Below, in pieces: positions 1-64,000 of a stretch of 64,000 nt of DNA (its first letter is position 1; each line of letters starts with the position of its first letter). Location of the stretch: NCBI RefSeq assembly GCF_038069945.1, contig NZ_JBBPEV010000001.1:1-64000 (forward strand), given 5' to 3'. The translations under genes and the position numbers were made by a program. The notes below the pieces were generated by a model, which saw only the letters and a program-made list of their open reading frames with translations, was not told the origin of the DNA and did no database searches. This DNA comes from Aquabacterium sp. A3 (GTDB taxonomy: Bacteria; Pseudomonadota; Gammaproteobacteria; Burkholderiales; Burkholderiaceae_C).

Positions 1-43
1 TCTTCTTGGTCGACAGGTTCAATCCCAGGCTGACTTGCTTCAT
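1..43 (-). CDS. IS5-family transposase, N-terminal fragment cut by window edge
   Basis: The reverse strand from 43 reads an ATG followed by MKQVSLGLNLSTKK and then leaves the window. This closely matches the first residues of the IS5-type transposase at 20407 in the same window (MKQSSLGLGTSTKR), so it is the start of a related DDE transposase. Only 14 codons are visible, so whether the element is intact cannot be judged. Confidence 0.8.
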   Translation of the reverse strand, partial: MKQVSLGLNLSTKK

Positions 44-120
44 GTCCTTGCGCCACGTATCAACTTGACGACATCATCATGCAAGACTCGCGCCTTGACG
101 GCGGGTTTTGCAGACCTTCC
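1..120 (-). mobile_element. IS5-family element, transposase-proximal end only
   Basis: The terminal inverted repeat TGCAGACCTTCC lies at 109-120, 66 bases upstream of the transposase start. The same 12 bases end the complete IS5-type copy at 21485-21496. The exact last base is uncertain: ending at 119 would leave CTAA as the flanking four bases, which fits the YTAR target duplication of IS5 elements. The other end is outside the window. Confidence 0.75.
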
Positions 121-148
121 TAAGGTGGCAGCGGTTAAATTGCATGTC

Positions 149-178
149 GTGGCCTTATATATTTTATTCGAAGGCCAC
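149..178 (+). promoter_or_regulatory. 8-bp hairpin with T-rich tail upstream of copK
   Basis: GTGGCCTT (149-156) and AAGGCCAC (171-178) form a perfect 8-bp stem around a 14-base A/T-rich loop, followed by ATTTTTG. It looks like an intrinsic terminator. It sits between the IS end and copK, where it could block transcription entering from the IS or act in the copK leader. The role is inferred from shape only. Confidence 0.45.
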
Positions 179-207
179 ATTTTTGCCAATTTCTAAGAGG
201 AAACACC

Positions 208-498
208 ATGAAAAATTCTACCTCGTTGATCACGCTTGTCGCCTTGATTGGATTTGTCGGGTCTGCTTATGCTGGTGATGCGGCTAAAAATCAGGCCGCT
301 GCTACGCATCAACTGAAAGATGGTGGCACGCTTTACATTTTCAAGGATGGAAAAATGGCGAAGGAAAGTAAGTATGGAAAAGCCGTTTACATGAAAAAAG
401 GTGAAACGTTAGAAACCGTCGACGGGAAGAAGATAGTTGCGAGCAGCAACGAGGTGGCAAGGCTTGGCAACCTGATCAGCGAAGGACACCTGGATTGA
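208..498 (+). CDS. copK: CopK-like periplasmic copper-binding protein
   Basis: A 96-residue protein with a signal peptide (residues 1-22, cleavage after AYA) and a small mature domain. The pattern L-x-D-G-x-x-x-x-F-K-D-G-K-M, then K-x-G-K, then G-x-x-x-E-T-x-D-G-K-K-I, matches CopK of Cupriavidus metallidurans, which binds Cu(I) through methionines and also Cu(II) in the periplasm. Mature methionines are visible in the GKMA and VYMKK segments. The start has a good ribosome site (AGAGGAAAC). It stands alone downstream of an IS end, with the convergent copA/cueR operon next to it. CopK homologues occur almost only in metal-resistant Burkholderiales. Confidence 0.85.
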   Translation: MKNSTSLITLVALIGFVGSAYAGDAAKNQAAATHQLKDGGTLYIFKDGKMAKESKYGKAVYMKKGETLETVDGKKIVASSNEVARLGNLISEGHLD

Positions 499-532
499 TT
501 GGATGATGCGCTGCTTGCCCACATCGTCCAGG

Positions 533-991
533 TCAACTTTGCCGACCTGACCGCAGCCCGCTCCGCGCGGGCTTCGTTTCGCTTTGGGCATGTGGGGTTG
601 CCAGGATATCGAGGATCGGGCAGTCCGGTCTGTCATCACCATGGCAGCAATGAACGAGGTGTTCGAGGGTGGCCTTCATGGCAAGCAATTCCTGGAGCTT
701 CTGATTTAACTCCTGCAGATGGGCCTGGGCCAGCGCCTTCACTTGGCGGCTTGGGCGTCGACGGTCTTGCCATAGTCCCAGCAGTTCGCGGATCTGATCC
801 AGCGAGAACCCGAGGTCTCTGGCTTGCCGAATGAAGCGCAAGGTGCCGACCTCCTTGTCGGTGTACTGGCGGTAACCTGCATCGGTTCGCAAAGCGCCGG
901 GGAAGAGCCCCACGCTTTCATAGTGCCGGATCATCTTGGCCGACACGCCAGAGGCCTTGGCTGCTTCTCCGATGTTCATGTGTTCGCTCAT
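533..991 (-). CDS. cueR: CueR-type MerR-family copper-responsive regulator
   Basis: 152 residues. The N-terminal MerR helix-turn-helix (residues 5-40, [19 protein letters not shown]) is followed by a dimerisation helix and a metal loop with C116-x7-C124, the spacing of CueR-like sensors of monovalent Cu/Ag. The helix position that is Cys in Hg/Zn/Pb sensors has no Cys here, which also fits a monovalent sensor. The ATG at 991 overlaps the copA stop (ATGA), so it is translated from the copA transcript. A longer reading frame starts 25 codons upstream, but the ATG at 991 follows AGGAGC and begins the conserved domain. It probably acts on the paired 19-bp-spacer promoters between copA and copZ. 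Confidence 0.9.
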
Positions 992-3447
992 GCAGCGGCT
1001 CCTTGTGAATTGACGGTGGCAGGCTTGGTGTGCTGTGGCAACTCGTTTTCCATCGCACCCCGCCAACGGCGCAGCAAGAGCGCATTGGCGATGACGCTGA
1101 GGCTGCTGAGCGCCATGGCGGCACCCGCGATGACGGGGTTGAGCATGCCCAGTGCCGCCAGTGGGATGCCCAGGACGTTATAGGCAAAGGCCCAGAACAG
1201 CCCCTGCTTGATCTTGGTATAGGTTCGCCGCGACACATCCAGGGCGTCGGCCACCAGCCTGGGGTCGCCGCGCATCAGCGTGACGCCTGCGGTCTCGGTT
1301 GCCACGTCAGCACCTCCGGCCATCGCAAAACCGCAAGATGCTGCAGCCAGGGCAGGGCCATCGTTCAGGCCATCACCCACGAAGGCCACGACCTCACCGC
1401 TGGCGCGCAAGGCTTGCACGATGGCCGCTTTGTCGCTGGGCAGCACCTCCGCTCGCACATCGAGAATACCCAGGGCCTGCGCGACCGCATCAGCGCTGCC
1501 CTGGTTGTCGCCGGTCAGCATGAGGGTTTTGATGCCCAGTTGGTGCAGGTTTCTCACCGCTGCAGTTGCCGTGGGCTTGACGGTGTCTCCGAAGGCCATC
1601 AGCCCCAACAGTTCAAAGCCGCCTGCGTTTTGCTGCACAAGCCATGACAAGGTCCGTCCTTGCCGCTCCAACACATCGGCTTGCGTGCCGAGCGCACCTG
1701 CATCCACCCCCAGTTCATTCAAAAGTCTGGTGTTGCCCAGCATCAACTTGGCTCCCCTCACCATGCCCTCGACGCCCCGGCCCGCCAGTGCCTTGGCATC
1801 TCGCACAGAGGGGATGGTGAGGCTGGCGTCGCGGGCGTGGGTGGTGACTGCCAGTGCCAGCGGATGGCTGCTTGCTTGTTGCAACGCTGCGGCCAGAGCG
1901 ACCACTTCGTCAATGCCTGACCCTTCGGCAGGGACAACGGCTACCAGCGTCGGCTTGCCTTCCGTCAGTGTGCCTGTTTTGTCGAACGCCACGACGGTCA
2001 CCGAATGCGCGATCTCCAATGCCTGAGCATCCTTGATGAGGATGCCTCGGCGTGCGGCGGCACCTGTTCCGACCATGATCGCCGTGGGTGTGGCCAGGCC
2101 CAATGCACATGGGCAGGCGATCACCAGCACGGCCACGGCGTTGATCAAGGCATGCTCCCAGTCTCCGTTGATGCCAAGCCAAGCCAGAAAGGTGAGTAGC
2201 GCGACCCCCAACACCACGGGAACGAACACGGCGCTGACACGGTCCACGATGCGCTGGATGGGTGCCTTGCCCGCCTGGGCCGACTCGATCAGCCGGATGA
2301 TGCGTGCCAGGGTTGTTTCGGCACCGACGGCCTGCGTCTTGACAATCAACATGCCCTCGGCGTTGATGGCCCCGCCGGTCACCTGATCACCCACTTGTTT
2401 GGCGACAGGCAGGCTTTCGCCTGTGATGAGCGATTCATCCACATGGCTGCGCCCCTCAATGATTTCGCCATCAACGGGCACGCGGTCACCCGGGCGTATG
2501 CTCACCAGGTCACCGACCCTCACGTCGGCCACGGGCATTTCGACGTCAACGCCATCGCGTCGAACCAGTGCCGTGCTCGGCCGCAAGGCGTTGAGAGAGC
2601 GAATCGCGTCCGTGGTCTGCCGCTTTGCGCGATCTTCCAACCACTTGCCCAGGAGAACGAGCGTGATCACTGCAGCCGAGGCTTCGAAATAGAGGTGCGG
2701 CATGCCGTGCTGTGAATGCCGCATCAGAAGGTAGACGGACAGGCCGAAGGCTGCGGACGTGCCAAGCGCAACCAGCAGGTCCATGTTGCCGGCCTTGGCC
2801 TTGACGGCCCGCCATCCTGCCCGGTAGAAGCGCCAGCCCAGCCAGAATTGCACCGGCGTGGCCAGTGCGAGTTGCAGCCAGCCATTGAGCATCCAGTCGA
2901 TCCCCACCAACTGCAGCACCATGGGCAATACCAGTGGCAAGGTTAAAACAGAAGCGATCGCCACGGGCCCCCATGTCGGCAGGGTGTTGGGCTTTGCGGG
3001 CTCGGCTTCCTGCTTCAATTGAGTCACATAGCCTGCCTTGGTGACGGCTGCCACGAGAGATGCGGGTGGGATCGTGGAGAGTGCACGCACGGCGGCCTGT
3101 TCGGTTGCCAGGTTGACGGAGGCCAACAAGACGCCGGGAACCTTGAGCAAGGCTTTTTCCACCCGGGTGACGCAAGAGGCGCAGGTCATGCCCTCGACAT
3201 GGAGGGCCACATCGGTGGTCTTCAGGTCGTAGCCGGCCTCGCGGACGGCTGCGCTGAGTACCTCAAGGTTCACAGATGGGTCCGCTTGGACCGAGGCCAC
3301 TTCGGTGGCCAAATTGACGTTGGCGCTTTGCACACCAGCCGTTGCCTTGAGCGATTTTTCTACCCTGGACACACAAGAAGCGCAAGTCATCCCCGAGATG
3401 GGGATGTCGATTCGGAATGTGACCAGCGGCTTTTGCGGGGAGATCAT
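988..3447 (-). CDS. copA: Cu(+)-exporting P1B-type ATPase
   Basis: An 819-residue inner-membrane ATPase that exports Cu(I) (or Ag(I)) from the cytoplasm. Two heavy-metal-associated domains with GMTCASC motifs lie at about residues 19-80 and 87-150. They are followed by membrane helices, the TGES actuator motif, the transport motif CPC ([11 protein letters not shown]), the phosphorylation site [11 protein letters not shown], the HP dipeptide in SSHPLA, and [11 protein letters not shown]. Length and order match CopA. It is the first gene of a two-gene operon with the CueR-type regulator (4-base overlap) and diverges from copZ. Confidence 0.95.
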
Positions 3448-3482
3448 GGTGTGCCCGTATAGGTGGTTGATGTTTGTCGTGG

Positions 3483-3513
3483 ATCCTCAAGCTTCCCATC
3501 GTGGGAATGTAAA
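3483..3513 (-). promoter_or_regulatory. CueR/MerR-type promoter of copA
   Basis: On the reverse strand, a -35 TTTACA (3513-3508) and a -10 GAGGAT (3488-3483) are separated by exactly 19 bases. The spacer contains the dyad TTCCCACGATGGGAA followed by GCTT. Overlong 19-bp spacers with a central dyad are the signature of MerR-family activated promoters. It points towards copA, 36 bases from the start codon. Confidence 0.75.
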
Positions 3514-3563
3514 GCCGTGTGGCAATTACATGCGTTAACTGCGGGGTTATTGAAAACAGGTGC

Positions 3564-3594
3564 TTGACCTTCCTGCTGTAGGAAGCTTGAAAGT
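3564..3594 (+). promoter_or_regulatory. CueR/MerR-type promoter of copZ
   Basis: A -35 TTGACC (3564-3569) and a -10 GAAAGT (3589-3594) are separated by 19 bases. The spacer holds the dyad TTCCTGCTGTAGGAA followed by GCTT, as in known CueR operators. It directs transcription towards copZ, 31 bases before the ATG. The sharing of TTCC...GGAAGCTT with the divergent copA promoter implies one regulator for both. Confidence 0.8.
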
Positions 3595-3624
3595 GAATCC
3601 ACCCCAAACCAATCGGAGTTTCTG

Positions 3625-3879
3625 ATGATCACTTTTGAAGTCAAGGACATGACTTGCGGCCATTGCGTCAGCACCATCACCAAGGCGGTGCGGGCCGTCG
3701 ATAAAGAGGCCACCGTACGGATCGAGTTGCAGTCGCACCAAGTCCAGATCGAACCCACAGAGGCGGATGCAGATGAACTTCGCGACGCAATCCAGGAGGC
3801 TGGCTACACCCCTGTGGTGGTGACAAATGGGCCGCTCAAACCCGAGAAGGCCAGTCGAGGTGGCTGTTGTTGTGGGTGA
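3625..3879 (+). CDS. copZ: Heavy-metal chaperone, CopZ-like
   Basis: An 84-residue cytoplasmic protein with one HMA fold. The metal motif MTCGHC is at residues 9-14, and the usual beta-alpha-beta pattern follows. It probably hands Cu(I) to the HMA domains of the divergent CopA. The C-terminal tail GGCCCG adds three consecutive cysteines not found in minimal CopZ, which could form a second metal site (inference). It is preceded by GGAG and by its own CueR-type promoter. Confidence 0.9.
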   Translation: MITFEVKDMTCGHCVSTITKAVRAVDKEATVRIELQSHQVQIEPTEADADELRDAIQEAGYTPVVVTNGPLKPEKASRGGCCCG

Positions 3880-3893
3880 TGGCGTGACAGCCT

Positions 3894-6800
3894 TCAGGCA
3901 TGTTTCATGTGAGGCGCTTGCGTGGCGCGCCTTGCCTTTTTGCTGCGGCGAATCAGCAGGTACGCAGCCGGAATCACGAACATCGACAGCAGTGGCGCCG
4001 TGATCATGCCCCCGACCATGGGTGCAGCAATGCGCTGCATGACCTCGGAGCCCGTGCCTGCACCCCACATGATCGGCAGCAAGCCCGCGAGGATCACTGC
4101 CACCGTCATGGCCTTGGGGCGCACGCGCAGCACGGCACCGTCACGGATGGCGTCCAGCAGGTCATCGACACTGACCTGGCCCTTGTCGATGCGCTCACCC
4201 CAAGCCTGCTTGAGGTAGAGCAGCATGATCACGCCGAACTCGGCGGACACGCCAGCCAATGCAATGAACCCGACTGCCCCGGCCACCGACAGGTTGTAAC
4301 CCAACAGGTAGAGCAACCAGATGCCCCCCACCAGGGCAAAGGGCAGCGTGGCCATGATCAGCAAGGCTTCGTCAAACGCGCCGAATGTCAGGTACAGCAA
4401 CACGAAGATGATCAGCAGCGTGAACGGCACCACCACCTTGAGCTTGGCCGTGGCCCGCTCCAGGAACTCGAACTGGCCTGACCAGGACACCGAGTAGCCA
4501 GGCGGCAGTTTGACCTTGGCCGCGACAGCCTTTTGCATGTCCTGCACCGCTGATCGCAGATCCCGCCCCCGGATGTCCACATACACCCAGCCTGACAGGC
4601 GGGCGTTCTCGCTGCGCAGCATGGGCGGGCCATCGGTCACGCGGATGTCGGCCACATCGGACAAGACCAGGCGCTGTCCACGCTCGTTGACGATAGGCAA
4701 AGTGCGTAATTTCTCCAGCGAATCGCGTGTCTCGCGTGGGTAGCGCAGGTTGATCGGGAAGCGCTGCAAACCTTCCACCGTCTCGCCGATGTTCTCGCCG
4801 CCCACTGCCGAGCTGATGACCGACTGCACATCGGCGATGTTCATGCCAAAGCGCGCGGCGGCATCGCGGCGGATGTTGACGTCCACATACCGGCCACCTG
4901 TCAGGCGTTCGGCCAAGGCGCTGCTGACACCGGGCACATCCTTGAGCGCCCGCTCGATCTCACCCGTGAGTCGGTCGATGGTGGCCAGGTCGGTGCCCGC
5001 CACCTTCACGCCCACGGGGCTCTTGATGCCGGTGGCCAGCATGTCGATGCGGTTGCGGATGGGGGGCACCCAAATGTTGGCCAGGCCGGGCACTTTGACA
5101 ATGCGGTCCAGCTCTTCAACCAGCCTGTCTTGCGTCATGCCCGGGCGCCATTGGTCTTTGGGTTTGAACTGGATGGTGGTCTCGAACATCTCCATGGGCG
5201 CCGGGTCGGTCGCGGTTTCGGCCCGACCTGCCTTGCCATACACACTGGCCACCTCGGGCACGGTTTTGATCAAACGGTCGGTCTGTTGAAGCAGCTCGGC
5301 GGCCTTGCCTGCGGACAAGCCCGGCAGGGCCGTGGGCATGTAGAGCAGGTCGCCCTCGTCCAGTTTGGGCATGAACTCGCCGCCAATGTGCTGCAAGGGC
5401 CACAAGCTGAGCAACAGCAACACGGTGGCCACCGCCAGCGTGCGCTTGGGGCCTTGCAAGACCGCATTGAGCAGCGGGCGGTAGATGGCAATCAGGAGTC
5501 GGTTGAGCGGGTTGCTCTGCTCGCTGGGGATGCGGCCACGGATCAGGTAGCCCATCAGCACGGGGATCAGCGTGACCGACAAGCCCGCTGCCGCCGCCAT
5601 GGCATAGGTTTTGGTGAAGGCCAGCGGCGAGAACAGCCGCCCCTCTTGCGCCTCCAGCGTGAACACTGGCACAAAAGACAGCGTGATGATCAACAGTGAG
5701 AAAAACAGCGCGGGCCCGACCTCGGCCGCCGAATCGCCGATGACCTTCCAGCGCTCGGCACCTTCCAGCGATTGATCGGGGTGGGCTTGCTCCCAGTGTT
5801 CCAAGTGCTTGTGTGCGTTCTCGATCATCACCACGGCTGCATCCACCATGGCGCCGATGGCAATGGCGATGCCTCCCAGCGACATGATGTTGGCGTTCAC
5901 CCCTTGGTAGTGCATGACGATGAAAGCCGCCAGGATGCCCAGGGGCAGCGAGATGATGGCCACCAGGGCCGAGCGCAGGTGAAACAAAAAGACAAAGCAC
6001 ACCACGGCCACCACGGCGAACTCTTCGAGCAGCTTGTGCGAAAGGTTCTCCACCGCACGCTCGATGAGGGTGGATCGGTCGTACACAGGCACGATCTCCA
6101 CCCCTTTGGGCAAGCTGGCTTGCAGGGTCTTGAGCTTGGCCTTGACCGCAGCAATCGTCTCCAATGCGTTCTTGCCTGAGCGCATCACGATCACGCCGCC
6201 AGCGGCTTCTCCCTCACCGTCCAGCTCACCGATGCCCCGGCGCATTTCCGGCCCCATCTGGATGCGGGCCACATCCCCCAGGCGCACCGACACGCCTGCG
6301 TCGGTGGTCATCAAGGGCACTTGCCGGAAATCGTCCAGCGATTGCAAGTAGCCCGAGGCGCGCACCATGTACTCGGCCTCGCCCAACTCCAGCACCGAGC
6401 CGCCCGCTTCCTGGTTGGCCTTCTGGATGGCCTCGACCACCTGGGTGTGCGCGATGCCGTAGGTGGCCAGTTTGTCGGGGTCCAGCACCACTTGGTACTG
6501 GCGCACCATGCCGCCCACCGAGGCGACTTCCGCCACATTCGGCACTGTCTTGAGTTCGTACTTCAAGAACCAGTCCTGCAAGGCGCGCAACTGGCCCGCA
6601 TCCTGGGTGCCACCACGGTCCACCAGGGCGTATTGGTAAATCCAGCCCACGCCCGTGGCGTCGGGCCCCAGCGACGCCTTGGCGCTGGCGGGCAAGCGCG
6701 ACTGAACCTGGTTCAGGTACTCCAGCACACGCGAGCGGGCCCAGTACAGATCGGTGCCGTCCTCGAACAGCACGTAGACATAAGAGTCGCCGAAGAAGGA

Positions 6801-7055
6801 GTACCCCCGCACCGTCTTGGCACCAGGCACCGACAACATGGTCGTGGTCAGCGGGTAGGTGACCTGATTCTCCACAATGCGCGGCGCCTGGCCCGGGTAG
6901 GTCGTGCGGATGATGACTTGCACATCAGACAGGTCGGGCAAGGCGTCCAGCGGCGTTCTCGCGACCGAATATACCCCCCATGCACTGAGCATCAAGGTGG
7001 CCAGCAGCACCAGGAAGCGGTTGGTGATGGACCAACGGATCAAGCGGGCGATCAT
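3894..7055 (-). CDS. cusA: CusA-like heavy-metal RND efflux pump
   Basis: A 1053-residue inner-membrane RND transporter of the HME family, the proton-driven core of a tripartite pump. Visible features are the N-terminal membrane anchor, two large periplasmic loops, twelve predicted membrane helices and the proton-relay segment [16 protein letters not shown] in helix 4. The length matches CusA/SilA (about 1047). The loop with [12 protein letters not shown] and later methionine-containing segments fits a Cu(I)/Ag(I) transporter. It is the last gene of merR-orf-cusC-cusB-cusA, and its ATG overlaps the cusB stop (ATGA). A few residues at the C-terminus are basic and His-containing. Confidence 0.93.
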
Positions 7056-8722
7056 GGCTTGCTCCCTTGCTTGGCTGGGCCATGGGTGTGATGGGGCGCC
7101 TCGGACGCAGGCTGGGGCTTAGGTGCCAGGTGCGACAGTCGGGTCAACTGCGGCATGCCATCGGCATCCATGTAGAACTCAAAGCTCACCGGGTCCCCCA
7201 CTTCCAGATGGCGGGGCAGTCCGCCCTTGAGCGGCACCTTGAAATCCATCGTCATGGCGCCCCACTTGAGTGAGGCAATCGGCCCGTGCGACAAGGTGAT
7301 GGCCTCGCCTGTCAGGGCTTCCACCTTGCCCTGACCTTCGTGTCTGGGTGCGGTGTTGTCCACGGTCGGTGCCGGTGCGCCATTGAGCCGCGCCTCAACA
7401 CCCTTGAGGCTGGCTTCCGAATCGATGAGGAACTGCGATGACACCACCACACGCTGGCCCACATCCAGGCCGCGCTTGACCTCGGTTTGCCCATCGCTCT
7501 CGATGCCCGCCTCGATCTCGACCGGGCGGAACCGACCTTTGTCCTCGGCCAGCATCACCACAGTGCGTTTACCCGTCTGGATGACTGCCTCGGTGGGGAT
7601 CAGCAAGGACTTCTCGGCACGCATGTCCATGAACTGCATGGCCACGCTCATGCCCGGCACCAGGCGCATGCCTGGGTTGTTCAACTGCACCCGTGCCTTG
7701 AGGGTGCGGGTGCCAGGGTTGACCTCCGGCACCAGTGCCTGAACCGTGCCTTCAAAGGTGGTGCCAGGCACAGCCGGGCTGCGGGCCAGCACCTTGGTTC
7801 CTTCGCGCAGTTGCGCGACTTGACTCTCTGGCACTTCGGCGTTGGCCCAAACCGTGGACACGCCGTTGATGCGCAACAAGGTGGCCCCCGGCATCACGGA
7901 CATGCCTTCACGCACCATCAACTCGCTGAGCACGCCGCCGATGGGCGCCACCAGGGTGATGCGCGGCTGGGTCTTGCCGGTTTGCTCGACGCGCTTGATC
8001 TGATCCTCGCTCATGCCCACCTGACGCATGCGCTGGCGAGCGCCATCCACCAAGCTGCCCAGGTCGGCACCCCGCATGCGGCGAACAGACAAGAACTCTT
8101 CTTGCGCGGCCACCCAATCAGGCACATAGAGATCGGCCAGGGGCTGACCTTGTTTGACCGCATCCAGCGTGGCGCGCACATGCAGCCGCTCCACAAACCC
8201 GGCGGCCCGTGCTTGCATGACAACCTGGTCGCGTTCGTTGTAAGCGATGCTGCCCACGGCAGAGACCTGGGGCGACAGCACCCCTTCTGTGACCTCTGCA
8301 GTGCGTACACCCAGGTTCTGCTGGATGCGCGGGCTGACGGTGACCTTGCCCTGGTCACCATCGCTGTCTGCGTAGACGGGCACCAGCATCATGTCCATGA
8401 AAGGCGACTTCGCGGGCTTGTCGAACTTGTTGCCCGGCACCATGGGGTCGTGGTAGTACAAGACCTTCTTGCCGGTGACCGGGTCCATGTCGCCAGCCTT
8501 GAGGCCATCGGCGATGTGTCGCCGGGTGGCGTCTTCACCCTCGGCCACGCTTTGCGGCAGGGCTTGGGTGGCGTTTGCTTCTGTGGCAGGCTGAGCGGGG
8601 CGCAGTTCAGCATCGGCATTCATGCCCATGCCTCTTTGCATGCCCAATGCGTACAGGCCATATGCAGCGGCACTCAGTGCTGTGGCGGCAATCATGGCGA
8701 TCACCAGATTTTTGAGTTTCAT
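7052..8722 (-). CDS. cusB: CusB-like membrane fusion protein with C-terminal CusF-like domain
   Basis: A 556-residue periplasmic adaptor of the CusCBA pump. It has an N-terminal membrane helix (residues 5-25) and a metal-binding segment [20 protein letters not shown] with MDMMLVP, typical of CusB/SilB. The hairpin, lipoyl and beta-barrel domains follow. After a proline-rich linker, about the last 70 residues ([20 protein letters not shown], then [10 protein letters not shown] and VGDPVSFEF) have the sequence pattern of CusF, the periplasmic Cu/Ag chaperone that is usually a separate protein. The start at 8722 follows GGAG by six bases; a frame-open ATG eight codons earlier overlaps cusC and lacks that site. 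Confidence 0.92.
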
Positions 8723-8735
8723 GTGAGGCTCCGTG

Positions 8736-10100
8736 TCAGTGGTCAAGAACGGGTATGGCCGCGTCGTGTTCCACCGGGATCAGGTAGTTGAGCTGCGCCC
8801 AGATGCGAGCGGTGTCCATGTCGAGTCGCAGCCGGTCCATTTGGGTGTCCAAGGCCATGCGGCGAGCCTCCAGCACGGAGGCCAGCGTGCCGCTGCCGCC
8901 TCGGTAGGCGGTCAAGGCGGCCTGTGTTCGCTCGGCAGCCAGCGGGATCAAGGCGCTGTCGTAGCGGCGCAGGCGATCCCGGCTGCTCTGCCAGGTTTGG
9001 AGCATCACCGTGACCTGGGCAAGGTGCTCCCGTGTGGCCTCTTCGCGCTGGGCGCGCATTTGCTCCACGGTGGCCAACCTGGCAGCCAGGTCCCGGTCCT
9101 GACGGCTCTTTTGATCCCATTGCAAGGGAACGGAGACATTGACAGAGGCCATCTTGGAATAGCCGGGCCCACGTTGACTGAGCATCAGCTCCACACCCCA
9201 GTCGGCTTGTTTGTTGGCTCGGGCCAGGTCTGCGTCGGCCTGGGCCATCTCTTCCTGCCGGATCAGGACGGTGATGTCAGGGTGCGCGGTCAGGGTGCTT
9301 TCCAGATCGTTCAGGTGCGAGGGAACATGGCGGGTGTCGGGCGCATCGCCCAGGGGCGTGTCGGCTGCACGACCTGTCCACCGGCGCAGCGCGGTCTGCG
9401 CTGTGCTCACTTCACGCATGGCCTGGTCGATGCGGTCATCCACCTGAGCAAGCGCTGCGCGGGCAGCGTGCACTTCAGTTTGCGATCCTCTGCCCCCTCG
9501 ATAGGCGACCTCAGTCGCCTCCACTTGCAGGCGGATTTCATCGCGCTGGGCCTTGACCAGGGCCAGCATGCGTTCCTGGTAGTAGAGATCCAGCCAGGCC
9601 ATGGCCGTGTCACGTTGCAATTGAGCCAGCGCCTGGGCCCGGCTGGCCTCGCTGGCCTGGGCTTCCCGCTCAAAGCGCATGGACCGTGCAAGGCGTTTGT
9701 CTTGACGGGTGAACTCCTGCATGAGGCCCACCGAGCGCATGGTCATGAAATCGCGGGTGACACTGAAGCGATCAGGTCCGCTGATGGGCAGGTTGTTGAT
9801 GCCCAGTTTGAGGACGGGATCGGGCTGCTGTGCGGCCGAAACCGCCATGTCGCGGGCAGCCGCCGTGGCGTGGTTCTGGGCCACCAGTTGTTGTGAGCGC
9901 GCCTGGGAAAGCCTGAGAGCCTGTTCAAACGTCAGGACATCCCCGGCATGGGCGTGGAAGGATGCGAGGCTGAGGGCCACCAGAACGGCGACACCTTGGA
10001 AGCACGTGCGAATGCGCGTGAGCATGCGCATGCAAATGGGATGGCCGAGATCGACCAGTTGCATGCCCCTGCGCGGCAGGAGCGAAGAATGGGTAAACAT
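8736..10100 (-). CDS. cusC: CusC/TolC-family outer-membrane efflux protein
   Basis: A protein of about 454 residues, the outer-membrane channel of the Cus-type pump. The start at 10100 is chosen because CGGAGGTG lies just upstream. The signal peptide ends at about AHAGDVLTFEQAL. Two OEP repeats follow, rich in A/Q/R helices (for example RSQQLVAQNHATAAARDMAV), as in the TolC coiled-coil tunnel. No lipobox Cys follows the signal peptide, unlike E. coli CusC. It is followed directly by cusB and cusA. Confidence 0.9.
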   Translation of the reverse strand: MFTHSSLLPRRGMQLVDLGHPICMRMLTRIRTCFQGVAVLVALSLASFHAHAGDVLTFEQALRLSQARSQQLVAQNHATAAARDMAVSAAQQPDPVLKLGINNLPISGPDRFSVTRDFMTMRSVGLMQEFTRQDKRLARSMRFEREAQASEASRAQALAQLQRDTAMAWLDLYYQERMLALVKAQRDEIRLQVEATEVAYRGGRGSQTEVHAARAALAQVDDRIDQAMREVSTAQTALRRWTGRAADTPLGDAPDTRHVPSHLNDLESTLTAHPDITVLIRQEEMAQADADLARANKQADWGVELMLSQRGPGYSKMASVNVSVPLQWDQKSRQDRDLAARLATVEQMRAQREEATREHLAQVTVMLQTWQSSRDRLRRYDSALIPLAAERTQAALTAYRGGSGTLASVLEARRMALDTQMDRLRLDMDTARIWAQLNYLIPVEHDAAIPVLDH

Positions 10101-10237
10101 GACACCTCCGAATGAAGCCAATGGCGTGGGCGTGTGCAGGACTTGGCAGAACGCCACGCGCCTGCATTGGCCAGCAACCTGCGCGACCAGGCGCTGAAGC
10201 GGCCGTCAGGCCTTTCAGCGCCGCGTCACTCGGCGTG

Positions 10238-10654
10238 TCAAATTCGGAAGCAGCAGTGCAGTATGGACAGCGGTGGTGGCGCCGCGTGAAGGCGGCTGTC
10301 CGCAGTCGGCGCTAGGCCATCCGGCCTTGACGCATCCACCGTCAGGGCGACGGTGTACAGCGCGATCAACAGCGCCGCAGGCACGGTAGGCGCCTGGGTG
10401 TGATCGCTTTGTTGGGTGGGGTGGCAATGCTCGGCGCACAGGCCAGGGTTGGCTTGGTCCAGGTGCCTTCCCATGCCTTCGCCCATCTGCTCGCAATCCA
10501 CCATGGCGCCCATCGCGGTGATGGCGTCGGCTGTGGCATTGCCGGAGACCATGTTGCTGGGGCAAGCGTAGGCTGCCACGCTCATCTGCGCAAACAAGAT
10601 CACGCCGACCATCAGTCGGCAAATCCAATGCTTGAGCGCGCGAGGCATGGTCAT
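10238..10654 (-). CDS. Secreted Cys/His/Met-containing protein of the cus operon
   Basis: 138 residues. A signal peptide is evident (LMVGVILFAQMSVAAYA, cleavage before CPSNM). The mature part has a metal-ligand-rich segment with D-C-E-Q-M-x-E-x-M, then L-C-A-E-H-C-H-P-T, then a second hydrophobic stretch (VPAALLIALYTVALTV) and the tail PPLSILHCCFRI. The ATG at 10654 overlaps the upstream merR stop (ATGA), so it is the second gene of the operon. No function is established from sequence; a periplasmic copper-binding or copper-sensing accessory role is inferred from residues and context. Confidence 0.75.
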   Translation of the reverse strand: MTMPRALKHWICRLMVGVILFAQMSVAAYACPSNMVSGNATADAITAMGAMVDCEQMGEGMGRHLDQANPGLCAEHCHPTQQSDHTQAPTVPAALLIALYTVALTVDASRPDGLAPTADSRLHAAPPPLSILHCCFRI

Positions 10655-11082
10655 GCGGCCACCTGCTCTGCGGGTCGGGGGGCGTGATCGACCAGGGCCG
10701 CGATGATGGGGCAGTGATCTCCCTTGGCTGACTTCTGGCAACAAGTGACCAAGCCTTCAAGGGCAACGGCCATGGCTTCCAGTTGGGTGGCTCGCTGGCG
10801 GATGTCCAGCACACGTTGCTGGGTGATCTCGCGAACGCGCAGCTGATCGGTCTCAGCGCTCAGAGACACCAGCGAGGCCACATCGTCAAGGGAAAAGCCC
10901 AGCTCTTGCGCGCGCTTGATGAAACGCAGGCGCCGCACGTCACCCTCGTCGTACTGCCGAAAGCCATTGCCTTCACGGGCAGGCTCACGCAACAACCCGC
11001 GACGCTGGTAAAAGCGCACCGCTTCCACGCCGACCCCTGCGGTGTCAGCGAGCTTGCGAACGGTGAAGGCGTGCGTGGGCAT
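10651..11082 (-). CDS. MerR-family metal-responsive regulator of the cus operon
   Basis: 143 residues from the ATG at 11082. A MerR winged helix (FTVRKLADTAGVGVEAVRFY) is followed by a dimer helix and a C-terminal metal loop with C114-C115-x8-C124, the spacing of Hg/Pb-type MerR proteins. The third Cys of those sensors, expected in the middle helix near residue 80, is absent (SAETDQLRV). Metal specificity is therefore not clear: the loop resembles MerR, but the missing Cys and the cus genes downstream favour Cu/Ag. It is first in the operon behind the promoter at 11121-11149. Confidence 0.88.
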   Translation of the reverse strand: MPTHAFTVRKLADTAGVGVEAVRFYQRRGLLREPAREGNGFRQYDEGDVRRLRFIKRAQELGFSLDDVASLVSLSAETDQLRVREITQQRVLDIRQRATQLEAMAVALEGLVTCCQKSAKGDHCPIIAALVDHAPRPAEQVAA

Positions 11083-11120
11083 GAGAGGCAGTTGCGCCGT
11101 AAGTCTGTACAAGTGAACGA

Positions 11121-11149
11121 AGTTTAGGCAGGCCTACCCCATGTGTCAA
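11121..11149 (-). promoter_or_regulatory. Promoter of the merR-cusCBA operon
   Basis: The reverse strand has TTGACA (11149-11144), a 17-base spacer and TAAACT (11126-11121), close to the sigma-70 consensus. The spacer contains GGTAGGCCTGCC, a partial dyad that could be the MerR operator. The -10 lies 38 bases before the regulator's ATG. Confidence 0.7.
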
Positions 11150-11180
11150 GTTTGCCTGGCGGGCGTTGCCTTGACCTGCG

Positions 11181-11198
11181 ATATGGCTAAAGCCATAT
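11181..11198. other. 18-bp palindrome at the end of the DUF1232 gene
   Basis: ATATGGCT (11181-11188), AA, AGCCATAT (11191-11198) is a perfect palindrome that spans the stop codon of the DUF1232 gene. There is no T-run on either side, so it is not a classical terminator. It lies between the copper operon promoter and the DUF1232 gene and may mark a module boundary or a factor-binding site. Confidence 0.5.
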
Positions 11199-11567
11199 CC
11201 AGAGTGCTGTACAGACCCCAATCCAGATAAGCACGATCAGAACCGCACCAAAACGGCTGCTTGGTTTGGATCCCTGCACTTTCAGCCAGTTGTCAGCCTG
11301 TTCGCGGCAGATGACCAAAACCTCAGCGGGCAAGAGCCGAATGGTCAGCCAGATGAGACAAGGCAGCAGCAACACATCATCCACGTAACCGAGCACCGGG
11401 ATGAAGTCCGGGATCAAATCGATAGGACTGAGTGCATAGGCCACGACGAAAAGACCGATGGCTTTCGCATACCACGGCGTTGCCGGGTGTTTGCCAGCGA
11501 ACCAGAGCGTTACACCGTCTCGCTTGATCCGCCTTGCCCAGCCTCTGAGCTTGCCGCTGATGTTCAT
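11187..11567 (-). CDS. YkvA/DUF1232 family membrane protein
   Basis: 126 residues from the ATG at 11567. The DUF1232 signature is clear: W-Y-A-K-A-I-G-L-F-V-V-A-Y-A-L-S-P-I-D-L followed by IPDFIPVLGYVDDVLLLP. Two hydrophobic stretches at residues 36-60 and 70-85 are followed by a final membrane helix (FGAVLIVLIWIGVCTALWIW). The function of the family is unknown. The reading frame stays open for 72 codons upstream, but homology begins at residue 1 of this call. It is separated by only about 90 bases from the divergent island genes, so it may belong to the copper segment rather than to the island backbone. Confidence 0.85.
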   Translation of the reverse strand: MNISGKLRGWARRIKRDGVTLWFAGKHPATPWYAKAIGLFVVAYALSPIDLIPDFIPVLGYVDDVLLLPCLIWLTIRLLPAEVLVICREQADNWLKVQGSKPSSRFGAVLIVLIWIGVCTALWIWL

Positions 11568-11658
11568 GCTATCGAGAATGCCACATACGCGCTCGGGCTT
11601 GACGTCGCATGAAGTCGCGAGAGCATGAACCATCGCATGTTCATGAAGGAGCGCCACC

Positions 11659-12954
11659 ATGGTAAAAACCACTGTCACCGTCCAGGGCGGTTCGGCGGCC
11701 CTGCCGACCCTGCTCGGGCAAGGCCCCGCCCGCATCCCCACAGGCGGCAAGATCCGCGCAGGCATCAAGGTGCTCACCCGCAAGGCGGCGGAGCAACCCC
11801 AGGCTCAACGCCTCTACGACGAGGGCGTTGAAGCCGGCCAGTCCTTCGATCAGATCGAACGCGCCATCGTGGGTGCGATGCCGCAACTCAAGTCACCGCT
11901 GATCCCGCGCAACGTGCCCTGGTTTACCGTGCGGGCACAAGACTTCCCCAATCCCGAGACACCGAAGCAGATCCTGCAAGCCTATGGCGAGGACCGTGGT
12001 GAAGGCCTTCACCTCTATCGCTTCCCCATCGTCTTTCCGGCTGACCAGTGGCAGACCGTGATGCCGCATGAACTCGCGGCCTGGGGGGCGCAGGACAAGC
12101 GCTACTGGTCGCAGTATTCGGCTGATGGCCGTGTGCGCCACTGCATGTGCCATGCACCTGTGCCCATGGACAACACGGGCCGGCGCTCTATCCGCATCTT
12201 CGGTGGGCGCAAGACGGTTCTGCGCGAAGACAACGGCGGCATTTGCGAGCCCGAGTCCTGCGCTGACTACCAGCAGCGGCGCTGCAACCTGACCGGGCGG
12301 TTCCTGTTCTTCATCCCGGGTATCCGCTCCATCAGTGCGTTCGAGTTGCCTACAAACAGCTTCTACGCGATGAACGCGGCCATCCAGAAGTTCGAAACCA
12401 TCGGCTTTCTGCGTGGCGGTCGTATCTCTGGCTTTCTGGATCGGCAACGCACCCCGTTTTACCTGACCAAGCGCTTGATGGAGGTTGCCCACATCGACGA
12501 GACGGGCCTGCCCACCCGTGTGCCGCAATGGATCATCGAATTGGAAGCGCCTGTGGATGTGACCGCCTTGTTGCGTGACAGGGAGGACGAAGACACGGCC
12601 ATTGTTCAAGCGCAACTGGCCACTCAGGTCCTGGATGGGGCCCCAACGTGGGAGGGTGCTGGTGCCGATGTGGATGCCGATGTGGATGCCGTTGTGGCGT
12701 CGGTGATCGCTGAGGCACCCAAGGACGCCCCGGTGCATGACGGGGATCTCACCTTGGAACACCTCCTGGCGCGTGCCCAAGCCTATGGCATTGCTGCGGA
12801 CCAATACCAGGCCTACGCCGACCGACGGTGGGGCCGAGGGTGGCGGCTTAACCCGCATGGTCGTCGCCGTGCTTGGGATGAACTGGATCGCTATCGCAAC
12901 GACCCGCAGGGCTACCTCGACAAGATCGAGAGCGAACTGCACCGGGTGACATGA
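11659..12954 (+). CDS. Gp3-like (recombination directionality factor-like) island protein
   Basis: 431 residues. A region R-I-P-T-G-G-K-I-R-A-G-I-K-V at 25-38 opens the domain. Later there is a cysteine cluster (C-M-C-H, C-E-P-E-S-C, R-R-C) followed by GRFLFFIPGIRSISAFELPT and NSFYAMNAAI. That order, a Cys box, then hydrophobic strands, then an S-x-x-A-helix, is the layout of phage Gp3-like directionality factors; homologues in integrative elements are often named hydrolase or metal-binding protein. The C-terminal third is low-complexity acidic and then basic. Good ribosome site (GGAGCGCCACC). It is followed 12 bases later by the SbcD-like gene. The RDF role is inferred, with a tyrosine recombinase at 50.3 kb as possible partner. 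Confidence 0.6.
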   Translation: MVKTTVTVQGGSAALPTLLGQGPARIPTGGKIRAGIKVLTRKAAEQPQAQRLYDEGVEAGQSFDQIERAIVGAMPQLKSPLIPRNVPWFTVRAQDFPNPETPKQILQAYGEDRGEGLHLYRFPIVFPADQWQTVMPHELAAWGAQDKRYWSQYSADGRVRHCMCHAPVPMDNTGRRSIRIFGGRKTVLREDNGGICEPESCADYQQRRCNLTGRFLFFIPGIRSISAFELPTNSFYAMNAAIQKFETIGFLRGGRISGFLDRQRTPFYLTKRLMEVAHIDETGLPTRVPQWIIELEAPVDVTALLRDREDEDTAIVQAQLATQVLDGAPTWEGAGADVDADVDAVVASVIAEAPKDAPVHDGDLTLEHLLARAQAYGIAADQYQAYADRRWGRGWRLNPHGRRRAWDELDRYRNDPQGYLDKIESELHRVT

Positions 12955-12966
12955 AGGAGATACGGC

Positions 12967-14229
12967 ATGGTTCGCATTGCTCATTTTTCTGACCTTCACT
13001 ACGGCCCCAAGAACCTGATCGAGGCCGACCGCTGTTTCGGGGCAGCCATCGACATGGCCATGGCCTCAGGTGTGCAGGCTGCAGTGCTGTCTGGGGATTC
13101 AACCGATCACGCCCTGGACCTGCATTCGCCCGCTGCCGAACGCCTGGTGGCGCAGGTGCGTCGCCTGGCTGACCATTGTCCGGTGCTGATGCTGCAAGGC
13201 ACGTTCTCTCATGAGCCACCGGGCACCCTGTCCATCTTCAAATCCTTGGGCGGGCGTTACCCTGTCCATGTGGTCGACCAGATTGGACAAGTGGCGCTCA
13301 TGCCGAACGGCTGCTGGCAGGTTTCTTCAAGCTGGCGTTTCGATGTGCTGCCAGATGGGCTCATGGCCCTGTTCAGTTGCGTGCCCACGGTCAACAAGGC
13401 TGCTGTGGCGGCGACGGTGGGGGCGGGGGCTGCTGCCGAGGCAGTGGGCGAGCACCTGGCCGTCTTGCTGGCCGGGTTTGCCGAGAGCCACCGACGCGCA
13501 CAGACCTTGGCGGTGCCGTCCATCGGCGTATCGCATGGCACCGTCTTTGGCTGCATGAGCGAGCACGGCGTTCCCATGGCCGGATTCGACCACGAGTTCA
13601 CCACGGGCGCATTGTTTGCTGCCGAGGCCCAGGCTTTCATGCTGGGGCACATCCACCGACATCAGGCATGGGACTGTGAGGCGCGGCATGGGCAGCAGCG
13701 CATCGCCTATGCGGGCTCCATCGGGCGCTTCCACTATGGGGAGGATGGCGACAAGGGCTGGCTGCTGTGGGAGGTGGATACCTCGTCAGCGGTCTGCACG
13801 CTGCAGCCGACACCTGCTCGGCGAACGGTTGACATTGTGTTTGACGGCAAGCCAGACCTCGACACCTTGCGGGATGCGGTGGCGCAACAGGACGTTGCCG
13901 GGGCGTTCGTGCGTGTCCGGTGGACGGTGGCGGACGAAGATCGCCATGAGGTCAATCGCCAGGCCATTCAGGAGGCGTTGGGTGCGGCAGCTGAAGTCAA
14001 GTTAGAAGGGCGCATTGTGCCGGTTGTGCGGACCAGAGCGGCGGGCATTTCGCAGTTGGACAGTTTGGAACAGAAAGTCACGGCTTGGGCGCAGGCAACG
14101 GGTGTTCAGCATGCGGGGCTGCTGAGATGCCTTGGTGAATTGGTGTGTTCACAGCCCGATGAAATCGCTGGCAGAATTTTGGAAGCGAAATGCCTAAGTT
14201 GCGGTGATGGTGGCATCAAGGGCGTATGA
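12967..14229 (+). CDS. SbcD-like metallophosphoesterase
   Basis: 420 residues, calcineurin-like phosphoesterase fold. Metal motifs in order: D-L-H-Y (residues 9-12), G-D-S-T-D-H, then G-T-F-S-H-E in place of the usual GNHD (a variant common in phage-type SbcD proteins), S-H-G, and G-H-I-H-R-H. SbcD proteins cut DNA ends and hairpins with the SMC-like ATPase SbcC. The natural partner here is the SbcC-like gene at 22756, now 8.5 kb away. The last 20 or so residues (after PDEIAGRILEAK) look unusual and may have been changed by the adjacent insertion. The start has AAGGAGAT upstream. Confidence 0.85.
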   Translation: MVRIAHFSDLHYGPKNLIEADRCFGAAIDMAMASGVQAAVLSGDSTDHALDLHSPAAERLVAQVRRLADHCPVLMLQGTFSHEPPGTLSIFKSLGGRYPVHVVDQIGQVALMPNGCWQVSSSWRFDVLPDGLMALFSCVPTVNKAAVAATVGAGAAAEAVGEHLAVLLAGFAESHRRAQTLAVPSIGVSHGTVFGCMSEHGVPMAGFDHEFTTGALFAAEAQAFMLGHIHRHQAWDCEARHGQQRIAYAGSIGRFHYGEDGDKGWLLWEVDTSSAVCTLQPTPARRTVDIVFDGKPDLDTLRDAVAQQDVAGAFVRVRWTVADEDRHEVNRQAIQEALGAAAEVKLEGRIVPVVRTRAAGISQLDSLEQKVTAWAQATGVQHAGLLRCLGELVCSQPDEIAGRILEAKCLSCGDGGIKGV

Positions 14230-14662
14230 GCCGCGAATGGTGTCTAGCGATGACGTTCTGCTGTGTCGATCTACCGTTCCGCAGTCATACACGTGCAGGG
14301 TGGATGAGGGGTGCCATCGACCAACGCGGATCTGCCATGAGCAGTCGTTGTGCCCACGCACCTGAGCGGCAGGCCAAGGCTGGGAGCTGCCGCTTACCAC
14401 TCGTCGACCTCATTGCGATGCAAGCGCTGGGTCAGATGCCCATCAGCGGTCATTCACAAGGGCCAGCTATCGACCCATAGCAGACGTCTATATTTGGCAT
14501 AGATAGCACAACTTATTTCCCTCACAGGCACCCGCGACCATGCCACAAAAATGACATCAACGAGTCATCAGGGTGTCATATCACGACATTACCATCGCTG
14601 CAATTCAGATTCGTAATCAGGTCATCATTTTTGATTACGAATTCAAATCTGCCGGAGGTGTC
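14230..14662. other. Gene-free junction and ptx control region
   Basis: No convincing gene. From about 14480 onward the sequence becomes visibly A/T-richer than the island backbone, which suggests a junction between the SbcD-like gene and the ptx cassette. It contains ATGACA (14551-14556) and TGTCAT (14574-14579) in opposite orientation and the perfect 11-bp dyad described separately. Confidence 0.6.
14609..14642 (+). promoter_or_regulatory. 11-bp perfect inverted repeat before ptxA
   Basis: ATTCGTAATCA (14609-14619) and TGATTACGAAT (14632-14642) are exact reverse complements with a 12-base spacer, ending 20 bases before the ptxA start and just upstream of its ribosome site. It could be an operator for the LysR-type PtxE or for a phosphate-responsive regulator, or a leader hairpin. 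No T-run follows, so it is not a terminator. Confidence 0.6.
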
Positions 14663-16344
<1,682 letters not shown>

Positions 16345-17154
16345 GTGAGCGACAGCATGCAAGCTGATTTTGGTTTGATTCTGGCCGAGCGCCAGCGCGT
16401 ATGGAACCGCACGATACTGCAGTTTGCCGTTGTGCTGGCGATTGTGATCGGTTGCTGGTATTACGTCGGCCTATTTGATGCCGAGCGATTGAAGGATGGC
16501 ATGCCAAGCCTGGTAAAAATTGCCGGCGAGATGTTCCCACCGAACTTCTCGCAGGCTGGCACCTGGGTCAAACCGGTACTGGATACCTTGGCCATGAGTA
16601 TCGCCGGCACGGCAATCGCGGTATTGCTATCCATTCCCTTAGGAGTGCTCGCCGCGCGGAATACTAGCCCTCATCCACTCGTGTATCAAGCCACACGCGG
16701 CCTGTTAAACGCTTTGCGATCGATACCCGAACTGATCATGGGCATCCTGTTCGTGGCAGCCGTTGGCTTCGGCGCATTGCCGGGTGTTTTAGCCCTAGGC
16801 TTACATTCGGTTGGCATGATCGCCAAATTTTTTTCGGAATCGATCGAACATGCCGATCCGGCACCGGTAGAAGCCGCGCATGCAGCGGGCTGCACGCCAT
16901 TGCAGGTGATTTTTCATGGGATCTTTCCCCAAGTGCTTCCGCAAATGGCCGATACCGCGATCTATCGATGGGAATACAACTTCCGTGCTTCGACCGTGAT
17001 GGGCATGGTCGGCGCCGGTGGAATCGGGTTCGAGCTGATGGGCTCTCTGCGCATCATGCAATACCAGGATGTCTCGGCTATTTTGCTGGTTATTTTAGGC
17101 ATGGTTACCCTCGTCGACGCCTTCAGCTCCTTCCTGCGTCGCAAGTTCAAATAA
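16345..17154 (+). CDS. ptxC: Phosphite ABC transporter permease
   Basis: 269 residues starting with GTG immediately after the ptxB stop; an in-frame ATG four codons later is possible. It has the membrane permease pattern of the PhnE family: a first helix (FAVVLAIVIGCWYYV), further helices, and the EAA loop EAAHAAGCTPLQVIFHGIFP that contacts the ATPase. The final segment VMGMVGAGGIGFEL is typical of phosphonate permeases. It forms the channel of the PtxABC importer. Confidence 0.92.
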   Translation: MSDSMQADFGLILAERQRVWNRTILQFAVVLAIVIGCWYYVGLFDAERLKDGMPSLVKIAGEMFPPNFSQAGTWVKPVLDTLAMSIAGTAIAVLLSIPLGVLAARNTSPHPLVYQATRGLLNALRSIPELIMGILFVAAVGFGALPGVLALGLHSVGMIAKFFSESIEHADPAPVEAAHAAGCTPLQVIFHGIFPQVLPQMADTAIYRWEYNFRASTVMGMVGAGGIGFELMGSLRIMQYQDVSAILLVILGMVTLVDAFSSFLRRKFK

Positions 17155-19070
<1,916 letters not shown>

Positions 19071-19474
19071 CAAAACGAATGTCTGCTTCTGGCCGAGTCG
19101 AGCCCGCCAGCTCACGAAATTGCTCGCTCTAAACCGGCCGGTCAGGACGTGCCCCCTGAGCGACTGCTCTTGGGCGATGTGGTTGGCCGAGGGGGCGCCC
19201 GCACCCGGCCAGCAGCTGACTTTTGCCAACGTCAGCTTTCCGGTCAGCCGGTTCACCGCCGAATATCAGACTTCGCAGGCAATTTGTCTGCGCCGAAAGG
19301 GAACGAAGCTCGCGCGCGACCACCGATCCCGTCATGCGTTTCATGCGACCGCTCATTCGCGTTCCTTCAGGTCGAGACTGGCACACCGGTGAAATTCGAG
19401 CGTGCGGGCATAAGACCGCGGCGCTGCGCAAAGGAGTAGCCACCCCTGATACAGTTTTGCCTAGGGGGCACAAC
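19071..19474 (+). other. Gene-poor junction between ptx and CBASS
   Basis: No gene is supported. Several overlapping open frames exist but none looks like a protein family or has a ribosome site. Composition returns to G/C-rich here, so this probably marks the junction of separately acquired modules. The last 30 bases (AGGGGGCACAAC before the ATG) supply the ribosome site of the following CD-NTase gene. Confidence 0.55.
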
Positions 19475-20338
19475 ATGGCGTACACCGTAGAGGGATCGTT
19501 CGACGCGTTCTACGAGAACATCAACCTCGGCGGCGATCACCGAGAGACCGCGAACAAACGTCGCGATGACATCGTCAACAAGCTAGGCAAGACCTTTTCG
19601 ATCATTGAAGCATTCGGGGCGGGTTCGATCCCGAAGTACACCGCTCTTAAGAATCACTCCGATCTAGACGTGATAGTCGCACTACATCACGGCAAGCACA
19701 TTGACGGAAAAACGCCAACGCAAGTCCTACAGTCAGTACGAGATGCGCTGGCAGAGTGGAGAACGGGCGCGCGAAAGAATGGGCAGGCGGTGACTCTCTA
19801 CTACAAGACTTGGCCAAACGTCGATATCGTTCCCGTAAGTCGTGTTGTGAACGATGATGGCATCGTCGTGTACTACGACGTGCCTGACTCCAACACTGAC
19901 ACTTGGATCGCCTCTCGACCCAAGACCCACGCCGCGGACATAGAAAAGAAATCCTCTGACTGCGGGTACAAGTTTAGGCGGCTCATCAAGATGATCAAGC
20001 ACTGGAATAGGATTCACAGCGATTACCTACAGAGCTACCACATCGAGGTGCTGGCTCTGAAGGTGTTCGACTCCAACTTGGACGACACACCCTGGAGCGT
20101 TTTTCAATTCTTCGACAAGGCTCGACCACTGCTCGCCAGCAATTTGTGGCACGAACTCGGATTTGTCGACAGTTACTTGTCTTGGTCAGATCGCCAAGAG
20201 GCACTCAAGAGGTTCGACACGGCCATCGATAAGAGTCGATCAGCTTGGCACAAGACCTACGACAAGAACGACGACCACAAGGGCGCAATAGAGATCTGGA
20301 AGCAAATGTTCGGCGACTTGTTTCCTGCGTACGGCTAA
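19475..20338 (+). CDS. CD-NTase (SMODS nucleotidyltransferase) of a short CBASS
   Basis: 287 residues from the ATG at 19475. The nucleotidyltransferase core is visible: G50-S51 in GAGSIPKYT, the metal pair D63-x-D65 in HSDLDVIVAL, and the third aspartate D117 in NVDIVPV. Together these match SMODS/CD-NTase enzymes that make cyclic or linear oligonucleotide signals upon phage infection. The next gene of the original operon is the S-4TM-type effector at 21505, so the two form a minimal (type I) CBASS. The stop codon TAA lies within the CTAA target duplication of the IS at 20339, so the insertion left the protein complete. Confidence 0.85.
   Translation: MAYTVEGSFDAFYENINLGGDHRETANKRRDDIVNKLGKTFSIIEAFGAGSIPKYTALKNHSDLDVIVALHHGKHIDGKTPTQVLQSVRDALAEWRTGARKNGQAVTLYYKTWPNVDIVPVSRVVNDDGIVVYYDVPDSNTDTWIASRPKTHAADIEKKSSDCGYKFRRLIKMIKHWNRIHSDYLQSYHIEVLALKVFDSNLDDTPWSVFQFFDKARPLLASNLWHELGFVDSYLSWSDRQEALKRFDTAIDKSRSAWHKTYDKNDDHKGAIEIWKQMFGDLFPAYG
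20335..20338. repeat. IS5-type target-site duplication, left copy
   Basis: CTAA directly abuts the left inverted repeat of the IS and is repeated at 21497-21500. It fits the YTAR target of IS5-group elements and includes the stop codon of the CD-NTase gene. Confidence 0.85.
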
Positions 20339-21496
20339 GGAAGGTCTGCATAAACCGCCCAGCCATGTGCTTGGCGCCGGCCTGATTGCCTGAGACCATT
20401 GAGCCCATGAAGCAGAGCAGCCTTGGATTGGGAACCTCGACGAAGCGCACGCGCCGTCGGGAGTTCCTCGACGAGATGGACCGGGTGGTGCCATGGTCCG
20501 ACCTGGTGGCAGAGATCGCGCCGTTCATGCCCGAGGGCAAGCGCGGGCGCCCGCCGTTCCCGGTGGAGTCGCTGCTGCGCATCCACTTCATGCAGCAGTG
20601 GTTCACGCTGAGCGACCCGGCCATGGAAGAAGCGTTGCATGACATGCCGCTCTTCCGTGACTTCGCCGGCCTGGGCGGCTGGGATGACCGGTTGCCTGAC
20701 GAGAGCACGATCTTGCGCTTCCGCCACGTGCTGGAGAAGCACAAGCTGGCCGAGCGGATCCTGGCGACCGTCAACCTGCTGCTGGGCGCCAAGGGCCTGA
20801 TGCTGCGCAGCGGCACGGTGGTCGACGCCACGCTGATCTCGGCGCCGAGCTCGACCAAGAACGCCAGCGGCGAGCGCGACCCGGAGATGCACCAGAGCAA
20901 GAAGGGCCAGCAATGGTTCTTCGGCATGAAGGCGCACATCGGCGTGGACGCTGATTCCGGCCTGGTGCACACCGTGCGCGGCACGGCTGGCAACGTCAAC
21001 GATGTGGTCGAAGCCAACAGCTTGCTGCATGGGCAAGAGACAGATGTGTTTGCCGATGCGGGCTACCAAGGCGCCCATAAGCGGCCCGACGCCAAGGACG
21101 ATGTGCAGTGGCACGTGGCCATGCGCCCAGGCTTGCGCAAGTTGCTGGACAAGGCTGACCCCATGGATGCGCTGACCGATCAGCTCGAGCGCATCAAGGC
21201 CAGCATCCGCGCCAAGGTGGAGCACCCGTTCCGTGTCATCAAGCGCCAGTTCGGGCATGTGAAGGTGCGCTACCGCGGCCTGGCCAAGAACACGGCGCAG
21301 TTGCAAACGCTGTTTGCGTTGGCCAATCTGTGGATGGTGCGCAGGCGTTTGAGCGGGAGCCAGGCATGAGTGCGCCTGGTGCATGGGAGATGGGCGCCAA
21401 ACGCGCCCAAAACTCCTGCCAGAGGACCGGCCAGACAGCAATTTGGTCATGTCAGTACGCCCAACCATGGTCAGCGCTCATTTGTGCAGACCTTCC
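20339..21496 (+). mobile_element. Complete IS5-family insertion sequence
   Basis: A 1158-bp element with terminal inverted repeats GGAAGGTCTGCA (20339-20350) and TGCAGACCTTCC (21485-21496), flanked by CTAA duplications and holding a single transposase gene. Removing it and one CTAA joins the CD-NTase stop to the effector start with only four bases between them. Confidence 0.92.
20407..21369 (+). CDS. IS5-family DDE transposase
   Basis: 320 residues. The N-terminal domain MKQSSLGLGTSTKRTRRREF is typical of the IS1021/IS5 subgroup. The DDE residues are visible in VVDATLI (first Asp), DVFADAGYQG (second Asp) and RAKVEHPFRV (Glu). The start at 20407 gives the conserved N-terminus; an upstream in-frame ATG seven codons earlier is less likely. 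The gene appears intact, so the element may still be mobile. Confidence 0.93.
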   Translation: MKQSSLGLGTSTKRTRRREFLDEMDRVVPWSDLVAEIAPFMPEGKRGRPPFPVESLLRIHFMQQWFTLSDPAMEEALHDMPLFRDFAGLGGWDDRLPDESTILRFRHVLEKHKLAERILATVNLLLGAKGLMLRSGTVVDATLISAPSSTKNASGERDPEMHQSKKGQQWFFGMKAHIGVDADSGLVHTVRGTAGNVNDVVEANSLLHGQETDVFADAGYQGAHKRPDAKDDVQWHVAMRPGLRKLLDKADPMDALTDQLERIKASIRAKVEHPFRVIKRQFGHVKVRYRGLAKNTAQLQTLFALANLWMVRRRLSGSQA

Positions 21497-21500
21497 CTAA
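21497..21500. repeat. IS5-type target-site duplication, right copy
   Basis: CTAA, identical to 20335-20338, follows the right inverted repeat. Confidence 0.85.
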
Positions 21501-21504
21501 CCGC

Positions 21505-22269
21505 ATGTCTCACTCTGACCCGATCCGCACCAACTACTTCGACGCTGTGCAAAAGGTGGAGAAGGTGAGCGACTGGCTGTTCTACCTGAGCGCGCTGCTC
21601 TCGTTTTGTGCGCTGCTGGTGGAGCAAAAGACTCACCCCGATGCGTACGAACTTGTACTACTCCTGTTCGGTATTTCGGTCATCGCAATGTTCGCGCTTG
21701 GCATAACGCTCCGCCTGTATCTGACGCCGAGGGCAGAGGACAAGCGCCGCCAAGACTTCTTCAGCCGAGCGTGCCATGTCAACCTGATTCATCAGCAGAC
21801 CGACGGGTACTACAACAACGACTTCAAGGACCCGATCAAGCGGATGGCCGCGCAGGTGCTAGAGAACAGTTTTTTCAGCAAGGAGATCGCGCTTCGCATG
21901 GCTCGCCGTGAGCGTGCCAAGGTAGCCGTGTATGCGCTGATATGGCTTGTGCTTCTGCACAACCGTCGAACGGACCTTGGCTGGATCGTCGCCGCCTCGC
22001 AAGCGATTTTCAGCGAGCAGATCTTGTCCAAGTTGTTCCGTCTGGAGTGGCTCCGCATCCGGTTCGAGAAGACATTCGAGGACGTTTTTCGACTGTTTCA
22101 GACTAAGCCCTCTGTCACGCAGTTCACCGCACACGCTCTGGACGCGCTAACGATGTACGAGGCGGCTAAGGCCAACGCAGGCATCGCGCTGTCGTCGAAA
22201 ATCTTTGACGACCTGAATCAAACCCTGGCGACGGATTGGGAAAAGGTTAAGTCGACCTTGAAGATGTAA
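21505..22269 (+). CDS. S-4TM-type membrane effector of the short CBASS
   Basis: 254 residues. Two hydrophobic pairs are visible: WLFYLSALLSFCALLV plus ELVLLLFGISVIAMFALGIT near residues 20-70, and VAVYALIWLVLLH plus the WIVAASQAIF region near 135-170. Charged segments lie between and after them. This four-helix layout next to a SMODS nucleotidyltransferase is that of the S-4TM family of predicted pore-forming CBASS effectors. It would damage the inner membrane when the nucleotide signal is made. The gene now starts eight bases after the IS end and may have lost its native transcription or be read from the IS. Confidence 0.7.
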   Translation: MSHSDPIRTNYFDAVQKVEKVSDWLFYLSALLSFCALLVEQKTHPDAYELVLLLFGISVIAMFALGITLRLYLTPRAEDKRRQDFFSRACHVNLIHQQTDGYYNNDFKDPIKRMAAQVLENSFFSKEIALRMARRERAKVAVYALIWLVLLHNRRTDLGWIVAASQAIFSEQILSKLFRLEWLRIRFEKTFEDVFRLFQTKPSVTQFTAHALDALTMYEAAKANAGIALSSKIFDDLNQTLATDWEKVKSTLKM

Positions 22270-22755
22270 CCACGTTGGCAGGGCCATGTCGGCCAAGATG
22301 GATGGTCCGATGTTTCTCGCCGATGTTGGCGTTCTCCGCAAAGTGCAGTGCCATCAGCTGCCCGCGGTAACAACCGGCTAGTACGCTGCAAGCGAGGCTT
22401 CCGAAGCGCTGAGCACACATGCGGACTCAAGGCACGTGCTTGGCCTTAATTGCCCCGTGTGCCACCGATCAACCTATGCGCTCAGTCAAGAGACTACCTT
22501 CGGGTGCTTCGCCTGGTTTGAGGGACAGCTTCGGAGCGACGAAGCCGAGGTCTTAGATGTCGCATTCGCGTCGATCGCCGGCGCTCTCGAATGACCGCTG
22601 CGCGACTTCCAACGCTGCGACCATGCTGCGGCGCGACCGTTTCGGGTTGACCGGCCGCTCCCGCTGCAGTGCTGGCATTCACCGTACTGACAGGCAGACG
22701 TTGACAACGTGACATCACGTCGGAAACTGGTTTCAGCAAACCGCTGGAGCCAACC
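22270..22755. other. Gene-poor junction before the SbcC-like gene
   Basis: No gene is supported in 486 bases. The sequence is G/C-rich with scattered short open frames lacking ribosome sites. It is the right-hand junction of the segment that separates the SbcD-like and SbcC-like genes. The last bases (CTGGAGCCAACC) form the ribosome site of the SbcC-like gene. Confidence 0.55.
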
Positions 22756-25242
22756 ATGCAACCACTGAAACTCACCCTCAAAGGCTTTCGGGGCATCCGT
22801 TATGGCCTGGGGCAAGACGTGTTGACCCTGGACTTCGAGCGCCTGGCCGATGGCGCTGAACTCGTCGCCATTGCAGGGGCCAATGGGCGGGGCAAGACCA
22901 CGCTGATGGACAACATGCACCCCTATCTGACGATGCCGTCACGGGCGGCCTTGAGCGGCCCCGGCGGCTTTTCCTACTACGACCATGTCTGTCTACCGGA
23001 AAACGAAAAGGATCTGACCTGGTCACATGAAGGCAGGTGCTATCGATCCCAAGTGGTGATCCGGCTCAACGGGCGCCGCAAGACCGAGGCCTATTTGCAT
23101 GCACTCAGTGATGAGGGCCAATGGCGCCCCGTCTGTCTCGACGATGGTCTGGTGTCCGATGGCAAGGTCGAGACCTACAGCCGCTGTGTGGAATCCATTT
23201 GTGGCAGCGCTGATACCTTCTTCACCTCCGCGTTCTCAGCGCAGGGCAAGCGCCAACTCAGCACCTACCGCAATGCCGAGATCAAGAGCCTGCTGTCCGA
23301 CTTGCTCGGCCAGGAAGAAATCCGAGCGTTGGGGCAAAAGGCCAATGACACCGCCAAACTGATCAAGGCCGGGCTGTCGTCCATCAGGCAGGAGTTGGCC
23401 GGCCTAGATGCGGAGCATGCTCGCCTGGATGCGGGACTGCATCGCTTGCAAGGTGCTTCCGACCGAGTTACGCAGACCTTGATTGAGCGAGAACAAGCGC
23501 AGCAGGCATTGGATGGGCATCGGGTTGGCCATGCCCGCTTGCAGGCACAACGGGATCAGTCACAGAGCACCGAGGCGCGTCGTGCGCAGTTGCTTGAGGA
23601 GCGCAAGGCGTTGATCGTTGCCGGCACGCGAGCCATCGAGGGGCTCAAGGCTCAAGAGCAGGATGCCTTGCAAGGCTTGGAGCGCTTGGCGCAACGCATC
23701 AACAGTAGGCGCACGCAAGCGCAGTCTCGGCAAAGCGCGCTCATGCAATCACGTCGCCAGTGCCTGAACGTGCTGGAAGAAGCTGACACGGTCCAGCGTG
23801 CGGCACATCGCCTGCCTCTGGCTGAACTGGTGCTGAGTGCCAGGCAACAGGAGATCGTTGTGTGCCGACAGCAGGTGCAGGCGATGAGGGATGCACAGGC
23901 CACGGAACGACTGCTAGTGCAGAAGCTAGCCAGCATCGAACTGGAGGCAGGCAGGGCGGCTTTGAAGGCCCAGGAGTTGGCGCACCGCTTTGGCCTGGTC
24001 GGTGAGGTGCCTTGTGCAGGCACCGATCTGCAAGGGCAATGCAAGCTGCTGGGGGATGCGCATGAAGCCCAGACCCTGATGCCCAGCGCACAAGGCCAGA
24101 TAGGTCGTCTGGCACAGGACAAGGCCCTGGCAGAACAGGAACTGTCCCTGATCCGCCATCGGTACGAAGAACTGTCCCTGGCGCCGCAAGCGCTGGCTCG
24201 GGCCGAACGCTTGGTCGATATGGCTCGAACACGGGTGTCCCGCTTGTCGCTGCTGGCGACCAGGGCGGGTCAGATCACCCAAGCCCGCGCCGCCTTGCAG
24301 ACCATTGAGCTTGAACTGTCCTCATTGGCAGCCGAGCTTGGCCGGACTCAAGACTACGAAGCGACCGAAGAGCAGGCCGAGCGCCAACAGATCGAGGCAA
24401 CGCGCCAGCGGATCGCGCAGGCCCTGGTGCAACAGGCGCAGCATTTCCGGGAGGCGCTCAATCGCCTGAACGCGGTGCTTCATGGTTTGCCAACGCCCTT
24501 TGACCATCAGATGCTGGCCGCTGCCGCCCAGGCTGAGGCGCAAGCGCGCCTGGCCTTGTCCACCGCAGAGCAAGCCCACTTGGCCGCCGAGCGCGATGCC
24601 CAGTCCAGGATCGAATTGATGGCTCAGGCGCGGGCCCTGGCTGAGCGGCGTGTGCAGGTGCAATCTCGCATGGCCCGAGCGGAGGACAGCTTGGGAAGTT
24701 GGAACTTGTTTGCCCGATGCATGAGCAACGATGGCCTGATCGCCCTGGCCATTGACGATGCCGGCCCGGCTTTGTCTGGCTTGGCCAATGACTTGCTGCT
24801 GGCCTGTTATGGCCCACGCTTCACCGTGTCCATCCTCACGCTGGTGGAGACAGGCAAGGGAGAGCAACGCGAGGGCTTTGACATCGTCGTGCATGACGGC
24901 GAGTCGGGGGACAGCAAGAGCCTGGGGCTGATGAGCGGAGGGGAGCGCGTGTGGGTCAACGAGTGCCTGACGCGGGCGGTGGCGCTGTACCTGGCGCAGC
25001 ATGCAGGTCGGCGCTACGACGCCTTGTTTTCTGACGAAGCCGATGGGGCGCTGGACCCCGATCGCAAACGCATGTTCATGGCCATGAAGCGCGAGGTGCT
25101 GCGCGTGGGCGGCTACCAGCGGGAGTTTTTTGTGTCGCAAACGCCGGAGTTGACCGCCATGGCCGACGCCGTGATCGACCTGGATGCGATTCGCGATCAC
25201 GGGGTGACCGAGGATGGCGCAAAAAAATGGGCGTCGGCCTGA
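22756..25242 (+). CDS. SbcC-like SMC-family ATPase
   Basis: 828 residues. Walker A is AGANGRGKTTLMDN (about residues 39-52). Long heptad-rich helices full of A/Q/E/R occupy residues 200-650, with a short hinge containing C-A-G-T-D-L-Q-G-Q-C, which resembles the CxxC-type zinc hook of SbcC/Rad50. The C-terminal lobe has the signature LMSGGERVWVNE and Walker B DALFSDEADGALDP. This is the ATPase/tether of an SbcCD-type nuclease. The matching phosphoesterase is at 12967-14229. It is smaller than E. coli SbcC (1048 residues), as in many mobile-element versions. Confidence 0.85.
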   Translation: MQPLKLTLKGFRGIRYGLGQDVLTLDFERLADGAELVAIAGANGRGKTTLMDNMHPYLTMPSRAALSGPGGFSYYDHVCLPENEKDLTWSHEGRCYRSQVVIRLNGRRKTEAYLHALSDEGQWRPVCLDDGLVSDGKVETYSRCVESICGSADTFFTSAFSAQGKRQLSTYRNAEIKSLLSDLLGQEEIRALGQKANDTAKLIKAGLSSIRQELAGLDAEHARLDAGLHRLQGASDRVTQTLIEREQAQQALDGHRVGHARLQAQRDQSQSTEARRAQLLEERKALIVAGTRAIEGLKAQEQDALQGLERLAQRINSRRTQAQSRQSALMQSRRQCLNVLEEADTVQRAAHRLPLAELVLSARQQEIVVCRQQVQAMRDAQATERLLVQKLASIELEAGRAALKAQELAHRFGLVGEVPCAGTDLQGQCKLLGDAHEAQTLMPSAQGQIGRLAQDKALAEQELSLIRHRYEELSLAPQALARAERLVDMARTRVSRLSLLATRAGQITQARAALQTIELELSSLAAELGRTQDYEATEEQAERQQIEATRQRIAQALVQQAQHFREALNRLNAVLHGLPTPFDHQMLAAAAQAEAQARLALSTAEQAHLAAERDAQSRIELMAQARALAERRVQVQSRMARAEDSLGSWNLFARCMSNDGLIALAIDDAGPALSGLANDLLLACYGPRFTVSILTLVETGKGEQREGFDIVVHDGESGDSKSLGLMSGGERVWVNECLTRAVALYLAQHAGRRYDALFSDEADGALDPDRKRMFMAMKREVLRVGGYQREFFVSQTPELTAMADAVIDLDAIRDHGVTEDGAKKWASA

Positions 25243-25263
25243 TGGCGCGACGCCCGGTGGGGG

Positions 25264-25569
25264 TCAAAGGGGATCGGTCTCTTCGAAGATCGGCAGGCCG
25301 TCCACGATGGCGGCATCGCTGTCGAATTTGAGCCAGACGATCCCAGCCAATCTGGCCGCTTCGAAGATCATGGCCATGTCGGTCTCAGCGGGCACCGTGT
25401 AGGGCGGGGCGCCCACGTAGACGAAACCTCCATAGTCGTTCGGATACACATTGACCGACAAATCGTCATTGGCCAGTTTCTGGCGTGTGGTGGCCGTCAG
25501 GTGGCTGATCGACAAGGCGGCGAGAGGCTCAACCAGTTCCAAGAACCTGGTCACGATGGTCTTATCCAA
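25264..25569 (-). CDS. Small island protein resembling DUF5983
   Basis: 101 residues from a TTG start preceded by AAGGAG with a six-base spacer. The sequence has S-H-L-T-A-T-T-R, V-Y-P-N-D-Y-G-G-F-V-Y-V-G and I-V-W-L-K-F-D-S-D-A. This pattern (a helix, a G-G-F-V-Y-V strand, then W-x-K-F-D-x-D) recurs in small proteins of plasmids and integrative elements, and DUF5983 is my best match. The function is unknown. It is the last gene of a reverse-strand series starting with the 58-residue gene at 28990. Confidence 0.7.
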   Translation of the reverse strand: MDKTIVTRFLELVEPLAALSISHLTATTRQKLANDDLSVNVYPNDYGGFVYVGAPPYTVPAETDMAMIFEAARLAGIVWLKFDSDAAIVDGLPIFEETDPL

Positions 25570-25629
25570 GGCGTACTCCTTCTTGGCAAGAATGAGGCTG
25601 TGCCATGCGGGGTAGGGTGGCTGGCATCT

Positions 25630-26211
25630 TCACAGCAAGCCCTGTTCCGCAAAAGACAGGACGCGGTCGCCTCCCACGACGAAATGGTCGAGCACGCGCA
25701 CGTCCACCATCATCAAAGAGGATTTCAGCGTCTGGGTCAAGAGTTCGTCTGCACTGCTTGGCGACAATTGACCGCTCGGGTGGTTATGGGCCAACAAAAC
25801 GGATGCCGCGTTGTGGGCCAGCGCGCTTTTGACGACCTCACGAGGGTAAACAGACGTTTGGGTCAATGTGCCCCGGAACATCTCTTCGGCCTCGATCAGG
25901 ACTTGCTGCGAGTCGAGGTAGAGCACCAGGAACACTTCGTGCTCCAGCCCGGCGCAGTACATGCTCAGCCAGTCTTTCACAACCTTGGGTGAGGCCATGA
26001 CTGGGCCTTCCAGCATCTTGGCGCGCATGTCGCGCAGCAGCAGCTCACGTGCGATGCTGAGTTTGTGGGCCAGCTCATGGGGAGCATGCTCAACGGCCTG
26101 GTATGTGGCTGCTGCATCGCAGGCGCAGGGCAAAGGGAGGGGGGCTTGGCGAACAGGTGCGGCGAGTAACTCGCTGACCAGTTCGGCACTGGACAAGTGG
26201 GTGACATTCAC
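25630..26211 (-). CDS. radC: RadC/JAB-domain protein of mobile elements
   Basis: 193 residues from a GTG at 26211 with AAGGAG seven bases upstream; the frame is open further upstream, but that part holds the structured leader. The JAB/MPN metal motif is clear: E-x in HEVFLVLYLDSQ, then LAHNHPSGQLSPSSADE (H-x-H-x7-S-x2-D). RadC-like proteins are common in integrative elements and plasmids; despite the name, a DNA-repair role is not established. It lacks the N-terminal helix-hairpin-helix part of chromosomal RadC, as usual for island copies. Confidence 0.88.
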   Translation of the reverse strand: MNVTHLSSAELVSELLAAPVRQAPLPLPCACDAAATYQAVEHAPHELAHKLSIARELLLRDMRAKMLEGPVMASPKVVKDWLSMYCAGLEHEVFLVLYLDSQQVLIEAEEMFRGTLTQTSVYPREVVKSALAHNAASVLLAHNHPSGQLSPSSADELLTQTLKSSLMMVDVRVLDHFVVGGDRVLSFAEQGLL

Positions 26212-26238
26212 GGATTTCTCCTTCACAAAAAGGAAAAG

Positions 26239-26280
26239 CGGGAACGTCCTGTCCCGAGGGGATGGATGTTCCCGCTCGGG
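26239..26280 (-). promoter_or_regulatory. Pseudoknot-like leader immediately upstream of radC
   Basis: Two interleaved perfect stems: CGGGAAC (26239-26245) with GTTCCCG (26268-26274), and CCCGAG (26253-26258) with CTCGGG (26275-26280). The order A-B-A'-B' would form an H-type pseudoknot in the radC transcript, 28 bases from the start codon. A related arrangement precedes the gene at 28990. Confidence 0.6.
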
Positions 26281-26282
26281 AT

Positions 26283-26347
26283 GTGCTGACGCGAGGCCAG
26301 CACGGTCAATGAGGCAGGTGACGACTGCGACGCCGACGCAAGGTCGG
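26283..26347 (-). ncRNA. Conserved core with flanking hairpins, copy 1
   Basis: A hairpin GTGCTG/CAGCAC (26283-26288 with 26298-26303), nine bases, the 22-base core (26313-26334, containing ACGACTGCGACGCC), then a hairpin CCGAC/GTCGG (26333-26337 with 26343-26347). The same arrangement with different stem sequences occurs at 29174-29232 and 52187-52251. The strand is assigned from the downstream radC gene. It may correspond to the published radC RNA motif, which I recall by name but cannot align here. Confidence 0.6.
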
Positions 26348-26602
26348 GAGCGCATTCCGCGATGGAATGCAGGTAGCGGTGGGCAGTGTGTCGTGATGGT
26401 CAGAAGCGTTCAAGCCTTGATCGCTGCATGCCATGGACAAGGGGCCATGGAATCGGGGCATTGCGAAATGCAAGGCTTGGTGACAGCTGAATATCACCTG
26501 AAGTTCAGTACAGAAATCTTGTTTCAGTGGGTGGCCAAAGCCGTGACACGGGCCTGAAATTTCGCCAAGATGGCGACTCGCACCCATGCAACGAGCACGA
26601 CC

Positions 26603-26818
26603 ATGATCCGTTTTGGCCCTCACATCCGGCTCACTCGGCGAGAGACTGAGCGCTTCAAGCTGATCACCGATCTGGAGCCAGTCGGCATCCGCACGCTGCC
26701 TGACCTGGATGCCTACATCGCGCAATGCAAGGCGCACTATTGGGGCGTCTCCAGGGACACCCAGTTTCTGCATTGGCTGATCGACCGGGAGTACCAGCAA
26801 TGCCGTTCAGCGGCGTAG
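26603..26818 (+). CDS. Small hypothetical protein
   Basis: 71 residues from the ATG at 26603; an ATG 11 codons earlier is equally possible, and neither has a clear ribosome site. The protein is mixed charged/hydrophobic (for example R-x-T-R-R-E-T-E-R-F-K, then H-W-L-I-D-R-E-Y) and looks like a real small globular protein, but no family is recognised. It is the only forward-strand candidate inside a reverse-strand series, so it would need its own promoter. Confidence 0.45.
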   Translation: MIRFGPHIRLTRRETERFKLITDLEPVGIRTLPDLDAYIAQCKAHYWGVSRDTQFLHWLIDREYQQCRSAA

Positions 26819-26844
26819 CATGGAGCACGCCGCCTGGCGGTTCA

Positions 26845-27516
26845 TCAAGCAAAGACACGTGGCTCGATGGTGGCGCCGCGCATGAAGGCCAGGTAGGCAG
26901 CGGCCTTGCCGATGTCCGCGAAACAAGCGATGGCATCGCAGCCTCGCCTCACGGCCCATGGCAGGTCAGGGCATTCATTGGGCGACAGGCTCAAGTTGGC
27001 CTCGCGATAGGCTGGATGCCGATACGGCGTGTTGCCGGTCTGCCAGTCCACCAGGCACAGGATGCAGTCGGTCAAAATGGCGCCGCCACCTGACTCGCCA
27101 GGCTCGACCAGCAAGGGGATTTTGAGCATGCCGCCAGATCGGCCAATGCGGCCGACCACGCCATGCTCATCAAGCCACGGTTCACCCGTGGCCAGGTCGC
27201 CAAGTATCAGGCGGATCTTCTCGCCAGTTCGGCGATAGGACTCCAGCACCTTGGCCGCTTTGGGATCGGTCCCGGGCGCAAAGTAGGTGCGGTGGTTCAG
27301 TGGGGATCGGCCCCATGCGGCTGTGGCCGTCAGGTATTTCTGATAGCCCGCCAGCGTGGCGTAGTCGCCTGGCGCAAAGGCCAGGTGGCTTTGGTCGAGT
27401 TGCTGTGCGATCTGGTTGGCATGATCGCGAGCATTGCCAAAGCCAAAGCAACTGTGGCCTGATCGCTCCGTGATGACATAGAGCTTTTTTTCCAGGTTGA
27501 GTGTGACGGTGGTCAT
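26845..27516 (-). CDS. Hypothetical island protein
   Basis: 223 residues from an ATG with AAGGAATC upstream. It begins with a strand M-T-T-V-T-L-N-L-E-K-K-L-Y-V-I. A later stretch has LDQSHLAFAPGDYATLAGYQ, a segment G-R-S-G-G-M-L-K-I-P-L-L-V-E-P-G and LTDCILCLVDWQTGNTPYRH. No domain is recognised. It shares the AAGGAAT ribosome site and a G/C-rich hairpin leader (GGCCCGAGCGGC) with the next gene downstream of the series, which suggests common control. Confidence 0.7.
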   Translation of the reverse strand: MTTVTLNLEKKLYVITERSGHSCFGFGNARDHANQIAQQLDQSHLAFAPGDYATLAGYQKYLTATAAWGRSPLNHRTYFAPGTDPKAAKVLESYRRTGEKIRLILGDLATGEPWLDEHGVVGRIGRSGGMLKIPLLVEPGESGGGAILTDCILCLVDWQTGNTPYRHPAYREANLSLSPNECPDLPWAVRRGCDAIACFADIGKAAAYLAFMRGATIEPRVFA

Positions 27517-27601
27517 GAAGATTCCTTGTGTGGAAGCTTGGGGACGCACCGCCGCTCGGGCCGTGGCCCCGCAGGCGTGTTGTGTCGCTATCAGGTCGGT
27601 A

Positions 27602-27832
27602 TCAGCCTTGCGCGACCAACCGGATGGGGGGCTGATCGCAGACGCTGTCCACCACTTGGCTTTGTCGGAGGTGCTCCAGCTTCAGCAGCAGTGCATGGGC
27701 ATGTGCGCTGTCATCGCCTGCCAGGCCAGGCTGAAGGGCCTGCACTTCCTTGATCAGCAAGCACAGTTCCTGCACGATGGCCCGGTGGGCACGCTTCTCG
27801 ATGGCGCACAAGGCGTCGGTTGCAGTGGTCAT
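27602..27832 (-). CDS. Small helical hypothetical protein
   Basis: 76 residues, nearly all predicted helix (ALCAIEKRAHRAIVQELCLL, then AHAHALLLKLEHL). The ATG follows AAGGAATTTCCC. The leader on the reverse strand can fold as CCGCA/TGCGG enclosing TGCC-CGAG-TGGCA. It is unrecognised; size and position are typical of accessory genes in integrative elements. Confidence 0.65.
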   Translation of the reverse strand: MTTATDALCAIEKRAHRAIVQELCLLIKEVQALQPGLAGDDSAHAHALLLKLEHLRQSQVVDSVCDQPPIRLVAQG

Positions 27833-27972
27833 GGGAAATTCCTTCCGTGGGTGTGCCGCACTGCCACTCGGGCAGATGCGGGCGAAATGGGGGAGGACGC
27901 GGCATGCACCACCAGCAGATGGGCAGGCGCGTGGGTCGATCTGGGCAGGGCCAGGGCGCTGGCCCCGGCACG

Positions 27973-27994
27973 GTCAAGACGCGGTGGTCTTGAC
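27973..27994. terminator. Strong hairpin between two small genes
   Basis: GTCAAGAC (27973-27980), six-base loop, GTCTTGAC (27987-27994): a perfect 8-bp stem just after the stop of the 28005-28511 gene. No T-run follows on the reverse strand, so it may weaken or process the transcript rather than end it. Confidence 0.5.
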
Positions 27995-28004
27995 GTGCGG
28001 GGAA

Positions 28005-28511
28005 TCAGGCTGTTTGAGACACAGCATTGGGCTTTGACGGCTCTCCCGACGTGGCGGATGGCGCGTCCTTGGGAACAGGAGCTTGAGCTTCAAAAGACGA
28101 TTGAGCCTGGGCAAACTCCGGCGCTTTCTTCAGGCGCTTGACTTGGGTTGCTGCCGGTTCGTTGGCCGTGGGTGGCAGGCATTCAACGGCGATGTCGCCG
28201 CCTTGGCGCAGCATGTGGCGAAGCGCCAAAGCTGGCGCAACAAAAACGCCATGGAACAGCCAACGCACGAACTGACCGATGCGCCTGTTGCGTGCAGCCG
28301 AGGCTTTGTGTGTGCGCAAGGATTGCTTACAGCACAGGTACAAGGCCAGGTGGTTACTCTTCATCAGCGGATCAGCTTCCAACTGAGCCATGACTTCGGC
28401 GGCCATGACGGGGTCCTGGCCCACACGGCGGTAAAAGCCCATCCAGGCGCGAGACTCTTCAATCTCGACACAGCTGCGTTTTGGGCGAACGCGGGACGCT
28501 TCATGGTTCAT
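28005..28511 (-). CDS. Hypothetical island protein with central hydrophobic segment
   Basis: 168 residues from an ATG at 28511 preceded by TTTTGGAG. The N-terminal part is basic and charged (RVRPKRSCVEIEESRAWMGF), followed by a helix-rich region and a hydrophobic segment F-V-R-W-L-F-H-G-V-F-V-A-P-A-L-A-L, then a Pro/Ala/Lys-rich tail with many polar residues that looks disordered. No family is recognised. A hairpin leader lies directly upstream (28532-28580). Confidence 0.7.
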   Translation of the reverse strand: MNHEASRVRPKRSCVEIEESRAWMGFYRRVGQDPVMAAEVMAQLEADPLMKSNHLALYLCCKQSLRTHKASAARNRRIGQFVRWLFHGVFVAPALALRHMLRQGGDIAVECLPPTANEPAATQVKRLKKAPEFAQAQSSFEAQAPVPKDAPSATSGEPSKPNAVSQTA

Positions 28512-28531
28512 GGTGTGAACTCCAAAAAGGA

Positions 28532-28580
28532 GGAGGGCACACCTATCCCGGTGGGGAGACGGTGGACTCCCCAAAGGGTT
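28532..28580 (-). promoter_or_regulatory. Hairpin leader of the 28005-28511 gene
   Basis: GGGGAG (28553-28558) pairs with CTCCCC (28567-28572), enclosed by CCC (28547-28549) and GGG (28576-28578). GGAG at 28532-28535 could compete for CTCC. It resembles the leaders before radC and before the gene at 28990 in position and in its G-rich/C-rich blocks. Confidence 0.5.
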
Positions 28581-28813
28581 GTGTGGAAGTGCAGCACAGC
28601 CGAATGGCCGGGGCACATGAAAGACGGTTCACATCCCATGAAGTCGAGGGCTCCCGATCAATCGGGCTTGACTTCAATGGGATGCGAACGCGGGTGAACA
28701 CAAGTTGGGCGAAACCGGGGAGGTCTACGCGTCATTTCGTGTTCGACCCGAACTGCGGGCGAGGTCAATCGCCACGGTATCGATGTGCTGATGCTGGACC
28801 ACAGTCAAGTGGT

Positions 28814-28990
28814 TCAGGCGGCAGCACGGTAAGCCATGACCTGTTCGACCTGTCGCGAGACAGGCGGCGCAGGCTTCAGCAATGCGGGTAGCACTGCAGG
28901 ACTGATCACAGGCTCGCGGGCAAGCCCGGAGCCACCCAACAGCACGCAAATGGCGCGCGTTTCCCTTGTCGCATGAGGGCATGCGTTCAT
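28814..28990 (-). CDS. 58-residue hypothetical protein
   Basis: The ATG at 28990 has AAGGAG with a six-base spacer. The frame runs M-N-A-C-P-H-A-T-R-E-T-R-A-I-C-V-L-L-G-G and ends in V-M-A-Y-R-A-A-A followed by TGA. The middle is Pro/Ala/Leu-rich (ISPAVLPALLKPAPPV). No family is recognised. The strong ribosome site and a leader with the same architecture as that of radC support it as a real gene, the first of the reverse-strand series that runs to 25264. Confidence 0.55.
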   Translation of the reverse strand: MNACPHATRETRAICVLLGGSGLAREPVISPAVLPALLKPAPPVSRQVEQVMAYRAAA

Positions 28991-29013
28991 GACGTTCTCC
29001 TTCAGGGTGTGAA

Positions 29014-29062
29014 GGGGAACGCCTCGTCCCGATGGGGAACATGGTGGTTCCCCAACTTGGGA
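29014..29062 (-). promoter_or_regulatory. Pseudoknot-like leader of the 58-residue gene
   Basis: GGGGAAC (29014-29020) pairs with GTTCCCC (29047-29053), interleaved with TCCC (29027-29030) and GGGA (29059-29062), as in the radC leader. A second GGGGAAC (29034-29040) competes for the same GTTCCCC, so two exclusive folds exist. Compared with the radC copy, CGGGAAC/GTTCCCG has changed to GGGGAAC/GTTCCCC on both sides, which keeps the pairing. Confidence 0.6.
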
Positions 29063-29173
29063 TGCTTCAGCCTTGGCGGTTGAAGCGGCTCGGCGGCGGC
29101 ACGGTGAGGTGCGCCGATGACACGGTGTTCAGCATGAGGGCTGAACGAGGCACAAGGCCAGGGACATGGCCGA

Positions 29174-29232
29174 GCTGAACCGAGGTTCAGCTTCTACAAG
29201 GCAGGTGACGACTGCGACGCCAGCAAAGCTGG
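29174..29232 (-). ncRNA. Conserved core with flanking hairpins, copy 2
   Basis: Hairpin GCTGAAC/GTTCAGC (29174-29180 with 29185-29191), eight bases, the 22-base core (29200-29221, identical to copy 1), then hairpin CCAGC/GCTGG (29220-29224 with 29228-29232). Stem sequences differ completely from copy 1 while pairing and spacing are kept. It lies about 210 bases upstream of the 58-residue gene. Confidence 0.6.
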
Positions 29233-29416
29233 ACTTCAGGGAGACCTAGATCTCCATTGAAGGCTGCGTGAACGCGATGTCCACAGGTAGCCCTTTCAGT
29301 CTGCTGGAGAGATGGTGCCAAATCAACATGACTTGAGCCTCACGGCGTGTTATCCATGCGAAGAAGCCCCCCAAATCCCGTCGATTGACGGTGGCGTTGT
29401 CCACGCATGCATGCGC

Positions 29417-29890
29417 TCATGGCACCAGCAAGTCGGTTGATCTGTGGCCGCTACCAAGCCCGACACCCACCCAGACATTGGAGATACCGATGATTAGAAA
29501 CACCATGGGATTGGTCTTGTTGTCTGTGATGTCCAGCCAGCTTCTGATGTCGGTTGATGAAGGCGTTGGCAGGTGCTCTGGATGCGTATGCCACTCCCCG
29601 AGGTAGTCCATCTTCTGGCCGCTTTCAGTCCATTTCCTGACGGCCATGGACTGGTGGTACGACTCCTTACGGTGGAATCCAAAGCGGCTCCGGCGATCGT
29701 GTGGATGGGGCTCGGTGGCGTCAACAACATGCAGGTGCTCTCCTCGACGGTATCCCAAGAGGATTCCACCCGACTCAGGGTCTCGGGGTCGCAGTTGCTT
29801 GTAGATGGACAGACGAGCGAGAACTTTGGGCTCAATGAGAACCCGTGCCTCAGTGCTACCGTACGGCTGGGATCGCAACATCATTGGCAC
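29417..29890 (-). CDS. cap3: CBASS Cap3-type JAB/JAMM deconjugase
   Basis: 157 residues. The JAMM zinc-protease motif is complete: E39 in ESGGILLG, then H101-T-H103-x7-S111-x2-D114. Cap3 proteins remove conjugates that the E1/E2 protein Cap2 attaches to the CD-NTase, and so balance cyclase activity. It is the last gene of the capV-cdn-cap2-cap3 operon and overlaps cap2 by 35 bases. The GTG at 29890 or the ATGs at 29884/29881 could be the start; translation is probably coupled to cap2. Confidence 0.9.
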   Translation of the reverse strand: MPMMLRSQPYGSTEARVLIEPKVLARLSIYKQLRPRDPESGGILLGYRRGEHLHVVDATEPHPHDRRSRFGFHRKESYHQSMAVRKWTESGQKMDYLGEWHTHPEHLPTPSSTDIRSWLDITDNKTNPMVFLIIGISNVWVGVGLGSGHRSTDLLVP

Positions 29891-31565
29891 CGCACGCTGG
29901 GCAGGCAGCCAGGCGGGTGAGATCCTGGTTCTTTACTTCGAACACGTCGGCGCTCGCAACTGAGCGGGTGCGAAACCGGGGGCTTGGGCTATCGCGCTGC
30001 AACCAGTCAAGGATGGTTTCAGTGGCCAATGTCGCGGCATGCATCGGCGCCGCAACACCATATGGTGTAAAGCCGGTGCACCCGATGAGTCTGCGCACGG
30101 GGTCCTCTTTAAGGACCTTGAATCTTTCTTCTCTGTAGTTCTTGTGATCTGCCAAGCGCAGGCACCGGAAGCATCCCCCTTTGCTGCTTTGAACCCAAAG
30201 CGTCTGAACAGTCTGCCCATTCCCTTTGATCCACGCGTGCAACAAAGGTGTTTTCGTCGCCTCGGCAATTCTGCGGGCATTGAGAAACTCGCTCACAGAC
30301 TCTTCGCCAGTGGCATCGATCACCAAATCGGCGGAGAACAAGGCAGGAACGCCACGGACGTCAGTCGGACTCGCGTCAATGGTGGAGAAAGGGAACTGGC
30401 GAACAAGTTCATCACGCAAGGCGGTCGCCTTGGATTTGAACAGTGCCGGATAGCCCAACACATGCCTTCCGATGTTCTCCGGTTTGAGTTTGTCGGGGTC
30501 GATCAACGTCAACTTTCCACCATTGGCTCCAGCGCCAAGTCGAACCAGAGATAGAGCGACATAGGAGCCAATCGCACCGCACCCCACAACCTTGATCTGC
30601 CGGCCGCTGAGGTCCTTGAAAGTCAAGTTTCGACTGTGGACGAACGCAGGCCCGAACTCCGAAATGGACAATCGCATGATGCCGCGTGTGCCGCCTTTGC
30701 CGTGGAGGTGCTGTTTGTAAAGCCGCGGCTTCTTGATGGCGCCCAGCCGTTGGACTTGGTCGAGATCGAAGCCGAATCCGAGCCAGCCGATGGGCGTTTT
30801 TACGGCAAAGGTCGCTTGCTTGTATTCGAGGTATCGGGGCTCCTTCTCCAGGATGCGCTGAACGCCGTTCGAGATGCCCTTGTCCCACGCCTTTAGCCAG
30901 GCGAATAACGCTTTCACGGTTGATGGCATGACATCAGGCACAACAGGAAGCACGTCGGTTTGGAACAGCCAGCACGGGCAGGTTGTCTTTTCGGGAGCTG
31001 AAGCACCGAGTGCTCCAGAGAAGGCAGCAACTTCCTTTTCTGAGTCTGCGATCAATGCGGTCGGCACGCCGTTGATGTCGACGAGCCAGTAGTTGGTACA
31101 GGTGGCACCGGGTGCGACGGTGCCAATGAGCACATCCCAGATGGCCGTCGATTGGCCATTGAGCCAATGCACCATGAATTCGTCTTGGATGTCGCCCCTG
31201 CGATAGTCGGCATCAAAGCGGATTTGTTCAAGTACCAGCTTGGCCTGGTCAAGACACTGAGCGAGTGCTTCAGCTGGGTTGTAGCGATCAAGGACAACTG
31301 ATCCTGCTGCAAAGTAGCAAAGCCATCCTTCGGCAGTCAGGTGCGGAACGAGGGGAGGGAAACCGTCGGTGCCATCGAGCACGATGATCGATGGATAACG
31401 CAGAAAGTCCCAGTCCGTGATGCTCAGCCGAACGCGCACATTGCCACCACGGCAAGGCAAATCGCCCTCAAAAGAACGCGTGCCAGCACGGTTGCCTGCA
31501 GGCTCAAAGCCACGCGTGCGAAGCAACCGCAGGGCGTCGGTCAGCTGCGCATCATTCGGGGTCAT
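29856..31565 (-). CDS. cap2: CBASS Cap2-type E2-E1 fusion conjugating enzyme
   Basis: 569 residues. An N-terminal E2-like domain carries a candidate catalytic Cys at 83 (AEGWLCYF). A linker domain is followed by an E1/ThiF adenylation domain with V-V-G-C-G-A-I-G-S (residues 326-334), DPDKLKPENIGRH, and a candidate E1 Cys at 496 (IGCTGFTPYG). CxxC pairs at 465/468 and 555/558 probably bind zinc. Cap2 joins the C-terminus of the CD-NTase to target molecules and primes it for signal synthesis. Its ATG overlaps the last base of the cdn stop (TGATG), and the cyclase ends in glycine as a Cap2 substrate should. Confidence 0.92.
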   Translation of the reverse strand: MTPNDAQLTDALRLLRTRGFEPAGNRAGTRSFEGDLPCRGGNVRVRLSITDWDFLRYPSIIVLDGTDGFPPLVPHLTAEGWLCYFAAGSVVLDRYNPAEALAQCLDQAKLVLEQIRFDADYRRGDIQDEFMVHWLNGQSTAIWDVLIGTVAPGATCTNYWLVDINGVPTALIADSEKEVAAFSGALGASAPEKTTCPCWLFQTDVLPVVPDVMPSTVKALFAWLKAWDKGISNGVQRILEKEPRYLEYKQATFAVKTPIGWLGFGFDLDQVQRLGAIKKPRLYKQHLHGKGGTRGIMRLSISEFGPAFVHSRNLTFKDLSGRQIKVVGCGAIGSYVALSLVRLGAGANGGKLTLIDPDKLKPENIGRHVLGYPALFKSKATALRDELVRQFPFSTIDASPTDVRGVPALFSADLVIDATGEESVSEFLNARRIAEATKTPLLHAWIKGNGQTVQTLWVQSSKGGCFRCLRLADHKNYREERFKVLKEDPVRRLIGCTGFTPYGVAAPMHAATLATETILDWLQRDSPSPRFRTRSVASADVFEVKNQDLTRLAACPACGANDVAIPAVR

Positions 31566-32737
31566 CAGCCAGCCGTGGTGGCTCTGACGATCGGGCGGCT
31601 GACCTCACGAGCAGGCACGCTTCTCACCGCATCATTGCCGCTGTCTGGCTCGATCAGATCGGTCCGCATTGGGATGCGCAAACCAAGTTGGCTTTGGATG
31701 ATGTCGATGGCATCACCCGGCGCGTGCAAGGGCTTCAGCCGCGCCGCCTGAATTTGCTGCGCCAGGGTGATGGCCATGGCTGAAGCCTCTTCCCGTTGCG
31801 CCGGATTCAAGCGCTTGTTGAAGTCTTCCTTGCCTTCGTCAATGCCTGGCGCACGGATGTCTCCGCGCAAAGCGTTGGCGAGGGTCTTGGCCGCCGCCTC
31901 CAAAGCCAGATCGTCACGACCACGGATCGCTTCGAACTTCTGTGCGACGGCAACCATGATGCAAACGGACGTGGGCCCATCGCCAGCTTTCCAATGCAGG
32001 TCACGCCAAGCCTTGAGGTAGCAACACACCCGGCGCAGCTGATCGGTATGTTCCTTCAGGCGGTCAAGGAACCACTTCGAGACAGCTTCAGGGTCTGATG
32101 ATTTCCATTCGCCAGACCGCGTCGCCATGACGATGTGATCCAGGTCGGCCCACTCTTGTTCTGCGATCTCACCGAACGCCGCATTCTCAACCAGGGCACC
32201 ACGCGCCGAGTCAAGCGTCAACTGAGCGGAGAAGGACTTTTCCAGGATCGTCGCGAACTCTGCTTCAGGTGCAGCGTACAAAGGGATATCGATGTGCGCC
32301 CAGTTGTTGATCTGGATCCTGATGCAGGTGTCCTTGCCGGTGATCAGCTCCCAACCCTTGTCCGTGCAAAGGTCCGCCAGCAGTTTCTCCACCAGCGTAA
32401 AGTAGAGCTTCGCCATCTTGTGCGGCGGGCCATTGTCTTCCCAAACCGTGACCGGCAAGTACACACCGAAGTCCCAATCCATTTCCTGGGGTGGCTGCCA
32501 TGCTGGCTGGATGCAGGTCCTATACGACCAGGAGCCTTGGGTGCGGAATTTGGGGTCGACTGCCTTGTCCATGCCGAGCACGGCTACTGTCGCCGCTCGA
32601 ATGCGTGGCCGCAGATGATCCCGAATGTCGTTCTTGGCCTGAACCAAGGTCTCCCGTTGATGTGGGGTGGGGGCGAGGCGATCGATGAAGACATCGGTCT
32701 CGGAAGTGGCGAACAGCAGTCGATTGAGTTTCAGCAT
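31565..32737 (-). CDS. cdnA: DncV-like CD-NTase (cyclic dinucleotide synthase)
   Basis: 390 residues. The active site is visible: G68-S69 in QGSWSYRT, D87-x-D89 in EMDWDFGVYLP, and D150 in WAHIDIPLY. The spacing and the QGS...D-x-D-x-G-x-Y-x-P pattern match Vibrio cholerae DncV, which makes 3',3'-cGAMP. The C-terminus ends in R-A-T-T-A-G, with the terminal glycine needed for conjugation by Cap2. It lies 12 bases after capV and overlaps cap2 by one base. The exact nucleotide product cannot be read from sequence; the patatin effector favours cGAMP. Confidence 0.92.
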   Translation of the reverse strand: MLKLNRLLFATSETDVFIDRLAPTPHQRETLVQAKNDIRDHLRPRIRAATVAVLGMDKAVDPKFRTQGSWSYRTCIQPAWQPPQEMDWDFGVYLPVTVWEDNGPPHKMAKLYFTLVEKLLADLCTDKGWELITGKDTCIRIQINNWAHIDIPLYAAPEAEFATILEKSFSAQLTLDSARGALVENAAFGEIAEQEWADLDHIVMATRSGEWKSSDPEAVSKWFLDRLKEHTDQLRRVCCYLKAWRDLHWKAGDGPTSVCIMVAVAQKFEAIRGRDDLALEAAAKTLANALRGDIRAPGIDEGKEDFNKRLNPAQREEASAMAITLAQQIQAARLKPLHAPGDAIDIIQSQLGLRIPMRTDLIEPDSGNDAVRSVPAREVSRPIVRATTAG

Positions 32738-32749
32738 GAGGGACCCCGG

Positions 32750-33781
32750 TCAAGGAGTTGCGTGTTCGCCGTGATAAAAGACTGACTTGGGTGGCGAGTG
32801 TTCCAAGAAAGCCAAGAGGCGTGGGTCACTGATGCATCGTTTCGAGCGCTCAATGGCGGCGCCGAGCAGCACCTCACGCGCGTGAGCATCGGCCTTGTCA
32901 AGTGCGACTGCACGGGCACGCTCATCGAACAGGTCATCATCAATGCGCAGGTATCGGCTTTCCAGCCGGTGCTCCAGCATCTTGTCGGTCAGCACCTCTT
33001 GTGCGGAGATGGACAATCCAAAGAGCCTCTTGGGCATGTTGCTGGGGTTCCAGCCACCCCAGTCGTAGGCGCCACCTTGCCGGTTGTGCCGAGGGTCAAC
33101 GGTGAACTTCGACGACATCGTCCCGATGCTCAGCATGCGGATGTGCTTGATATCTCTACCGAAGAAATGCTGCGATTCATGGAGCGCGAGCAGTCCCGGT
33201 GAGTTCGCGAACAACCCACCATCGACATACTGCCCCCCATTGAAGACATGACGCGGGAAGTAGGCCGGCGCCGCACTGGTTGCAAGCCCGATGTCCACCA
33301 AGCGATGTTTGTGGTCTCGTTTGAACATGGGGTGATGCCCCGTCTTGAAGACAACAGGCTCACCCGTTGTGTAGTTGATGGAGGGGACCATCACAGGGTG
33401 AAGGCAAGCGCCCAGGAGTCGGTCGCCAAAGACTTCGGGGGCCTCAAGCTGCGCCTTGAGCGATGCAGGCGAATAGGGGGCGCGCACCATTCCCAGAAAA
33501 GACCAGCGCTTCTTGAAAATTTCCTCGCCATGCTTGACGAAGAGGTCAACCATCGTTTGCGCCGGGATTTCCAAGGCGAGGGCCAGCGCCAAGATGCCGC
33601 CGATCGAGGTGCCCGTGATCAGATCGAACTTGGATGCGATGGGCCCCTGGAGCTCTTGCTCGATGTCTGCAAGCACTTTTGCCGTGTACAGGCCTCTGTA
33701 GCCGCCGCCTGAAAGCGCAAGGACTTGAAATGCCTTGTTTTGATCTGGCTGCGACGCTGAACAGGGGGCAGGTGCTGACAT
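32750..33781 (-). CDS. capV: CapV-like patatin phospholipase effector
   Basis: 343 residues. Patatin motifs in order: oxyanion loop GGGYRG (residues 25-30), nucleophile G-T-S59-I-G, and the Asp of the dyad in D187-G-G-L-F-A-N-S-P. CapV is a membrane-degrading effector that is switched on by 3',3'-cGAMP from a DncV-type cyclase and kills or stalls the infected cell. It is the first gene of the four-gene operon, the same order as in the Vibrio VSP-1 island. The reading start at 33781 has only a weak ribosome site. Confidence 0.92.
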   Translation of the reverse strand: MSAPAPCSASQPDQNKAFQVLALSGGGYRGLYTAKVLADIEQELQGPIASKFDLITGTSIGGILALALALEIPAQTMVDLFVKHGEEIFKKRWSFLGMVRAPYSPASLKAQLEAPEVFGDRLLGACLHPVMVPSINYTTGEPVVFKTGHHPMFKRDHKHRLVDIGLATSAAPAYFPRHVFNGGQYVDGGLFANSPGLLALHESQHFFGRDIKHIRMLSIGTMSSKFTVDPRHNRQGGAYDWGGWNPSNMPKRLFGLSISAQEVLTDKMLEHRLESRYLRIDDDLFDERARAVALDKADAHAREVLLGAAIERSKRCISDPRLLAFLEHSPPKSVFYHGEHATP

Positions 33782-33853
33782 GAGGTGTACTTGTGGCAGG
33801 CGCTATTTAGTGTCTGAGTGGGGCGAAAAACACTACAGGTAGCGTTTTATCAC

Positions 33854-33882
33854 ATTTTCCATGTGGATTTATACAGTGTCAA
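33854..33882 (-). promoter_or_regulatory. Candidate promoter of the type II CBASS operon
   Basis: On the reverse strand a perfect -35 TTGACA (33882-33877), a 17-base spacer and GAAAAT (33859-33854). It lies about 70 bases before capV. CACAT (33851-33855) and ATGTG (33861-33865) form an inverted repeat over the -10 that could be an operator. The region is shared with the divergent hsdM gene. Confidence 0.5.
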
Positions 33883-34024
33883 GTCTCCGGGGCTCTCGCC
33901 CAGCGATTCCGAGCTTTTAGGCGTTGCTGTATCGCGCAGCCGCCAGACATTCAGTGATCCAATCGAGCCTTGGCTCGGTGGAAAATCATGCCCATCGCGA
34001 TTTCCCCCGATTTCCCAGGTATTT

Positions 34025-36430
34025 ATGGATCACGCAGCACATAACAAGATCGTCTCGTTCATCTGGTCCATTGCAGATGACTGCTTGCGCGACGTTTTTG
34101 TACGGGGCAAATACCGTGACGTGATCCTGCCCATGTTCGTTCTGCGCCGCCTGGACTGCTTGCTTGAGTCGAGCAAGGCGGGTGTGCTCGAAGAAGTGCG
34201 GTTCCAGCAAGAAGACGCGGCGATGGCTGATCTGGACCCGCATGGCCTGCGCGATGCGTCTGGCTACGTCTTCTACAACACCTCTAAATTCACGCTCAAG
34301 AGCCTGCTGGGCAACCCGTCCCAACTGGAGGCCAACCTCAAGAACTATCTGGACGGGTTTTCGGACAACGTGAAGGAAATCGTCGACAAGTTCGACTTGC
34401 GCAACCAGATCCGCAAGATGGCGCAGTCCGACGTGCTCCACGACGTCATCGAAAAATTCGTCTCCGAAGAAATCAACCTCAGCCCGGATGATCGCAAGGG
34501 CCCGGATGGCCGCGCACAGCCTGGCTTGTCCAACCTGGGCATGGGCTACGTGTTCGAAGAGTTGATCCGCAAGTTCAACGAAGAGAACAACGAAGAGGCC
34601 GGTGAACACTTCACGCCGCGTGAGGTCATCAAGCTGATGACGAACCTGGTGTTCATCCCCGTCAAGGATCAGCTTCCCAACCCGCTGACCATTTACGACC
34701 CCGCTTGCGGTAGCGGTGGCATGTTGACCGAGTCCCAGGACTTTGTGACCGACCCAGAAGGCGAGATCAAGGCCAAGGTGGGCGTCTTCTTGTACGGCAA
34801 GGAGGTCAACCCCGAGACCTATGCCATCTGCAAGTCCGACATGATGATCAAGGGCAACGACCCCGAGAACATCCGCTTTGGCTCCACGCTGGCCACCAAC
34901 GATTTCTCTGGCAAGCGCTTCGACTTCATGTTGACGAACCCGCCCTACGGCAAGTCATGGAAGAGCGACCAGAAGAGCATTGTTGAAGGCAAGGAAGTCA
35001 TTGACCACCGCTTCCAGGTCAACCTGTCCGACTACACGGGCGAGCGCTTTGATTTTTACCCGGCCATCCCTCGCTCCTCAGATGGCCAGCTGCTGTTTCT
35101 GATGGAGATGGTGGACAAGATGAAGCGCCGTGCCGACAGCCCTGTGCGGTTTGCCGGCTCGCGCATTGCATCGGTCCACAACGGCTCGGCCCTGTTCACA
35201 GGTGATGCAGGCAGTGGCGAGAGCAACATCCGCCGCCACCTGATCGAGCGCGATTACCTCGAAGCCATCATCCAGCTGCCCAACAACCTGTTCTACAACA
35301 CCGGCATCACCACCTACGTGTGGCTGCTCACGAACAACAAGCCTGCCAAGCGCCAGGGCAAGGTGCAGTTGATCGACGCTTCCAACCTGTTCCAGAAGCT
35401 GCGCAAGAACCTGGGTGAGAAGAACTGCGAGTTCACTGACGAGCACATTGAGCAGATCACCCAGCTGTACCTGACCATGCCGGCGGATGGCATCTCGAAG
35501 GTCTTCCACAACCGGGACTTCGGCTATTACAAAGTCACGGTGGAGCGCCCATTGCGATTGGCGGCCCAGTTCACACCCGAGCGCATGGCCACCTTGCGCT
35601 ACACGCCGGGCATGCAGGAGATCATGGAATGGGTGCACGGCAAGTATGGCGAAGAGGTCTATACCGGCCTGCAGGCCCATGCCGAGGCCATTGAGAACCA
35701 CCTTGAGCGCGAAGAAATCACCCTTTCGCCCAAGAGCCGCAAAGAGCTGTTGTCTGAGACCACCTGGCTGGCGCAGCGATCCATCATGCAGGCCGCTCAG
35801 CAATTGGCTGGGGTGATCGGCAGTGCGGAGCACCTTGATTTCAATGTGTTCGAAGCCCTGGTGGACGATGCCATCAAAGCTGTGGGCCTCAAGCTTGCTG
35901 CGAACGAGCGCAAGCAGATCCTGAACGCCGTGAGCTGGCGAGACCCGCGCGCAGCCAAGGTGATCAAGAAGCGACACCAGCTCACCGCAGCCAAGCTCAA
36001 GGACTTGTTGGCCGAACTGAAAACCACGGCCGACAAGCTGGCCGACCATGGCTATTGGCCTGCAGAGGTGCAGGCCGCCGCTGAAGCCAAAGGCGGCAAG
36101 AAAGCGGCCAAGGCGGGCGAGTACATCGAGTACGAGCCCGACAGCGAGTTGCGCGACACCGAAAACGTGCCGCTCTCACTGGACGCCAGCCTGCCCGCCT
36201 CTGGCGTCATCCATGATTACTTCATCAAGGAAGTGCGCCCTCATGTGGACGAGGCCTGGATCGCGCTGGACAAGACTGTCATCGGCTATGAAATCAGCTT
36301 CAACAAATACTTCTACCAGCACAAGCCATTGCGCAGCCTGGAAGCGGTAACCCAGGAAATCCTGGCCCTGGAGGCCGAGACGGATGGCCTGCTCAAGGCC
36401 TTGGTGGCTTTTGTGGGGGCAGGGGCATGA
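34025..36430 (+). CDS. hsdM: Type I restriction-modification DNA methyltransferase subunit
   Basis: 801 residues from the ATG at 34025 (MDHAAHNKIVSFIW); the frame is open 69 codons further upstream, but that part does not resemble HsdM. The N-terminal HsdM helical domain is followed by the SAM motif DPACGSGGM (near residue 224) and the N6-adenine motif NPPYG (near 304). It methylates adenine in the target chosen by HsdS. The C-terminal 250 residues are longer than in classical HsdM (about 530) and resemble the extended M subunits found with small HsdR proteins. First gene of hsdM-yhcG-hsdS-hsdR. Confidence 0.93.
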   Translation: MDHAAHNKIVSFIWSIADDCLRDVFVRGKYRDVILPMFVLRRLDCLLESSKAGVLEEVRFQQEDAAMADLDPHGLRDASGYVFYNTSKFTLKSLLGNPSQLEANLKNYLDGFSDNVKEIVDKFDLRNQIRKMAQSDVLHDVIEKFVSEEINLSPDDRKGPDGRAQPGLSNLGMGYVFEELIRKFNEENNEEAGEHFTPREVIKLMTNLVFIPVKDQLPNPLTIYDPACGSGGMLTESQDFVTDPEGEIKAKVGVFLYGKEVNPETYAICKSDMMIKGNDPENIRFGSTLATNDFSGKRFDFMLTNPPYGKSWKSDQKSIVEGKEVIDHRFQVNLSDYTGERFDFYPAIPRSSDGQLLFLMEMVDKMKRRADSPVRFAGSRIASVHNGSALFTGDAGSGESNIRRHLIERDYLEAIIQLPNNLFYNTGITTYVWLLTNNKPAKRQGKVQLIDASNLFQKLRKNLGEKNCEFTDEHIEQITQLYLTMPADGISKVFHNRDFGYYKVTVERPLRLAAQFTPERMATLRYTPGMQEIMEWVHGKYGEEVYTGLQAHAEAIENHLEREEITLSPKSRKELLSETTWLAQRSIMQAAQQLAGVIGSAEHLDFNVFEALVDDAIKAVGLKLAANERKQILNAVSWRDPRAAKVIKKRHQLTAAKLKDLLAELKTTADKLADHGYWPAEVQAAAEAKGGKKAAKAGEYIEYEPDSELRDTENVPLSLDASLPASGVIHDYFIKEVRPHVDEAWIALDKTVIGYEISFNKYFYQHKPLRSLEAVTQEILALEAETDGLLKALVAFVGAGA

Positions 36431-37548
36431 GCCCGCGCAAGGTTGTGGCGCCCCAGGCAACGGCCTTGCCTGGCGAGTTACTGGGCCGTGTCGTCACCAT
36501 CCTGGAAGATGCGCGCCAGCGCGTCGCGCGCACGGTCAACAGCGAGATGGTGCTGGCCTACTGGCTCATCGGGCGCGAGATCGTGCAGGCGCTGCAGGGC
36601 GGGCAAGATCGGGCGGGTTATGGCCAGAGCCTGCTGGACGGGCTGGCCTCTGAGTTGACCACCCGCTTTGGGCGCGGCTTCTCGGCCACCAACCTCAAGA
36701 ACTGCCGTTTGTTCTACCAGGCCTACGCGGAGCGCCAGCCCGAAATTCGTCAGACAGCGTCTGACGAATCGAGCCCCTTGGGGTTTCTGGCTGAACTGTC
36801 GTGGTCGCACTATGTGTTCCTGACGGGTTTGCGCAATGCCGACGAGCGCCGCTTCTATGAAATCGAGGCGGCCCGTGGCACCTGGACGCTGGCGCAGATG
36901 CGCCGCCAGTTCGACAGCGGCTTGTTTGAACGCCTCGCACTGAGCCGCGATCCGCAGACCATCGGGCAACTGGCCGCAGAAGGCGATCTCATCCAGGCGC
37001 CCAAGGACCTCATCAAGACGCCCTATGTGCTGGAGTTCCTGGGCCTGGAAGAGCGCAGCAGCTATTCAGAATCCGACCTGGAAGCGGCCATCATCAACAA
37101 GATCGAGCACTTCTTGCTGGAACTGGGCAAAGGCTTCTTGTTCGAGGCCCGGCAAAAGCGCTTCACCTTTGAAGAAGAACACTTCTTCGTGGACCTGGTG
37201 TTCTACAACCGCCTGCTGCGTTGCTATGTGCTGATCGACCTCAAGCTCGGCAAGCTGACCCACCAGAACCTGGGGCAGATGCAGATGTATGTGAACTACT
37301 TTGACCGCTTCGTGAAGCGCGACGACGAGCACAAGACCGTCGGCATCATCCTTTGCAAGAAAAAGAACGACGCGCTGGTGGAGATCACGCTGCCCCAGGA
37401 CGCCAATGTGCACGCCTCGGAATACCAGTTGTACCTGCCCAGCAAAGACGAGCTGCAGCAGCGCTTGCAGGAGTGGGCGGCCGAGAGCGCCGTGGCGAGT
37501 GGTCAAGATGGCAGCCAGCCTGTGGCCAGCAAGAAGGCGGGCAAGTGA
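36427..37548 (+). CDS. YhcG/DUF1016 PD-(D/E)xK nuclease-family protein
   Basis: 373 residues, overlapping the hsdM stop by four bases (ATGA). The N-terminal DUF1016_N helical domain (V-N-S-E-M-V-L-A-Y-W-L-I-G-R-E-I-V) is followed by the YhcG nuclease domain with F-V-D-L-V-F-Y-N-R-L-L-R-C-Y-V-L-I-D-L-K (D...D-L-K catalytic pattern) and G-Q-M-Q-M-Y-V-N-Y-F. Such proteins are frequently encoded inside type I RM operons, but their contribution is not settled; it may protect against or replace the restriction step. Next gene hsdS overlaps its stop (TGATG). Confidence 0.9.
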   Translation: MSPRKVVAPQATALPGELLGRVVTILEDARQRVARTVNSEMVLAYWLIGREIVQALQGGQDRAGYGQSLLDGLASELTTRFGRGFSATNLKNCRLFYQAYAERQPEIRQTASDESSPLGFLAELSWSHYVFLTGLRNADERRFYEIEAARGTWTLAQMRRQFDSGLFERLALSRDPQTIGQLAAEGDLIQAPKDLIKTPYVLEFLGLEERSSYSESDLEAAIINKIEHFLLELGKGFLFEARQKRFTFEEEHFFVDLVFYNRLLRCYVLIDLKLGKLTHQNLGQMQMYVNYFDRFVKRDDEHKTVGIILCKKKNDALVEITLPQDANVHASEYQLYLPSKDELQQRLQEWAAESAVASGQDGSQPVASKKAGK

Positions 37549-38837
37549 TGCGGCGGTATGAGCAGTACGCCCCGAGTGGCTTTGACTGGCTTGGCGACCT
37601 GCCTTCACATTGGTCCATTCTTCGCGCCAAGTATGTTTTTCGGGAGATCGACGACCGCTCCGTGGCCGGTGACGAGGAGTTGCTGTCGGTGTCGCACCTG
37701 ACTGGCGTTACACCGCGCAGTGAGAAAAACGTCACCATGTTCATGGCCGAGGACTACACCGGAGCCAAGCTCTGCAAAGATGGTGACCTGGTGATCAACA
37801 CCATGTGGGCCTGGATGGGGGCTCTGGGCGTGTCCAGCACCACTGGCATCGTCAGCCCGGCATATGGCGTGTACCGACAGCTTGAACAACGCCTGCGACC
37901 TCGGTACATGGACTGGTTGTTCCGCACGCCCATGTATGTGGCTGAGTACACGCGCCGATCTACGGGGGTGAACTCATCTCGGTTGCGGCTCTATCCAGAT
38001 CGGTTTCTGGACATGCCAGTGGTCATCCCTCCGCTTGAGGAGCAAGACCGCATCGTTGCCTTCCTCGATAAAAAGACCGCAGAAATCGACGTCGCCGTGG
38101 CCAAAAAGGTTGAGCTGCTTGATCTACTTGAAGAGCAGAAAAAAATCGTTATTGACCGAGCTGTCACGCAGGGTGTGCATGAGTCTCCGGTTCTTAAATC
38201 ATCTGGAGAGGGTTGGATCAAAGGCATCCCAATGGGCTGGCATATTTCGCCCTTGCTCGGCGTTGCAGAGGTAATCGACCCCAATCCTAGTCACAGGAAT
38301 CCAAAATACACCGACGCCGGCTTACCGTTCATTTCAACTGTTGAATTTCAAGGTGATGACGACATCTTGCTTGATTCAACTCGTCGGGTAGCTGAATCAA
38401 CGGTGCTAGAGCAGGAGGCTAGATGCAGGTTCAGCGCGGCTTCTATTGCTTTTTCTAGAAAGGGCACCATCGGGGCTGTACGGCGCCTACCTACAGGCGT
38501 GAGGTTCGCACTTCTCGACTCGCTCTGTGTTGTCAATATCAAGAGCGGGATGAACGTCCAGTTCATGTATCGGCAACTTGCCGCAGATGTGGTTGCCGCT
38601 CAGTTTGGACCAGTCGTTCGGGGGGCGGCACTGAAACAACTTAGTGTTGGTCGAGTTCGCGCTTTGAAAGTTCTGGTTCCGCCAGAAGATGAGCAGGATC
38701 AGATCGCTCGACATATTGATGAGCGACTTTCTGCCATCAATGCTGTTGTCGGTCGAGTTAAGCGGCAATTGGCGCAATTGGCTGAACTGCGACAGACAAC
38801 TATTTCGGCAATGGTGACCGGCGGTATTAAAGTCTAA
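37548..38837 (+). CDS. hsdS: Type I restriction-modification specificity subunit
   Basis: 429 residues with two target-recognition domains, each followed by a long helix. The half-site repeats are visible as P-P-L-E-E-Q-D-R-I-V-A-F-L-D-K-K (near 165) and V-P-P-E-D-E-Q-D-Q-I-A-R-H-I-D-E (near 380). Each TRD reads one half of a split DNA target. The second TRD, from about 38200, has a visibly lower G/C content than the first, as expected if TRDs are swapped by recombination. The start at 37548 overlaps the previous stop. Confidence 0.9.
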   Translation: MRRYEQYAPSGFDWLGDLPSHWSILRAKYVFREIDDRSVAGDEELLSVSHLTGVTPRSEKNVTMFMAEDYTGAKLCKDGDLVINTMWAWMGALGVSSTTGIVSPAYGVYRQLEQRLRPRYMDWLFRTPMYVAEYTRRSTGVNSSRLRLYPDRFLDMPVVIPPLEEQDRIVAFLDKKTAEIDVAVAKKVELLDLLEEQKKIVIDRAVTQGVHESPVLKSSGEGWIKGIPMGWHISPLLGVAEVIDPNPSHRNPKYTDAGLPFISTVEFQGDDDILLDSTRRVAESTVLEQEARCRFSAASIAFSRKGTIGAVRRLPTGVRFALLDSLCVVNIKSGMNVQFMYRQLAADVVAAQFGPVVRGAALKQLSVGRVRALKVLVPPEDEQDQIARHIDERLSAINAVVGRVKRQLAQLAELRQTTISAMVTGGIKV

Positions 38838-38851
38838 AAAAGGGATGCAAT

Positions 38852-41809
38852 ATGGTCAGTCAAACCAACGAAGCCGCGCTTGAAACGCACATCGAAACTG
38901 CCTTGGTCAAGGACGGCTATCGCGTTGGCAACCCTGCTGACTTTGACCGGACCTTCGCGGTCGATCGCAAGCTCTTCTGGGATTTTCTGGAATCCACCCA
39001 ACCCCAAGAGGTGGCCAAGCTCAAGGACCGCCCCAACTGGCAGCGTCTGGTGCTGGAGCGGCTCAGCAAGAAGATCAAGAAAGACAGCGTGCTGGCCGTG
39101 CTCAAGAAGGGGCTCGATGTGGATGACGCCCACTTCGATCTGCTCTACCGCCAGCCCTACAACCAGCTCAACCCCGAGGTGCTGGCCCGCTACGAGGCCA
39201 ATGTGTTCAGCGTCACCCGGCAGGTGCACTACAGCGAGACCGACAGCCTCAAGTCCATCGACATGGTGCTGTTCGTCAATGGCCTGGCCATCGCCACCAT
39301 TGAGCTCAAGAACCCCTGGACCGGGCAAACGGTCTGGAACGCCATCTACAAGCAGTACAACCTGCGCGATCCCAATGAGCCGATCTTCGAGTTCGGACGT
39401 TGCCTGGTGCATCTGGCCGCAGACCCGGACGAGGTCTACATGTGCACCCGCCTGGCTGGCAAGGACAGCAACTTCCTGCCATTCAACAAGGGTGTGGACC
39501 ACGGCAAGGGCAACCCGGTCAACCCGAACGGCTACAAAACAGCCTACCTGTGGGAAGAGATCCTGGCGCGCCGCAGCCTGAGCAACATCATCGAGCAGTT
39601 TGCCAAGTTCACGGTTGAGAAGGACAAGAAGACCGGCAAGGAGCGCAAGGCGCTGTACTTCCCCCGTTACCAGCAGCTGGACGTGGTGCGCCGCATCTTG
39701 GCCGACGCCCAGCAGAACGGCGTGGGCCTGAGCTACCTGATCCAGCACTCGGCGGGCTCGGGCAAGTCCAACTCCATCACCTGGCTGGCTTATCAGTTGG
39801 TGGAGTTGTACAACCAGGCTGGCACGGCCAACGTGTTTGATTCTGTGGTCGTGGTGACAGACCGTCGCGTGCTCGACACCCAGTTGAAGGACAACATCAA
39901 GCTGTTCTCCGAGACCAAGAACATCGTGGCCCACTGCGAGAGCGGGCAGGAGCTGCAGTACAACCTGGAGGCGGGCAAGAAGGTCATCATCACCACGGTG
40001 CAGAAGTTCCCGCGCATCGTTGAAGGCATGGACGCCCTGACGGACCGCCGCTTTGCGGTGATCATTGACGAGGCCCACTCATCACAATCCGGCACGAGCG
40101 CCGACAGCCTGAACGAGGCCATTGGCGGCGAAGACGCCGAGGCGCCCGAGGACGTTCAGGACAAGATCCTGGCTGCCATGGCGGGCCGCAAGATGAGCAA
40201 GAACGCCAGTTACTTTGCGTTCACGGCCACGCCCAAGCCTGCGACGCTGGAAAAGTTTGGCCGCCAAGGCGCTGACGGCAAGTTTTACCCCTTCCACCTG
40301 TATTCAATGAAGCAGGCCATCGAGGAGAAATTCATCCTCGATGTGCTGGAGAAGTACACCACGTACAAGAGCTACTACGAGGTGCAGAAGTCAGTCGAAG
40401 GCAATCCGCTGTTCGATACCGCCAAGGCCCACAAGAAGCTCAAGGCATTTGTTGAAGCCAGCCCCAAGACCATCGAAGTGAAGGCCCGCATCATGGTCGA
40501 TCACTTCATGAGCAGCGTGTGGCAGGCCAAGAAGCTCAAGGGCAAGGCCAAAGCCATGGTGGTCACCCGCAACATCGAGTGTGCCATTCGCTACTTCTTC
40601 GCCATCCGCACCGCCTTGCAGGAAGCCAACGCGCCGTTCAAGGCGCTGGTGGCGTTCTCTGGCGAGAAGACGGTGGACGGCGTCAAGTACACCGAAGACA
40701 GCATCAACGGCATCGCCGTGCGCGACCTGCCCGACGAGTTCGAGAAGGATGACTTCAAGATCCTGGTGGTGGCCAACAAGTACCTGACCGGCTTTGACGA
40801 GCCCATGCTGCACACCATGTACGTGGACAAGAAGCTGCAGGGCGTGCTGGCGGTACAGGCGCTGTCTCGCCTTAACCGCTGCAACTGGAAGCTCGACAAG
40901 CGCGACACCTTTGTGCTGGACTTCTATAACTCAGTGGACGACATCAAGGCCGCCTTCGATCCGTTCTACACCGCCACGTCGCTGAGCGAGCCCACCGACG
41001 TGAACGTGCTGCATGACCTGAAGGATGCGCTGGATGCCTTTGGCATCTTCGATTGGAGCGAGGTGAAGAGCTTCAACGAGAAGTTCTTCGCCAGCGCACA
41101 GGCAGAGGAACTGGCGCCGATCATCGACGCAGTGGTGGCACGGTTTGATGCCGATCTTGACGATGAAAAGCGCATCGACTTCAAGATCAAGGCCAAGCAG
41201 TTCGTCAAGATCTATGCCCAGGTGGCGGCCATCTTGCCGTTCAACAACGTGAACTGGGAGATGCTGCACTGGTTCTTGAAGTTCCTCATCCCCAAGCTGA
41301 AGGTCAAAGACCCAGATCAGGACAAGCTGGACGAGCTGCTCAACAGCGTGGACCTGTCGACCTACGGCCTGGAGCGCTCGCGTCTGGAGGTCAAGATCGG
41401 CCTGGATGAATCCGAGGCTGAACAAGAGCCAGCCAACCCCAATCTGCGCGGTGCGCACATGGGGGAGGGCGATAAGGATCCGTTGGAAGACATTGTGCGC
41501 ACCTTCAACGAGCGCCACTTTGCAGGCTGGGAAGCAACGCCTGAAGAGCAGCGGGTGAAGTTCATCAACATCGCCAAGCACGTTGTGGCGCACGTTGATT
41601 ACCGTGCCCAGGTTGAAGACAACCCCGATGCACAGAACAGGCAGTTGGCCCTGGAGAAGATCATCCAGCAGGCCATCAGCATGGAGCGCAGGCGGGAACT
41701 GGACTTGTACAAACAGTACGCCTCTGACCCGGATTTCAAGCGCGCATTTGACGCCAGCATCTCCCGGTTGATTTCCAGTGGAGGCTGGATGGACCGGCCT
41801 TCTGCCTAA
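38852..41809 (+). CDS. hsdR: Type I restriction endonuclease subunit
   Basis: 985 residues. The N-terminal nuclease domain contains the D...E-x-K motif (SIDMVLFVNGLAIATIELKN, near residues 135-155). The helicase motor has Walker A HSAGSGKSNS (near 298), DEAHSSQSG and FAFTATPK, then a C-terminal helical part. It translocates and cuts unmodified DNA. It starts 14 bases after hsdS with AAAGGGA upstream. Length is typical of the shorter HsdR family, and no frameshift is seen, so the RM system looks functional. Confidence 0.93.
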   Translation: MVSQTNEAALETHIETALVKDGYRVGNPADFDRTFAVDRKLFWDFLESTQPQEVAKLKDRPNWQRLVLERLSKKIKKDSVLAVLKKGLDVDDAHFDLLYRQPYNQLNPEVLARYEANVFSVTRQVHYSETDSLKSIDMVLFVNGLAIATIELKNPWTGQTVWNAIYKQYNLRDPNEPIFEFGRCLVHLAADPDEVYMCTRLAGKDSNFLPFNKGVDHGKGNPVNPNGYKTAYLWEEILARRSLSNIIEQFAKFTVEKDKKTGKERKALYFPRYQQLDVVRRILADAQQNGVGLSYLIQHSAGSGKSNSITWLAYQLVELYNQAGTANVFDSVVVVTDRRVLDTQLKDNIKLFSETKNIVAHCESGQELQYNLEAGKKVIITTVQKFPRIVEGMDALTDRRFAVIIDEAHSSQSGTSADSLNEAIGGEDAEAPEDVQDKILAAMAGRKMSKNASYFAFTATPKPATLEKFGRQGADGKFYPFHLYSMKQAIEEKFILDVLEKYTTYKSYYEVQKSVEGNPLFDTAKAHKKLKAFVEASPKTIEVKARIMVDHFMSSVWQAKKLKGKAKAMVVTRNIECAIRYFFAIRTALQEANAPFKALVAFSGEKTVDGVKYTEDSINGIAVRDLPDEFEKDDFKILVVANKYLTGFDEPMLHTMYVDKKLQGVLAVQALSRLNRCNWKLDKRDTFVLDFYNSVDDIKAAFDPFYTATSLSEPTDVNVLHDLKDALDAFGIFDWSEVKSFNEKFFASAQAEELAPIIDAVVARFDADLDDEKRIDFKIKAKQFVKIYAQVAAILPFNNVNWEMLHWFLKFLIPKLKVKDPDQDKLDELLNSVDLSTYGLERSRLEVKIGLDESEAEQEPANPNLRGAHMGEGDKDPLEDIVRTFNERHFAGWEATPEEQRVKFINIAKHVVAHVDYRAQVEDNPDAQNRQLALEKIIQQAISMERRRELDLYKQYASDPDFKRAFDASISRLISSGGWMDRPSA

Positions 41810-41825
41810 GCGGCCTTGTCATCAC

Positions 41826-42719
41826 ATGATTGCTTTTGATCCCAACACCTGGCTGATGTATGAAGGCCTTTCCAACTACGGGCATGGCGTCTCGCCTGCA
41901 CCTGTGGTGTCTGTCGCCACGTTTGTTCAGGCCGAAGCGGACTGGCGCCGTGTACCAGCCAGTGGTGCCTTGCGTGATGCGCCATGTGTGTTCCGTGAGG
42001 ACTATTTTGACCCTGTCAGCCGGATTCGGCGGGGTAGGTTCTATGAGGTGGCAGGGCGTTCTCAGCCTGACGACTGGCGCGTTCACAAACATCCTGTTGT
42101 TGCTGAAGACATTGGTCGTCAGGAGCCAGATGGTCGGTTCAAAAAATCCTTGATTTCATTCTGCCCGATGGGCAATGTGAGCCAACGCTTGGTGACCTCG
42201 CCCCGCACGCTGGTGGTGCTGGGGGCCGGCTCGGCCGTCACCGTCTGGAACATCGTGTCGGTGGAGCGTGCTGGCAATAACGAAGACTTGGTCACGATGC
42301 GTGCGCGCTCGAACCTTGGTTTCTTGCCGGATCTGGTTCTGGATGCCATTCCGTCGGCAGCGAGAGAGCGCGTCAGTGCCGCCGTCATCAAGGTGGTGGA
42401 CGGGGCTCACCGGTCCAGCGGCATCACGGTGGTTGATCTCTGCCGCGATGCGATGGGTGTGATCTTGTCCGCACACCTTCATCTGGATGCCGGTGAGGAT
42501 GCGAAAGTCATTGAAAAAGACCTCGGCGCGCTGATTGCGAAGCTGCCATCGGAATCGAAGCTGTTTCGTGCGGCAGCAGATGTGGTCTGCAAGCTCCACC
42601 CCAGGGGCAAGTCCAATGAGCAGCTGCGTCTGGGCACCCGTGACGTCACGGACGCTGATGGTGCCTTTGCCATCGAGGCGCTGGGGTTCGTGCTTCGTGA
42701 TCTAGGCTGGGCGCGATAG
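41826..42719 (+). CDS. Hypothetical protein between hsdR and the SEFIR-like gene
   Basis: 297 residues from the ATG at 41826, 16 bases after the hsdR stop. The N-terminal segment M-I-A-F-D-P-N-T-W-L-M-Y-E-G-L-S-N-Y is followed by an alpha/beta region with L-V-V-L-G-A-G-S-A-V-T-V-W and helices with many charged residues in the C-terminal third. No domain is recognised. The close spacing suggests co-transcription with the RM genes; alternatively it belongs with the following SEFIR-like gene. Real-gene status is supported by length and codon use. Confidence 0.75.
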   Translation: MIAFDPNTWLMYEGLSNYGHGVSPAPVVSVATFVQAEADWRRVPASGALRDAPCVFREDYFDPVSRIRRGRFYEVAGRSQPDDWRVHKHPVVAEDIGRQEPDGRFKKSLISFCPMGNVSQRLVTSPRTLVVLGAGSAVTVWNIVSVERAGNNEDLVTMRARSNLGFLPDLVLDAIPSAARERVSAAVIKVVDGAHRSSGITVVDLCRDAMGVILSAHLHLDAGEDAKVIEKDLGALIAKLPSESKLFRAAADVVCKLHPRGKSNEQLRLGTRDVTDADGAFAIEALGFVLRDLGWAR

Positions 42720-42793
42720 GCCAAAACCTGGCCTAGGCGCGCAGCGCAAGTATTTGCCAGTGTTCTGGTGTCGATGTCATCTTGGAGTTCTTG

Positions 42794-44236
42794 TTGGCTA
42801 CCTCAACTCAACGCCCAGTCGTTTTTGTGTCGTACAGCTGGTCTTCCCCCGCGCATGAAGATTTTGTCGAATCACTGGCTTCTAAATTGATGGCCAACGG
42901 CGTAATGGTGCGCCTCGACAAATGGGATCTGAAGGAAGGGCAGGACAAGTTCGCCTTCATGGAGAGCATGGTCACTGACCCCGAGATTTCAAAGGTTCTG
43001 GTGATCTGTGACTCGCACTACAAGGCCAAGGCCGATGCGCGCAAAGGCGGGGTGGGCACCGAGACCGAGATCATCTCGGCGGAGATCTACGGGCAAGTCA
43101 ACCAAGAGAAGTTCATCCCCATCGTGGTGGAGTACGACGCCAGCCGGCAGGCCGTGTTGCCCACATTCATGAAGTCGAGGATCTACATCGATCTGTCGAA
43201 CGACGATGTGTACGGCGACGGGTTCGATCAGCTCTTGCGCGCCATTTACGACCGGCCCAAGTACAAACGGCCAGAGTTGGGGGCTGCGCCTGAGTTCCTG
43301 GATGACGCACTCGCCACGGCGATTCCGGTGCGGGAGTTTCAGGCCCTTCGCAGCGCCACGGAGGAAGGCAAGGCGACGGCAGATGGCCTGGAGGCCGCTT
43401 ACCTCAAGCGCTTCCAGGTTGAACTTGGCAAGCTCCTGGTGCCCAAAGAGATCGCTGACTATGACGACGAAATCGTGGCAGCGATTGGCCGCGCGAAGCC
43501 CTTGCGGGATCAGTTCGATCAGTACGTTTCCATGAAGGCGGCTTTTGCCCAAGACGCACCGAGGGCTTGTCGGCGGGTTCTTGAGTTGTTGGAGCACATC
43601 TTGGGCCTGCGCACGCCGCCTGAGGGCATGACTTCGTACCGTGAGGAGTGGTTCGATGTGTACCGCTTCTTGGGGTGGGAGTTCATGTTGTTGACCGTTG
43701 CGGCCTTGCTCCGAGAGCAAGCCTGGCAAACCTTGGATCAGGTGTGCAGCGAGGTGTTCGTTTTTCACCGCAATGGTGACCAGCGTGATCGCAGCTTCCT
43801 GGAGTTCGAGCCTTATCTGCGCTCATTGGACGAGAGGCGCAACAAGCGCCTGGGCCTGCGCCGCATCTCTATTCAGACTGACATGATCCACGATCGGGTC
43901 AGCACGAGTGGTACGACGTTCAACGAGATGATGCAGGCCGACGCGTTCCTAAGCCTGCGCTCAGTGGTTCAGCAACCCGAGGGCCAGACAAGGGACTTCT
44001 GGTTCCCGCGCACGCTCCTGTATCTGGATGGCAACCGCTTGCCACTGTTTGTGAAGGCCGGTGGTGGTGCCATCAAGGCGGGGCTCCTGAAGGCACTCGG
44101 CGTGGCCGACGCGAAGGAGTTTGCCGCTCGTTTTGAGAAAGTTGCTGCGGCCCTGAACAATTTTGGCAATTGGCGCATGGACAGCGAATTCATTGACTTG
44201 CGTTCTGCGACGAACGTGGCCCAGTTGTCCGTGTAG
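42794..44236 (+). CDS. SEFIR/TIR-like domain protein, candidate anti-phage effector
   Basis: 480 residues from the TTG at 42794, which has GGAG six bases upstream; TTG codons at 42782 and 42791 are alternatives. The N-terminal 150 residues show the SEFIR pattern: V-F-V-S-Y-S-W, then L-x-x-K-L-M-A-N-G-V, L-D-K-W-D-L-K-E-G-Q-D, S-K-V-L-V-I-C-D-S-x-Y, and G-V-G-T-E-T-E-I-I. The remaining 330 residues are helix-rich and unassigned. Single-gene SEFIR systems have been reported to act by NAD depletion after phage infection; whether this protein does so is inferred from the domain and its position in a defence island. Confidence 0.78.
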   Translation: MATSTQRPVVFVSYSWSSPAHEDFVESLASKLMANGVMVRLDKWDLKEGQDKFAFMESMVTDPEISKVLVICDSHYKAKADARKGGVGTETEIISAEIYGQVNQEKFIPIVVEYDASRQAVLPTFMKSRIYIDLSNDDVYGDGFDQLLRAIYDRPKYKRPELGAAPEFLDDALATAIPVREFQALRSATEEGKATADGLEAAYLKRFQVELGKLLVPKEIADYDDEIVAAIGRAKPLRDQFDQYVSMKAAFAQDAPRACRRVLELLEHILGLRTPPEGMTSYREEWFDVYRFLGWEFMLLTVAALLREQAWQTLDQVCSEVFVFHRNGDQRDRSFLEFEPYLRSLDERRNKRLGLRRISIQTDMIHDRVSTSGTTFNEMMQADAFLSLRSVVQQPEGQTRDFWFPRTLLYLDGNRLPLFVKAGGGAIKAGLLKALGVADAKEFAARFEKVAAALNNFGNWRMDSEFIDLRSATNVAQLSV

Positions 44237-44478
44237 TGCGTTGGCCTAGGCCTGTTGTTAGACTTGGCGGTGCTGCCTGAGGCGTGCCGGGCAAATGCCG
44301 TCACCGGTCGGATGGTTTGTCCTTGTGACGATCGTCGTATGTGGGGTTCGCGTTCCCACCAGGCAGCATCCACTCGTGCATTCGGTTCGCGGGCCATACA
44401 GCCCACCGCGTTGACCAAAAAACAGGCACCCCGAGAGCGCTCTGGCATACCTTAGACGTTGAACTGATGGCCATTCAA

Positions 44479-44505
44479 AGTTATCCCCAGTTTTTGTGGA
44501 TAACT
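44479..44505. terminator. 8-bp inverted repeat after the helicase gene
   Basis: AGTTATCC (44479-44486) and GGATAACT (44498-44505) are exact reverse complements around an 11-base loop containing TTTTT. It lies just past the stop of the reverse-strand helicase gene and 240 bases after the SEFIR-like gene, so it could end both transcripts. The right arm includes TGTGGATAA, identical to a DnaA box. Confidence 0.45.
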
Positions 44506-44519
44506 CTTGGCCCGGCAGT

Positions 44520-47500
44520 TCAGTGCATTGGGGCGACCTGGGCCGTCTTATCCATGGGCATCGTTTTGATCATGGGTAGGGATTGGTTCAACTCGCTGAA
44601 ATGATTCAGCCCGCTCCATTGCTCGACGTCTCCGATCACATACAGGCGATGCTTGGCGCGCGTGATGGCCACATTCAGCAGATTGGGCTTGCCCGAAGCC
44701 CAGGCACGCGCGCCTGAGCCGGCCTGCCCTGGGGCCGTGCCCAGCACCAGGAACACGATTTCTGCTTCCTTGCCCTGGAAGGTGTGCACGGTTCCGCACT
44801 CGATCTGGCCCAACCCTGCATCCTTGATCCGCTTGATGCAGGCGTTCTTGACCTTGCGAAACGGCGAGATCACGTACACCTTGGCGGCCTTGTCCTTGCC
44901 TCCGGCCTTCCTGGCAGGTGTGAACGCCGGTTGCTGTTGAAGTTGGCGCAGGCAGTTCACCAGGACATGGAGTTCGTCTTCGATGACAGGATGGCTGGCG
45001 CGGGTGGCGCGCACGTCCAGCCAGGCGCTGTCACCGAGAACGCAGGTGAACTTCGTTTTTTCAGGCTGGCCCAGATCGTCCACACGGCCATGCACCATCT
45101 GTTCGGCGTAGGCAATGCGGTTGGCCACGTTGAACATGGGATCGTCGCAGCGGCGGTGCGTGCGCAAGGGCATGCCCGTCCAGATGGGCTGAGCCTTCTC
45201 CGCATCGACGGCGCCGCTGGTGACTTGGGATGCGACCCAGGAGCCATGACGGGTGACACGGTCGGCCAGGGTCTGAACCGATTCGTCATTGGGTGACCAC
45301 ATGGGGTCCACGGCGTGGCGGCGGCGGAACTCTTCGACCAGCATCAAGGGCACGGTGAACACGGGTTCGATCTGCAAGGGGTCGCCCACAAGCACCGCCC
45401 GCTGACTGCGCCAGATGGCACCGGCTGCTGATTGCGGGGTGGCTTGCCCTGCCTCATCGATCAGCAACCAACCCAGGCTGTCCTGGCCCATGCCAGCGAA
45501 CAGGCGATCGAAGGAGGCGAGGGTGGTCGAAACCACCGGCACGATGAAGAAGAAGGCGTCCCACAACAGAGGGCGCTGCTCCAGGGGCAGCTTGTCTTTC
45601 AGCGAACCGGTGAGCATGCCGTTGACGGCGCGCAGATTGCCAATGAACTTGCCTGCGTTGGCCAACACCGTCAGTCGGTGCAGCTCCATGGCTTGCAGGA
45701 AGATGCGGGCCCGCAGTGCGTCCAGCGCGGGGCTGACCGCCACCGACGCGCGATGGCGCTGATCGGCGGGCAGTTGCCAGAAACTGGCATCGGGGAAGTG
45801 CCGTGCACCGGCGTCGTGTCCGGCTTTCAGCGCACGTTGGTGGCCTTGCAATTCGCGCTCGGAACCCTGCAGTGTCAGGACCTGGGCACGATGCACCTCG
45901 CGCTGTTGCTCCAGCCGTGCTTCGGCCATGGCGCCATCCTGCGCCAGTTGGGCCAGCGCTTCGGCGGCTTGCGCCAAGGCCCGCGTGGGCTCGACCAGCG
46001 TGGCGCGCAGCGCCTTCATGCGTTCGGTGTCCTGCCCAAACCAAGCGCACAGTTTGTCCCATAGGTTGGGCAGGCATTGCGAACGCGCCTGGTCGAGCGT
46101 GGCCCGGCGGGAATCGACCAGGGCATGCTGGATGGCCTTGTTGTCCTGAAGCTGCGCGAGGTGGCGGCTGGCTTGGTCGATCACTTGGGCCTGGGCCTGC
46201 GCGGCATCACGCTGGGCATTGACCCGCTGCTGGCAGGCATCGATCCGCTGAGCCGCCTTTTCGGCCTGAAGCAAGACGCCACGGCGGGCATCGAAGTCAG
46301 CCAGCAGCGCCAGGAAGGACTTCTTTGCCGCATGCCATTCGCCCTGGTAGCGGCTGTAGTCGTTGCTGGCGGCTTCCAGCAGTTTTTTGATCGACGGTGG
46401 CAACGGATCGGCGGGCGCAGGCGTAGTGGCTTGATCGGTCGCACGTTGGGCATCGCCTTCTTGAGCGTTGCCGGGCGACGGCGTTTCGGTGTTGGACGCC
46501 TGACGTGGTTCGTCCCGAAAAAACCCCCGGGCGAAAGAGCGGCGGTTGCCGGCATTGCCCAACGCGGCGGCCACCAGGCCCCAGCAGTCGATGGGTTGCT
46601 TGTCGTCGTCCACCACCTTCTGGGCCGCGAACACCTCGCGGATCACCTCGTCGAAGTAGGTGGCCGAGGCAAACTCGCTGTGCACCTTCGCGCGCGCGGG
46701 CAGCTCCTGCGTGATGTTCTTTACCGCGTTGTTGTTGGTGCTGGTCACAACGATGGACGAGCCGCCCACCACCTTGGCCTTGAGCGGGAAGAAGTTTTTG
46801 CCCGCCACGCTCACGCTGTCTTCGAACAGCTCGATGGGGCGGCTGAGCGCGGCGATCTTGCGCGCACGCTCGGTGACCACCTCGGCGATCACATCGCACA
46901 GCAAGGTGGTCTTGCCCGTGCCCGGTGGGCCATTGATGCCCAGCGTGCCGCCATCGCGCCCCAAGGTGCTGAGCACCTGGGCCACCGCAGCTTGCTGAGC
47001 CAGCACCAGTGGGGCCTCTGGTGAAGCTGGCCAACGTGCGCTGGGCAGGCGGGCCACGCTCACCAGTTCACCCATGGCCGCGTGGTCGTTCAGGATGTCG
47101 ATGCGCTGCTCGGGGGCAATGGGCGCGCCCAGAAAGGTGCTCAGGGCTTTGCCAAAGGGCTTGTTCTTGCCCGCCTGTGTGATCAGGCGGTTGAGGTCAT
47201 CCAGGTAGAAGGAGTTCAGGTAGTCGATGGCGGCGTTGAGGCTGTCATCGAGGAAGCGGCGCTTGACCCGTGACACCCGAACCACCACACGCCAGTCCAG
47301 GCCTGCCGCATCGGCCCCTGGGCCCAGCAGCTTGCACACGGTGCGCAACTCTTCGTCCAGATCGCTCCAGGTCAAGGGGCTTGGCGCTGTTGGGGTGTCG
47401 GGCTGGCCAGTGGGCGGTGTTTGCTGCGCGTCGGTGGCGATAGGCCGCAGGTGGTGGCGTCGTTGACCGAATTCATCCGTGGCACGTGCCAGTCGGGTGT

Positions 47501-47924
47501 TGACGTTCTCCAGCGGCTCGGAATGCCACAGCGCATCGACCCCGTGTGCAAAGCTGGCAGGCAGGTAGCTGTCGAGCTTGGGGTGGCCATCTTCGTTGGC
47601 GACGAAGGCAGCAAGCCAGCCGTTTCCGGTTGCGCGCTGGCGTTCGCGCTCACTGAGGTCTTCCTCTGGGAACACCGATTGAAGCATCAACCGGGAGAGG
47701 TCCTCCGTGTCGGCCACGCCCACATAGACGACATGGACGTAGCCATGCTCCGGTGTTGGCTGGAAGTGAGGGTGTTGCCAAGGCAGGACATCGCCGCGTC
47801 TGAGCGTGACGATCTTGACCTGGTCGCTGCTGTCCTTGGCCGATGGTGCGGTCGGGATGTTGAAGACTTCCAGGTCACGCCAGAAGCGCAGGACAGAAAG
47901 CGGAGCGGTAGCCGATGCGTTCAA
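44520..47924 (-). CDS. Large superfamily 1 (Dna2/UPF1-type) helicase
   Basis: 1134 residues. Motif I is NGPPGTGKTTLL (near 333-344); motif Ia and a long helical insert (about residues 480-720, rich in A/Q/R, coiled-coil-like) follow; motif II is LIDEAGQATPQ (near 818); motifs V/VI are TVHTFQGKEAEIVFLV and NVAITRAKHRLYVIGD near the C-terminus. The TTG start at 47924 has GAGG seven bases upstream. Similar helicases occur in defence islands with unclear roles. No nuclease domain was recognised. It stands alone on the reverse strand between the SEFIR-like gene and the ParB-like gene. Confidence 0.88.
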   Translation of the reverse strand: MNASATAPLSVLRFWRDLEVFNIPTAPSAKDSSDQVKIVTLRRGDVLPWQHPHFQPTPEHGYVHVVYVGVADTEDLSRLMLQSVFPEEDLSERERQRATGNGWLAAFVANEDGHPKLDSYLPASFAHGVDALWHSEPLENVNTRLARATDEFGQRRHHLRPIATDAQQTPPTGQPDTPTAPSPLTWSDLDEELRTVCKLLGPGADAAGLDWRVVVRVSRVKRRFLDDSLNAAIDYLNSFYLDDLNRLITQAGKNKPFGKALSTFLGAPIAPEQRIDILNDHAAMGELVSVARLPSARWPASPEAPLVLAQQAAVAQVLSTLGRDGGTLGINGPPGTGKTTLLCDVIAEVVTERARKIAALSRPIELFEDSVSVAGKNFFPLKAKVVGGSSIVVTSTNNNAVKNITQELPARAKVHSEFASATYFDEVIREVFAAQKVVDDDKQPIDCWGLVAAALGNAGNRRSFARGFFRDEPRQASNTETPSPGNAQEGDAQRATDQATTPAPADPLPPSIKKLLEAASNDYSRYQGEWHAAKKSFLALLADFDARRGVLLQAEKAAQRIDACQQRVNAQRDAAQAQAQVIDQASRHLAQLQDNKAIQHALVDSRRATLDQARSQCLPNLWDKLCAWFGQDTERMKALRATLVEPTRALAQAAEALAQLAQDGAMAEARLEQQREVHRAQVLTLQGSERELQGHQRALKAGHDAGARHFPDASFWQLPADQRHRASVAVSPALDALRARIFLQAMELHRLTVLANAGKFIGNLRAVNGMLTGSLKDKLPLEQRPLLWDAFFFIVPVVSTTLASFDRLFAGMGQDSLGWLLIDEAGQATPQSAAGAIWRSQRAVLVGDPLQIEPVFTVPLMLVEEFRRRHAVDPMWSPNDESVQTLADRVTRHGSWVASQVTSGAVDAEKAQPIWTGMPLRTHRRCDDPMFNVANRIAYAEQMVHGRVDDLGQPEKTKFTCVLGDSAWLDVRATRASHPVIEDELHVLVNCLRQLQQQPAFTPARKAGGKDKAAKVYVISPFRKVKNACIKRIKDAGLGQIECGTVHTFQGKEAEIVFLVLGTAPGQAGSGARAWASGKPNLLNVAITRAKHRLYVIGDVEQWSGLNHFSELNQSLPMIKTMPMDKTAQVAPMH

Positions 47925-48227
47925 CGAAGGACCTCGTCGGTGAATATCGGCGCGTACTTACAGCGTGTCCTGACCGATCAAGGGTGGGCGATCTGCGCGC
48001 GTGGCAACCAGACCGAAACAGTGGAAATGGTACAGCGCTTCAAGCCAGGGCTGCGGCCCTAAGTCCCTTGTGGATCGATGGGGGGAGGGGGCTTGATTGT
48101 TTGGGGGCGGTGCTTGGTGGGGCCCGTAGAGGGGCAAGTTCACGACCTTGATTTCAGCGGGCCGGATGAGATTCTGAATGCATGGACACGCACAAGGCAT
48201 GTCCCTCAACCGTGCAGGAGCCCCCCA
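47925..48227. other. Divergent intergenic region, helicase / ParB-like gene
   Basis: 303 bases with no supported gene. It contains the start region of the reverse-strand helicase and the promoter region of the ParB-like gene. A G-rich run (about 48077-48125) and the hairpin GGACA...TGTCC (48184-48205) precede the ParB-like start. No clear -10/-35 pair was assigned. Confidence 0.5.
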
Positions 48228-50278
48228 TGAAATTCACCAAGGCAGAGATCGATGCCGTGATTGCAGCATCCCCCCGTACCACCGCGCCCTTGAACAAGCT
48301 GGTGCTGTCGGCAGACCATCAGGTGCGCCCAGGCGGCAGCACCAGCAAGATGAGCATCGCCGAGTTGGCTGCGTCCATCCTGGACTGCGGCGTGTTGCAG
48401 AACCTGATCGTCATCAAGGGCCTGCGTGGCCTGTTTGAAGTGTGCGCCGGTGGCCGTCGCCTGGAGTCGCTGAATTTGCTGATGAGCAACGGCGACATCC
48501 CTGACAACTACCCCGTGCCCATCCTCATCGTGCCTGCCGACAAGGCGCTGATGGCCAGCCTGTCCGAGAACATCTTCCATGTGCCCATGCATGCCGCCGA
48601 CGAGTACCTGGCCTTCTCGCGCCTGTTGGGCGAAGGCAAGTCCGTCGAGACGGTGGCTGCGGCCTTTGGGGTCACCCCCCTGGTGGTCAAGCGCCGCATG
48701 AAGCTGGCAAGCGTGTCGCCCAAGCTGATGGACGAGTTCCGGGTGGATGACATCAGCCTGGAATGCCTGATGGTGCTGGCCTCGGTCGATGACCACGAAA
48801 AGCAGGAACAGGCCTGGGCTGGCTTGCCGCAATGGAACCGCCGCCCCGACTACTTGCGGCAATTGCTGACGCAGGGCGACATCGAGTCCGACCGTGACCC
48901 GGTGGCGAAGTACGTGACGCTCAAGACCTACGAGAAGGCAGGAGGGGTCACACGCCGTGACCTGTTCAGCGACGATGACAAGAAAGCTTACCTGTTGGAT
49001 GCGCCGTTGCTGGAACGTCTGGCCGTGGAGAAACTCAACAAGAAGGCCAAGCAGGTGCGTGCCGAGGGCTGGAAGTGGGTGGACGTGCGGGTGCGCTATG
49101 ACCGTGACGAGTACACCGGCCACACCGAGTTGCGCAAAGTACGGCGCGAACCCACAGAGCAAGAGGCCACTGCGCTGGCGGACCTGGAAGCTGCGATGCA
49201 GGCAGTGCAACAACGCATGGAGGTGCTGGACGACATGGACGGCGATGACGCGGACCAGGGTGACGGCGCGGCATACCAGGAGCTTGAAAGCGAGCAAGCA
49301 GCCTTGCAACTGCGGCTCAAGGCCCTCAACGACGAACTGAGCGTGTGGCCCGCTGACCTGATGGCACAGGCCGGGTGCGTGGTCCACGTGGGGCACAACG
49401 GCGCGGCCACGGTGAAATGTGGCCTGATCCGCCCGGAGGACCGCAGTGCCGTGGCCCATGTCCTGACGCAGGGCGCTGGGCAGGCAGGTGAGGGCGGTGC
49501 ACAAGGGGACATGCTGTCCGGCCCACCGGCCAAGGTTCGCCCGGTTTACTCCGACAAGCTGATGCGCCGCCTGACGGCACATCGGGTCGCCGCCGTGCAG
49601 GCCGAGTTGATTGCACGGCCTGATGTGGCCTTGGTCGCGCTCACGGCTCAGTTGGCCCAGAAGCTGTTCCTGAGCCGCGACTACCGCTACCACCAGCAGC
49701 CACAGGTGCTGGATGTCTCGGTCACGGACAGCCAGTCTGCGCTGCAATCCGCTGCCGATGACATCGAGGCCTGCCCGGCATGGTTGCGCATGGAGGCTGA
49801 GCGCAGCGCCTGGGCGCAGAAGTTGCCGCAAGACTTGGATGCCGTGTTCCCTTGGCTGCTGGCACAAGATCAAGCCACGGTGCTCCAACTGCTGACCGTG
49901 GTGGTGGCGTGCTCGGTCACCGGCATTCAGGGCGTGGAGTCACCCACCCAACGCACCGATGTGTTGGCAGAGGCCTTGGGTCTGGACATGCGCCGCTGGT
50001 GGACAGCCAATGGCCCTTCCTACCTGAACCATGTGTCCAAGAGCCGCGTGGTGGACGTGGTCACCGAGGCGGTGGACATCAACGCGGCAGCGCCGCTGGC
50101 AGGTATGAAGAAGGATGCCGCCGTGGTGGCCGCTGAGTTGGCCTTGGCGGGCTCCGGTTGGTTGCCTCCATGCCTGCGGGGTCAAGCTGCCTCGGTTGCG
50201 ACGATAGGCGAAGGCGGGGCTGCCACCCTGGACGATTCCCATTCTGAGGTCGATGAACTCGCGGAGTCAGCGGCCTGA
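48228..50278 (+). CDS. parB: Large ParB/Spo0J-family protein of mobile elements
   Basis: 682 residues, about twice the size of chromosomal ParB. The N-terminal ParB nuclease-like/CTPase fold has M-S-I-A-E-L-A-A-S-I, G-L-F-E-V-C-A-G-G-R-R-L-E-S-L and S-L-S-E-N-I-F-H-V-P-M-H, the expected boxes of the family; a helix-turn-helix (V-E-T-V-A-A-A-F-G-V-T-P-L-V-V-K-R-R) follows. The long C-terminal part is acidic then helical, and unassigned. The ATG has GCAGGAG upstream. No ParA gene is adjacent. Proteins of this architecture are typical of integrative elements and large plasmids, where roles in replication or maintenance are suspected. Confidence 0.85.
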
Positions 50279-50339
50279 GGCTCACAGAGCTTTTCCGACC
50301 AACCCGGCGCAGGCAAGGGCACTGCGCCGTTGGCGTTGG

Positions 50340-51533
50340 TCACGCCCGCTCTGGCGGCGCGTCGTCCATGCCATCCGCATCACGTGATCCAGGATGGCGC
50401 TGCACTCGCACCGCACCAAGGTAGGCCCCCGAAGCGCGTATGCGCGCATGCCCGGCCAATCTGGACACGGATTGCCTGGCCTGACGGTCAAGTTCCGGTG
50501 GCACCATCTGCCCGCCACGCACCGGGGGTGGGGTTCCTACAAGGGCCTCATAGTGACCGATCAACACCTCATGGCGCAGGCCGTGGGCGGTCACCCCGCG
50601 TTCGCGCACGGTGATGCCGAACTTGGTCAACACGTAGTCAAAGTGCCTGAGGTTCTTGCGCAGGTCATGGGCGGGGTTGCCCATGTGGGCATCCTGGCTG
50701 CTGACCACGCCCTGCGCGAATGCTACGGCGGCAAGCCGCGCAGGGCTGTCCAGCGGGATGTGGCGCACCCGGCCTCCCTTGCCCTTGATCCTGGCGTACC
50801 GATCAGCCAACTTGTCCTCGGGCGGCAGGCCCGTGGACTCGAAGGGCACGACGCTCTCAAACGGCCGAAACAGCACCGATTCCTTGCGGCGCAGGCCCAT
50901 GGCGCGGATCAATCGCAACGAAGCCCCCACAAAGCGGTCGTGGTCACAGACCTGGGTGATCAAGGCGTCGATGTCCACCCCATTTGCCGACCAACCTTTG
51001 TCCCGGCTGGCGTACTCATGGCGCTGGTATTCGTCAACGCTCAGGCCGTAGTGGTCCGGTGATCGCACGAAGCCATGCTTGCCCATCCACATGGCCAGGC
51101 CTCGCAGAAAGCTCAGGTAGGTCTGGATCGTCGCCGGGGCCAGGTGCTCCTGCTGCCAGACCTGCACCATGGCCCGGATGTGCTTTTGCCCCAGGTTGCG
51201 CGGGTCAGGCACCGTCTTGAACCCGGCCTTTGTCTTCAAGTCCCGAAAGAATCGGCGCAGGAACTGGGCGCGCTCTTGCCGTGTCTTGTGTGAGACTGTC
51301 TTGGCCATCGAGGTGTGCAGGGCGTTGAACAGTTCGATCAACACTTCCAGCACCTTGAGCGGTGGCGTCTTGCCCGTGGGGTAGTGGGCAAGGATGTCCT
51401 GGGGTGACTTGCCCGCCCAGCTTTGACGGCGTGCGGGCTGGTGCTGGCTTGAGCGTCCAGGGCTGGATGCTTCCTGAACCCGGCTCCGTGATGATCTGGG
51501 CCTTGTGGATCGAGTGATGGATGAGTCAGACAT
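50340..51533 (-). CDS. int: Tyrosine recombinase (integrase)
   Basis: 397 residues. Catalytic residues are in place: R215 in GLRRKES, a lysine in the beta-hairpin G-K-G-G-R-V-R-H-I-P-L, H317-x-x-R320 in AHGLRHE, H362 in GHARIR and the nucleophile Y371. The N-terminal 70 residues are basic and disordered; the core-binding SAM-like domain follows at about 75-170. It likely moves the element carrying it. It is 9 kb from the putative guaA attachment site, and is convergent with the ParB-like gene. No excisionase is adjacent; the Gp3-like protein at 11659 is a candidate. Confidence 0.88.
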   Translation of the reverse strand: MSDSSITRSTRPRSSRSRVQEASSPGRSSQHQPARRQSWAGKSPQDILAHYPTGKTPPLKVLEVLIELFNALHTSMAKTVSHKTRQERAQFLRRFFRDLKTKAGFKTVPDPRNLGQKHIRAMVQVWQQEHLAPATIQTYLSFLRGLAMWMGKHGFVRSPDHYGLSVDEYQRHEYASRDKGWSANGVDIDALITQVCDHDRFVGASLRLIRAMGLRRKESVLFRPFESVVPFESTGLPPEDKLADRYARIKGKGGRVRHIPLDSPARLAAVAFAQGVVSSQDAHMGNPAHDLRKNLRHFDYVLTKFGITVRERGVTAHGLRHEVLIGHYEALVGTPPPVRGGQMVPPELDRQARQSVSRLAGHARIRASGAYLGAVRVQRHPGSRDADGMDDAPPERA

Positions 51534-52747
51534 GATGTGTGCCCATGGTCAAGGGCCCGCCGCCCGAACAGCGGGTTGGTCGTGAGTGAAGGTGGAATCC
51601 CATGGAGATCGCCGATGGCGCGGATTCCGTCGCCCCATCGGGTCGTGGTCAAGCATTCAGCGCCGCACGCGACCACGACAGGTGCGGCGCCTACCCAAAG
51701 GTTTGTCGGTCGGTGTGCCTGCGTTGATGCATCGACACCGGCCAACTCGGTCTTTCTTAAAAACGAAACGGGTGATCCGTCCCAGTCGTGCATTTCTGCA
51801 GCCGTGGGGTTGGTGATGCCGGTTTGCCTCTGGGGCATGGACGGCATCGGCGCGGAGGTCTGGCCTCACGCGTCTGTGGTGGATCAGTTCTGGATTCGGA
51901 GCGCCATCCACTCGCATGGGTCCACCCCTGACCGAAAATCCAGGGCGGTGCCGAGTTCATGAGCGAGGTCGCACGGGGAGCCTAAAGAGGCAAACACAAC
52001 CGTGCGGTGCGCCGAGGCGCAGGCTCAAGGGATGGCGGGAACAGCGGTTCAGCATCGGGTGCCGACTGCGTGCTCGAAGACCGTGGCGCGTTTCAGGAAC
52101 GCCCAACTCAGGGAGTTGGCAGGGCCATCGGTGCATGCACTGCGAAGAAGACCTCAGGGCCAGCACCTCAGGGGCGATGGCGAATTCCGGTTCAAGGACC
52201 GGAGCTTGGAGGGCAGGTAACGACTGCGACGCCTTTTGCTCCATCGGGAGCAGAGCCAGGACGGCTCTCGGGAATCTGTAGTGGAATCGCCGGGGGCCCT
52301 TAGGTCAAGGACCACAGCCGCAATGGCCCACATAGCCGGGCGTTTGAGCGTGGCGAACTAGGGGCGCGCAACATGCCCTTGAGTCGTGCTTATTTACTGA
52401 TAGGGCTCAAGCGCCAGACAGCCCGTGGGCTTGACATCAAAAAATCCTGCCTCTGGTTCCCAACACAGGTTCTCGATGGGCTGAGATGGACATCGACGGC
52501 GCCTGCCTCGGGCGTGGCGAGAGGGGTTGACGAGTGTCATTCGAATGAGAACGTGGTGACACACGCGACCCCAGAACCCAGAGCCCGAAGGTTTGGCAAC
52601 AGGCCAATGTCATTGCGGCGCATGCGGGCTGACAGTGAATCTGCACCGATGCCGAAATCGGGTGTTCTGAGTCGGGGTTTGCCGTGGCGGGATCGTGTCA
52701 GCTTGCTGATGCTGATCGCTCATGAACCCACGCCTTGGAGGCTCATC
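51534..52747. other. 1.2-kb non-coding region between integrase and parM-like genes
   Basis: Open frames exist on both strands but none has a ribosome site and family-like sequence. The stretch holds copy 3 of the conserved core-plus-hairpins element (52187-52251), a hairpin CCCGC/GCGGG before the integrase, and the leader of the parM-like gene. Its size and position make it a candidate replication, partition or transfer site, but no iterons were recognised. Confidence 0.5.
52187..52251 (-). ncRNA. Conserved core with flanking hairpins, copy 3
   Basis: Hairpin CCGGT/ACCGG (52187-52191 with 52198-52202), nine bases, the 22-base core (52212-52233, one base different from copies 1 and 2), then hairpin GCTCC/GGAGC (52238-52242 with 52247-52251). 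If read in the same orientation as the other copies it lies 650 bases upstream of the reverse-strand integrase gene. Confidence 0.55.
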
Positions 52748-53788
52748 ATGGATTTGATCGTCAGAGCGGTGGATGTCGGATCAGGCAACACCAAATACGT
52801 CGTTGGCACGGAGGGCACCGAGATCCGCTGCGCCAGCTTTCCTTCCATTGCCTACCCGAGCGCCAGCGAGACTCAGGCCTGGTCGGCATCCGAGCGGCGC
52901 AAAACCGTGTCTATCCCCATCGGACACTTGTTCTACGAGGTAGGTCCCGATGTCCACCTGGTGGCCGATTCCGTGCGTGCAACCCAATTGCACGACGAGT
53001 ACACCGACACGCCCGAGTACATGGCCTTGCTTCGAGGCGCCCTGCATCTCATGAAGCAAAGTCGCATCGACCTCCTGGTGGTGGGCCTGCCTGTGGCCCT
53101 GCTGCACCTCAAGAAGGCGGCGCTGGAGAAGGCGATGACGGGAACGCATGACGTTGGGAGTGGCAAGACGGTGACTGTCGTCAAGGCACTCGCTGTGGCG
53201 CAGCCTCAGGGAGCATTGGCGCATTACGCATCGGTGCACAAGAAGATGGCCACCATCGGCAATGAGCAAAGCTTGATCATCGACCCTGGCTCAAGAACTT
53301 TCGACTGGTTGGTGGCCAGGGGCATGAGGCAGGTGCAAAAGCAAAGCCATTCGTTCAACCGTGGCATGTCGGATGTGCTGCGCCTGATCGCCGCCGAGAT
53401 CACCAAGGACATCGGCAGCCCCTATCGCGACCTCGACGCCATCGACCTGGCCTTGCGAACGGGCAAGCAGCCAGTGATTTTCCAGAAGTCCTACGACATC
53501 ACCAGATTCATGCCCATGGCTGAGGCGGTGGCGCAGCAGGCCGTGTCGGCAATGAAGCAGTACATCGAATCGCCACACAGCTTGCAGAACATCATCCTGG
53601 TCGGCGGCGGTGCCTTCCTGTTCAAGAAGGCGGTGAAGGCGGCGTTCCCGAATCACAAGATCCATGAGGTCAAGGAACCTATGTTCGCCAATGTGCGGGG
53701 CTTTCAACTGGCAGGGCAGAACTATGCGCGGACGGTGATGGCCGCGCCACGGACTGAAGGTGCGACGCCGTCGGGGAGCAAGCAATGA
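52748..53788 (+). CDS. parM: ParM/StbA-like actin-family partition protein
   Basis: 346 residues from an ATG preceded by TTGGAGG; the frame is open far upstream but without a ribosome site. Actin-fold ATP motifs are visible: phosphate 1 A-V-D-V-G-S-G-N-T-K (residues 7-16), phosphate 2 L-I-I-D-P-G-S-R-T-F-D, and the adenosine motif I-I-L-V-G-G-G-A-F-L-F. Closest types are plasmid segregation ParM/StbA and the related PRTRC-D proteins of mobile elements. The next gene overlaps its stop (ATGA) and is a candidate adaptor, together possibly a type II partition system. Confidence 0.87.
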   Translation: MDLIVRAVDVGSGNTKYVVGTEGTEIRCASFPSIAYPSASETQAWSASERRKTVSIPIGHLFYEVGPDVHLVADSVRATQLHDEYTDTPEYMALLRGALHLMKQSRIDLLVVGLPVALLHLKKAALEKAMTGTHDVGSGKTVTVVKALAVAQPQGALAHYASVHKKMATIGNEQSLIIDPGSRTFDWLVARGMRQVQKQSHSFNRGMSDVLRLIAAEITKDIGSPYRDLDAIDLALRTGKQPVIFQKSYDITRFMPMAEAVAQQAVSAMKQYIESPHSLQNIILVGGGAFLFKKAVKAAFPNHKIHEVKEPMFANVRGFQLAGQNYARTVMAAPRTEGATPSGSKQ

Positions 53789-54051
53789 GCGCCAACGCCA
53801 AGGTCAGTGGGGAGCCGATCCGACTGGTGTTTGAATTGGCGCGTGCCGATCACCCCAGGCTGTACGACGATCTGATCCAGTTCCCCAAGGGCACGAAGAG
53901 GATCAATCGACTGCGGGTGCTTGCTTATGATGGATTGCTCGCCCAATGTGGGCACCTGGTGCCCAGCGGTTCAAGTCATCGGGAATTGGTGGCCGAGTCC
54001 AGCGGCTCAATGATCACCAACGATCTGTTTGGCCCATCGGCCAGCGAGTGA
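53785..54051 (+). CDS. Small partner of the ParM-like protein
   Basis: 88 residues, start overlapping the parM-like stop by four bases. The sequence opens with I-R-L-V-F-E-L-A-R-A-D-H-P-R-L-Y-D-D-L and continues with R-I-N-R-L-R-V-L-A-Y, then a polar tail. By position it could be the ParR-type DNA-binding adaptor, although no ribbon-helix-helix was clearly recognised. Similar small genes follow parM-like genes in other mobile elements. Confidence 0.7.
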   Translation: MSANAKVSGEPIRLVFELARADHPRLYDDLIQFPKGTKRINRLRVLAYDGLLAQCGHLVPSGSSHRELVAESSGSMITNDLFGPSASE

Positions 54052-54136
54052 GTGGTTTGCTCCCGTAATTCGATGCGGCGCGACTGAAAAGGGCAAGATC
54101 GAAAGTGCCGGTGACTACGCCCGCAGCGGTGCCATC

Positions 54137-54334
54137 ATGAGCAATGACAGGGTATTCAATGTGATCTTGGATAAGCCGGTCTGGCGTCTGATGGAACTCG
54201 ATTACTACGGAACGCAGCGACAAGTCTTGGTGGGCCGATGCGTAAGTCGTTATGCCGGCATTCAATGCCGAACAGCCACGAATATCTTCTTCGCCTATAT
54301 TTGCATTCCAAGCACGAATGAGGGAGCCATCTAG
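54137..54334 (+). CDS. Possible small hypothetical protein
   Basis: 65 residues if the ATG at 54137 is used (M-S-N-D-R-V-F-N-V-I-L-D-K-P-V-W-R-L); the frame extends a further 36 codons upstream. The sequence looks protein-like at the N-terminus, but there is no good ribosome site and the C-terminus reads into the qatA leader. It may be a broken remnant. Confidence 0.25.
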   Translation: MSNDRVFNVILDKPVWRLMELDYYGTQRQVLVGRCVSRYAGIQCRTATNIFFAYICIPSTNEGAI

Positions 54335-54335
54335 G

Positions 54336-56192
54336 ATGTGGAACGATGTCGAAGCCAAAATTGACTTGCTCAATTTTTCACATGTGGCGAAAGCGGCCGC
54401 GCAACTGATCCAGGACGCTGGCGGTGAACCGTTGACCATCGGTGTTTCCGGAAACTGGGGAGCCGGAAAATCGTCATTGGTGAAGATGATCGGTGCCGAG
54501 TTGAAGGCCAGCGCCGGTGATGAGAAATACATCTTCCTGGAATTCAATGCCTGGCTCTACCAAGGATACGACGATGCTCGACAGGCGCTTTTGGATGCTG
54601 TGGCCGACAAGCTGGTCGCTGTTGCTGAGTCGCGTAAAACCGCCGTCGACAAAGCCTGGGGATTCGTCAAACGGATCAAGCTTTTGCGCGTAGGCCGGAT
54701 GCTTGCACCCATTGGCGTCCAAGCACTGATCGGTGGAACTCTCGGCGGCCCACTTGGAGCCCTTGTAGGTGCTGTCAGCGGGATGGTGCAGGCGGGTTCG
54801 GTTGTTCCGGCGGACATTGAGAAGGTCAAGGCCGCCTATGGTGAGCTGCAGCCCGAATTCGCCGGTCTGCTCAAGGAGAAGAGCGAGCGCTCTTTGCCCC
54901 AGGAGATTGAGGCCCTTCGCGGTGCCTTCACTGAACTGCTGAAAGAACTGGACGTTACCCTGGTGGTGCTTGTCGATGACTTGGACCGTTGCTTGCCAGA
55001 CACCGCGATCGACACACTGGAGGCGATGCGATTGCTTCTTCATGTCGAGCGCACGGCTTTCATCATTGCCGCTGATGAGGGAATGATCCGCAGCGCCGTG
55101 CGCGCGCACTTCAAGGACGCTGAGATCAGCAATGAGCTTGTCACCAGCTATTTCGATAAGCTGATTCAAGTTCCGCTGCAGGTGCCGCGCTTAGGCACCA
55201 CGGAGGTCAAGGCGTACTTGGTCCTGCTGTTGACCGATCTGGCTCGTCGGCGCAAACAGATCACTGAAAAAACCATGAACGAGGCACAGCGAAAGGTCCT
55301 CGAACTCGCAAAAAAAGGATGGTCAGGATTGTCCGCGAAAGACATCCGCGCTGCCTTTGGTGCCGAGGTCGACAAGGTCGCGAAGGAAATCGACTTAGCG
55401 GACCAGCTCGCGCATATTCTTGCGAGCGCCGAGCAGATTGCCGGAAACCCTCGGTTGATCAAGCGCTTCCTCAACAACTTGGTGCTTCGCGAGGCAATCG
55501 CTAAGTCCCAAGGTATGAGCATCGGCTTTCCCGAGCTGGTGAAGCTTCAGCTGTTTGAGAGGTGCGCCAACGCGGTTGGTTTTGAGCACTTGGCCAAGGC
55601 TGTGGCAGCGAGCGATGACGGCAAGGTGCAGTTCATCGCTGACTTGGAAGCTGCGGCGCAGAAGGGAGACGCATGGGTCGCGCCCACGGCCTGGCCTCAG
55701 CCCTTTTACGAGCAGTGGGTGAAGCTCGCACCGCAACTGGGTGATGTCGATCTGCGTCCGCTCATGCACTTAAGTCGTGATCGGAAGCTTGCGATCGCAG
55801 CGTACGACGAACTCAGCCAGGAAGCGCAGAAGATGCTCGATGCACTTCTTGGGGCGACCTCCGTGATTCCAACTCTGGTCGACCAGATCAAAGCCCTGGG
55901 CGAAAGCGAGGCCGAGCGCGTGCTGATGCGTTTGGGTCGCAAGGCACGAACCGAGCAGTTCACTGCCGACTCCGTCGCACGCTGCCTGAACATTACGAAG
56001 GCCTTCCCCGCGCTAGGACCTCAACTTGCTCTCTTGTTGGGTGAAATACCTTCTACCCGTCGGCCCATCGCGCTTGTACCGCTTCTGCAGAACGAGACAT
56101 GGGCCACAAGTGAGTTGCAGCGTTGGGAGGTTGATGCTGATACCCCGACTCCAGTCAAGCGAGCGATCTCCGCGAAGAGGGGGAAATCGTAA
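54336..56192 (+). CDS. qatA: Qat system QatA, KAP-family P-loop ATPase
   Basis: 618 residues from the ATG at 54336 (GGGAG upstream). KAP NTPase: Walker A G-N-W-G-A-G-K-S (residues 39-46), then a large insert with hydrophobic glycine-rich segments (residues 120-160, LIGGTLGGPLGALVGAVSGM), then Walker B LVVLVDDLDRC, and a long helical C-terminus. QatA is the ATPase of the four-gene QatABCD anti-phage system. The next three genes overlap and encode QatB, QatC and QatD in the standard order, making the identification secure. Confidence 0.9.
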   Translation: MWNDVEAKIDLLNFSHVAKAAAQLIQDAGGEPLTIGVSGNWGAGKSSLVKMIGAELKASAGDEKYIFLEFNAWLYQGYDDARQALLDAVADKLVAVAESRKTAVDKAWGFVKRIKLLRVGRMLAPIGVQALIGGTLGGPLGALVGAVSGMVQAGSVVPADIEKVKAAYGELQPEFAGLLKEKSERSLPQEIEALRGAFTELLKELDVTLVVLVDDLDRCLPDTAIDTLEAMRLLLHVERTAFIIAADEGMIRSAVRAHFKDAEISNELVTSYFDKLIQVPLQVPRLGTTEVKAYLVLLLTDLARRRKQITEKTMNEAQRKVLELAKKGWSGLSAKDIRAAFGAEVDKVAKEIDLADQLAHILASAEQIAGNPRLIKRFLNNLVLREAIAKSQGMSIGFPELVKLQLFERCANAVGFEHLAKAVAASDDGKVQFIADLEAAAQKGDAWVAPTAWPQPFYEQWVKLAPQLGDVDLRPLMHLSRDRKLAIAAYDELSQEAQKMLDALLGATSVIPTLVDQIKALGESEAERVLMRLGRKARTEQFTADSVARCLNITKAFPALGPQLALLLGEIPSTRRPIALVPLLQNETWATSELQRWEVDADTPTPVKRAISAKRGKS

Positions 56193-57028
56193 TGGGAACT
56201 TCCGCGTCAAGCGCTGGCCCAGGCGGCAACGTTTCTTTCGACCCTCCATGGCTGAATGACATTCCTGTCGGTGGAGCTGGCGAAGTGGATGCGGAGGCTC
56301 GATCGGGAGGTGGCGATGCGACTGCGTCGCCTCAACCTGCTGCGGAGGGCGTGGCCCCTGCAAGTCGATTCAAAGGTGCGCGTGCCAGTTTAGGAGCCTT
56401 CGCCCGCAGTGGCGACACCCAAGCGCTAGGGCGCGCGGCCGGCCAATACTCGCGGACCGGTATGGGTGGTGCGCGCAACGTTGCCGCGCGTATGCGCACT
56501 TCGACAAAAGCGGGGGCCGGCCTAGGCTCGTTCCTGCAGGCGGCACGGGAGCGATCGGATCCCCGGATCAACGAGTGGATGGATACCCTGCGCGCGACCA
56601 GCCCCTCGGCACAGACCGTTATCGATGCAATCGTTGCTCAGATCATTCCGGAGGGTGGCAGCGTCGATGAGGAGTCAGCGAAGGATTCAATGGCACAGGC
56701 CCTTTCCGAACTCACGGTTCTCGACCCGGATGTTGATCTGCTTGCGTTGCAAGACCCTCAGATCTGGACCCTCATGCAACTGTATTTGGGGCATGAAGCC
56801 TGCAACCGCATGTACGCAGACATCGGTCAACTGTTCGAGAGCGCGAGGTTTTCTCCCTCGACCATCGTCCAGCGGACCAATGAAATGCGAAGCTTCTTAA
56901 AGAACTCCGTGGCCGCACAGTTGGAGACTATCCGGGACGCGACGCCGAACCCGACGCGCCAGCAGCTGGAAACAGTGTTGCGTGAGGCGGTACAGACAAC
57001 CTTCATGGTGTTCGAGGATTCGATATGA
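56192..57028 (+). CDS. qatB: Qat system QatB
   Basis: 278 residues, start overlapping the qatA stop by one base (TAATG). The N-terminus M-G-T-S-A-S-S-A-G-P-G-G and P-P-W-L motif are typical of QatB; the first 110 residues are Gly/Ala/Ser/Arg-rich and likely flexible, while the rest is helical and acidic. No enzymatic motif is seen. Structures of Qat systems place QatB with QatC, and it may be the protein that QatC modifies (inference). Confidence 0.88.
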   Translation: MGTSASSAGPGGNVSFDPPWLNDIPVGGAGEVDAEARSGGGDATASPQPAAEGVAPASRFKGARASLGAFARSGDTQALGRAAGQYSRTGMGGARNVAARMRTSTKAGAGLGSFLQAARERSDPRINEWMDTLRATSPSAQTVIDAIVAQIIPEGGSVDEESAKDSMAQALSELTVLDPDVDLLALQDPQIWTLMQLYLGHEACNRMYADIGQLFESARFSPSTIVQRTNEMRSFLKNSVAAQLETIRDATPNPTRQQLETVLREAVQTTFMVFEDSI

Positions 57029-58293
57029 GCCGAGTCATCTGTCTCCCCCAGCAGATGTTGCCACGTGATTTGGAGCGCGGTACGGTGTACTACTCGATGT
57101 ACACCGCGTCGCAGCGCCAAGACGTGGGCTCCGTAGGCACCGGTCTGCTCGACGACCTCGAACTCAAAGGCATTTACCCAAGCCTGCCGGCGTGGGATTT
57201 CGCAACTTTCGCCCTGGCTGTCGGGGCGTCAGACTTGGCTGTTCAGCGGTCTAACAGCGCAGACGGATGGACACGCGTGATTGAAATGGAAGTGGCCTTA
57301 CAGAATCCTGAGCCCTTCAGCGCACGCAAGCGAGACATTGAAGAGATGCTTCGCTTTCTAACCGGGGACTTTTGGCATCTGACCTTTCTTGAAGGGGGGC
57401 GGCCGCGGGCACTCTCCACGGCTCCGGCGCGCTTCGACGCTGACTGCGTGTGCCTCTTGTCAGGCGGAATGGACAGCCTGGTCGGTGCAATCGACCTCAC
57501 GGTACTTGGCAAGAAGCCATTGTTTGTCTCTCAGCTTGTGAAGGGCAACCGGGAGGATCAGCACCATTTTGCTCGCCGTTTGGGGGGCGCTGACCGGCAC
57601 CTGCTGTGGAATAGCAACGTCCGTTCGACGGTGGATCACGAACTATCTACTCGCGCTCGCTCGATTGTGTTCTACGGCTTTGCTGCCTTGGCAGCATCTG
57701 CGTTGCCAGACATCGATCCCCTTTATGTTTACGTTCCGGAGAACGGATTTATCAGCCTCAACATTCCGTTGAACCCGGGCCGCATGGGTTCACTCAGCAC
57801 GAAAACCACCCACCCCGTGTTTCTGCATCACTTGCAAGATCTCTGGGATGCGCTGGGCATTGGGGCGTCATTTCACTCGCCTTACAAGTATCTGACCAAG
57901 GGAGAGGTTCTCATGGGATGCCAAGATTTGCCTTTGATGAACCATTTGATGCCGCGGACGACGAGTTGCGGTAAATACGGCCGATTGAACGAGCATTGCG
58001 GAAGATGTCTTCCATGCTTGGTCAGACGGGCAGCCTTCTTCAGGGCCGACACCCAAGATCCAACGCCAAGTTATCGCTATGGAAATCTCAAGGCAACCGC
58101 GCCTTCAGGTAACGCAAATGACACCCATGCTGCAGCGATCGCTTATCTCCGTTATCTGTCAGACGGCGTTGGTCCCATGGCTGCCGGAGCATTGACCTTT
58201 GCGACACCAGATGAGCGCGCTTCGTTCCAGCGGGTGGTAGAGGCTGGCATCGGCGAGTTGGGTGCATTTCTCGAGCACGAGGGCATCATTTGA
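57025..58293 (+). CDS. qatC: Qat system QatC, QueC-like enzyme
   Basis: 422 residues, overlapping qatB by four bases. The PP-loop ATPase motif C-L-L-S-G-G-M-D-S (residues 143-151) and a C-terminal zinc-type cluster (T-S-C-G-K-Y-G-R, H-C-G-R-C-L-P-C) match QueC, which makes 7-cyano-7-deazaguanine. In Qat systems the QueC-like member acts in defence rather than tRNA modification. It has an N-terminal 130-residue extension absent from housekeeping QueC, as other QatC proteins do. Confidence 0.9.
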   Translation: MSRVICLPQQMLPRDLERGTVYYSMYTASQRQDVGSVGTGLLDDLELKGIYPSLPAWDFATFALAVGASDLAVQRSNSADGWTRVIEMEVALQNPEPFSARKRDIEEMLRFLTGDFWHLTFLEGGRPRALSTAPARFDADCVCLLSGGMDSLVGAIDLTVLGKKPLFVSQLVKGNREDQHHFARRLGGADRHLLWNSNVRSTVDHELSTRARSIVFYGFAALAASALPDIDPLYVYVPENGFISLNIPLNPGRMGSLSTKTTHPVFLHHLQDLWDALGIGASFHSPYKYLTKGEVLMGCQDLPLMNHLMPRTTSCGKYGRLNEHCGRCLPCLVRRAAFFRADTQDPTPSYRYGNLKATAPSGNANDTHAAAIAYLRYLSDGVGPMAAGALTFATPDERASFQRVVEAGIGELGAFLEHEGII

Positions 58294-59045
58294 TCGATTT
58301 CCACAGTCACCTGGATCTGTATCCGAATGCCCTGAGCCTGCTCCCACAAGTTGCGAAGCAGAACATCTTTACGCTGGTTGTTTCCACAAGTCCCAGAGCT
58401 TGGTTGGCCACATCGCGAGTATTTGCGGGGTATTCCAACATCAAGGTGGCCCTTGGACTTCATCCAGAGATAGCCGTTGCGAAGGCGGCGGAGATGGATC
58501 TCTTGGTCAGTCTCGTAGCGCAAGCCGAGTTCATCGGCGAGATCGGTCTGGATGGATCGCCACGCTTCAAGCATTCGCTGGCACTGCAGCGAAGGATATT
58601 GGATGTGGTCCTTGCGGAATGCGAGCGTGTCGGCGGGCGAGTCATGAGTCTGCACTCTCGTGGTGCGGCGGACCAAGTTCTGGATGCTCTAGAGGCACAT
58701 CCGAAAGCTGGCACGCCTGTGCTTCATTGGTTTTCTGGCACGAAGAAACAGCTACGTCGCGCGGTTGATCAGGGTGCCTGGTTCAGTGTCGGGCCCTCGA
58801 TGGTTGCGAGTGAGAAAGGTCGGCAGCTCGTGGCAGAAATGCCTGCTGCCAACGTGTTGCTGGAGACGGACGGACCATTTGCAACCAAGGCGGATGGAAC
58901 GCCGTGGTTCCCATGGGAAACAGTCCATGCAGTTCAGACGTTGTGCGGCATTTGGAAGATGCCGGTTGAACAGGTTCGTGGGCAGCTAGTTTCCAACCTC
59001 AAAACTATCGTGCCAGGACTGTTGACTACTGGCGGGATCGAATGA
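58290..59045 (+). CDS. qatD: Qat system QatD, TatD-family hydrolase
   Basis: 251 residues from a TTG that overlaps the qatC stop (TTGA). TatD metal ligands: H5-S-H7 in IDFHSHLD, the glutamate of G-E-I-G-L-D-G, the histidines in S-L-H-S-R-G and V-L-H-W-F-S-G, and the aspartate of L-L-E-T-D-G-P-F. TatD proteins are metal-dependent 3'-exonucleases; QatD is the fourth component of the Qat system. Confidence 0.9.
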   Translation: MIDFHSHLDLYPNALSLLPQVAKQNIFTLVVSTSPRAWLATSRVFAGYSNIKVALGLHPEIAVAKAAEMDLLVSLVAQAEFIGEIGLDGSPRFKHSLALQRRILDVVLAECERVGGRVMSLHSRGAADQVLDALEAHPKAGTPVLHWFSGTKKQLRRAVDQGAWFSVGPSMVASEKGRQLVAEMPAANVLLETDGPFATKADGTPWFPWETVHAVQTLCGIWKMPVEQVRGQLVSNLKTIVPGLLTTGGIE

Positions 59046-59072
59046 CCAGCAGAGAAAAACGCACCATTTCGT

Positions 59073-60218
59073 ATGTCACTCAAATGCACTTCAAATGATC
59101 AAGAACTGCTCTCCATCGATTTCGATAATGAGGGCTGGGAAAATCTGCGGGCGCGAAACCGAAAAGATCGTGCGTTGAAGATGACATGCTGCGGCGCTGA
59201 CGTGGTGCTTCGGCAAACGAAGCTCGGTACCCAGTACTTCGCCCATGCCAAGAAGGGGCGTTGCACGGCCGTTACAGACACGGCAGAGGCCATGATTGCA
59301 AGAGAGGCAATCGCCAAAGCGGTGCGACGCGCGGGATGGAATGCTTCGCTCGAAATGCCTAGAGCACTGGTTGAAGAAGGCGGGTGGACGCTCGACGTGC
59401 AGGCAGACCGCGAGGGAGGGAAGCCGGTGGCGTTCAAGGTCCAATGGGGGCGCTTGCCGTTGGATGAAGTGGCTCACTACCAGGCCATGTCTCAGGCTGC
59501 GGGAATCCGCACACTCTGGTTCATGCGGCAGCAGAGCATTCCAGTCGAAAAGGCTACTCCGGCATTCAGGCTTAGCCATGATGTTGATACCAACACGTGC
59601 TTTGTGTCCTTGCCGGGGCCTTGCTACCATCCAGTTTTCGCGAGCAGCAAGAACAGCGAAGGCCCGAACTACTGGCAGCAGCACGTCGATCTGGGCAGCT
59701 TTGTCGAAGGTGCATTGGCGGGGAAGTTGCGCTTTGCACCACAGGTTGGGTGCACCTTGCCGTTGGACGTTTGCGTTGCATACACCGAGTGCTGGCGCTG
59801 CAAGAAGACGACGGGCCTCGTTATCGACCTATGCTTCGCAGCCAGTCGGGTGCTTCAGGGTGCCGCAGACGTAACCGCGAATATCTACGACTTCGACGAC
59901 GAGCGTAGGGGAGCCGACCTGTTGATGGCAACGCTGCCGGTCGAAACCCTTGCACGCCACGGCATCGGTGCGATCAAGCCGCGATTCAGTCGAACGGAAG
60001 GGCGGACCTGCCTTTCCAACGGGTGTATCCACTGCGACGCGCTGCAAGGGCGTTTCTTCGACCACGAGGTCGCCTACGACGCGCAGCCGGTCTTAAGTGT
60101 CGATGTGCTGTTCGACGACCGCTGGGTTTCTCACCTGGAGGATCGGGATGCCATCGATAGGTGGTGGTTTGACGATCGACCATGCGACGGTGCCGCAGAG
60201 GATGCTCCACAGAGCTAA
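59073..60218 (+). CDS. CoiA-like protein following the Qat operon
   Basis: 381 residues, starting 27 bases after qatD. It has the layout of CoiA-like competence nucleases: an N-terminal zinc-ribbon-like part (L-K-M-T-C-C-G-A-D-V-V, F-A-H-A-K-K-G), then the nuclease core with G-W-T-L-D-V-Q-A and V-A-F-K-V-Q-W-G. Family members usually carry Glu where this protein has Lys in F-K-V-Q, so its nuclease activity may be lost or altered. A Cys-rich C-terminal region (E-C-W-R-C-K-K, S-N-G-C-I-H-C-D) probably binds zinc. It is not a standard Qat gene; co-transcription with qatABCD is likely from spacing. Confidence 0.75.
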   Translation: MSLKCTSNDQELLSIDFDNEGWENLRARNRKDRALKMTCCGADVVLRQTKLGTQYFAHAKKGRCTAVTDTAEAMIAREAIAKAVRRAGWNASLEMPRALVEEGGWTLDVQADREGGKPVAFKVQWGRLPLDEVAHYQAMSQAAGIRTLWFMRQQSIPVEKATPAFRLSHDVDTNTCFVSLPGPCYHPVFASSKNSEGPNYWQQHVDLGSFVEGALAGKLRFAPQVGCTLPLDVCVAYTECWRCKKTTGLVIDLCFAASRVLQGAADVTANIYDFDDERRGADLLMATLPVETLARHGIGAIKPRFSRTEGRTCLSNGCIHCDALQGRFFDHEVAYDAQPVLSVDVLFDDRWVSHLEDRDAIDRWWFDDRPCDGAAEDAPQS

Positions 60219-60476
60219 ACTTTTTGGTGTCCCGCAAAGAGGACGCCACGATCGCTTCCAGGACCAGGCTTGGTGCTTGACGCCTCAAACCGTGAGTGCA
60301 GTTCAACCCACATTTTCAGGCTCGCCGTGTACACTAGAAAGCGCGTTATGGCTGTCGGTTGACCGGCAACCATCGTTGCAATCACCGCCTTTTAGCGTCG
60401 GTAAAAATGACGGTAGAAAGAAATCTTGGAACTCCAAAAACCTAGTGTTCATGCGGCTCTCAAGGTGCCGGAAATG
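60219..60476. other. Gene-free right end of the element
   Basis: No gene is supported. The stretch is more A/T-rich than the preceding genes and leads to the guaA-like end at 60477. It probably contains the element's terminal recombinase-binding sequences, but no repeats were recognised. Confidence 0.5.
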
Positions 60477-60491
60477 ATCGAGTGGGAGTGA
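60477..60491 (+). other. Putative attachment site: duplicated end of guaA
   Basis: ATCGAGTGGGAGTGA reads I-E-W-E-stop, the nearly universal C-terminus of GMP synthase, in a frame closed by a stop upstream, so only the last codons are present. A terminator follows within 25 bases, as after a genuine guaA gene. The 3' end of guaA is a known integration site of genomic islands. The intact guaA with the other attachment site would lie left of the window. Confidence 0.6.
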
Positions 60492-60498
60492 TTTGTCG

Positions 60499-60516
60499 AA
60501 GCCCCTGCAGGGGCTT
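60499..60516. terminator. Bidirectional terminator
   Basis: AAGCCCCTGCAGGGGCTT is a perfect palindrome with stem AAGCCCC/GGGGCTT, followed by TTTGATTT on the forward strand. It would end a forward transcript (guaA in the ancestral arrangement) and also the reverse-strand membrane-protein operon at 60521. Confidence 0.8.
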
Positions 60517-60520
60517 TGAT

Positions 60521-61390
60521 TTACCGAGCGGGTGAGCGGTGTCGGCGCGCGCTGCGACGGCGTCCCCTGTGCGGCCGTTGGCTTGTTCGTCGTGGGTTTG
60601 GTGGCGAGGAACGATCGCGATCCCTGCTGGGGATGCATGCCAGGATGAGCATCAGCGCGCCCATCAGCAAAGTGAGCAAGGCCAGGGTCAACAGGGTCGC
60701 CACGACGGCCTGAAAGTGGGCGGGGGCCTCCACAGACCAGGTCACCGGCAGTGCGCTGAACAGCGGCTTAAATTGCCCCGAGGCGATCTGAAACAGCAGG
60801 TGAAGCAGCCACGCGCTGCCCAGCAGCACCAGACTGACGCCACACAGCAGACCGGTGACCCTTGATGTGTGGGGCGTGGGATGCAGCAGGGTCCACAACG
60901 CCGCCAGCATCAGGAAGCCGAACCCGACCAGGAAACTGCCGGTCGACGGCTTGACTTCCTGAGGAACGTGGGCCATCCATCCCGCAACCGTCTGCGGTGT
61001 GAGGTCAAACCAGTCCAGCCTCCACGGGATGGCTGGTGATGCCGAGATGGGCAACACCGCCATCATCAGGGCCATCACCAGGGCCATGACGAACAGACCT
61101 GCAGAACTCCACGCCAGCACACTGATGACGCGAGGCTGATGGCGGGCGAGCCACGGTCGGTCATGATGGCTGAAGAGGCGCAGCATCAACGCCGTTGACA
61201 GGGCCAGACACGACAGCACGACCAGCCCAGTGGGAATCCCTGACAAGAGGATCCCGCCGTTTTTACCTGGCAAGTACAGCACCCCATTGGCGGCGGCCAC
61301 GAGCGCAAACTGAAAAACGAGCAGGCCAATGAGGCCCAGGGCGACCCGCTGTCGAGTGTTGAGAAGATCAGGCTCTTGGGTGCGCATCAT
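60521..61390 (-). CDS. Multi-pass membrane protein of the ECF sigma operon
   Basis: 289 residues with six or more membrane helices (for example VALGLIGLLVFQFALVAAAN, FVMALVMALMMAVLP, FLVGFGFLMLAALWTLL, LCGVSLVLLGSAWLLHLLF). The C-terminal 40 residues are extremely basic (Arg/Pro/Ser). No family is recognised. It follows the ECF sigma factor and the DUF1109 anti-sigma protein in the same direction, with a 52-base gap, so it is probably part of that operon. Confidence 0.75.
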   Translation of the reverse strand: MMRTQEPDLLNTRQRVALGLIGLLVFQFALVAAANGVLYLPGKNGGILLSGIPTGLVVLSCLALSTALMLRLFSHHDRPWLARHQPRVISVLAWSSAGLFVMALVMALMMAVLPISASPAIPWRLDWFDLTPQTVAGWMAHVPQEVKPSTGSFLVGFGFLMLAALWTLLHPTPHTSRVTGLLCGVSLVLLGSAWLLHLLFQIASGQFKPLFSALPVTWSVEAPAHFQAVVATLLTLALLTLLMGALMLILACIPSRDRDRSSPPNPRRTSQRPHRGRRRSARRHRSPAR

Positions 61391-61442
61391 GGCTCAGGTG
61401 GCGCTCCATGCTGGCAGAGGGGTTGGGGCTCGTTCGCTGGGG

Positions 61443-62078
61443 TCACCAGCGCAAGCACCGGGCGCCCAACCAGGCGCCCACGGCCGAAGACAAGGCCATG
61501 CCCAGGGTGTACCACAGCGCCACGAAGGGCAACGAAGATTCTGGGCAGGACAGGGCGTAGCCCAGAGCCCCCACGGCGCCGGCCATCCAGCCAGCGGCCA
61601 TGCCTGCCAGCAGCGGCCTTGTTGGGGCCAGCCCGCGCAAGGCCCAGATGGCAGCCGCCAGGGCGGGCAAGGACAGCGCAAGCACCCTGACAGGGCAAAG
61701 CCACCACGACGTACTCAGAACATCATCCCAGCGAGTCTCTGGCGGCGTGTTCAAGATGGATGCCACGCCCAGCGCCAGCATCACGGCCAGCACCGACTGG
61801 GTCAGGCGTTGTGCCCACACAAACGGCGCCCCCGGTTTGGCCAGGCGCGCGGTCAGCCAGGCGGCAGACAGACCCACCGCCATCGCGTAGGCGATTTTCA
61901 TCCAGGGCACGCCAGTGGCGAACATCGCCGGTGGCAGCAGGCCGAACAAGGTGATGGCCGCGACAGCACTGGCAGGCAAACCCAGCAGTGCCACCAGGGA
62001 CAGCCGCTTGGTCACCAGGCCTTGCGGTGCCGGGCCTGCTTCATGGGCCAGCAAATCGATCAGGGTGTCGGTTTTCAT
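61443..62078 (-). CDS. nrsF: DUF1109/NrsF-family membrane anti-sigma factor
   Basis: 211 residues, start overlapping the ECF sigma stop (ATGA). It starts M-K-T-D-T-L-I-D-L-L-A-H-E-A-G-P and has six membrane helices, with conserved-looking segments C-P-V-R-V-L-A-L-S-L-P and G-A-V-G-A-L-G-Y-A-L-S-C-P-E. DUF1109 (NrsF) proteins hold ECF sigma factors at the membrane and release them on oxidative or metal stress; paired cysteines in the CPVR and SCPE segments fit that idea. Confidence 0.88.
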   Translation of the reverse strand: MKTDTLIDLLAHEAGPAPQGLVTKRLSLVALLGLPASAVAAITLFGLLPPAMFATGVPWMKIAYAMAVGLSAAWLTARLAKPGAPFVWAQRLTQSVLAVMLALGVASILNTPPETRWDDVLSTSWWLCPVRVLALSLPALAAAIWALRGLAPTRPLLAGMAAGWMAGAVGALGYALSCPESSLPFVALWYTLGMALSSAVGAWLGARCLRW

Positions 62079-62650
62079 GCGGTACCTCCAGCGTGGCGAC
62101 GCACCAGTTCGGCCAGGCGCTTCAACCCACGGTGCACCTGTACCTTGATGGCTGATTCAGAAGCGCCTGTGCTGGCTGCCGCTTCAGCCACCGACAAACC
62201 TTCCAGCTTGGTCAGCACAATCGCCTGACGTTGAGCCTCGGGCAGGTCGTTCAGCAGCACGGCCAGATCGCGGCGGGCACCGCCGTCGTCGGGCTCGCAC
62301 GCCAGCAGGGCCTCGTCCACGTCCTCAATGGCATCGTGCCAGGCATCACGACGACCACGACGGCGCCATGCATCCACCAGTTTGTGGCGTGCGATCGCCA
62401 CCGCCCACGCGCTGACAGGCAGGCTGGGGTCGTAGGTGCCCCGTTGCAGGTGCAAGGCCAGCAGGGTTTCTTGCACCAGGTCTTCCACTTCGTCGGGTTG
62501 TGCCGACAGGCGCCGTCTCAGGTAGGCGCGCAGCCTGCCGGCCAGCAGGGACAGACTCTGCCGGTAAGCGGCCTCATCACCATCTTGGGCGCGCAGCCAG
62601 AGGGGCTTGAGGGTTTGTTCAAGGTCGCCATGAGCGGCATTGACGGGCAT
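62075..62650 (-). CDS. ECF RNA polymerase sigma factor
   Basis: 191 residues from the ATG at 62650; the open frame extends upstream, and longer starts are possible. Sigma-70 region 2 (A-Y-R-Q-S-L-S-L-L-A-G-R-L-R-A-Y-L-R-R-R and V-E-D-L-V-Q-E-T-L-L-A-L) and region 4 (L-P-E-A-Q-R-Q-A-I-V-L-T-K-L-E-G-L-S-V-A-E) are clear. It is co-transcribed with the DUF1109 protein, so it belongs to the EcfF/SigF-like groups. Its own targets probably include the neighbouring DoxX-like and thioredoxin genes (inference). Confidence 0.9.
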   Translation of the reverse strand: MPVNAAHGDLEQTLKPLWLRAQDGDEAAYRQSLSLLAGRLRAYLRRRLSAQPDEVEDLVQETLLALHLQRGTYDPSLPVSAWAVAIARHKLVDAWRRRGRRDAWHDAIEDVDEALLACEPDDGGARRDLAVLLNDLPEAQRQAIVLTKLEGLSVAEAAASTGASESAIKVQVHRGLKRLAELVRRHAGGTA

Positions 62651-62796
62651 GTGGGGCGTGATCGGCGTGACGCAGACGGAGTGCGCAGAGCTCGGGGGCA
62701 TCAGCGCCAAGCCAGGCGCCTGTGGCGAGGATGCGAAGCTGAATGTGCCGAGCATCATGCCTGAAATCGCCTCTCCCATCGATCGACCCCACGCGC

Positions 62797-63159
62797 TCAC
62801 GCCTTGGCCGTCATGACTGGAACCTGGCCGGCGCCGAGGGTGGAAAACCCATGCCAGGTGCGCCACACCGACAAGCCAAGGATGGTCGAGGCCACGGCCA
62901 GCATGCCCCATTCGGCATGAAGGAGGTGCGTGCCCACGGCACCCACCATGACCATGCTCAGCCCGGCAGAGGCCCACGCCGACCAGCGTTTCCACCACAG
63001 GGCCAGGCCACCGGCCACCTCGGCCGCACCAGTCGCATACATGAACCACAGGGCATAGCCCCAGCGCTCAAAAGCCTGAATCTCGAAGTCCAGTCCAGCC
63101 AGCTTGGCGCCACCGGACAGCACAAAGATCAACGACAGCACAGCAGTGAGGTAGGTCAT
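62797..63159 (-). CDS. DoxX-like membrane protein
   Basis: 120 residues with four membrane helices. It starts Y-L-T-A-V-L-S-L-I-F-V-L-S-G-G-A-K-L-A-G, a typical DoxX opening, and has W-G-Y-A-L-W-F-M-Y-A-T-G-A-A-E-V-A-G-G in helix 2. CTGGAGTGA precedes the ATG. DoxX proteins are linked to redox and sulfur stress. It is divergent from the thioredoxin gene and upstream of the ECF operon. Confidence 0.85.
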   Translation of the reverse strand: MTYLTAVLSLIFVLSGGAKLAGLDFEIQAFERWGYALWFMYATGAAEVAGGLALWWKRWSAWASAGLSMVMVGAVGTHLLHAEWGMLAVASTILGLSVWRTWHGFSTLGAGQVPVMTAKA

Positions 63160-63347
63160 GGTGGATCACTCCAGTTGAGAAAAAGACGAGCGCCTGCGTC
63201 GGCCCATGTCTGTTGATTCGCACGGCGGCAGACGGTGGTTACACAAGCGGCGAAAAAAAAGATGCGTGTCGCTGTAACCAATGTGCTCCGCCGTGCGTAT
63301 GGGTTGATATCAGTTGTTTTTTCGTCCACAGCCAAAGGAGCGCTCTC

Positions 63348-63737
63348 ATGATCCGTCGCACGTTCTCTGCCTTGCTGGCCACCGCTTTCCTGACCTTGGG
63401 TGCTGCATCGCATGCGCTGGAGGTTCAGCCTTACAACGCCACGGCACTCGCGGGCTTGCAAAACGCGGGCAAGCCCGTGGCAGTGCACTTCCATGCCGAC
63501 TGGTGTCCCACGTGCGTCAAACAGGCGCAGTCGCTGGAGCAGTTGAAGGCCCGTGACCAACTCAAAGGCATGACCGTGCTGGTGGCCGATTACGACAAAG
63601 AGAAAGATCTCAAACGGCAGTACAAGGTGCGTTCGCAGTCGGTGTTGATCGTCTTCAAGGGCGATCAAGAGGTGGCCCGCCTGGGTGGTCAAACCCAGCC
63701 CGAGCCCATCGCCCAGGCCCTGGCCAAGGCCCTGTGA
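63348..63737 (+). CDS. Periplasmic thioredoxin-like protein
   Basis: 129 residues from the ATG at 63348, with AAAGGAG upstream. Signal peptide M-I-R-R-T-F-S-A-L-L-A-T-A-F-L-T-L-G-A-A ends near SHA. The thioredoxin fold has F-H-A-D-W-C-P-T-C-V-K with the active-site pair CPTC. It probably reduces or oxidises periplasmic disulfides, with electrons from the CcdA-like protein encoded next. Confidence 0.9.
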   Translation: MIRRTFSALLATAFLTLGAASHALEVQPYNATALAGLQNAGKPVAVHFHADWCPTCVKQAQSLEQLKARDQLKGMTVLVADYDKEKDLKRQYKVRSQSVLIVFKGDQEVARLGGQTQPEPIAQALAKAL

Positions 63738-63768
63738 TCACCGCGCCACCCTCAGCACATCACGCCCC

Positions 63769-64000
63769 ATGATCTCTGTCACCGACATCGGCCTGGCCTG
63801 GGTGGCCGGCAGCCTCACCACGCTCAACCCCTGTGTGTTCCCGCTTTTGCCCTTGGTGCTGGGCGGGGCCGTGCAAGAAAATCGCCTGGCACCCGTGGCC
63901 ATGGGCGCGGGCATGGTGACGGCGTTTGCGCTGCTGGGCCTGCTGGTGGGCGTGGCGGGTGACGCCCTGGGGCTGGACCCGGATCACATCCGCATGGCCG
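63769..64000 (+). CDS. ccdA: CcdA/DsbD-like membrane electron-transfer protein, partial
   Basis: The gene begins at an ATG 31 bases after the thioredoxin stop and runs off the window, 77 residues visible. The first helix has T-T-L-N-P-C-V-F-P-L-L-P-L-V-L, the redox-active Pro-Cys motif of CcdA/DsbD, followed by a second helix (AMGAGMVTAFALLGLLVG). It would pass electrons from cytoplasmic thioredoxin to the periplasmic thioredoxin encoded upstream. Confidence 0.85.
   Translation, partial: MISVTDIGLAWVAGSLTTLNPCVFPLLPLVLGGAVQENRLAPVAMGAGMVTAFALLGLLVGVAGDALGLDPDHIRMA

Follow-up and report, generated by a model that had tools for sequence, protein, structure and literature searches.

A putative leader RNA present in several copies in a MobH-bearing integrative element

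A 22-base core, GGCAGGT[G/A]ACGACTGCGACGCC, occurs three times on the plus strand of the window, the 64,000-nucleotide stretch of Aquabacterium sp. A3 DNA analysed here. We think it rather likely that these repeats represent a new family of cis-regulatory leader RNAs, present in multiple copies in one family of integrative, probably conjugative, elements, and most likely the RNA is a control tag common to the mobile element's genes. The parts of this proposal supported by sequence are the RNA strand, the stems, the core hairpin, the promoter-like pair (types 0–2) and the location before several operons of one island.

The three 22-mers, the third with one base changed, lie where the earlier note had placed them, as do the hairpins it had named on both sides of each core; its layout needed correction in that the RNA is on the minus strand. 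Farther 5′ there are one more stem and a promoter-like pair (Table 1), and RNA core bases 1 and 2 (the final two of the plus-strand 22-mer) are part of the neighboring stem in two of the three copies. A 14-base core matches exactly at 26321, 29208 and 52220 (+), its only three exact matches in the window; with up to two mismatches there are six window matches against 0.96 expected, a number reached by none of 100 shuffles. Across the 3.83 Mb genome, GGCAGGTRACGACTGCGACGCC with up to two mismatches recovers solely the three window copies, and the pattern read backwards under the same conditions is not found; an antisense partner was likewise rejected, the rest of the genome having none for the core at up to two mismatches over the 22-mer. 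A fourth, divergent copy (L053) is present at C5:26274–26295, with two mismatches to the form having NN at core positions 8–9; it and L022 fall outside the element set because that set requires GGCGT[CA]...GCC. The flanking stems are enriched: on the plus strand, a Watson–Crick stem of at least five pairs ends 5–11 bases before the core in 76 of 124 contexts (shuffled 10.3, maximum 20) and starts 0–6 bases after it in 43 of 124 (shuffled 10.1, maximum 19), in a test that kept near-duplicates and used letter shuffles as controls.

Table 1. Parts of the three copies and the genes behind them.
Feature	Positions	Strand	Basis
Copy 1 promoter-like pair, TTGA-N22-ACT, 50 bases before core	26385–26413	-	sequence and type-wide test
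Copy 1 P1 (GCATTCC...GGAATGC)	26352–26370	-	covariation on A4; fold
Copy 1 P2 (CCGAC...GTCGG), 3′ arm ending on RNA core base 2	26333–26347	-	A4 covariation; P2 register
Copy 1 core GGCGTCGCAGTCGTCACCTGCC, hairpin GCAG-UCGUCAC-CUGC	26313–26334	-	core search; alignment
Copy 1 P3 (GTGCTG/CAGCAC)	26283–26303	-	sequence; A4 covariation
Copy 1 downstream stretch aligned as platform and start codon	26209–26288	-	alignment; fold
radC-like gene (PF04002), GTG start 101 bases behind copy 1 core	25630–26211	-	
Copy 2 promoter-like pair, TTGA-N22-ACT, 76 bases before core	29298–29326	-	
Copy 2 P1, two-step (CTTCA/TGAAG and GGAGA/TCTCC)	29234–29262	-	covariation alignment A2
Copy 2 P2 (CCAGC/GCTGG)	29220–29232	-	alignment A2; P2 register
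Copy 2 core	29200–29221	-	
Copy 2 P3 (AGCTGAAC/GTTCAGCT)	29173–29192	-	sequence; alignment A2
Copy 2 platform and start codon	28988–29067	-	alignment; fold
58-aa ORF behind copy 2	28814–28990	-	similar ORFs recur behind related elements
Copy 3 promoter-like pair, TTGA-N22-ACT, 46 bases before core	52280–52308	-	
Copy 3 P1 (AGAGCC/GGCTCT)	52252–52268	-	alignment A3
Copy 3 P2 (GCTCC/GGAGC), AAAA between stem and core	52238–52251	-	alignment A3; P2 register
Copy 3 core, one base different	52212–52233	-	
Copy 3 P3 (CCGGT/ACCGG)	52187–52202	-	alignment A3
Tyrosine recombinase 678 bases behind copy 3 core, the first clear gene there	50340–51533	-	

The element recurs mainly in Betaproteobacteria, in at least 120 stretches, so that organism counts are lower bounds. 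From 136 elements we retained 68, removing L079 (Spirochaetaceae) and L089 (Myxococcales), two types taken as chance, along with two elements with short flanks and 64 near-duplicates. Rows were also left out by hand from alignment A3 (type 0; 8 of 34, seven with differently arranged stems and L016, which is nearly identical to others) and from A4 (type 2; 4 of 25, namely L063, L092, L119 and L151, the similar L165 being retained). Alignment A8 lacks 12 rows, 11 without a recognized Shine-Dalgarno (SD)–start motif in the bases covered and one of type 10 too near the core, and near-identical rows were dropped as well; A7 and profile R2 include a few probable chance rows.

Judged from these sequences, the element is an RNA with the sense of the minus strand, on which radC also lies, because its irregular stem pairs there are G-U rather than A-C (29 and 10, versus 11.4 and 11.1 when shuffled). 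Covariation is present among homologs, with scores above both shuffles and best slides in A2 (35 rows; 0.299 versus 0.150 and 0.104), A3 (26 rows; 0.153 versus 0.102 and 0.108) and A4 (21 rows; 0.255 versus 0.143 and 0.061). A selected RNA structure is thus supported by covariation with controls, but some sub-measures do not exceed them: further pair types in A2 and A3 show no excess over shuffles, no covariation of P2 is seen within either alignment, and a slide of +1 in A3 gives seven pairs changed on both sides versus six unslid. Because the rows are related by descent, the shuffles overstate significance. The stem adjoining the core, P2, has at least four pairs ending on core base 2 in all 49 non-redundant elements outside type 0 (a count without shuffle control) and at least five in 42 of the 49 (shuffled mean 11.7, maximum 21), and a P3 stem of at least five pairs is found in 40 of 68 elements (shuffled 7.3, maximum 13). 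The core itself folds as a hairpin, GCAG-UCGNNAC-CUGC, whose stem carries the double change GCGG/CCGC in five island copies, with no half-changed island copy in that match set. Of the two structures the earlier note had allowed, selected RNA is upheld by the covariation, and a DNA cruciform is disfavored because only one strand shows an enrichment, of G-U pairs and not of A-C mismatches.

The position of the element within transcripts can be estimated from what lies on either side of it. TTGA-N22-ACT stands 46–76 bases upstream of the core in all three window copies, which probably puts the element at the 5′-end of the mRNA. The motif with a spacer of 21–23 is found in 21 of 21 type 0, 12 of 24 type 1 and 10 of 14 type 2+10 elements (shuffled 0.1–0.3) and is absent from 16 of 16 class II (alpA) elements and 4 of 4 of types 4 and 18. 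With six occurrences of TTGA-N22-ACT across the window versus 4.54 expected, the pair is not rare in itself, and its place alone is evidence; a sigma-70 scan of the two window stretches returned no promoter. Downstream, among rows with 700 bases, an SD-preceded start codon follows the element in 31 of 31 type 1, 25 of 25 type 2 and 4 of 4 type 4 rows, and 26 of 39 type 0 rows have no SD-preceded ORF of at least 40 aa, most of the other 13 starting at 614–684. Two window copies had been described as lying 100–210 bases upstream of reverse-strand genes, one of them radC; the measured core-to-start distances, 101 and 209 bases, agree.

Pairing could form a platform able to hide the SD before the start codon in the 34 leaders aligned, which belong to types 1, 2, 4 and 18. 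Its A:A′ pair 33:47 is GC in 21 leaders and AU in 9, and its A″:B pair 74:109 is CG in 16 of 34 and UA in 10 of 34. The covariation of this platform is mixed: changes on both sides number 3 versus 3.7 shuffled, but cells (21 versus 8.8) and score (0.193 versus 0.142) are above all shuffles. The alternative A:A″ pairing is weaker, its score of 0.199 versus 0.163 being reached by 3 of 500 shuffles (best slide 0.137). Within the copy 1 stretch aligned as platform, the first bases (26283–26288) overlap P3, the platform helices lie 3′ of these, and A″:B pairing is poor (GGACGTTCC with GAAATCC). No platform was seen in type 0 or class II leaders, the latter judged by eye.

Copies of the element stand before the radC, small-ORF, recombinase and alpA genes of a single ICE-like element, which carries a MobH relaxase gene along with PRTRC_D/ParM-like, ParB-like and tyrosine-recombinase genes. 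Recombinase, elements and MobH share a contig in 7 of 9 genomes (8 islands), and class I copies of one island have the same orientation on the contig (G001, G013, G017 and G033). A Pfam search of the 58-aa ORF gave no match; elsewhere in the same region, the frame of an ORF ending at 27832 is open over 27605–27832. A plasmid or phage origin was rejected, as no DNA like the copy 1 leader was found in plasmids or phages. Viral contigs contain no exact match to GGCAGGTRACGACTGCGACGCC and four matches to the GCGG/CCGC form (R2 E 0.00026 to 0.14), which are probably chance because no abutting P2 stem was seen.

These features suggest how such a leader might work. Transcription would start just upstream of P1, and the nascent leader would fold into P1, P2 adjoining the core, the core hairpin and P3. 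The near-invariant loop, together with the GUC 5′ of the hairpin, may be recognized by a single trans-acting factor that the element encodes; a small ligand in its place is less likely. Binding would shift the platform between A:A′ plus A″:B, in which the SD is hidden, and a U-tailed A:A″ hairpin, and this shift could set the expression of radC, the small ORFs and other operons together. The copies before recombinase and alpA would need another route, such as termination or RNA stability, because they lack the platform. The protein at 26845–27516 is a candidate trans factor, as a lead only: one of its models is confident (mean pLDDT 89.3; the other four 73–80), and its best fold matches are WYL proteins and Hfq, none at E ≤ 0.001 (best 0.08). 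The protein at 28005–28511 gave a helical model with mean pLDDT 68.6.

Several other explanations predict some of the same features. Processive antitermination, in which the leader RNA would modify RNA polymerase to pass terminators in the island operons, is unlikely. Its appeal lies in the probable 5′-proximal place of the RNA in several operons of one element, the U-tailed hairpin before the radC SD, and a terminator-like hairpin (51784–51764) within the long stretch that precedes the recombinase; however, terminator-like matches are little above shuffles (5 versus 2.9; 2 versus 0.8), and no NusG paralog is on the island, each of six genomes having one NusG gene, which lies on another contig than the element in five of them and, in G013, on the element's contig but 1.6 Mb from it.

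Translational riboswitches and protein-binding leaders with SD platforms combine a conserved upstream domain with a mutually exclusive downstream SD hairpin. The element resembles them in the first respect and, by predicted pairing, in the second, but differs in its variable spacing and in that type 0 and class II have no platform. We are doubtful of a ligand-binding riboswitch, in which a small molecule would bind the near-invariant core and translation would be switched by the platform. The core, short and invariant between stems that vary, would fit this reading, as would the predicted SD platform with its mutually exclusive pairings in types 1, 2, 4 and 18, but the genes behind the element (radC, alpA, recombinase and small ORFs) have an island, not a pathway, in common, and the core-to-start distance spans 84–350 across types 1, 2 and 4. 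We are similarly doubtful of a 5′ stabilizer or processing site (RNase III or E) with no specific sensor, which would leave the near-invariant loop bases UCG..AC unexplained, even though the stems are near the probable 5′-end in three types and such a role would suit leaders with and without the platform.

A near-invariant 22-mer at several promoters of one element is operator-like, and ICEclc has such a shared motif: 27 bp common to 8 of 9 bimodal transfer-competence promoters and treated there as a promoter motif (PMC9286271). A DNA operator or promoter motif of this kind with incidental hairpins is nevertheless very improbable here, as in types 0–2 the ACT of the promoter-like pair precedes the core by 45–76 bases, and both the G-U enrichment on a single strand and the exchange of GCAG/CUGC for GCGG/CCGC call for RNA. 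Least credible is a hairpin formed by the DNA itself, either as a cruciform or as a single-stranded site that a recombinase or relaxase recognizes, which would suit an island-borne repeat with a tyrosine recombinase behind one copy but not the G-U tolerance on one strand, nor class I copies that are co-oriented per contig with a promoter-like pair upstream.

The leader RNA that we favor is distinct from radC RNA (Rfam RF01754; Weinberg et al. 2010, PMC2864571), the motif that, according to the earlier note, the repeats may or may not represent. RF01754 has no match over cut-off in the window, none at E ≤ 10 in 26000–29700 and 51800–52600, a best E of 0.41 (below cut-off) in the Aquabacterium sp. 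A3 genome, and none at gathering score in 31 related loci (sets of 18 and 14, with L119 in both). Conversely, profile R2 gave no match at E ≤ 1 on RF01754 loci L183, L185 and L186, and an RNA catalog search did not find the folded RNA of the three repeats. The RF01754 core, CCCAGGcAGCC...CUUCAAGGCU, and its layout differ from those of the element. The two are alike in lying upstream of radC (in type 2; the element's other types precede other genes) and in that Rfam types RF01754 as cis-regulatory. RF01754 is over cut-off in 4 of 12 genomes, with 26 matches, up to five per contig and in one orientation per contig; the three leaders just named fold into a hairpin, then a second hairpin over the SD, then the start codon. 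A DUF2857 (BisC family) gene lies 6–13 kb from the nearest RF01754 copy on 6 of 7 contigs with over-cut-off matches (the exception being G436 C25), whereas none is over cut-off in the six genomes searched for the element here (G000, G003, G012, G013, G016 and G363), four of which have weak matches that lie either on a different contig or at a distance above 0.6 Mb. That RF01754 is on other contigs than the element is established for G029 only.

Like the ICEclc motif, which most operons of one ICE share, the element recurs before several operons of one island. We tentatively propose that large integrative conjugative elements might each carry a family-specific leader RNA as a regulon addressing tag, that MobH/PRTRC-type islands would use the present element and BisDC (ICEclc-type) islands RF01754 for this, each coupled with an SD-hiding platform, and that the 27-bp ICEclc motif could be the RF01754 core. 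If it is, part of ICE activation would be controlled after transcription start, by a candidate RNA-binding factor. The present work contributes a well-supported RNA family that has a probable promoter, a hairpin in its core and, for some members, a translation platform. It also suggests that radC RNA, so far unexplained, is a counterpart of this element, each being a leader present in many copies in its own family of islands. How a mobile element coordinates its numerous operons thereby becomes testable, as does an action at the RNA level of the motif shared in ICEclc.

Structured RNA tolerates G-U pairs, which the opposite strand reads as A-C, and we tested the element's strand by counting single odd pairs inside its stems against shuffles. 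With near-duplicates kept, plus-strand A-C pairs numbered 32 upstream and 55 downstream (shuffles 10.4 and 18.4), and G-T pairs, at 10 and 27, were near the shuffled values (about 10 and 22). Across 68 non-redundant elements, the minus strand carried 29 G-U pairs against a shuffled 11.4 (maximum 19) and 10 A-C pairs against 11.1 (maximum 18); the remaining odd pairs in this count (e.g., CC 14, GG 14, TC 10) were without shuffled control. Because G-U rather than A-C pairs are enriched on the minus strand, the element is read as RNA on the radC strand, with the core GGCGUCGCAGUCGNNACCUGCC. The leaders of copies 1 and 2, when folded, both beat their shuffles (z -4.8 and -5.4).

Flanking DNA sorts 136 elements into 20 types, the non-redundant set holding 19 of type 0 and 49 others. 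Covariation was scored for the named stems (P1 and P2 5′ of the core, P3 3′ of it) within types on MAFFT alignments, with a shuffled mean and the best slide as controls. Scores were 0.299 for type 1 (A2, 35 rows; controls 0.150 and 0.104), 0.153 for type 0 (A3, 26/34 rows; 0.102 and 0.108) and 0.255 for type 2 (A4, 21/25 rows; 0.143 and 0.061). All exceed both controls, so the covarying hairpins of the earlier note stand, and with the strand-specific G-U excess they bear out its proposal of a selected RNA structure. Most within-type covariation comes from P1 and P3; P2 is nearly invariant within types 0 and 1 and varies across types. In all 49 non-type-0 elements the 3′ arm of a P2 of at least 4 pairs terminates at core base 2, and 42 have at least 5 pairs there (shuffled mean 11.7, maximum 21). 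A stem of this minimum length terminates at core base 1 in 19 cases, and no remaining position between -6 and 10 has more than 10. Type 0 P2 terminates earlier, at core position -4 in 14/19, and is followed by a four-base spacer, mostly AAAA. P3 begins 4-14 bases past the core in 40/68 elements (shuffled 7.3). Sequence comparison supports a structured RNA with this strand, these stems, a core hairpin and this placement.

At up to two mismatches, GGCAGGTRACGACTGCGACGCC occurs in the whole 3.83 Mb genome only as the three window copies originally described; a fourth, more divergent core lies on contig C5. The core is present in 21 among this genome and 60 relatives, all of one genus, and the backwards-read pattern had no match in that set. 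A one-genome-per-species scan gave at least 120 stretches with the element, and with the relatives' loci at least 127 distinct contexts. Among the matches listed, most were Burkholderiales, Rhodocyclales or unplaced proteobacterial MAGs, and Planctomycetales, Phaeospirillum and Silanimonas MAGs had the full element context; matches in Spirochaetaceae and Myxococcales are regarded as chance. The covariance-model search proposed earlier recovered copies in related loci beyond the exact pattern. Under strict filters, a second model matched 23/41 genomes of the genus and, among 250 drawn from the order, only this genome and G114; the first model matched only this genome among 143 from the class. 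The pattern at up to two mismatches matched 17/399 genomes, and because 11 of these also matched the backwards-read pattern at least once, most are taken as chance; zero-mismatch matches were this genome, G114 and G363.

The element is not Rfam's radC RNA, RF01754, a possibility that the earlier note left open: the family gave no match above its cut-off in this genome. RF01754 itself gave 26 above-cut-off matches in 4/12 genomes (G029, G436, G585, G587) on 7 contigs, in multi-copy clusters; in G029 it and the element lie on separate contigs. On 6/7 contigs (G436 C24, G587 C9 and C4, G585 C4 and C5, G029 C23) the nearest copy has a DUF2857 gene 6-13 kb away, G436 C25 being the exception. Two more above-cut-off DUF2857 matches (G436 C33, G029 C18) fall outside RF01754 contigs, and there were none in G000, G003, G012, G013, G016 or G363. 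Single-sequence folds of three RF01754 leaders show a hairpin, then an SD-covering hairpin, then the start codon. DUF2857 is identified as BisC in PMC7423338, and PMC9286271 describes a 27-bp motif in 8/9 bimodal promoters of ICEclc, the studied BisDC element; as a guess, this motif may correspond to the core of RF01754. No description of the element was found in Rfam 15 (window and 31 related loci) or in the literature searched, which mostly excluded subscription papers; it may already be in print elsewhere.

An SD-preceded ORF starts 122-350 bases on in 31/31 type 1 rows, 90-142 in 25/25 type 2 rows and 84-86 in 4/4 type 4 rows with 700 bases; 26/39 type 0 rows have none within 700 bases. 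The window's type 2 element heads radC, as first noted, and the first clear gene past its type 0 copy is a tyrosine recombinase, 678 bases on. GGTCAGGGGTGGACCCATGCGAG, which a CCCTG/CAGGG hairpin flanks, lies 278 bases past that core. Loci from several genera have it too, and it is absent from 19/42 type 0 rows (one row too short); it may serve as an attachment site or belong to another RNA. Class II elements have an AcaB-like gene (L064, E 0.002, below cut-off; no such match beside this genome's class II copy) on one side and an AlpA gene (3.5e-10) on the other, after which come a weakly matched HTH/integrase-like gene and DUF1173. Class II loci (L104, L064, L076, others) have a well-conserved block, ...TGACCTAGCGC...GAGCAGGTCATG..., before alpA, 100-250 bases past the core, whose GCAGGT might, by eye, pair with core ACCUGC.

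Upstream, TTGA-N21..23-ACT occurs in 21/21 type 0, 12/24 type 1 and 10/14 type 2 and 10 elements (shuffles 0.1-0.3), with few pairs at other spacings. The distance from the end of ACT to the core is 45-61 bases (types 0, 2, 10) or 73-76 (type 1). All three window copies have the pair with a gap of 22, although this bare pattern is no rarity there (6 occurrences against 4.54 expected). The pair was found in 0/4 of types 4 and 18 and 0/16 of class II, and a stricter sigma-70 scan of the leader stretches gave no promoter. We infer that the pair may act as a promoter.

The last 80 bases of 34 leaders (types 1, 2, 4, 18) share segments A (GGGGAAC), A′ (GTTCCCC), A″ (GGYGTTCC) and B (GGAGAACRCC AUG). 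A can pair with A′ or A″, and A″ with A or B, A″:B covering the SD. One A″:B pair is CG in 16/34 and UA in 10/34; one A:A′ pair is GC in 21/34 and AU in 9/34. The A:A″ form is weaker in covariation, some platform measures do not exceed shuffles, and the window's radC leader pairs poorly; such a platform would switch between SD-hiding and alternative forms. Before an island gene, another hairpin, GGTGTG...CACACC, hides the SD with different letters; hairpins of this kind number 2 in the window against 4 from shuffles, and its case is its likeness to the platform.

Positions of features in the window and related loci
Feature	Position	Remark
Copy 1 core (type 2)	26313-26334	plus-strand coordinates
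Copy 2 core (type 1)	29200-29221	plus-strand coordinates
Copy 3 core (type 0)	52212-52233	plus-strand coordinates
SbcC-like gene	22756-25242	matched in 10-33/120 loci
radC		matched in 10-33/120 loci
Unknown genes	25264, 26845, 27633, 28005	matched in 10-33/120 loci
ParB-like gene	48182-50278	matched in 10-33/120 loci
Recombinase and PRTRC_D		matched in 10-33/120 loci
Small gene	53785	matched in 10-33/120 loci
CBASS-type genes (ThiF/E2, DncV-like cyclase) and type I restriction methylase	29856-33781 (-), 33818-36430 (+)	variable cargo
Conserved island protein	26845-27516 (-)	
Start codon with GGTGTG...CACACC hairpin	28511 (-)	gene 28005-28511
Long near-perfect hairpin	28627-28689	between two island genes
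GGTCAGGGGTGGACCCATGCGAG	51911-51933 (-)	
FMN RNA	L082 6610-6764	ordinary member
nhaA-I RNA	L084 3871-3930	ordinary member
Cobalamin RNA	L150 5389-5589	ordinary member

The window genes matched in related loci are listed individually in the table. Between copies 2 and 3, the CBASS and restriction genes matched in at most 2/120 loci and so are cargo. The conserved island protein matches two PHROGs of unknown function and no Pfam or NCBIfam entry, and its one confident model gave weak WYL/Hfq-like fold matches; the long hairpin was picked up only as a weak hit to a microRNA (E 1). In 7/9 genomes picked for carrying the element (8 islands), one contig holds the recombinase, the elements and a MobH-type relaxase (PF07514) within about 67-158 kb. 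They are split over contigs in G033 and in this genome, whose relaxase is above the MobH cut-off; because the window's first base is also that of its contig, the split is most simply explained by a contig break. The island is a putative conjugative element.

At five loci (L058, L061, L067, L140, L144), GCGG...CCGC replaces GCAG...CUGC, with the loop UCGNNAC retained and P2 abutting, and all five also contain a GCAG/CUGC copy; a sixth GC case (L044) and half-changed cases (L034, L045, L051) are weak pattern matches and were not counted. A stem pair changed, with its loop retained, among copies in one island suggests that loop and shape are recognised, and the element would probably have a common trans factor.
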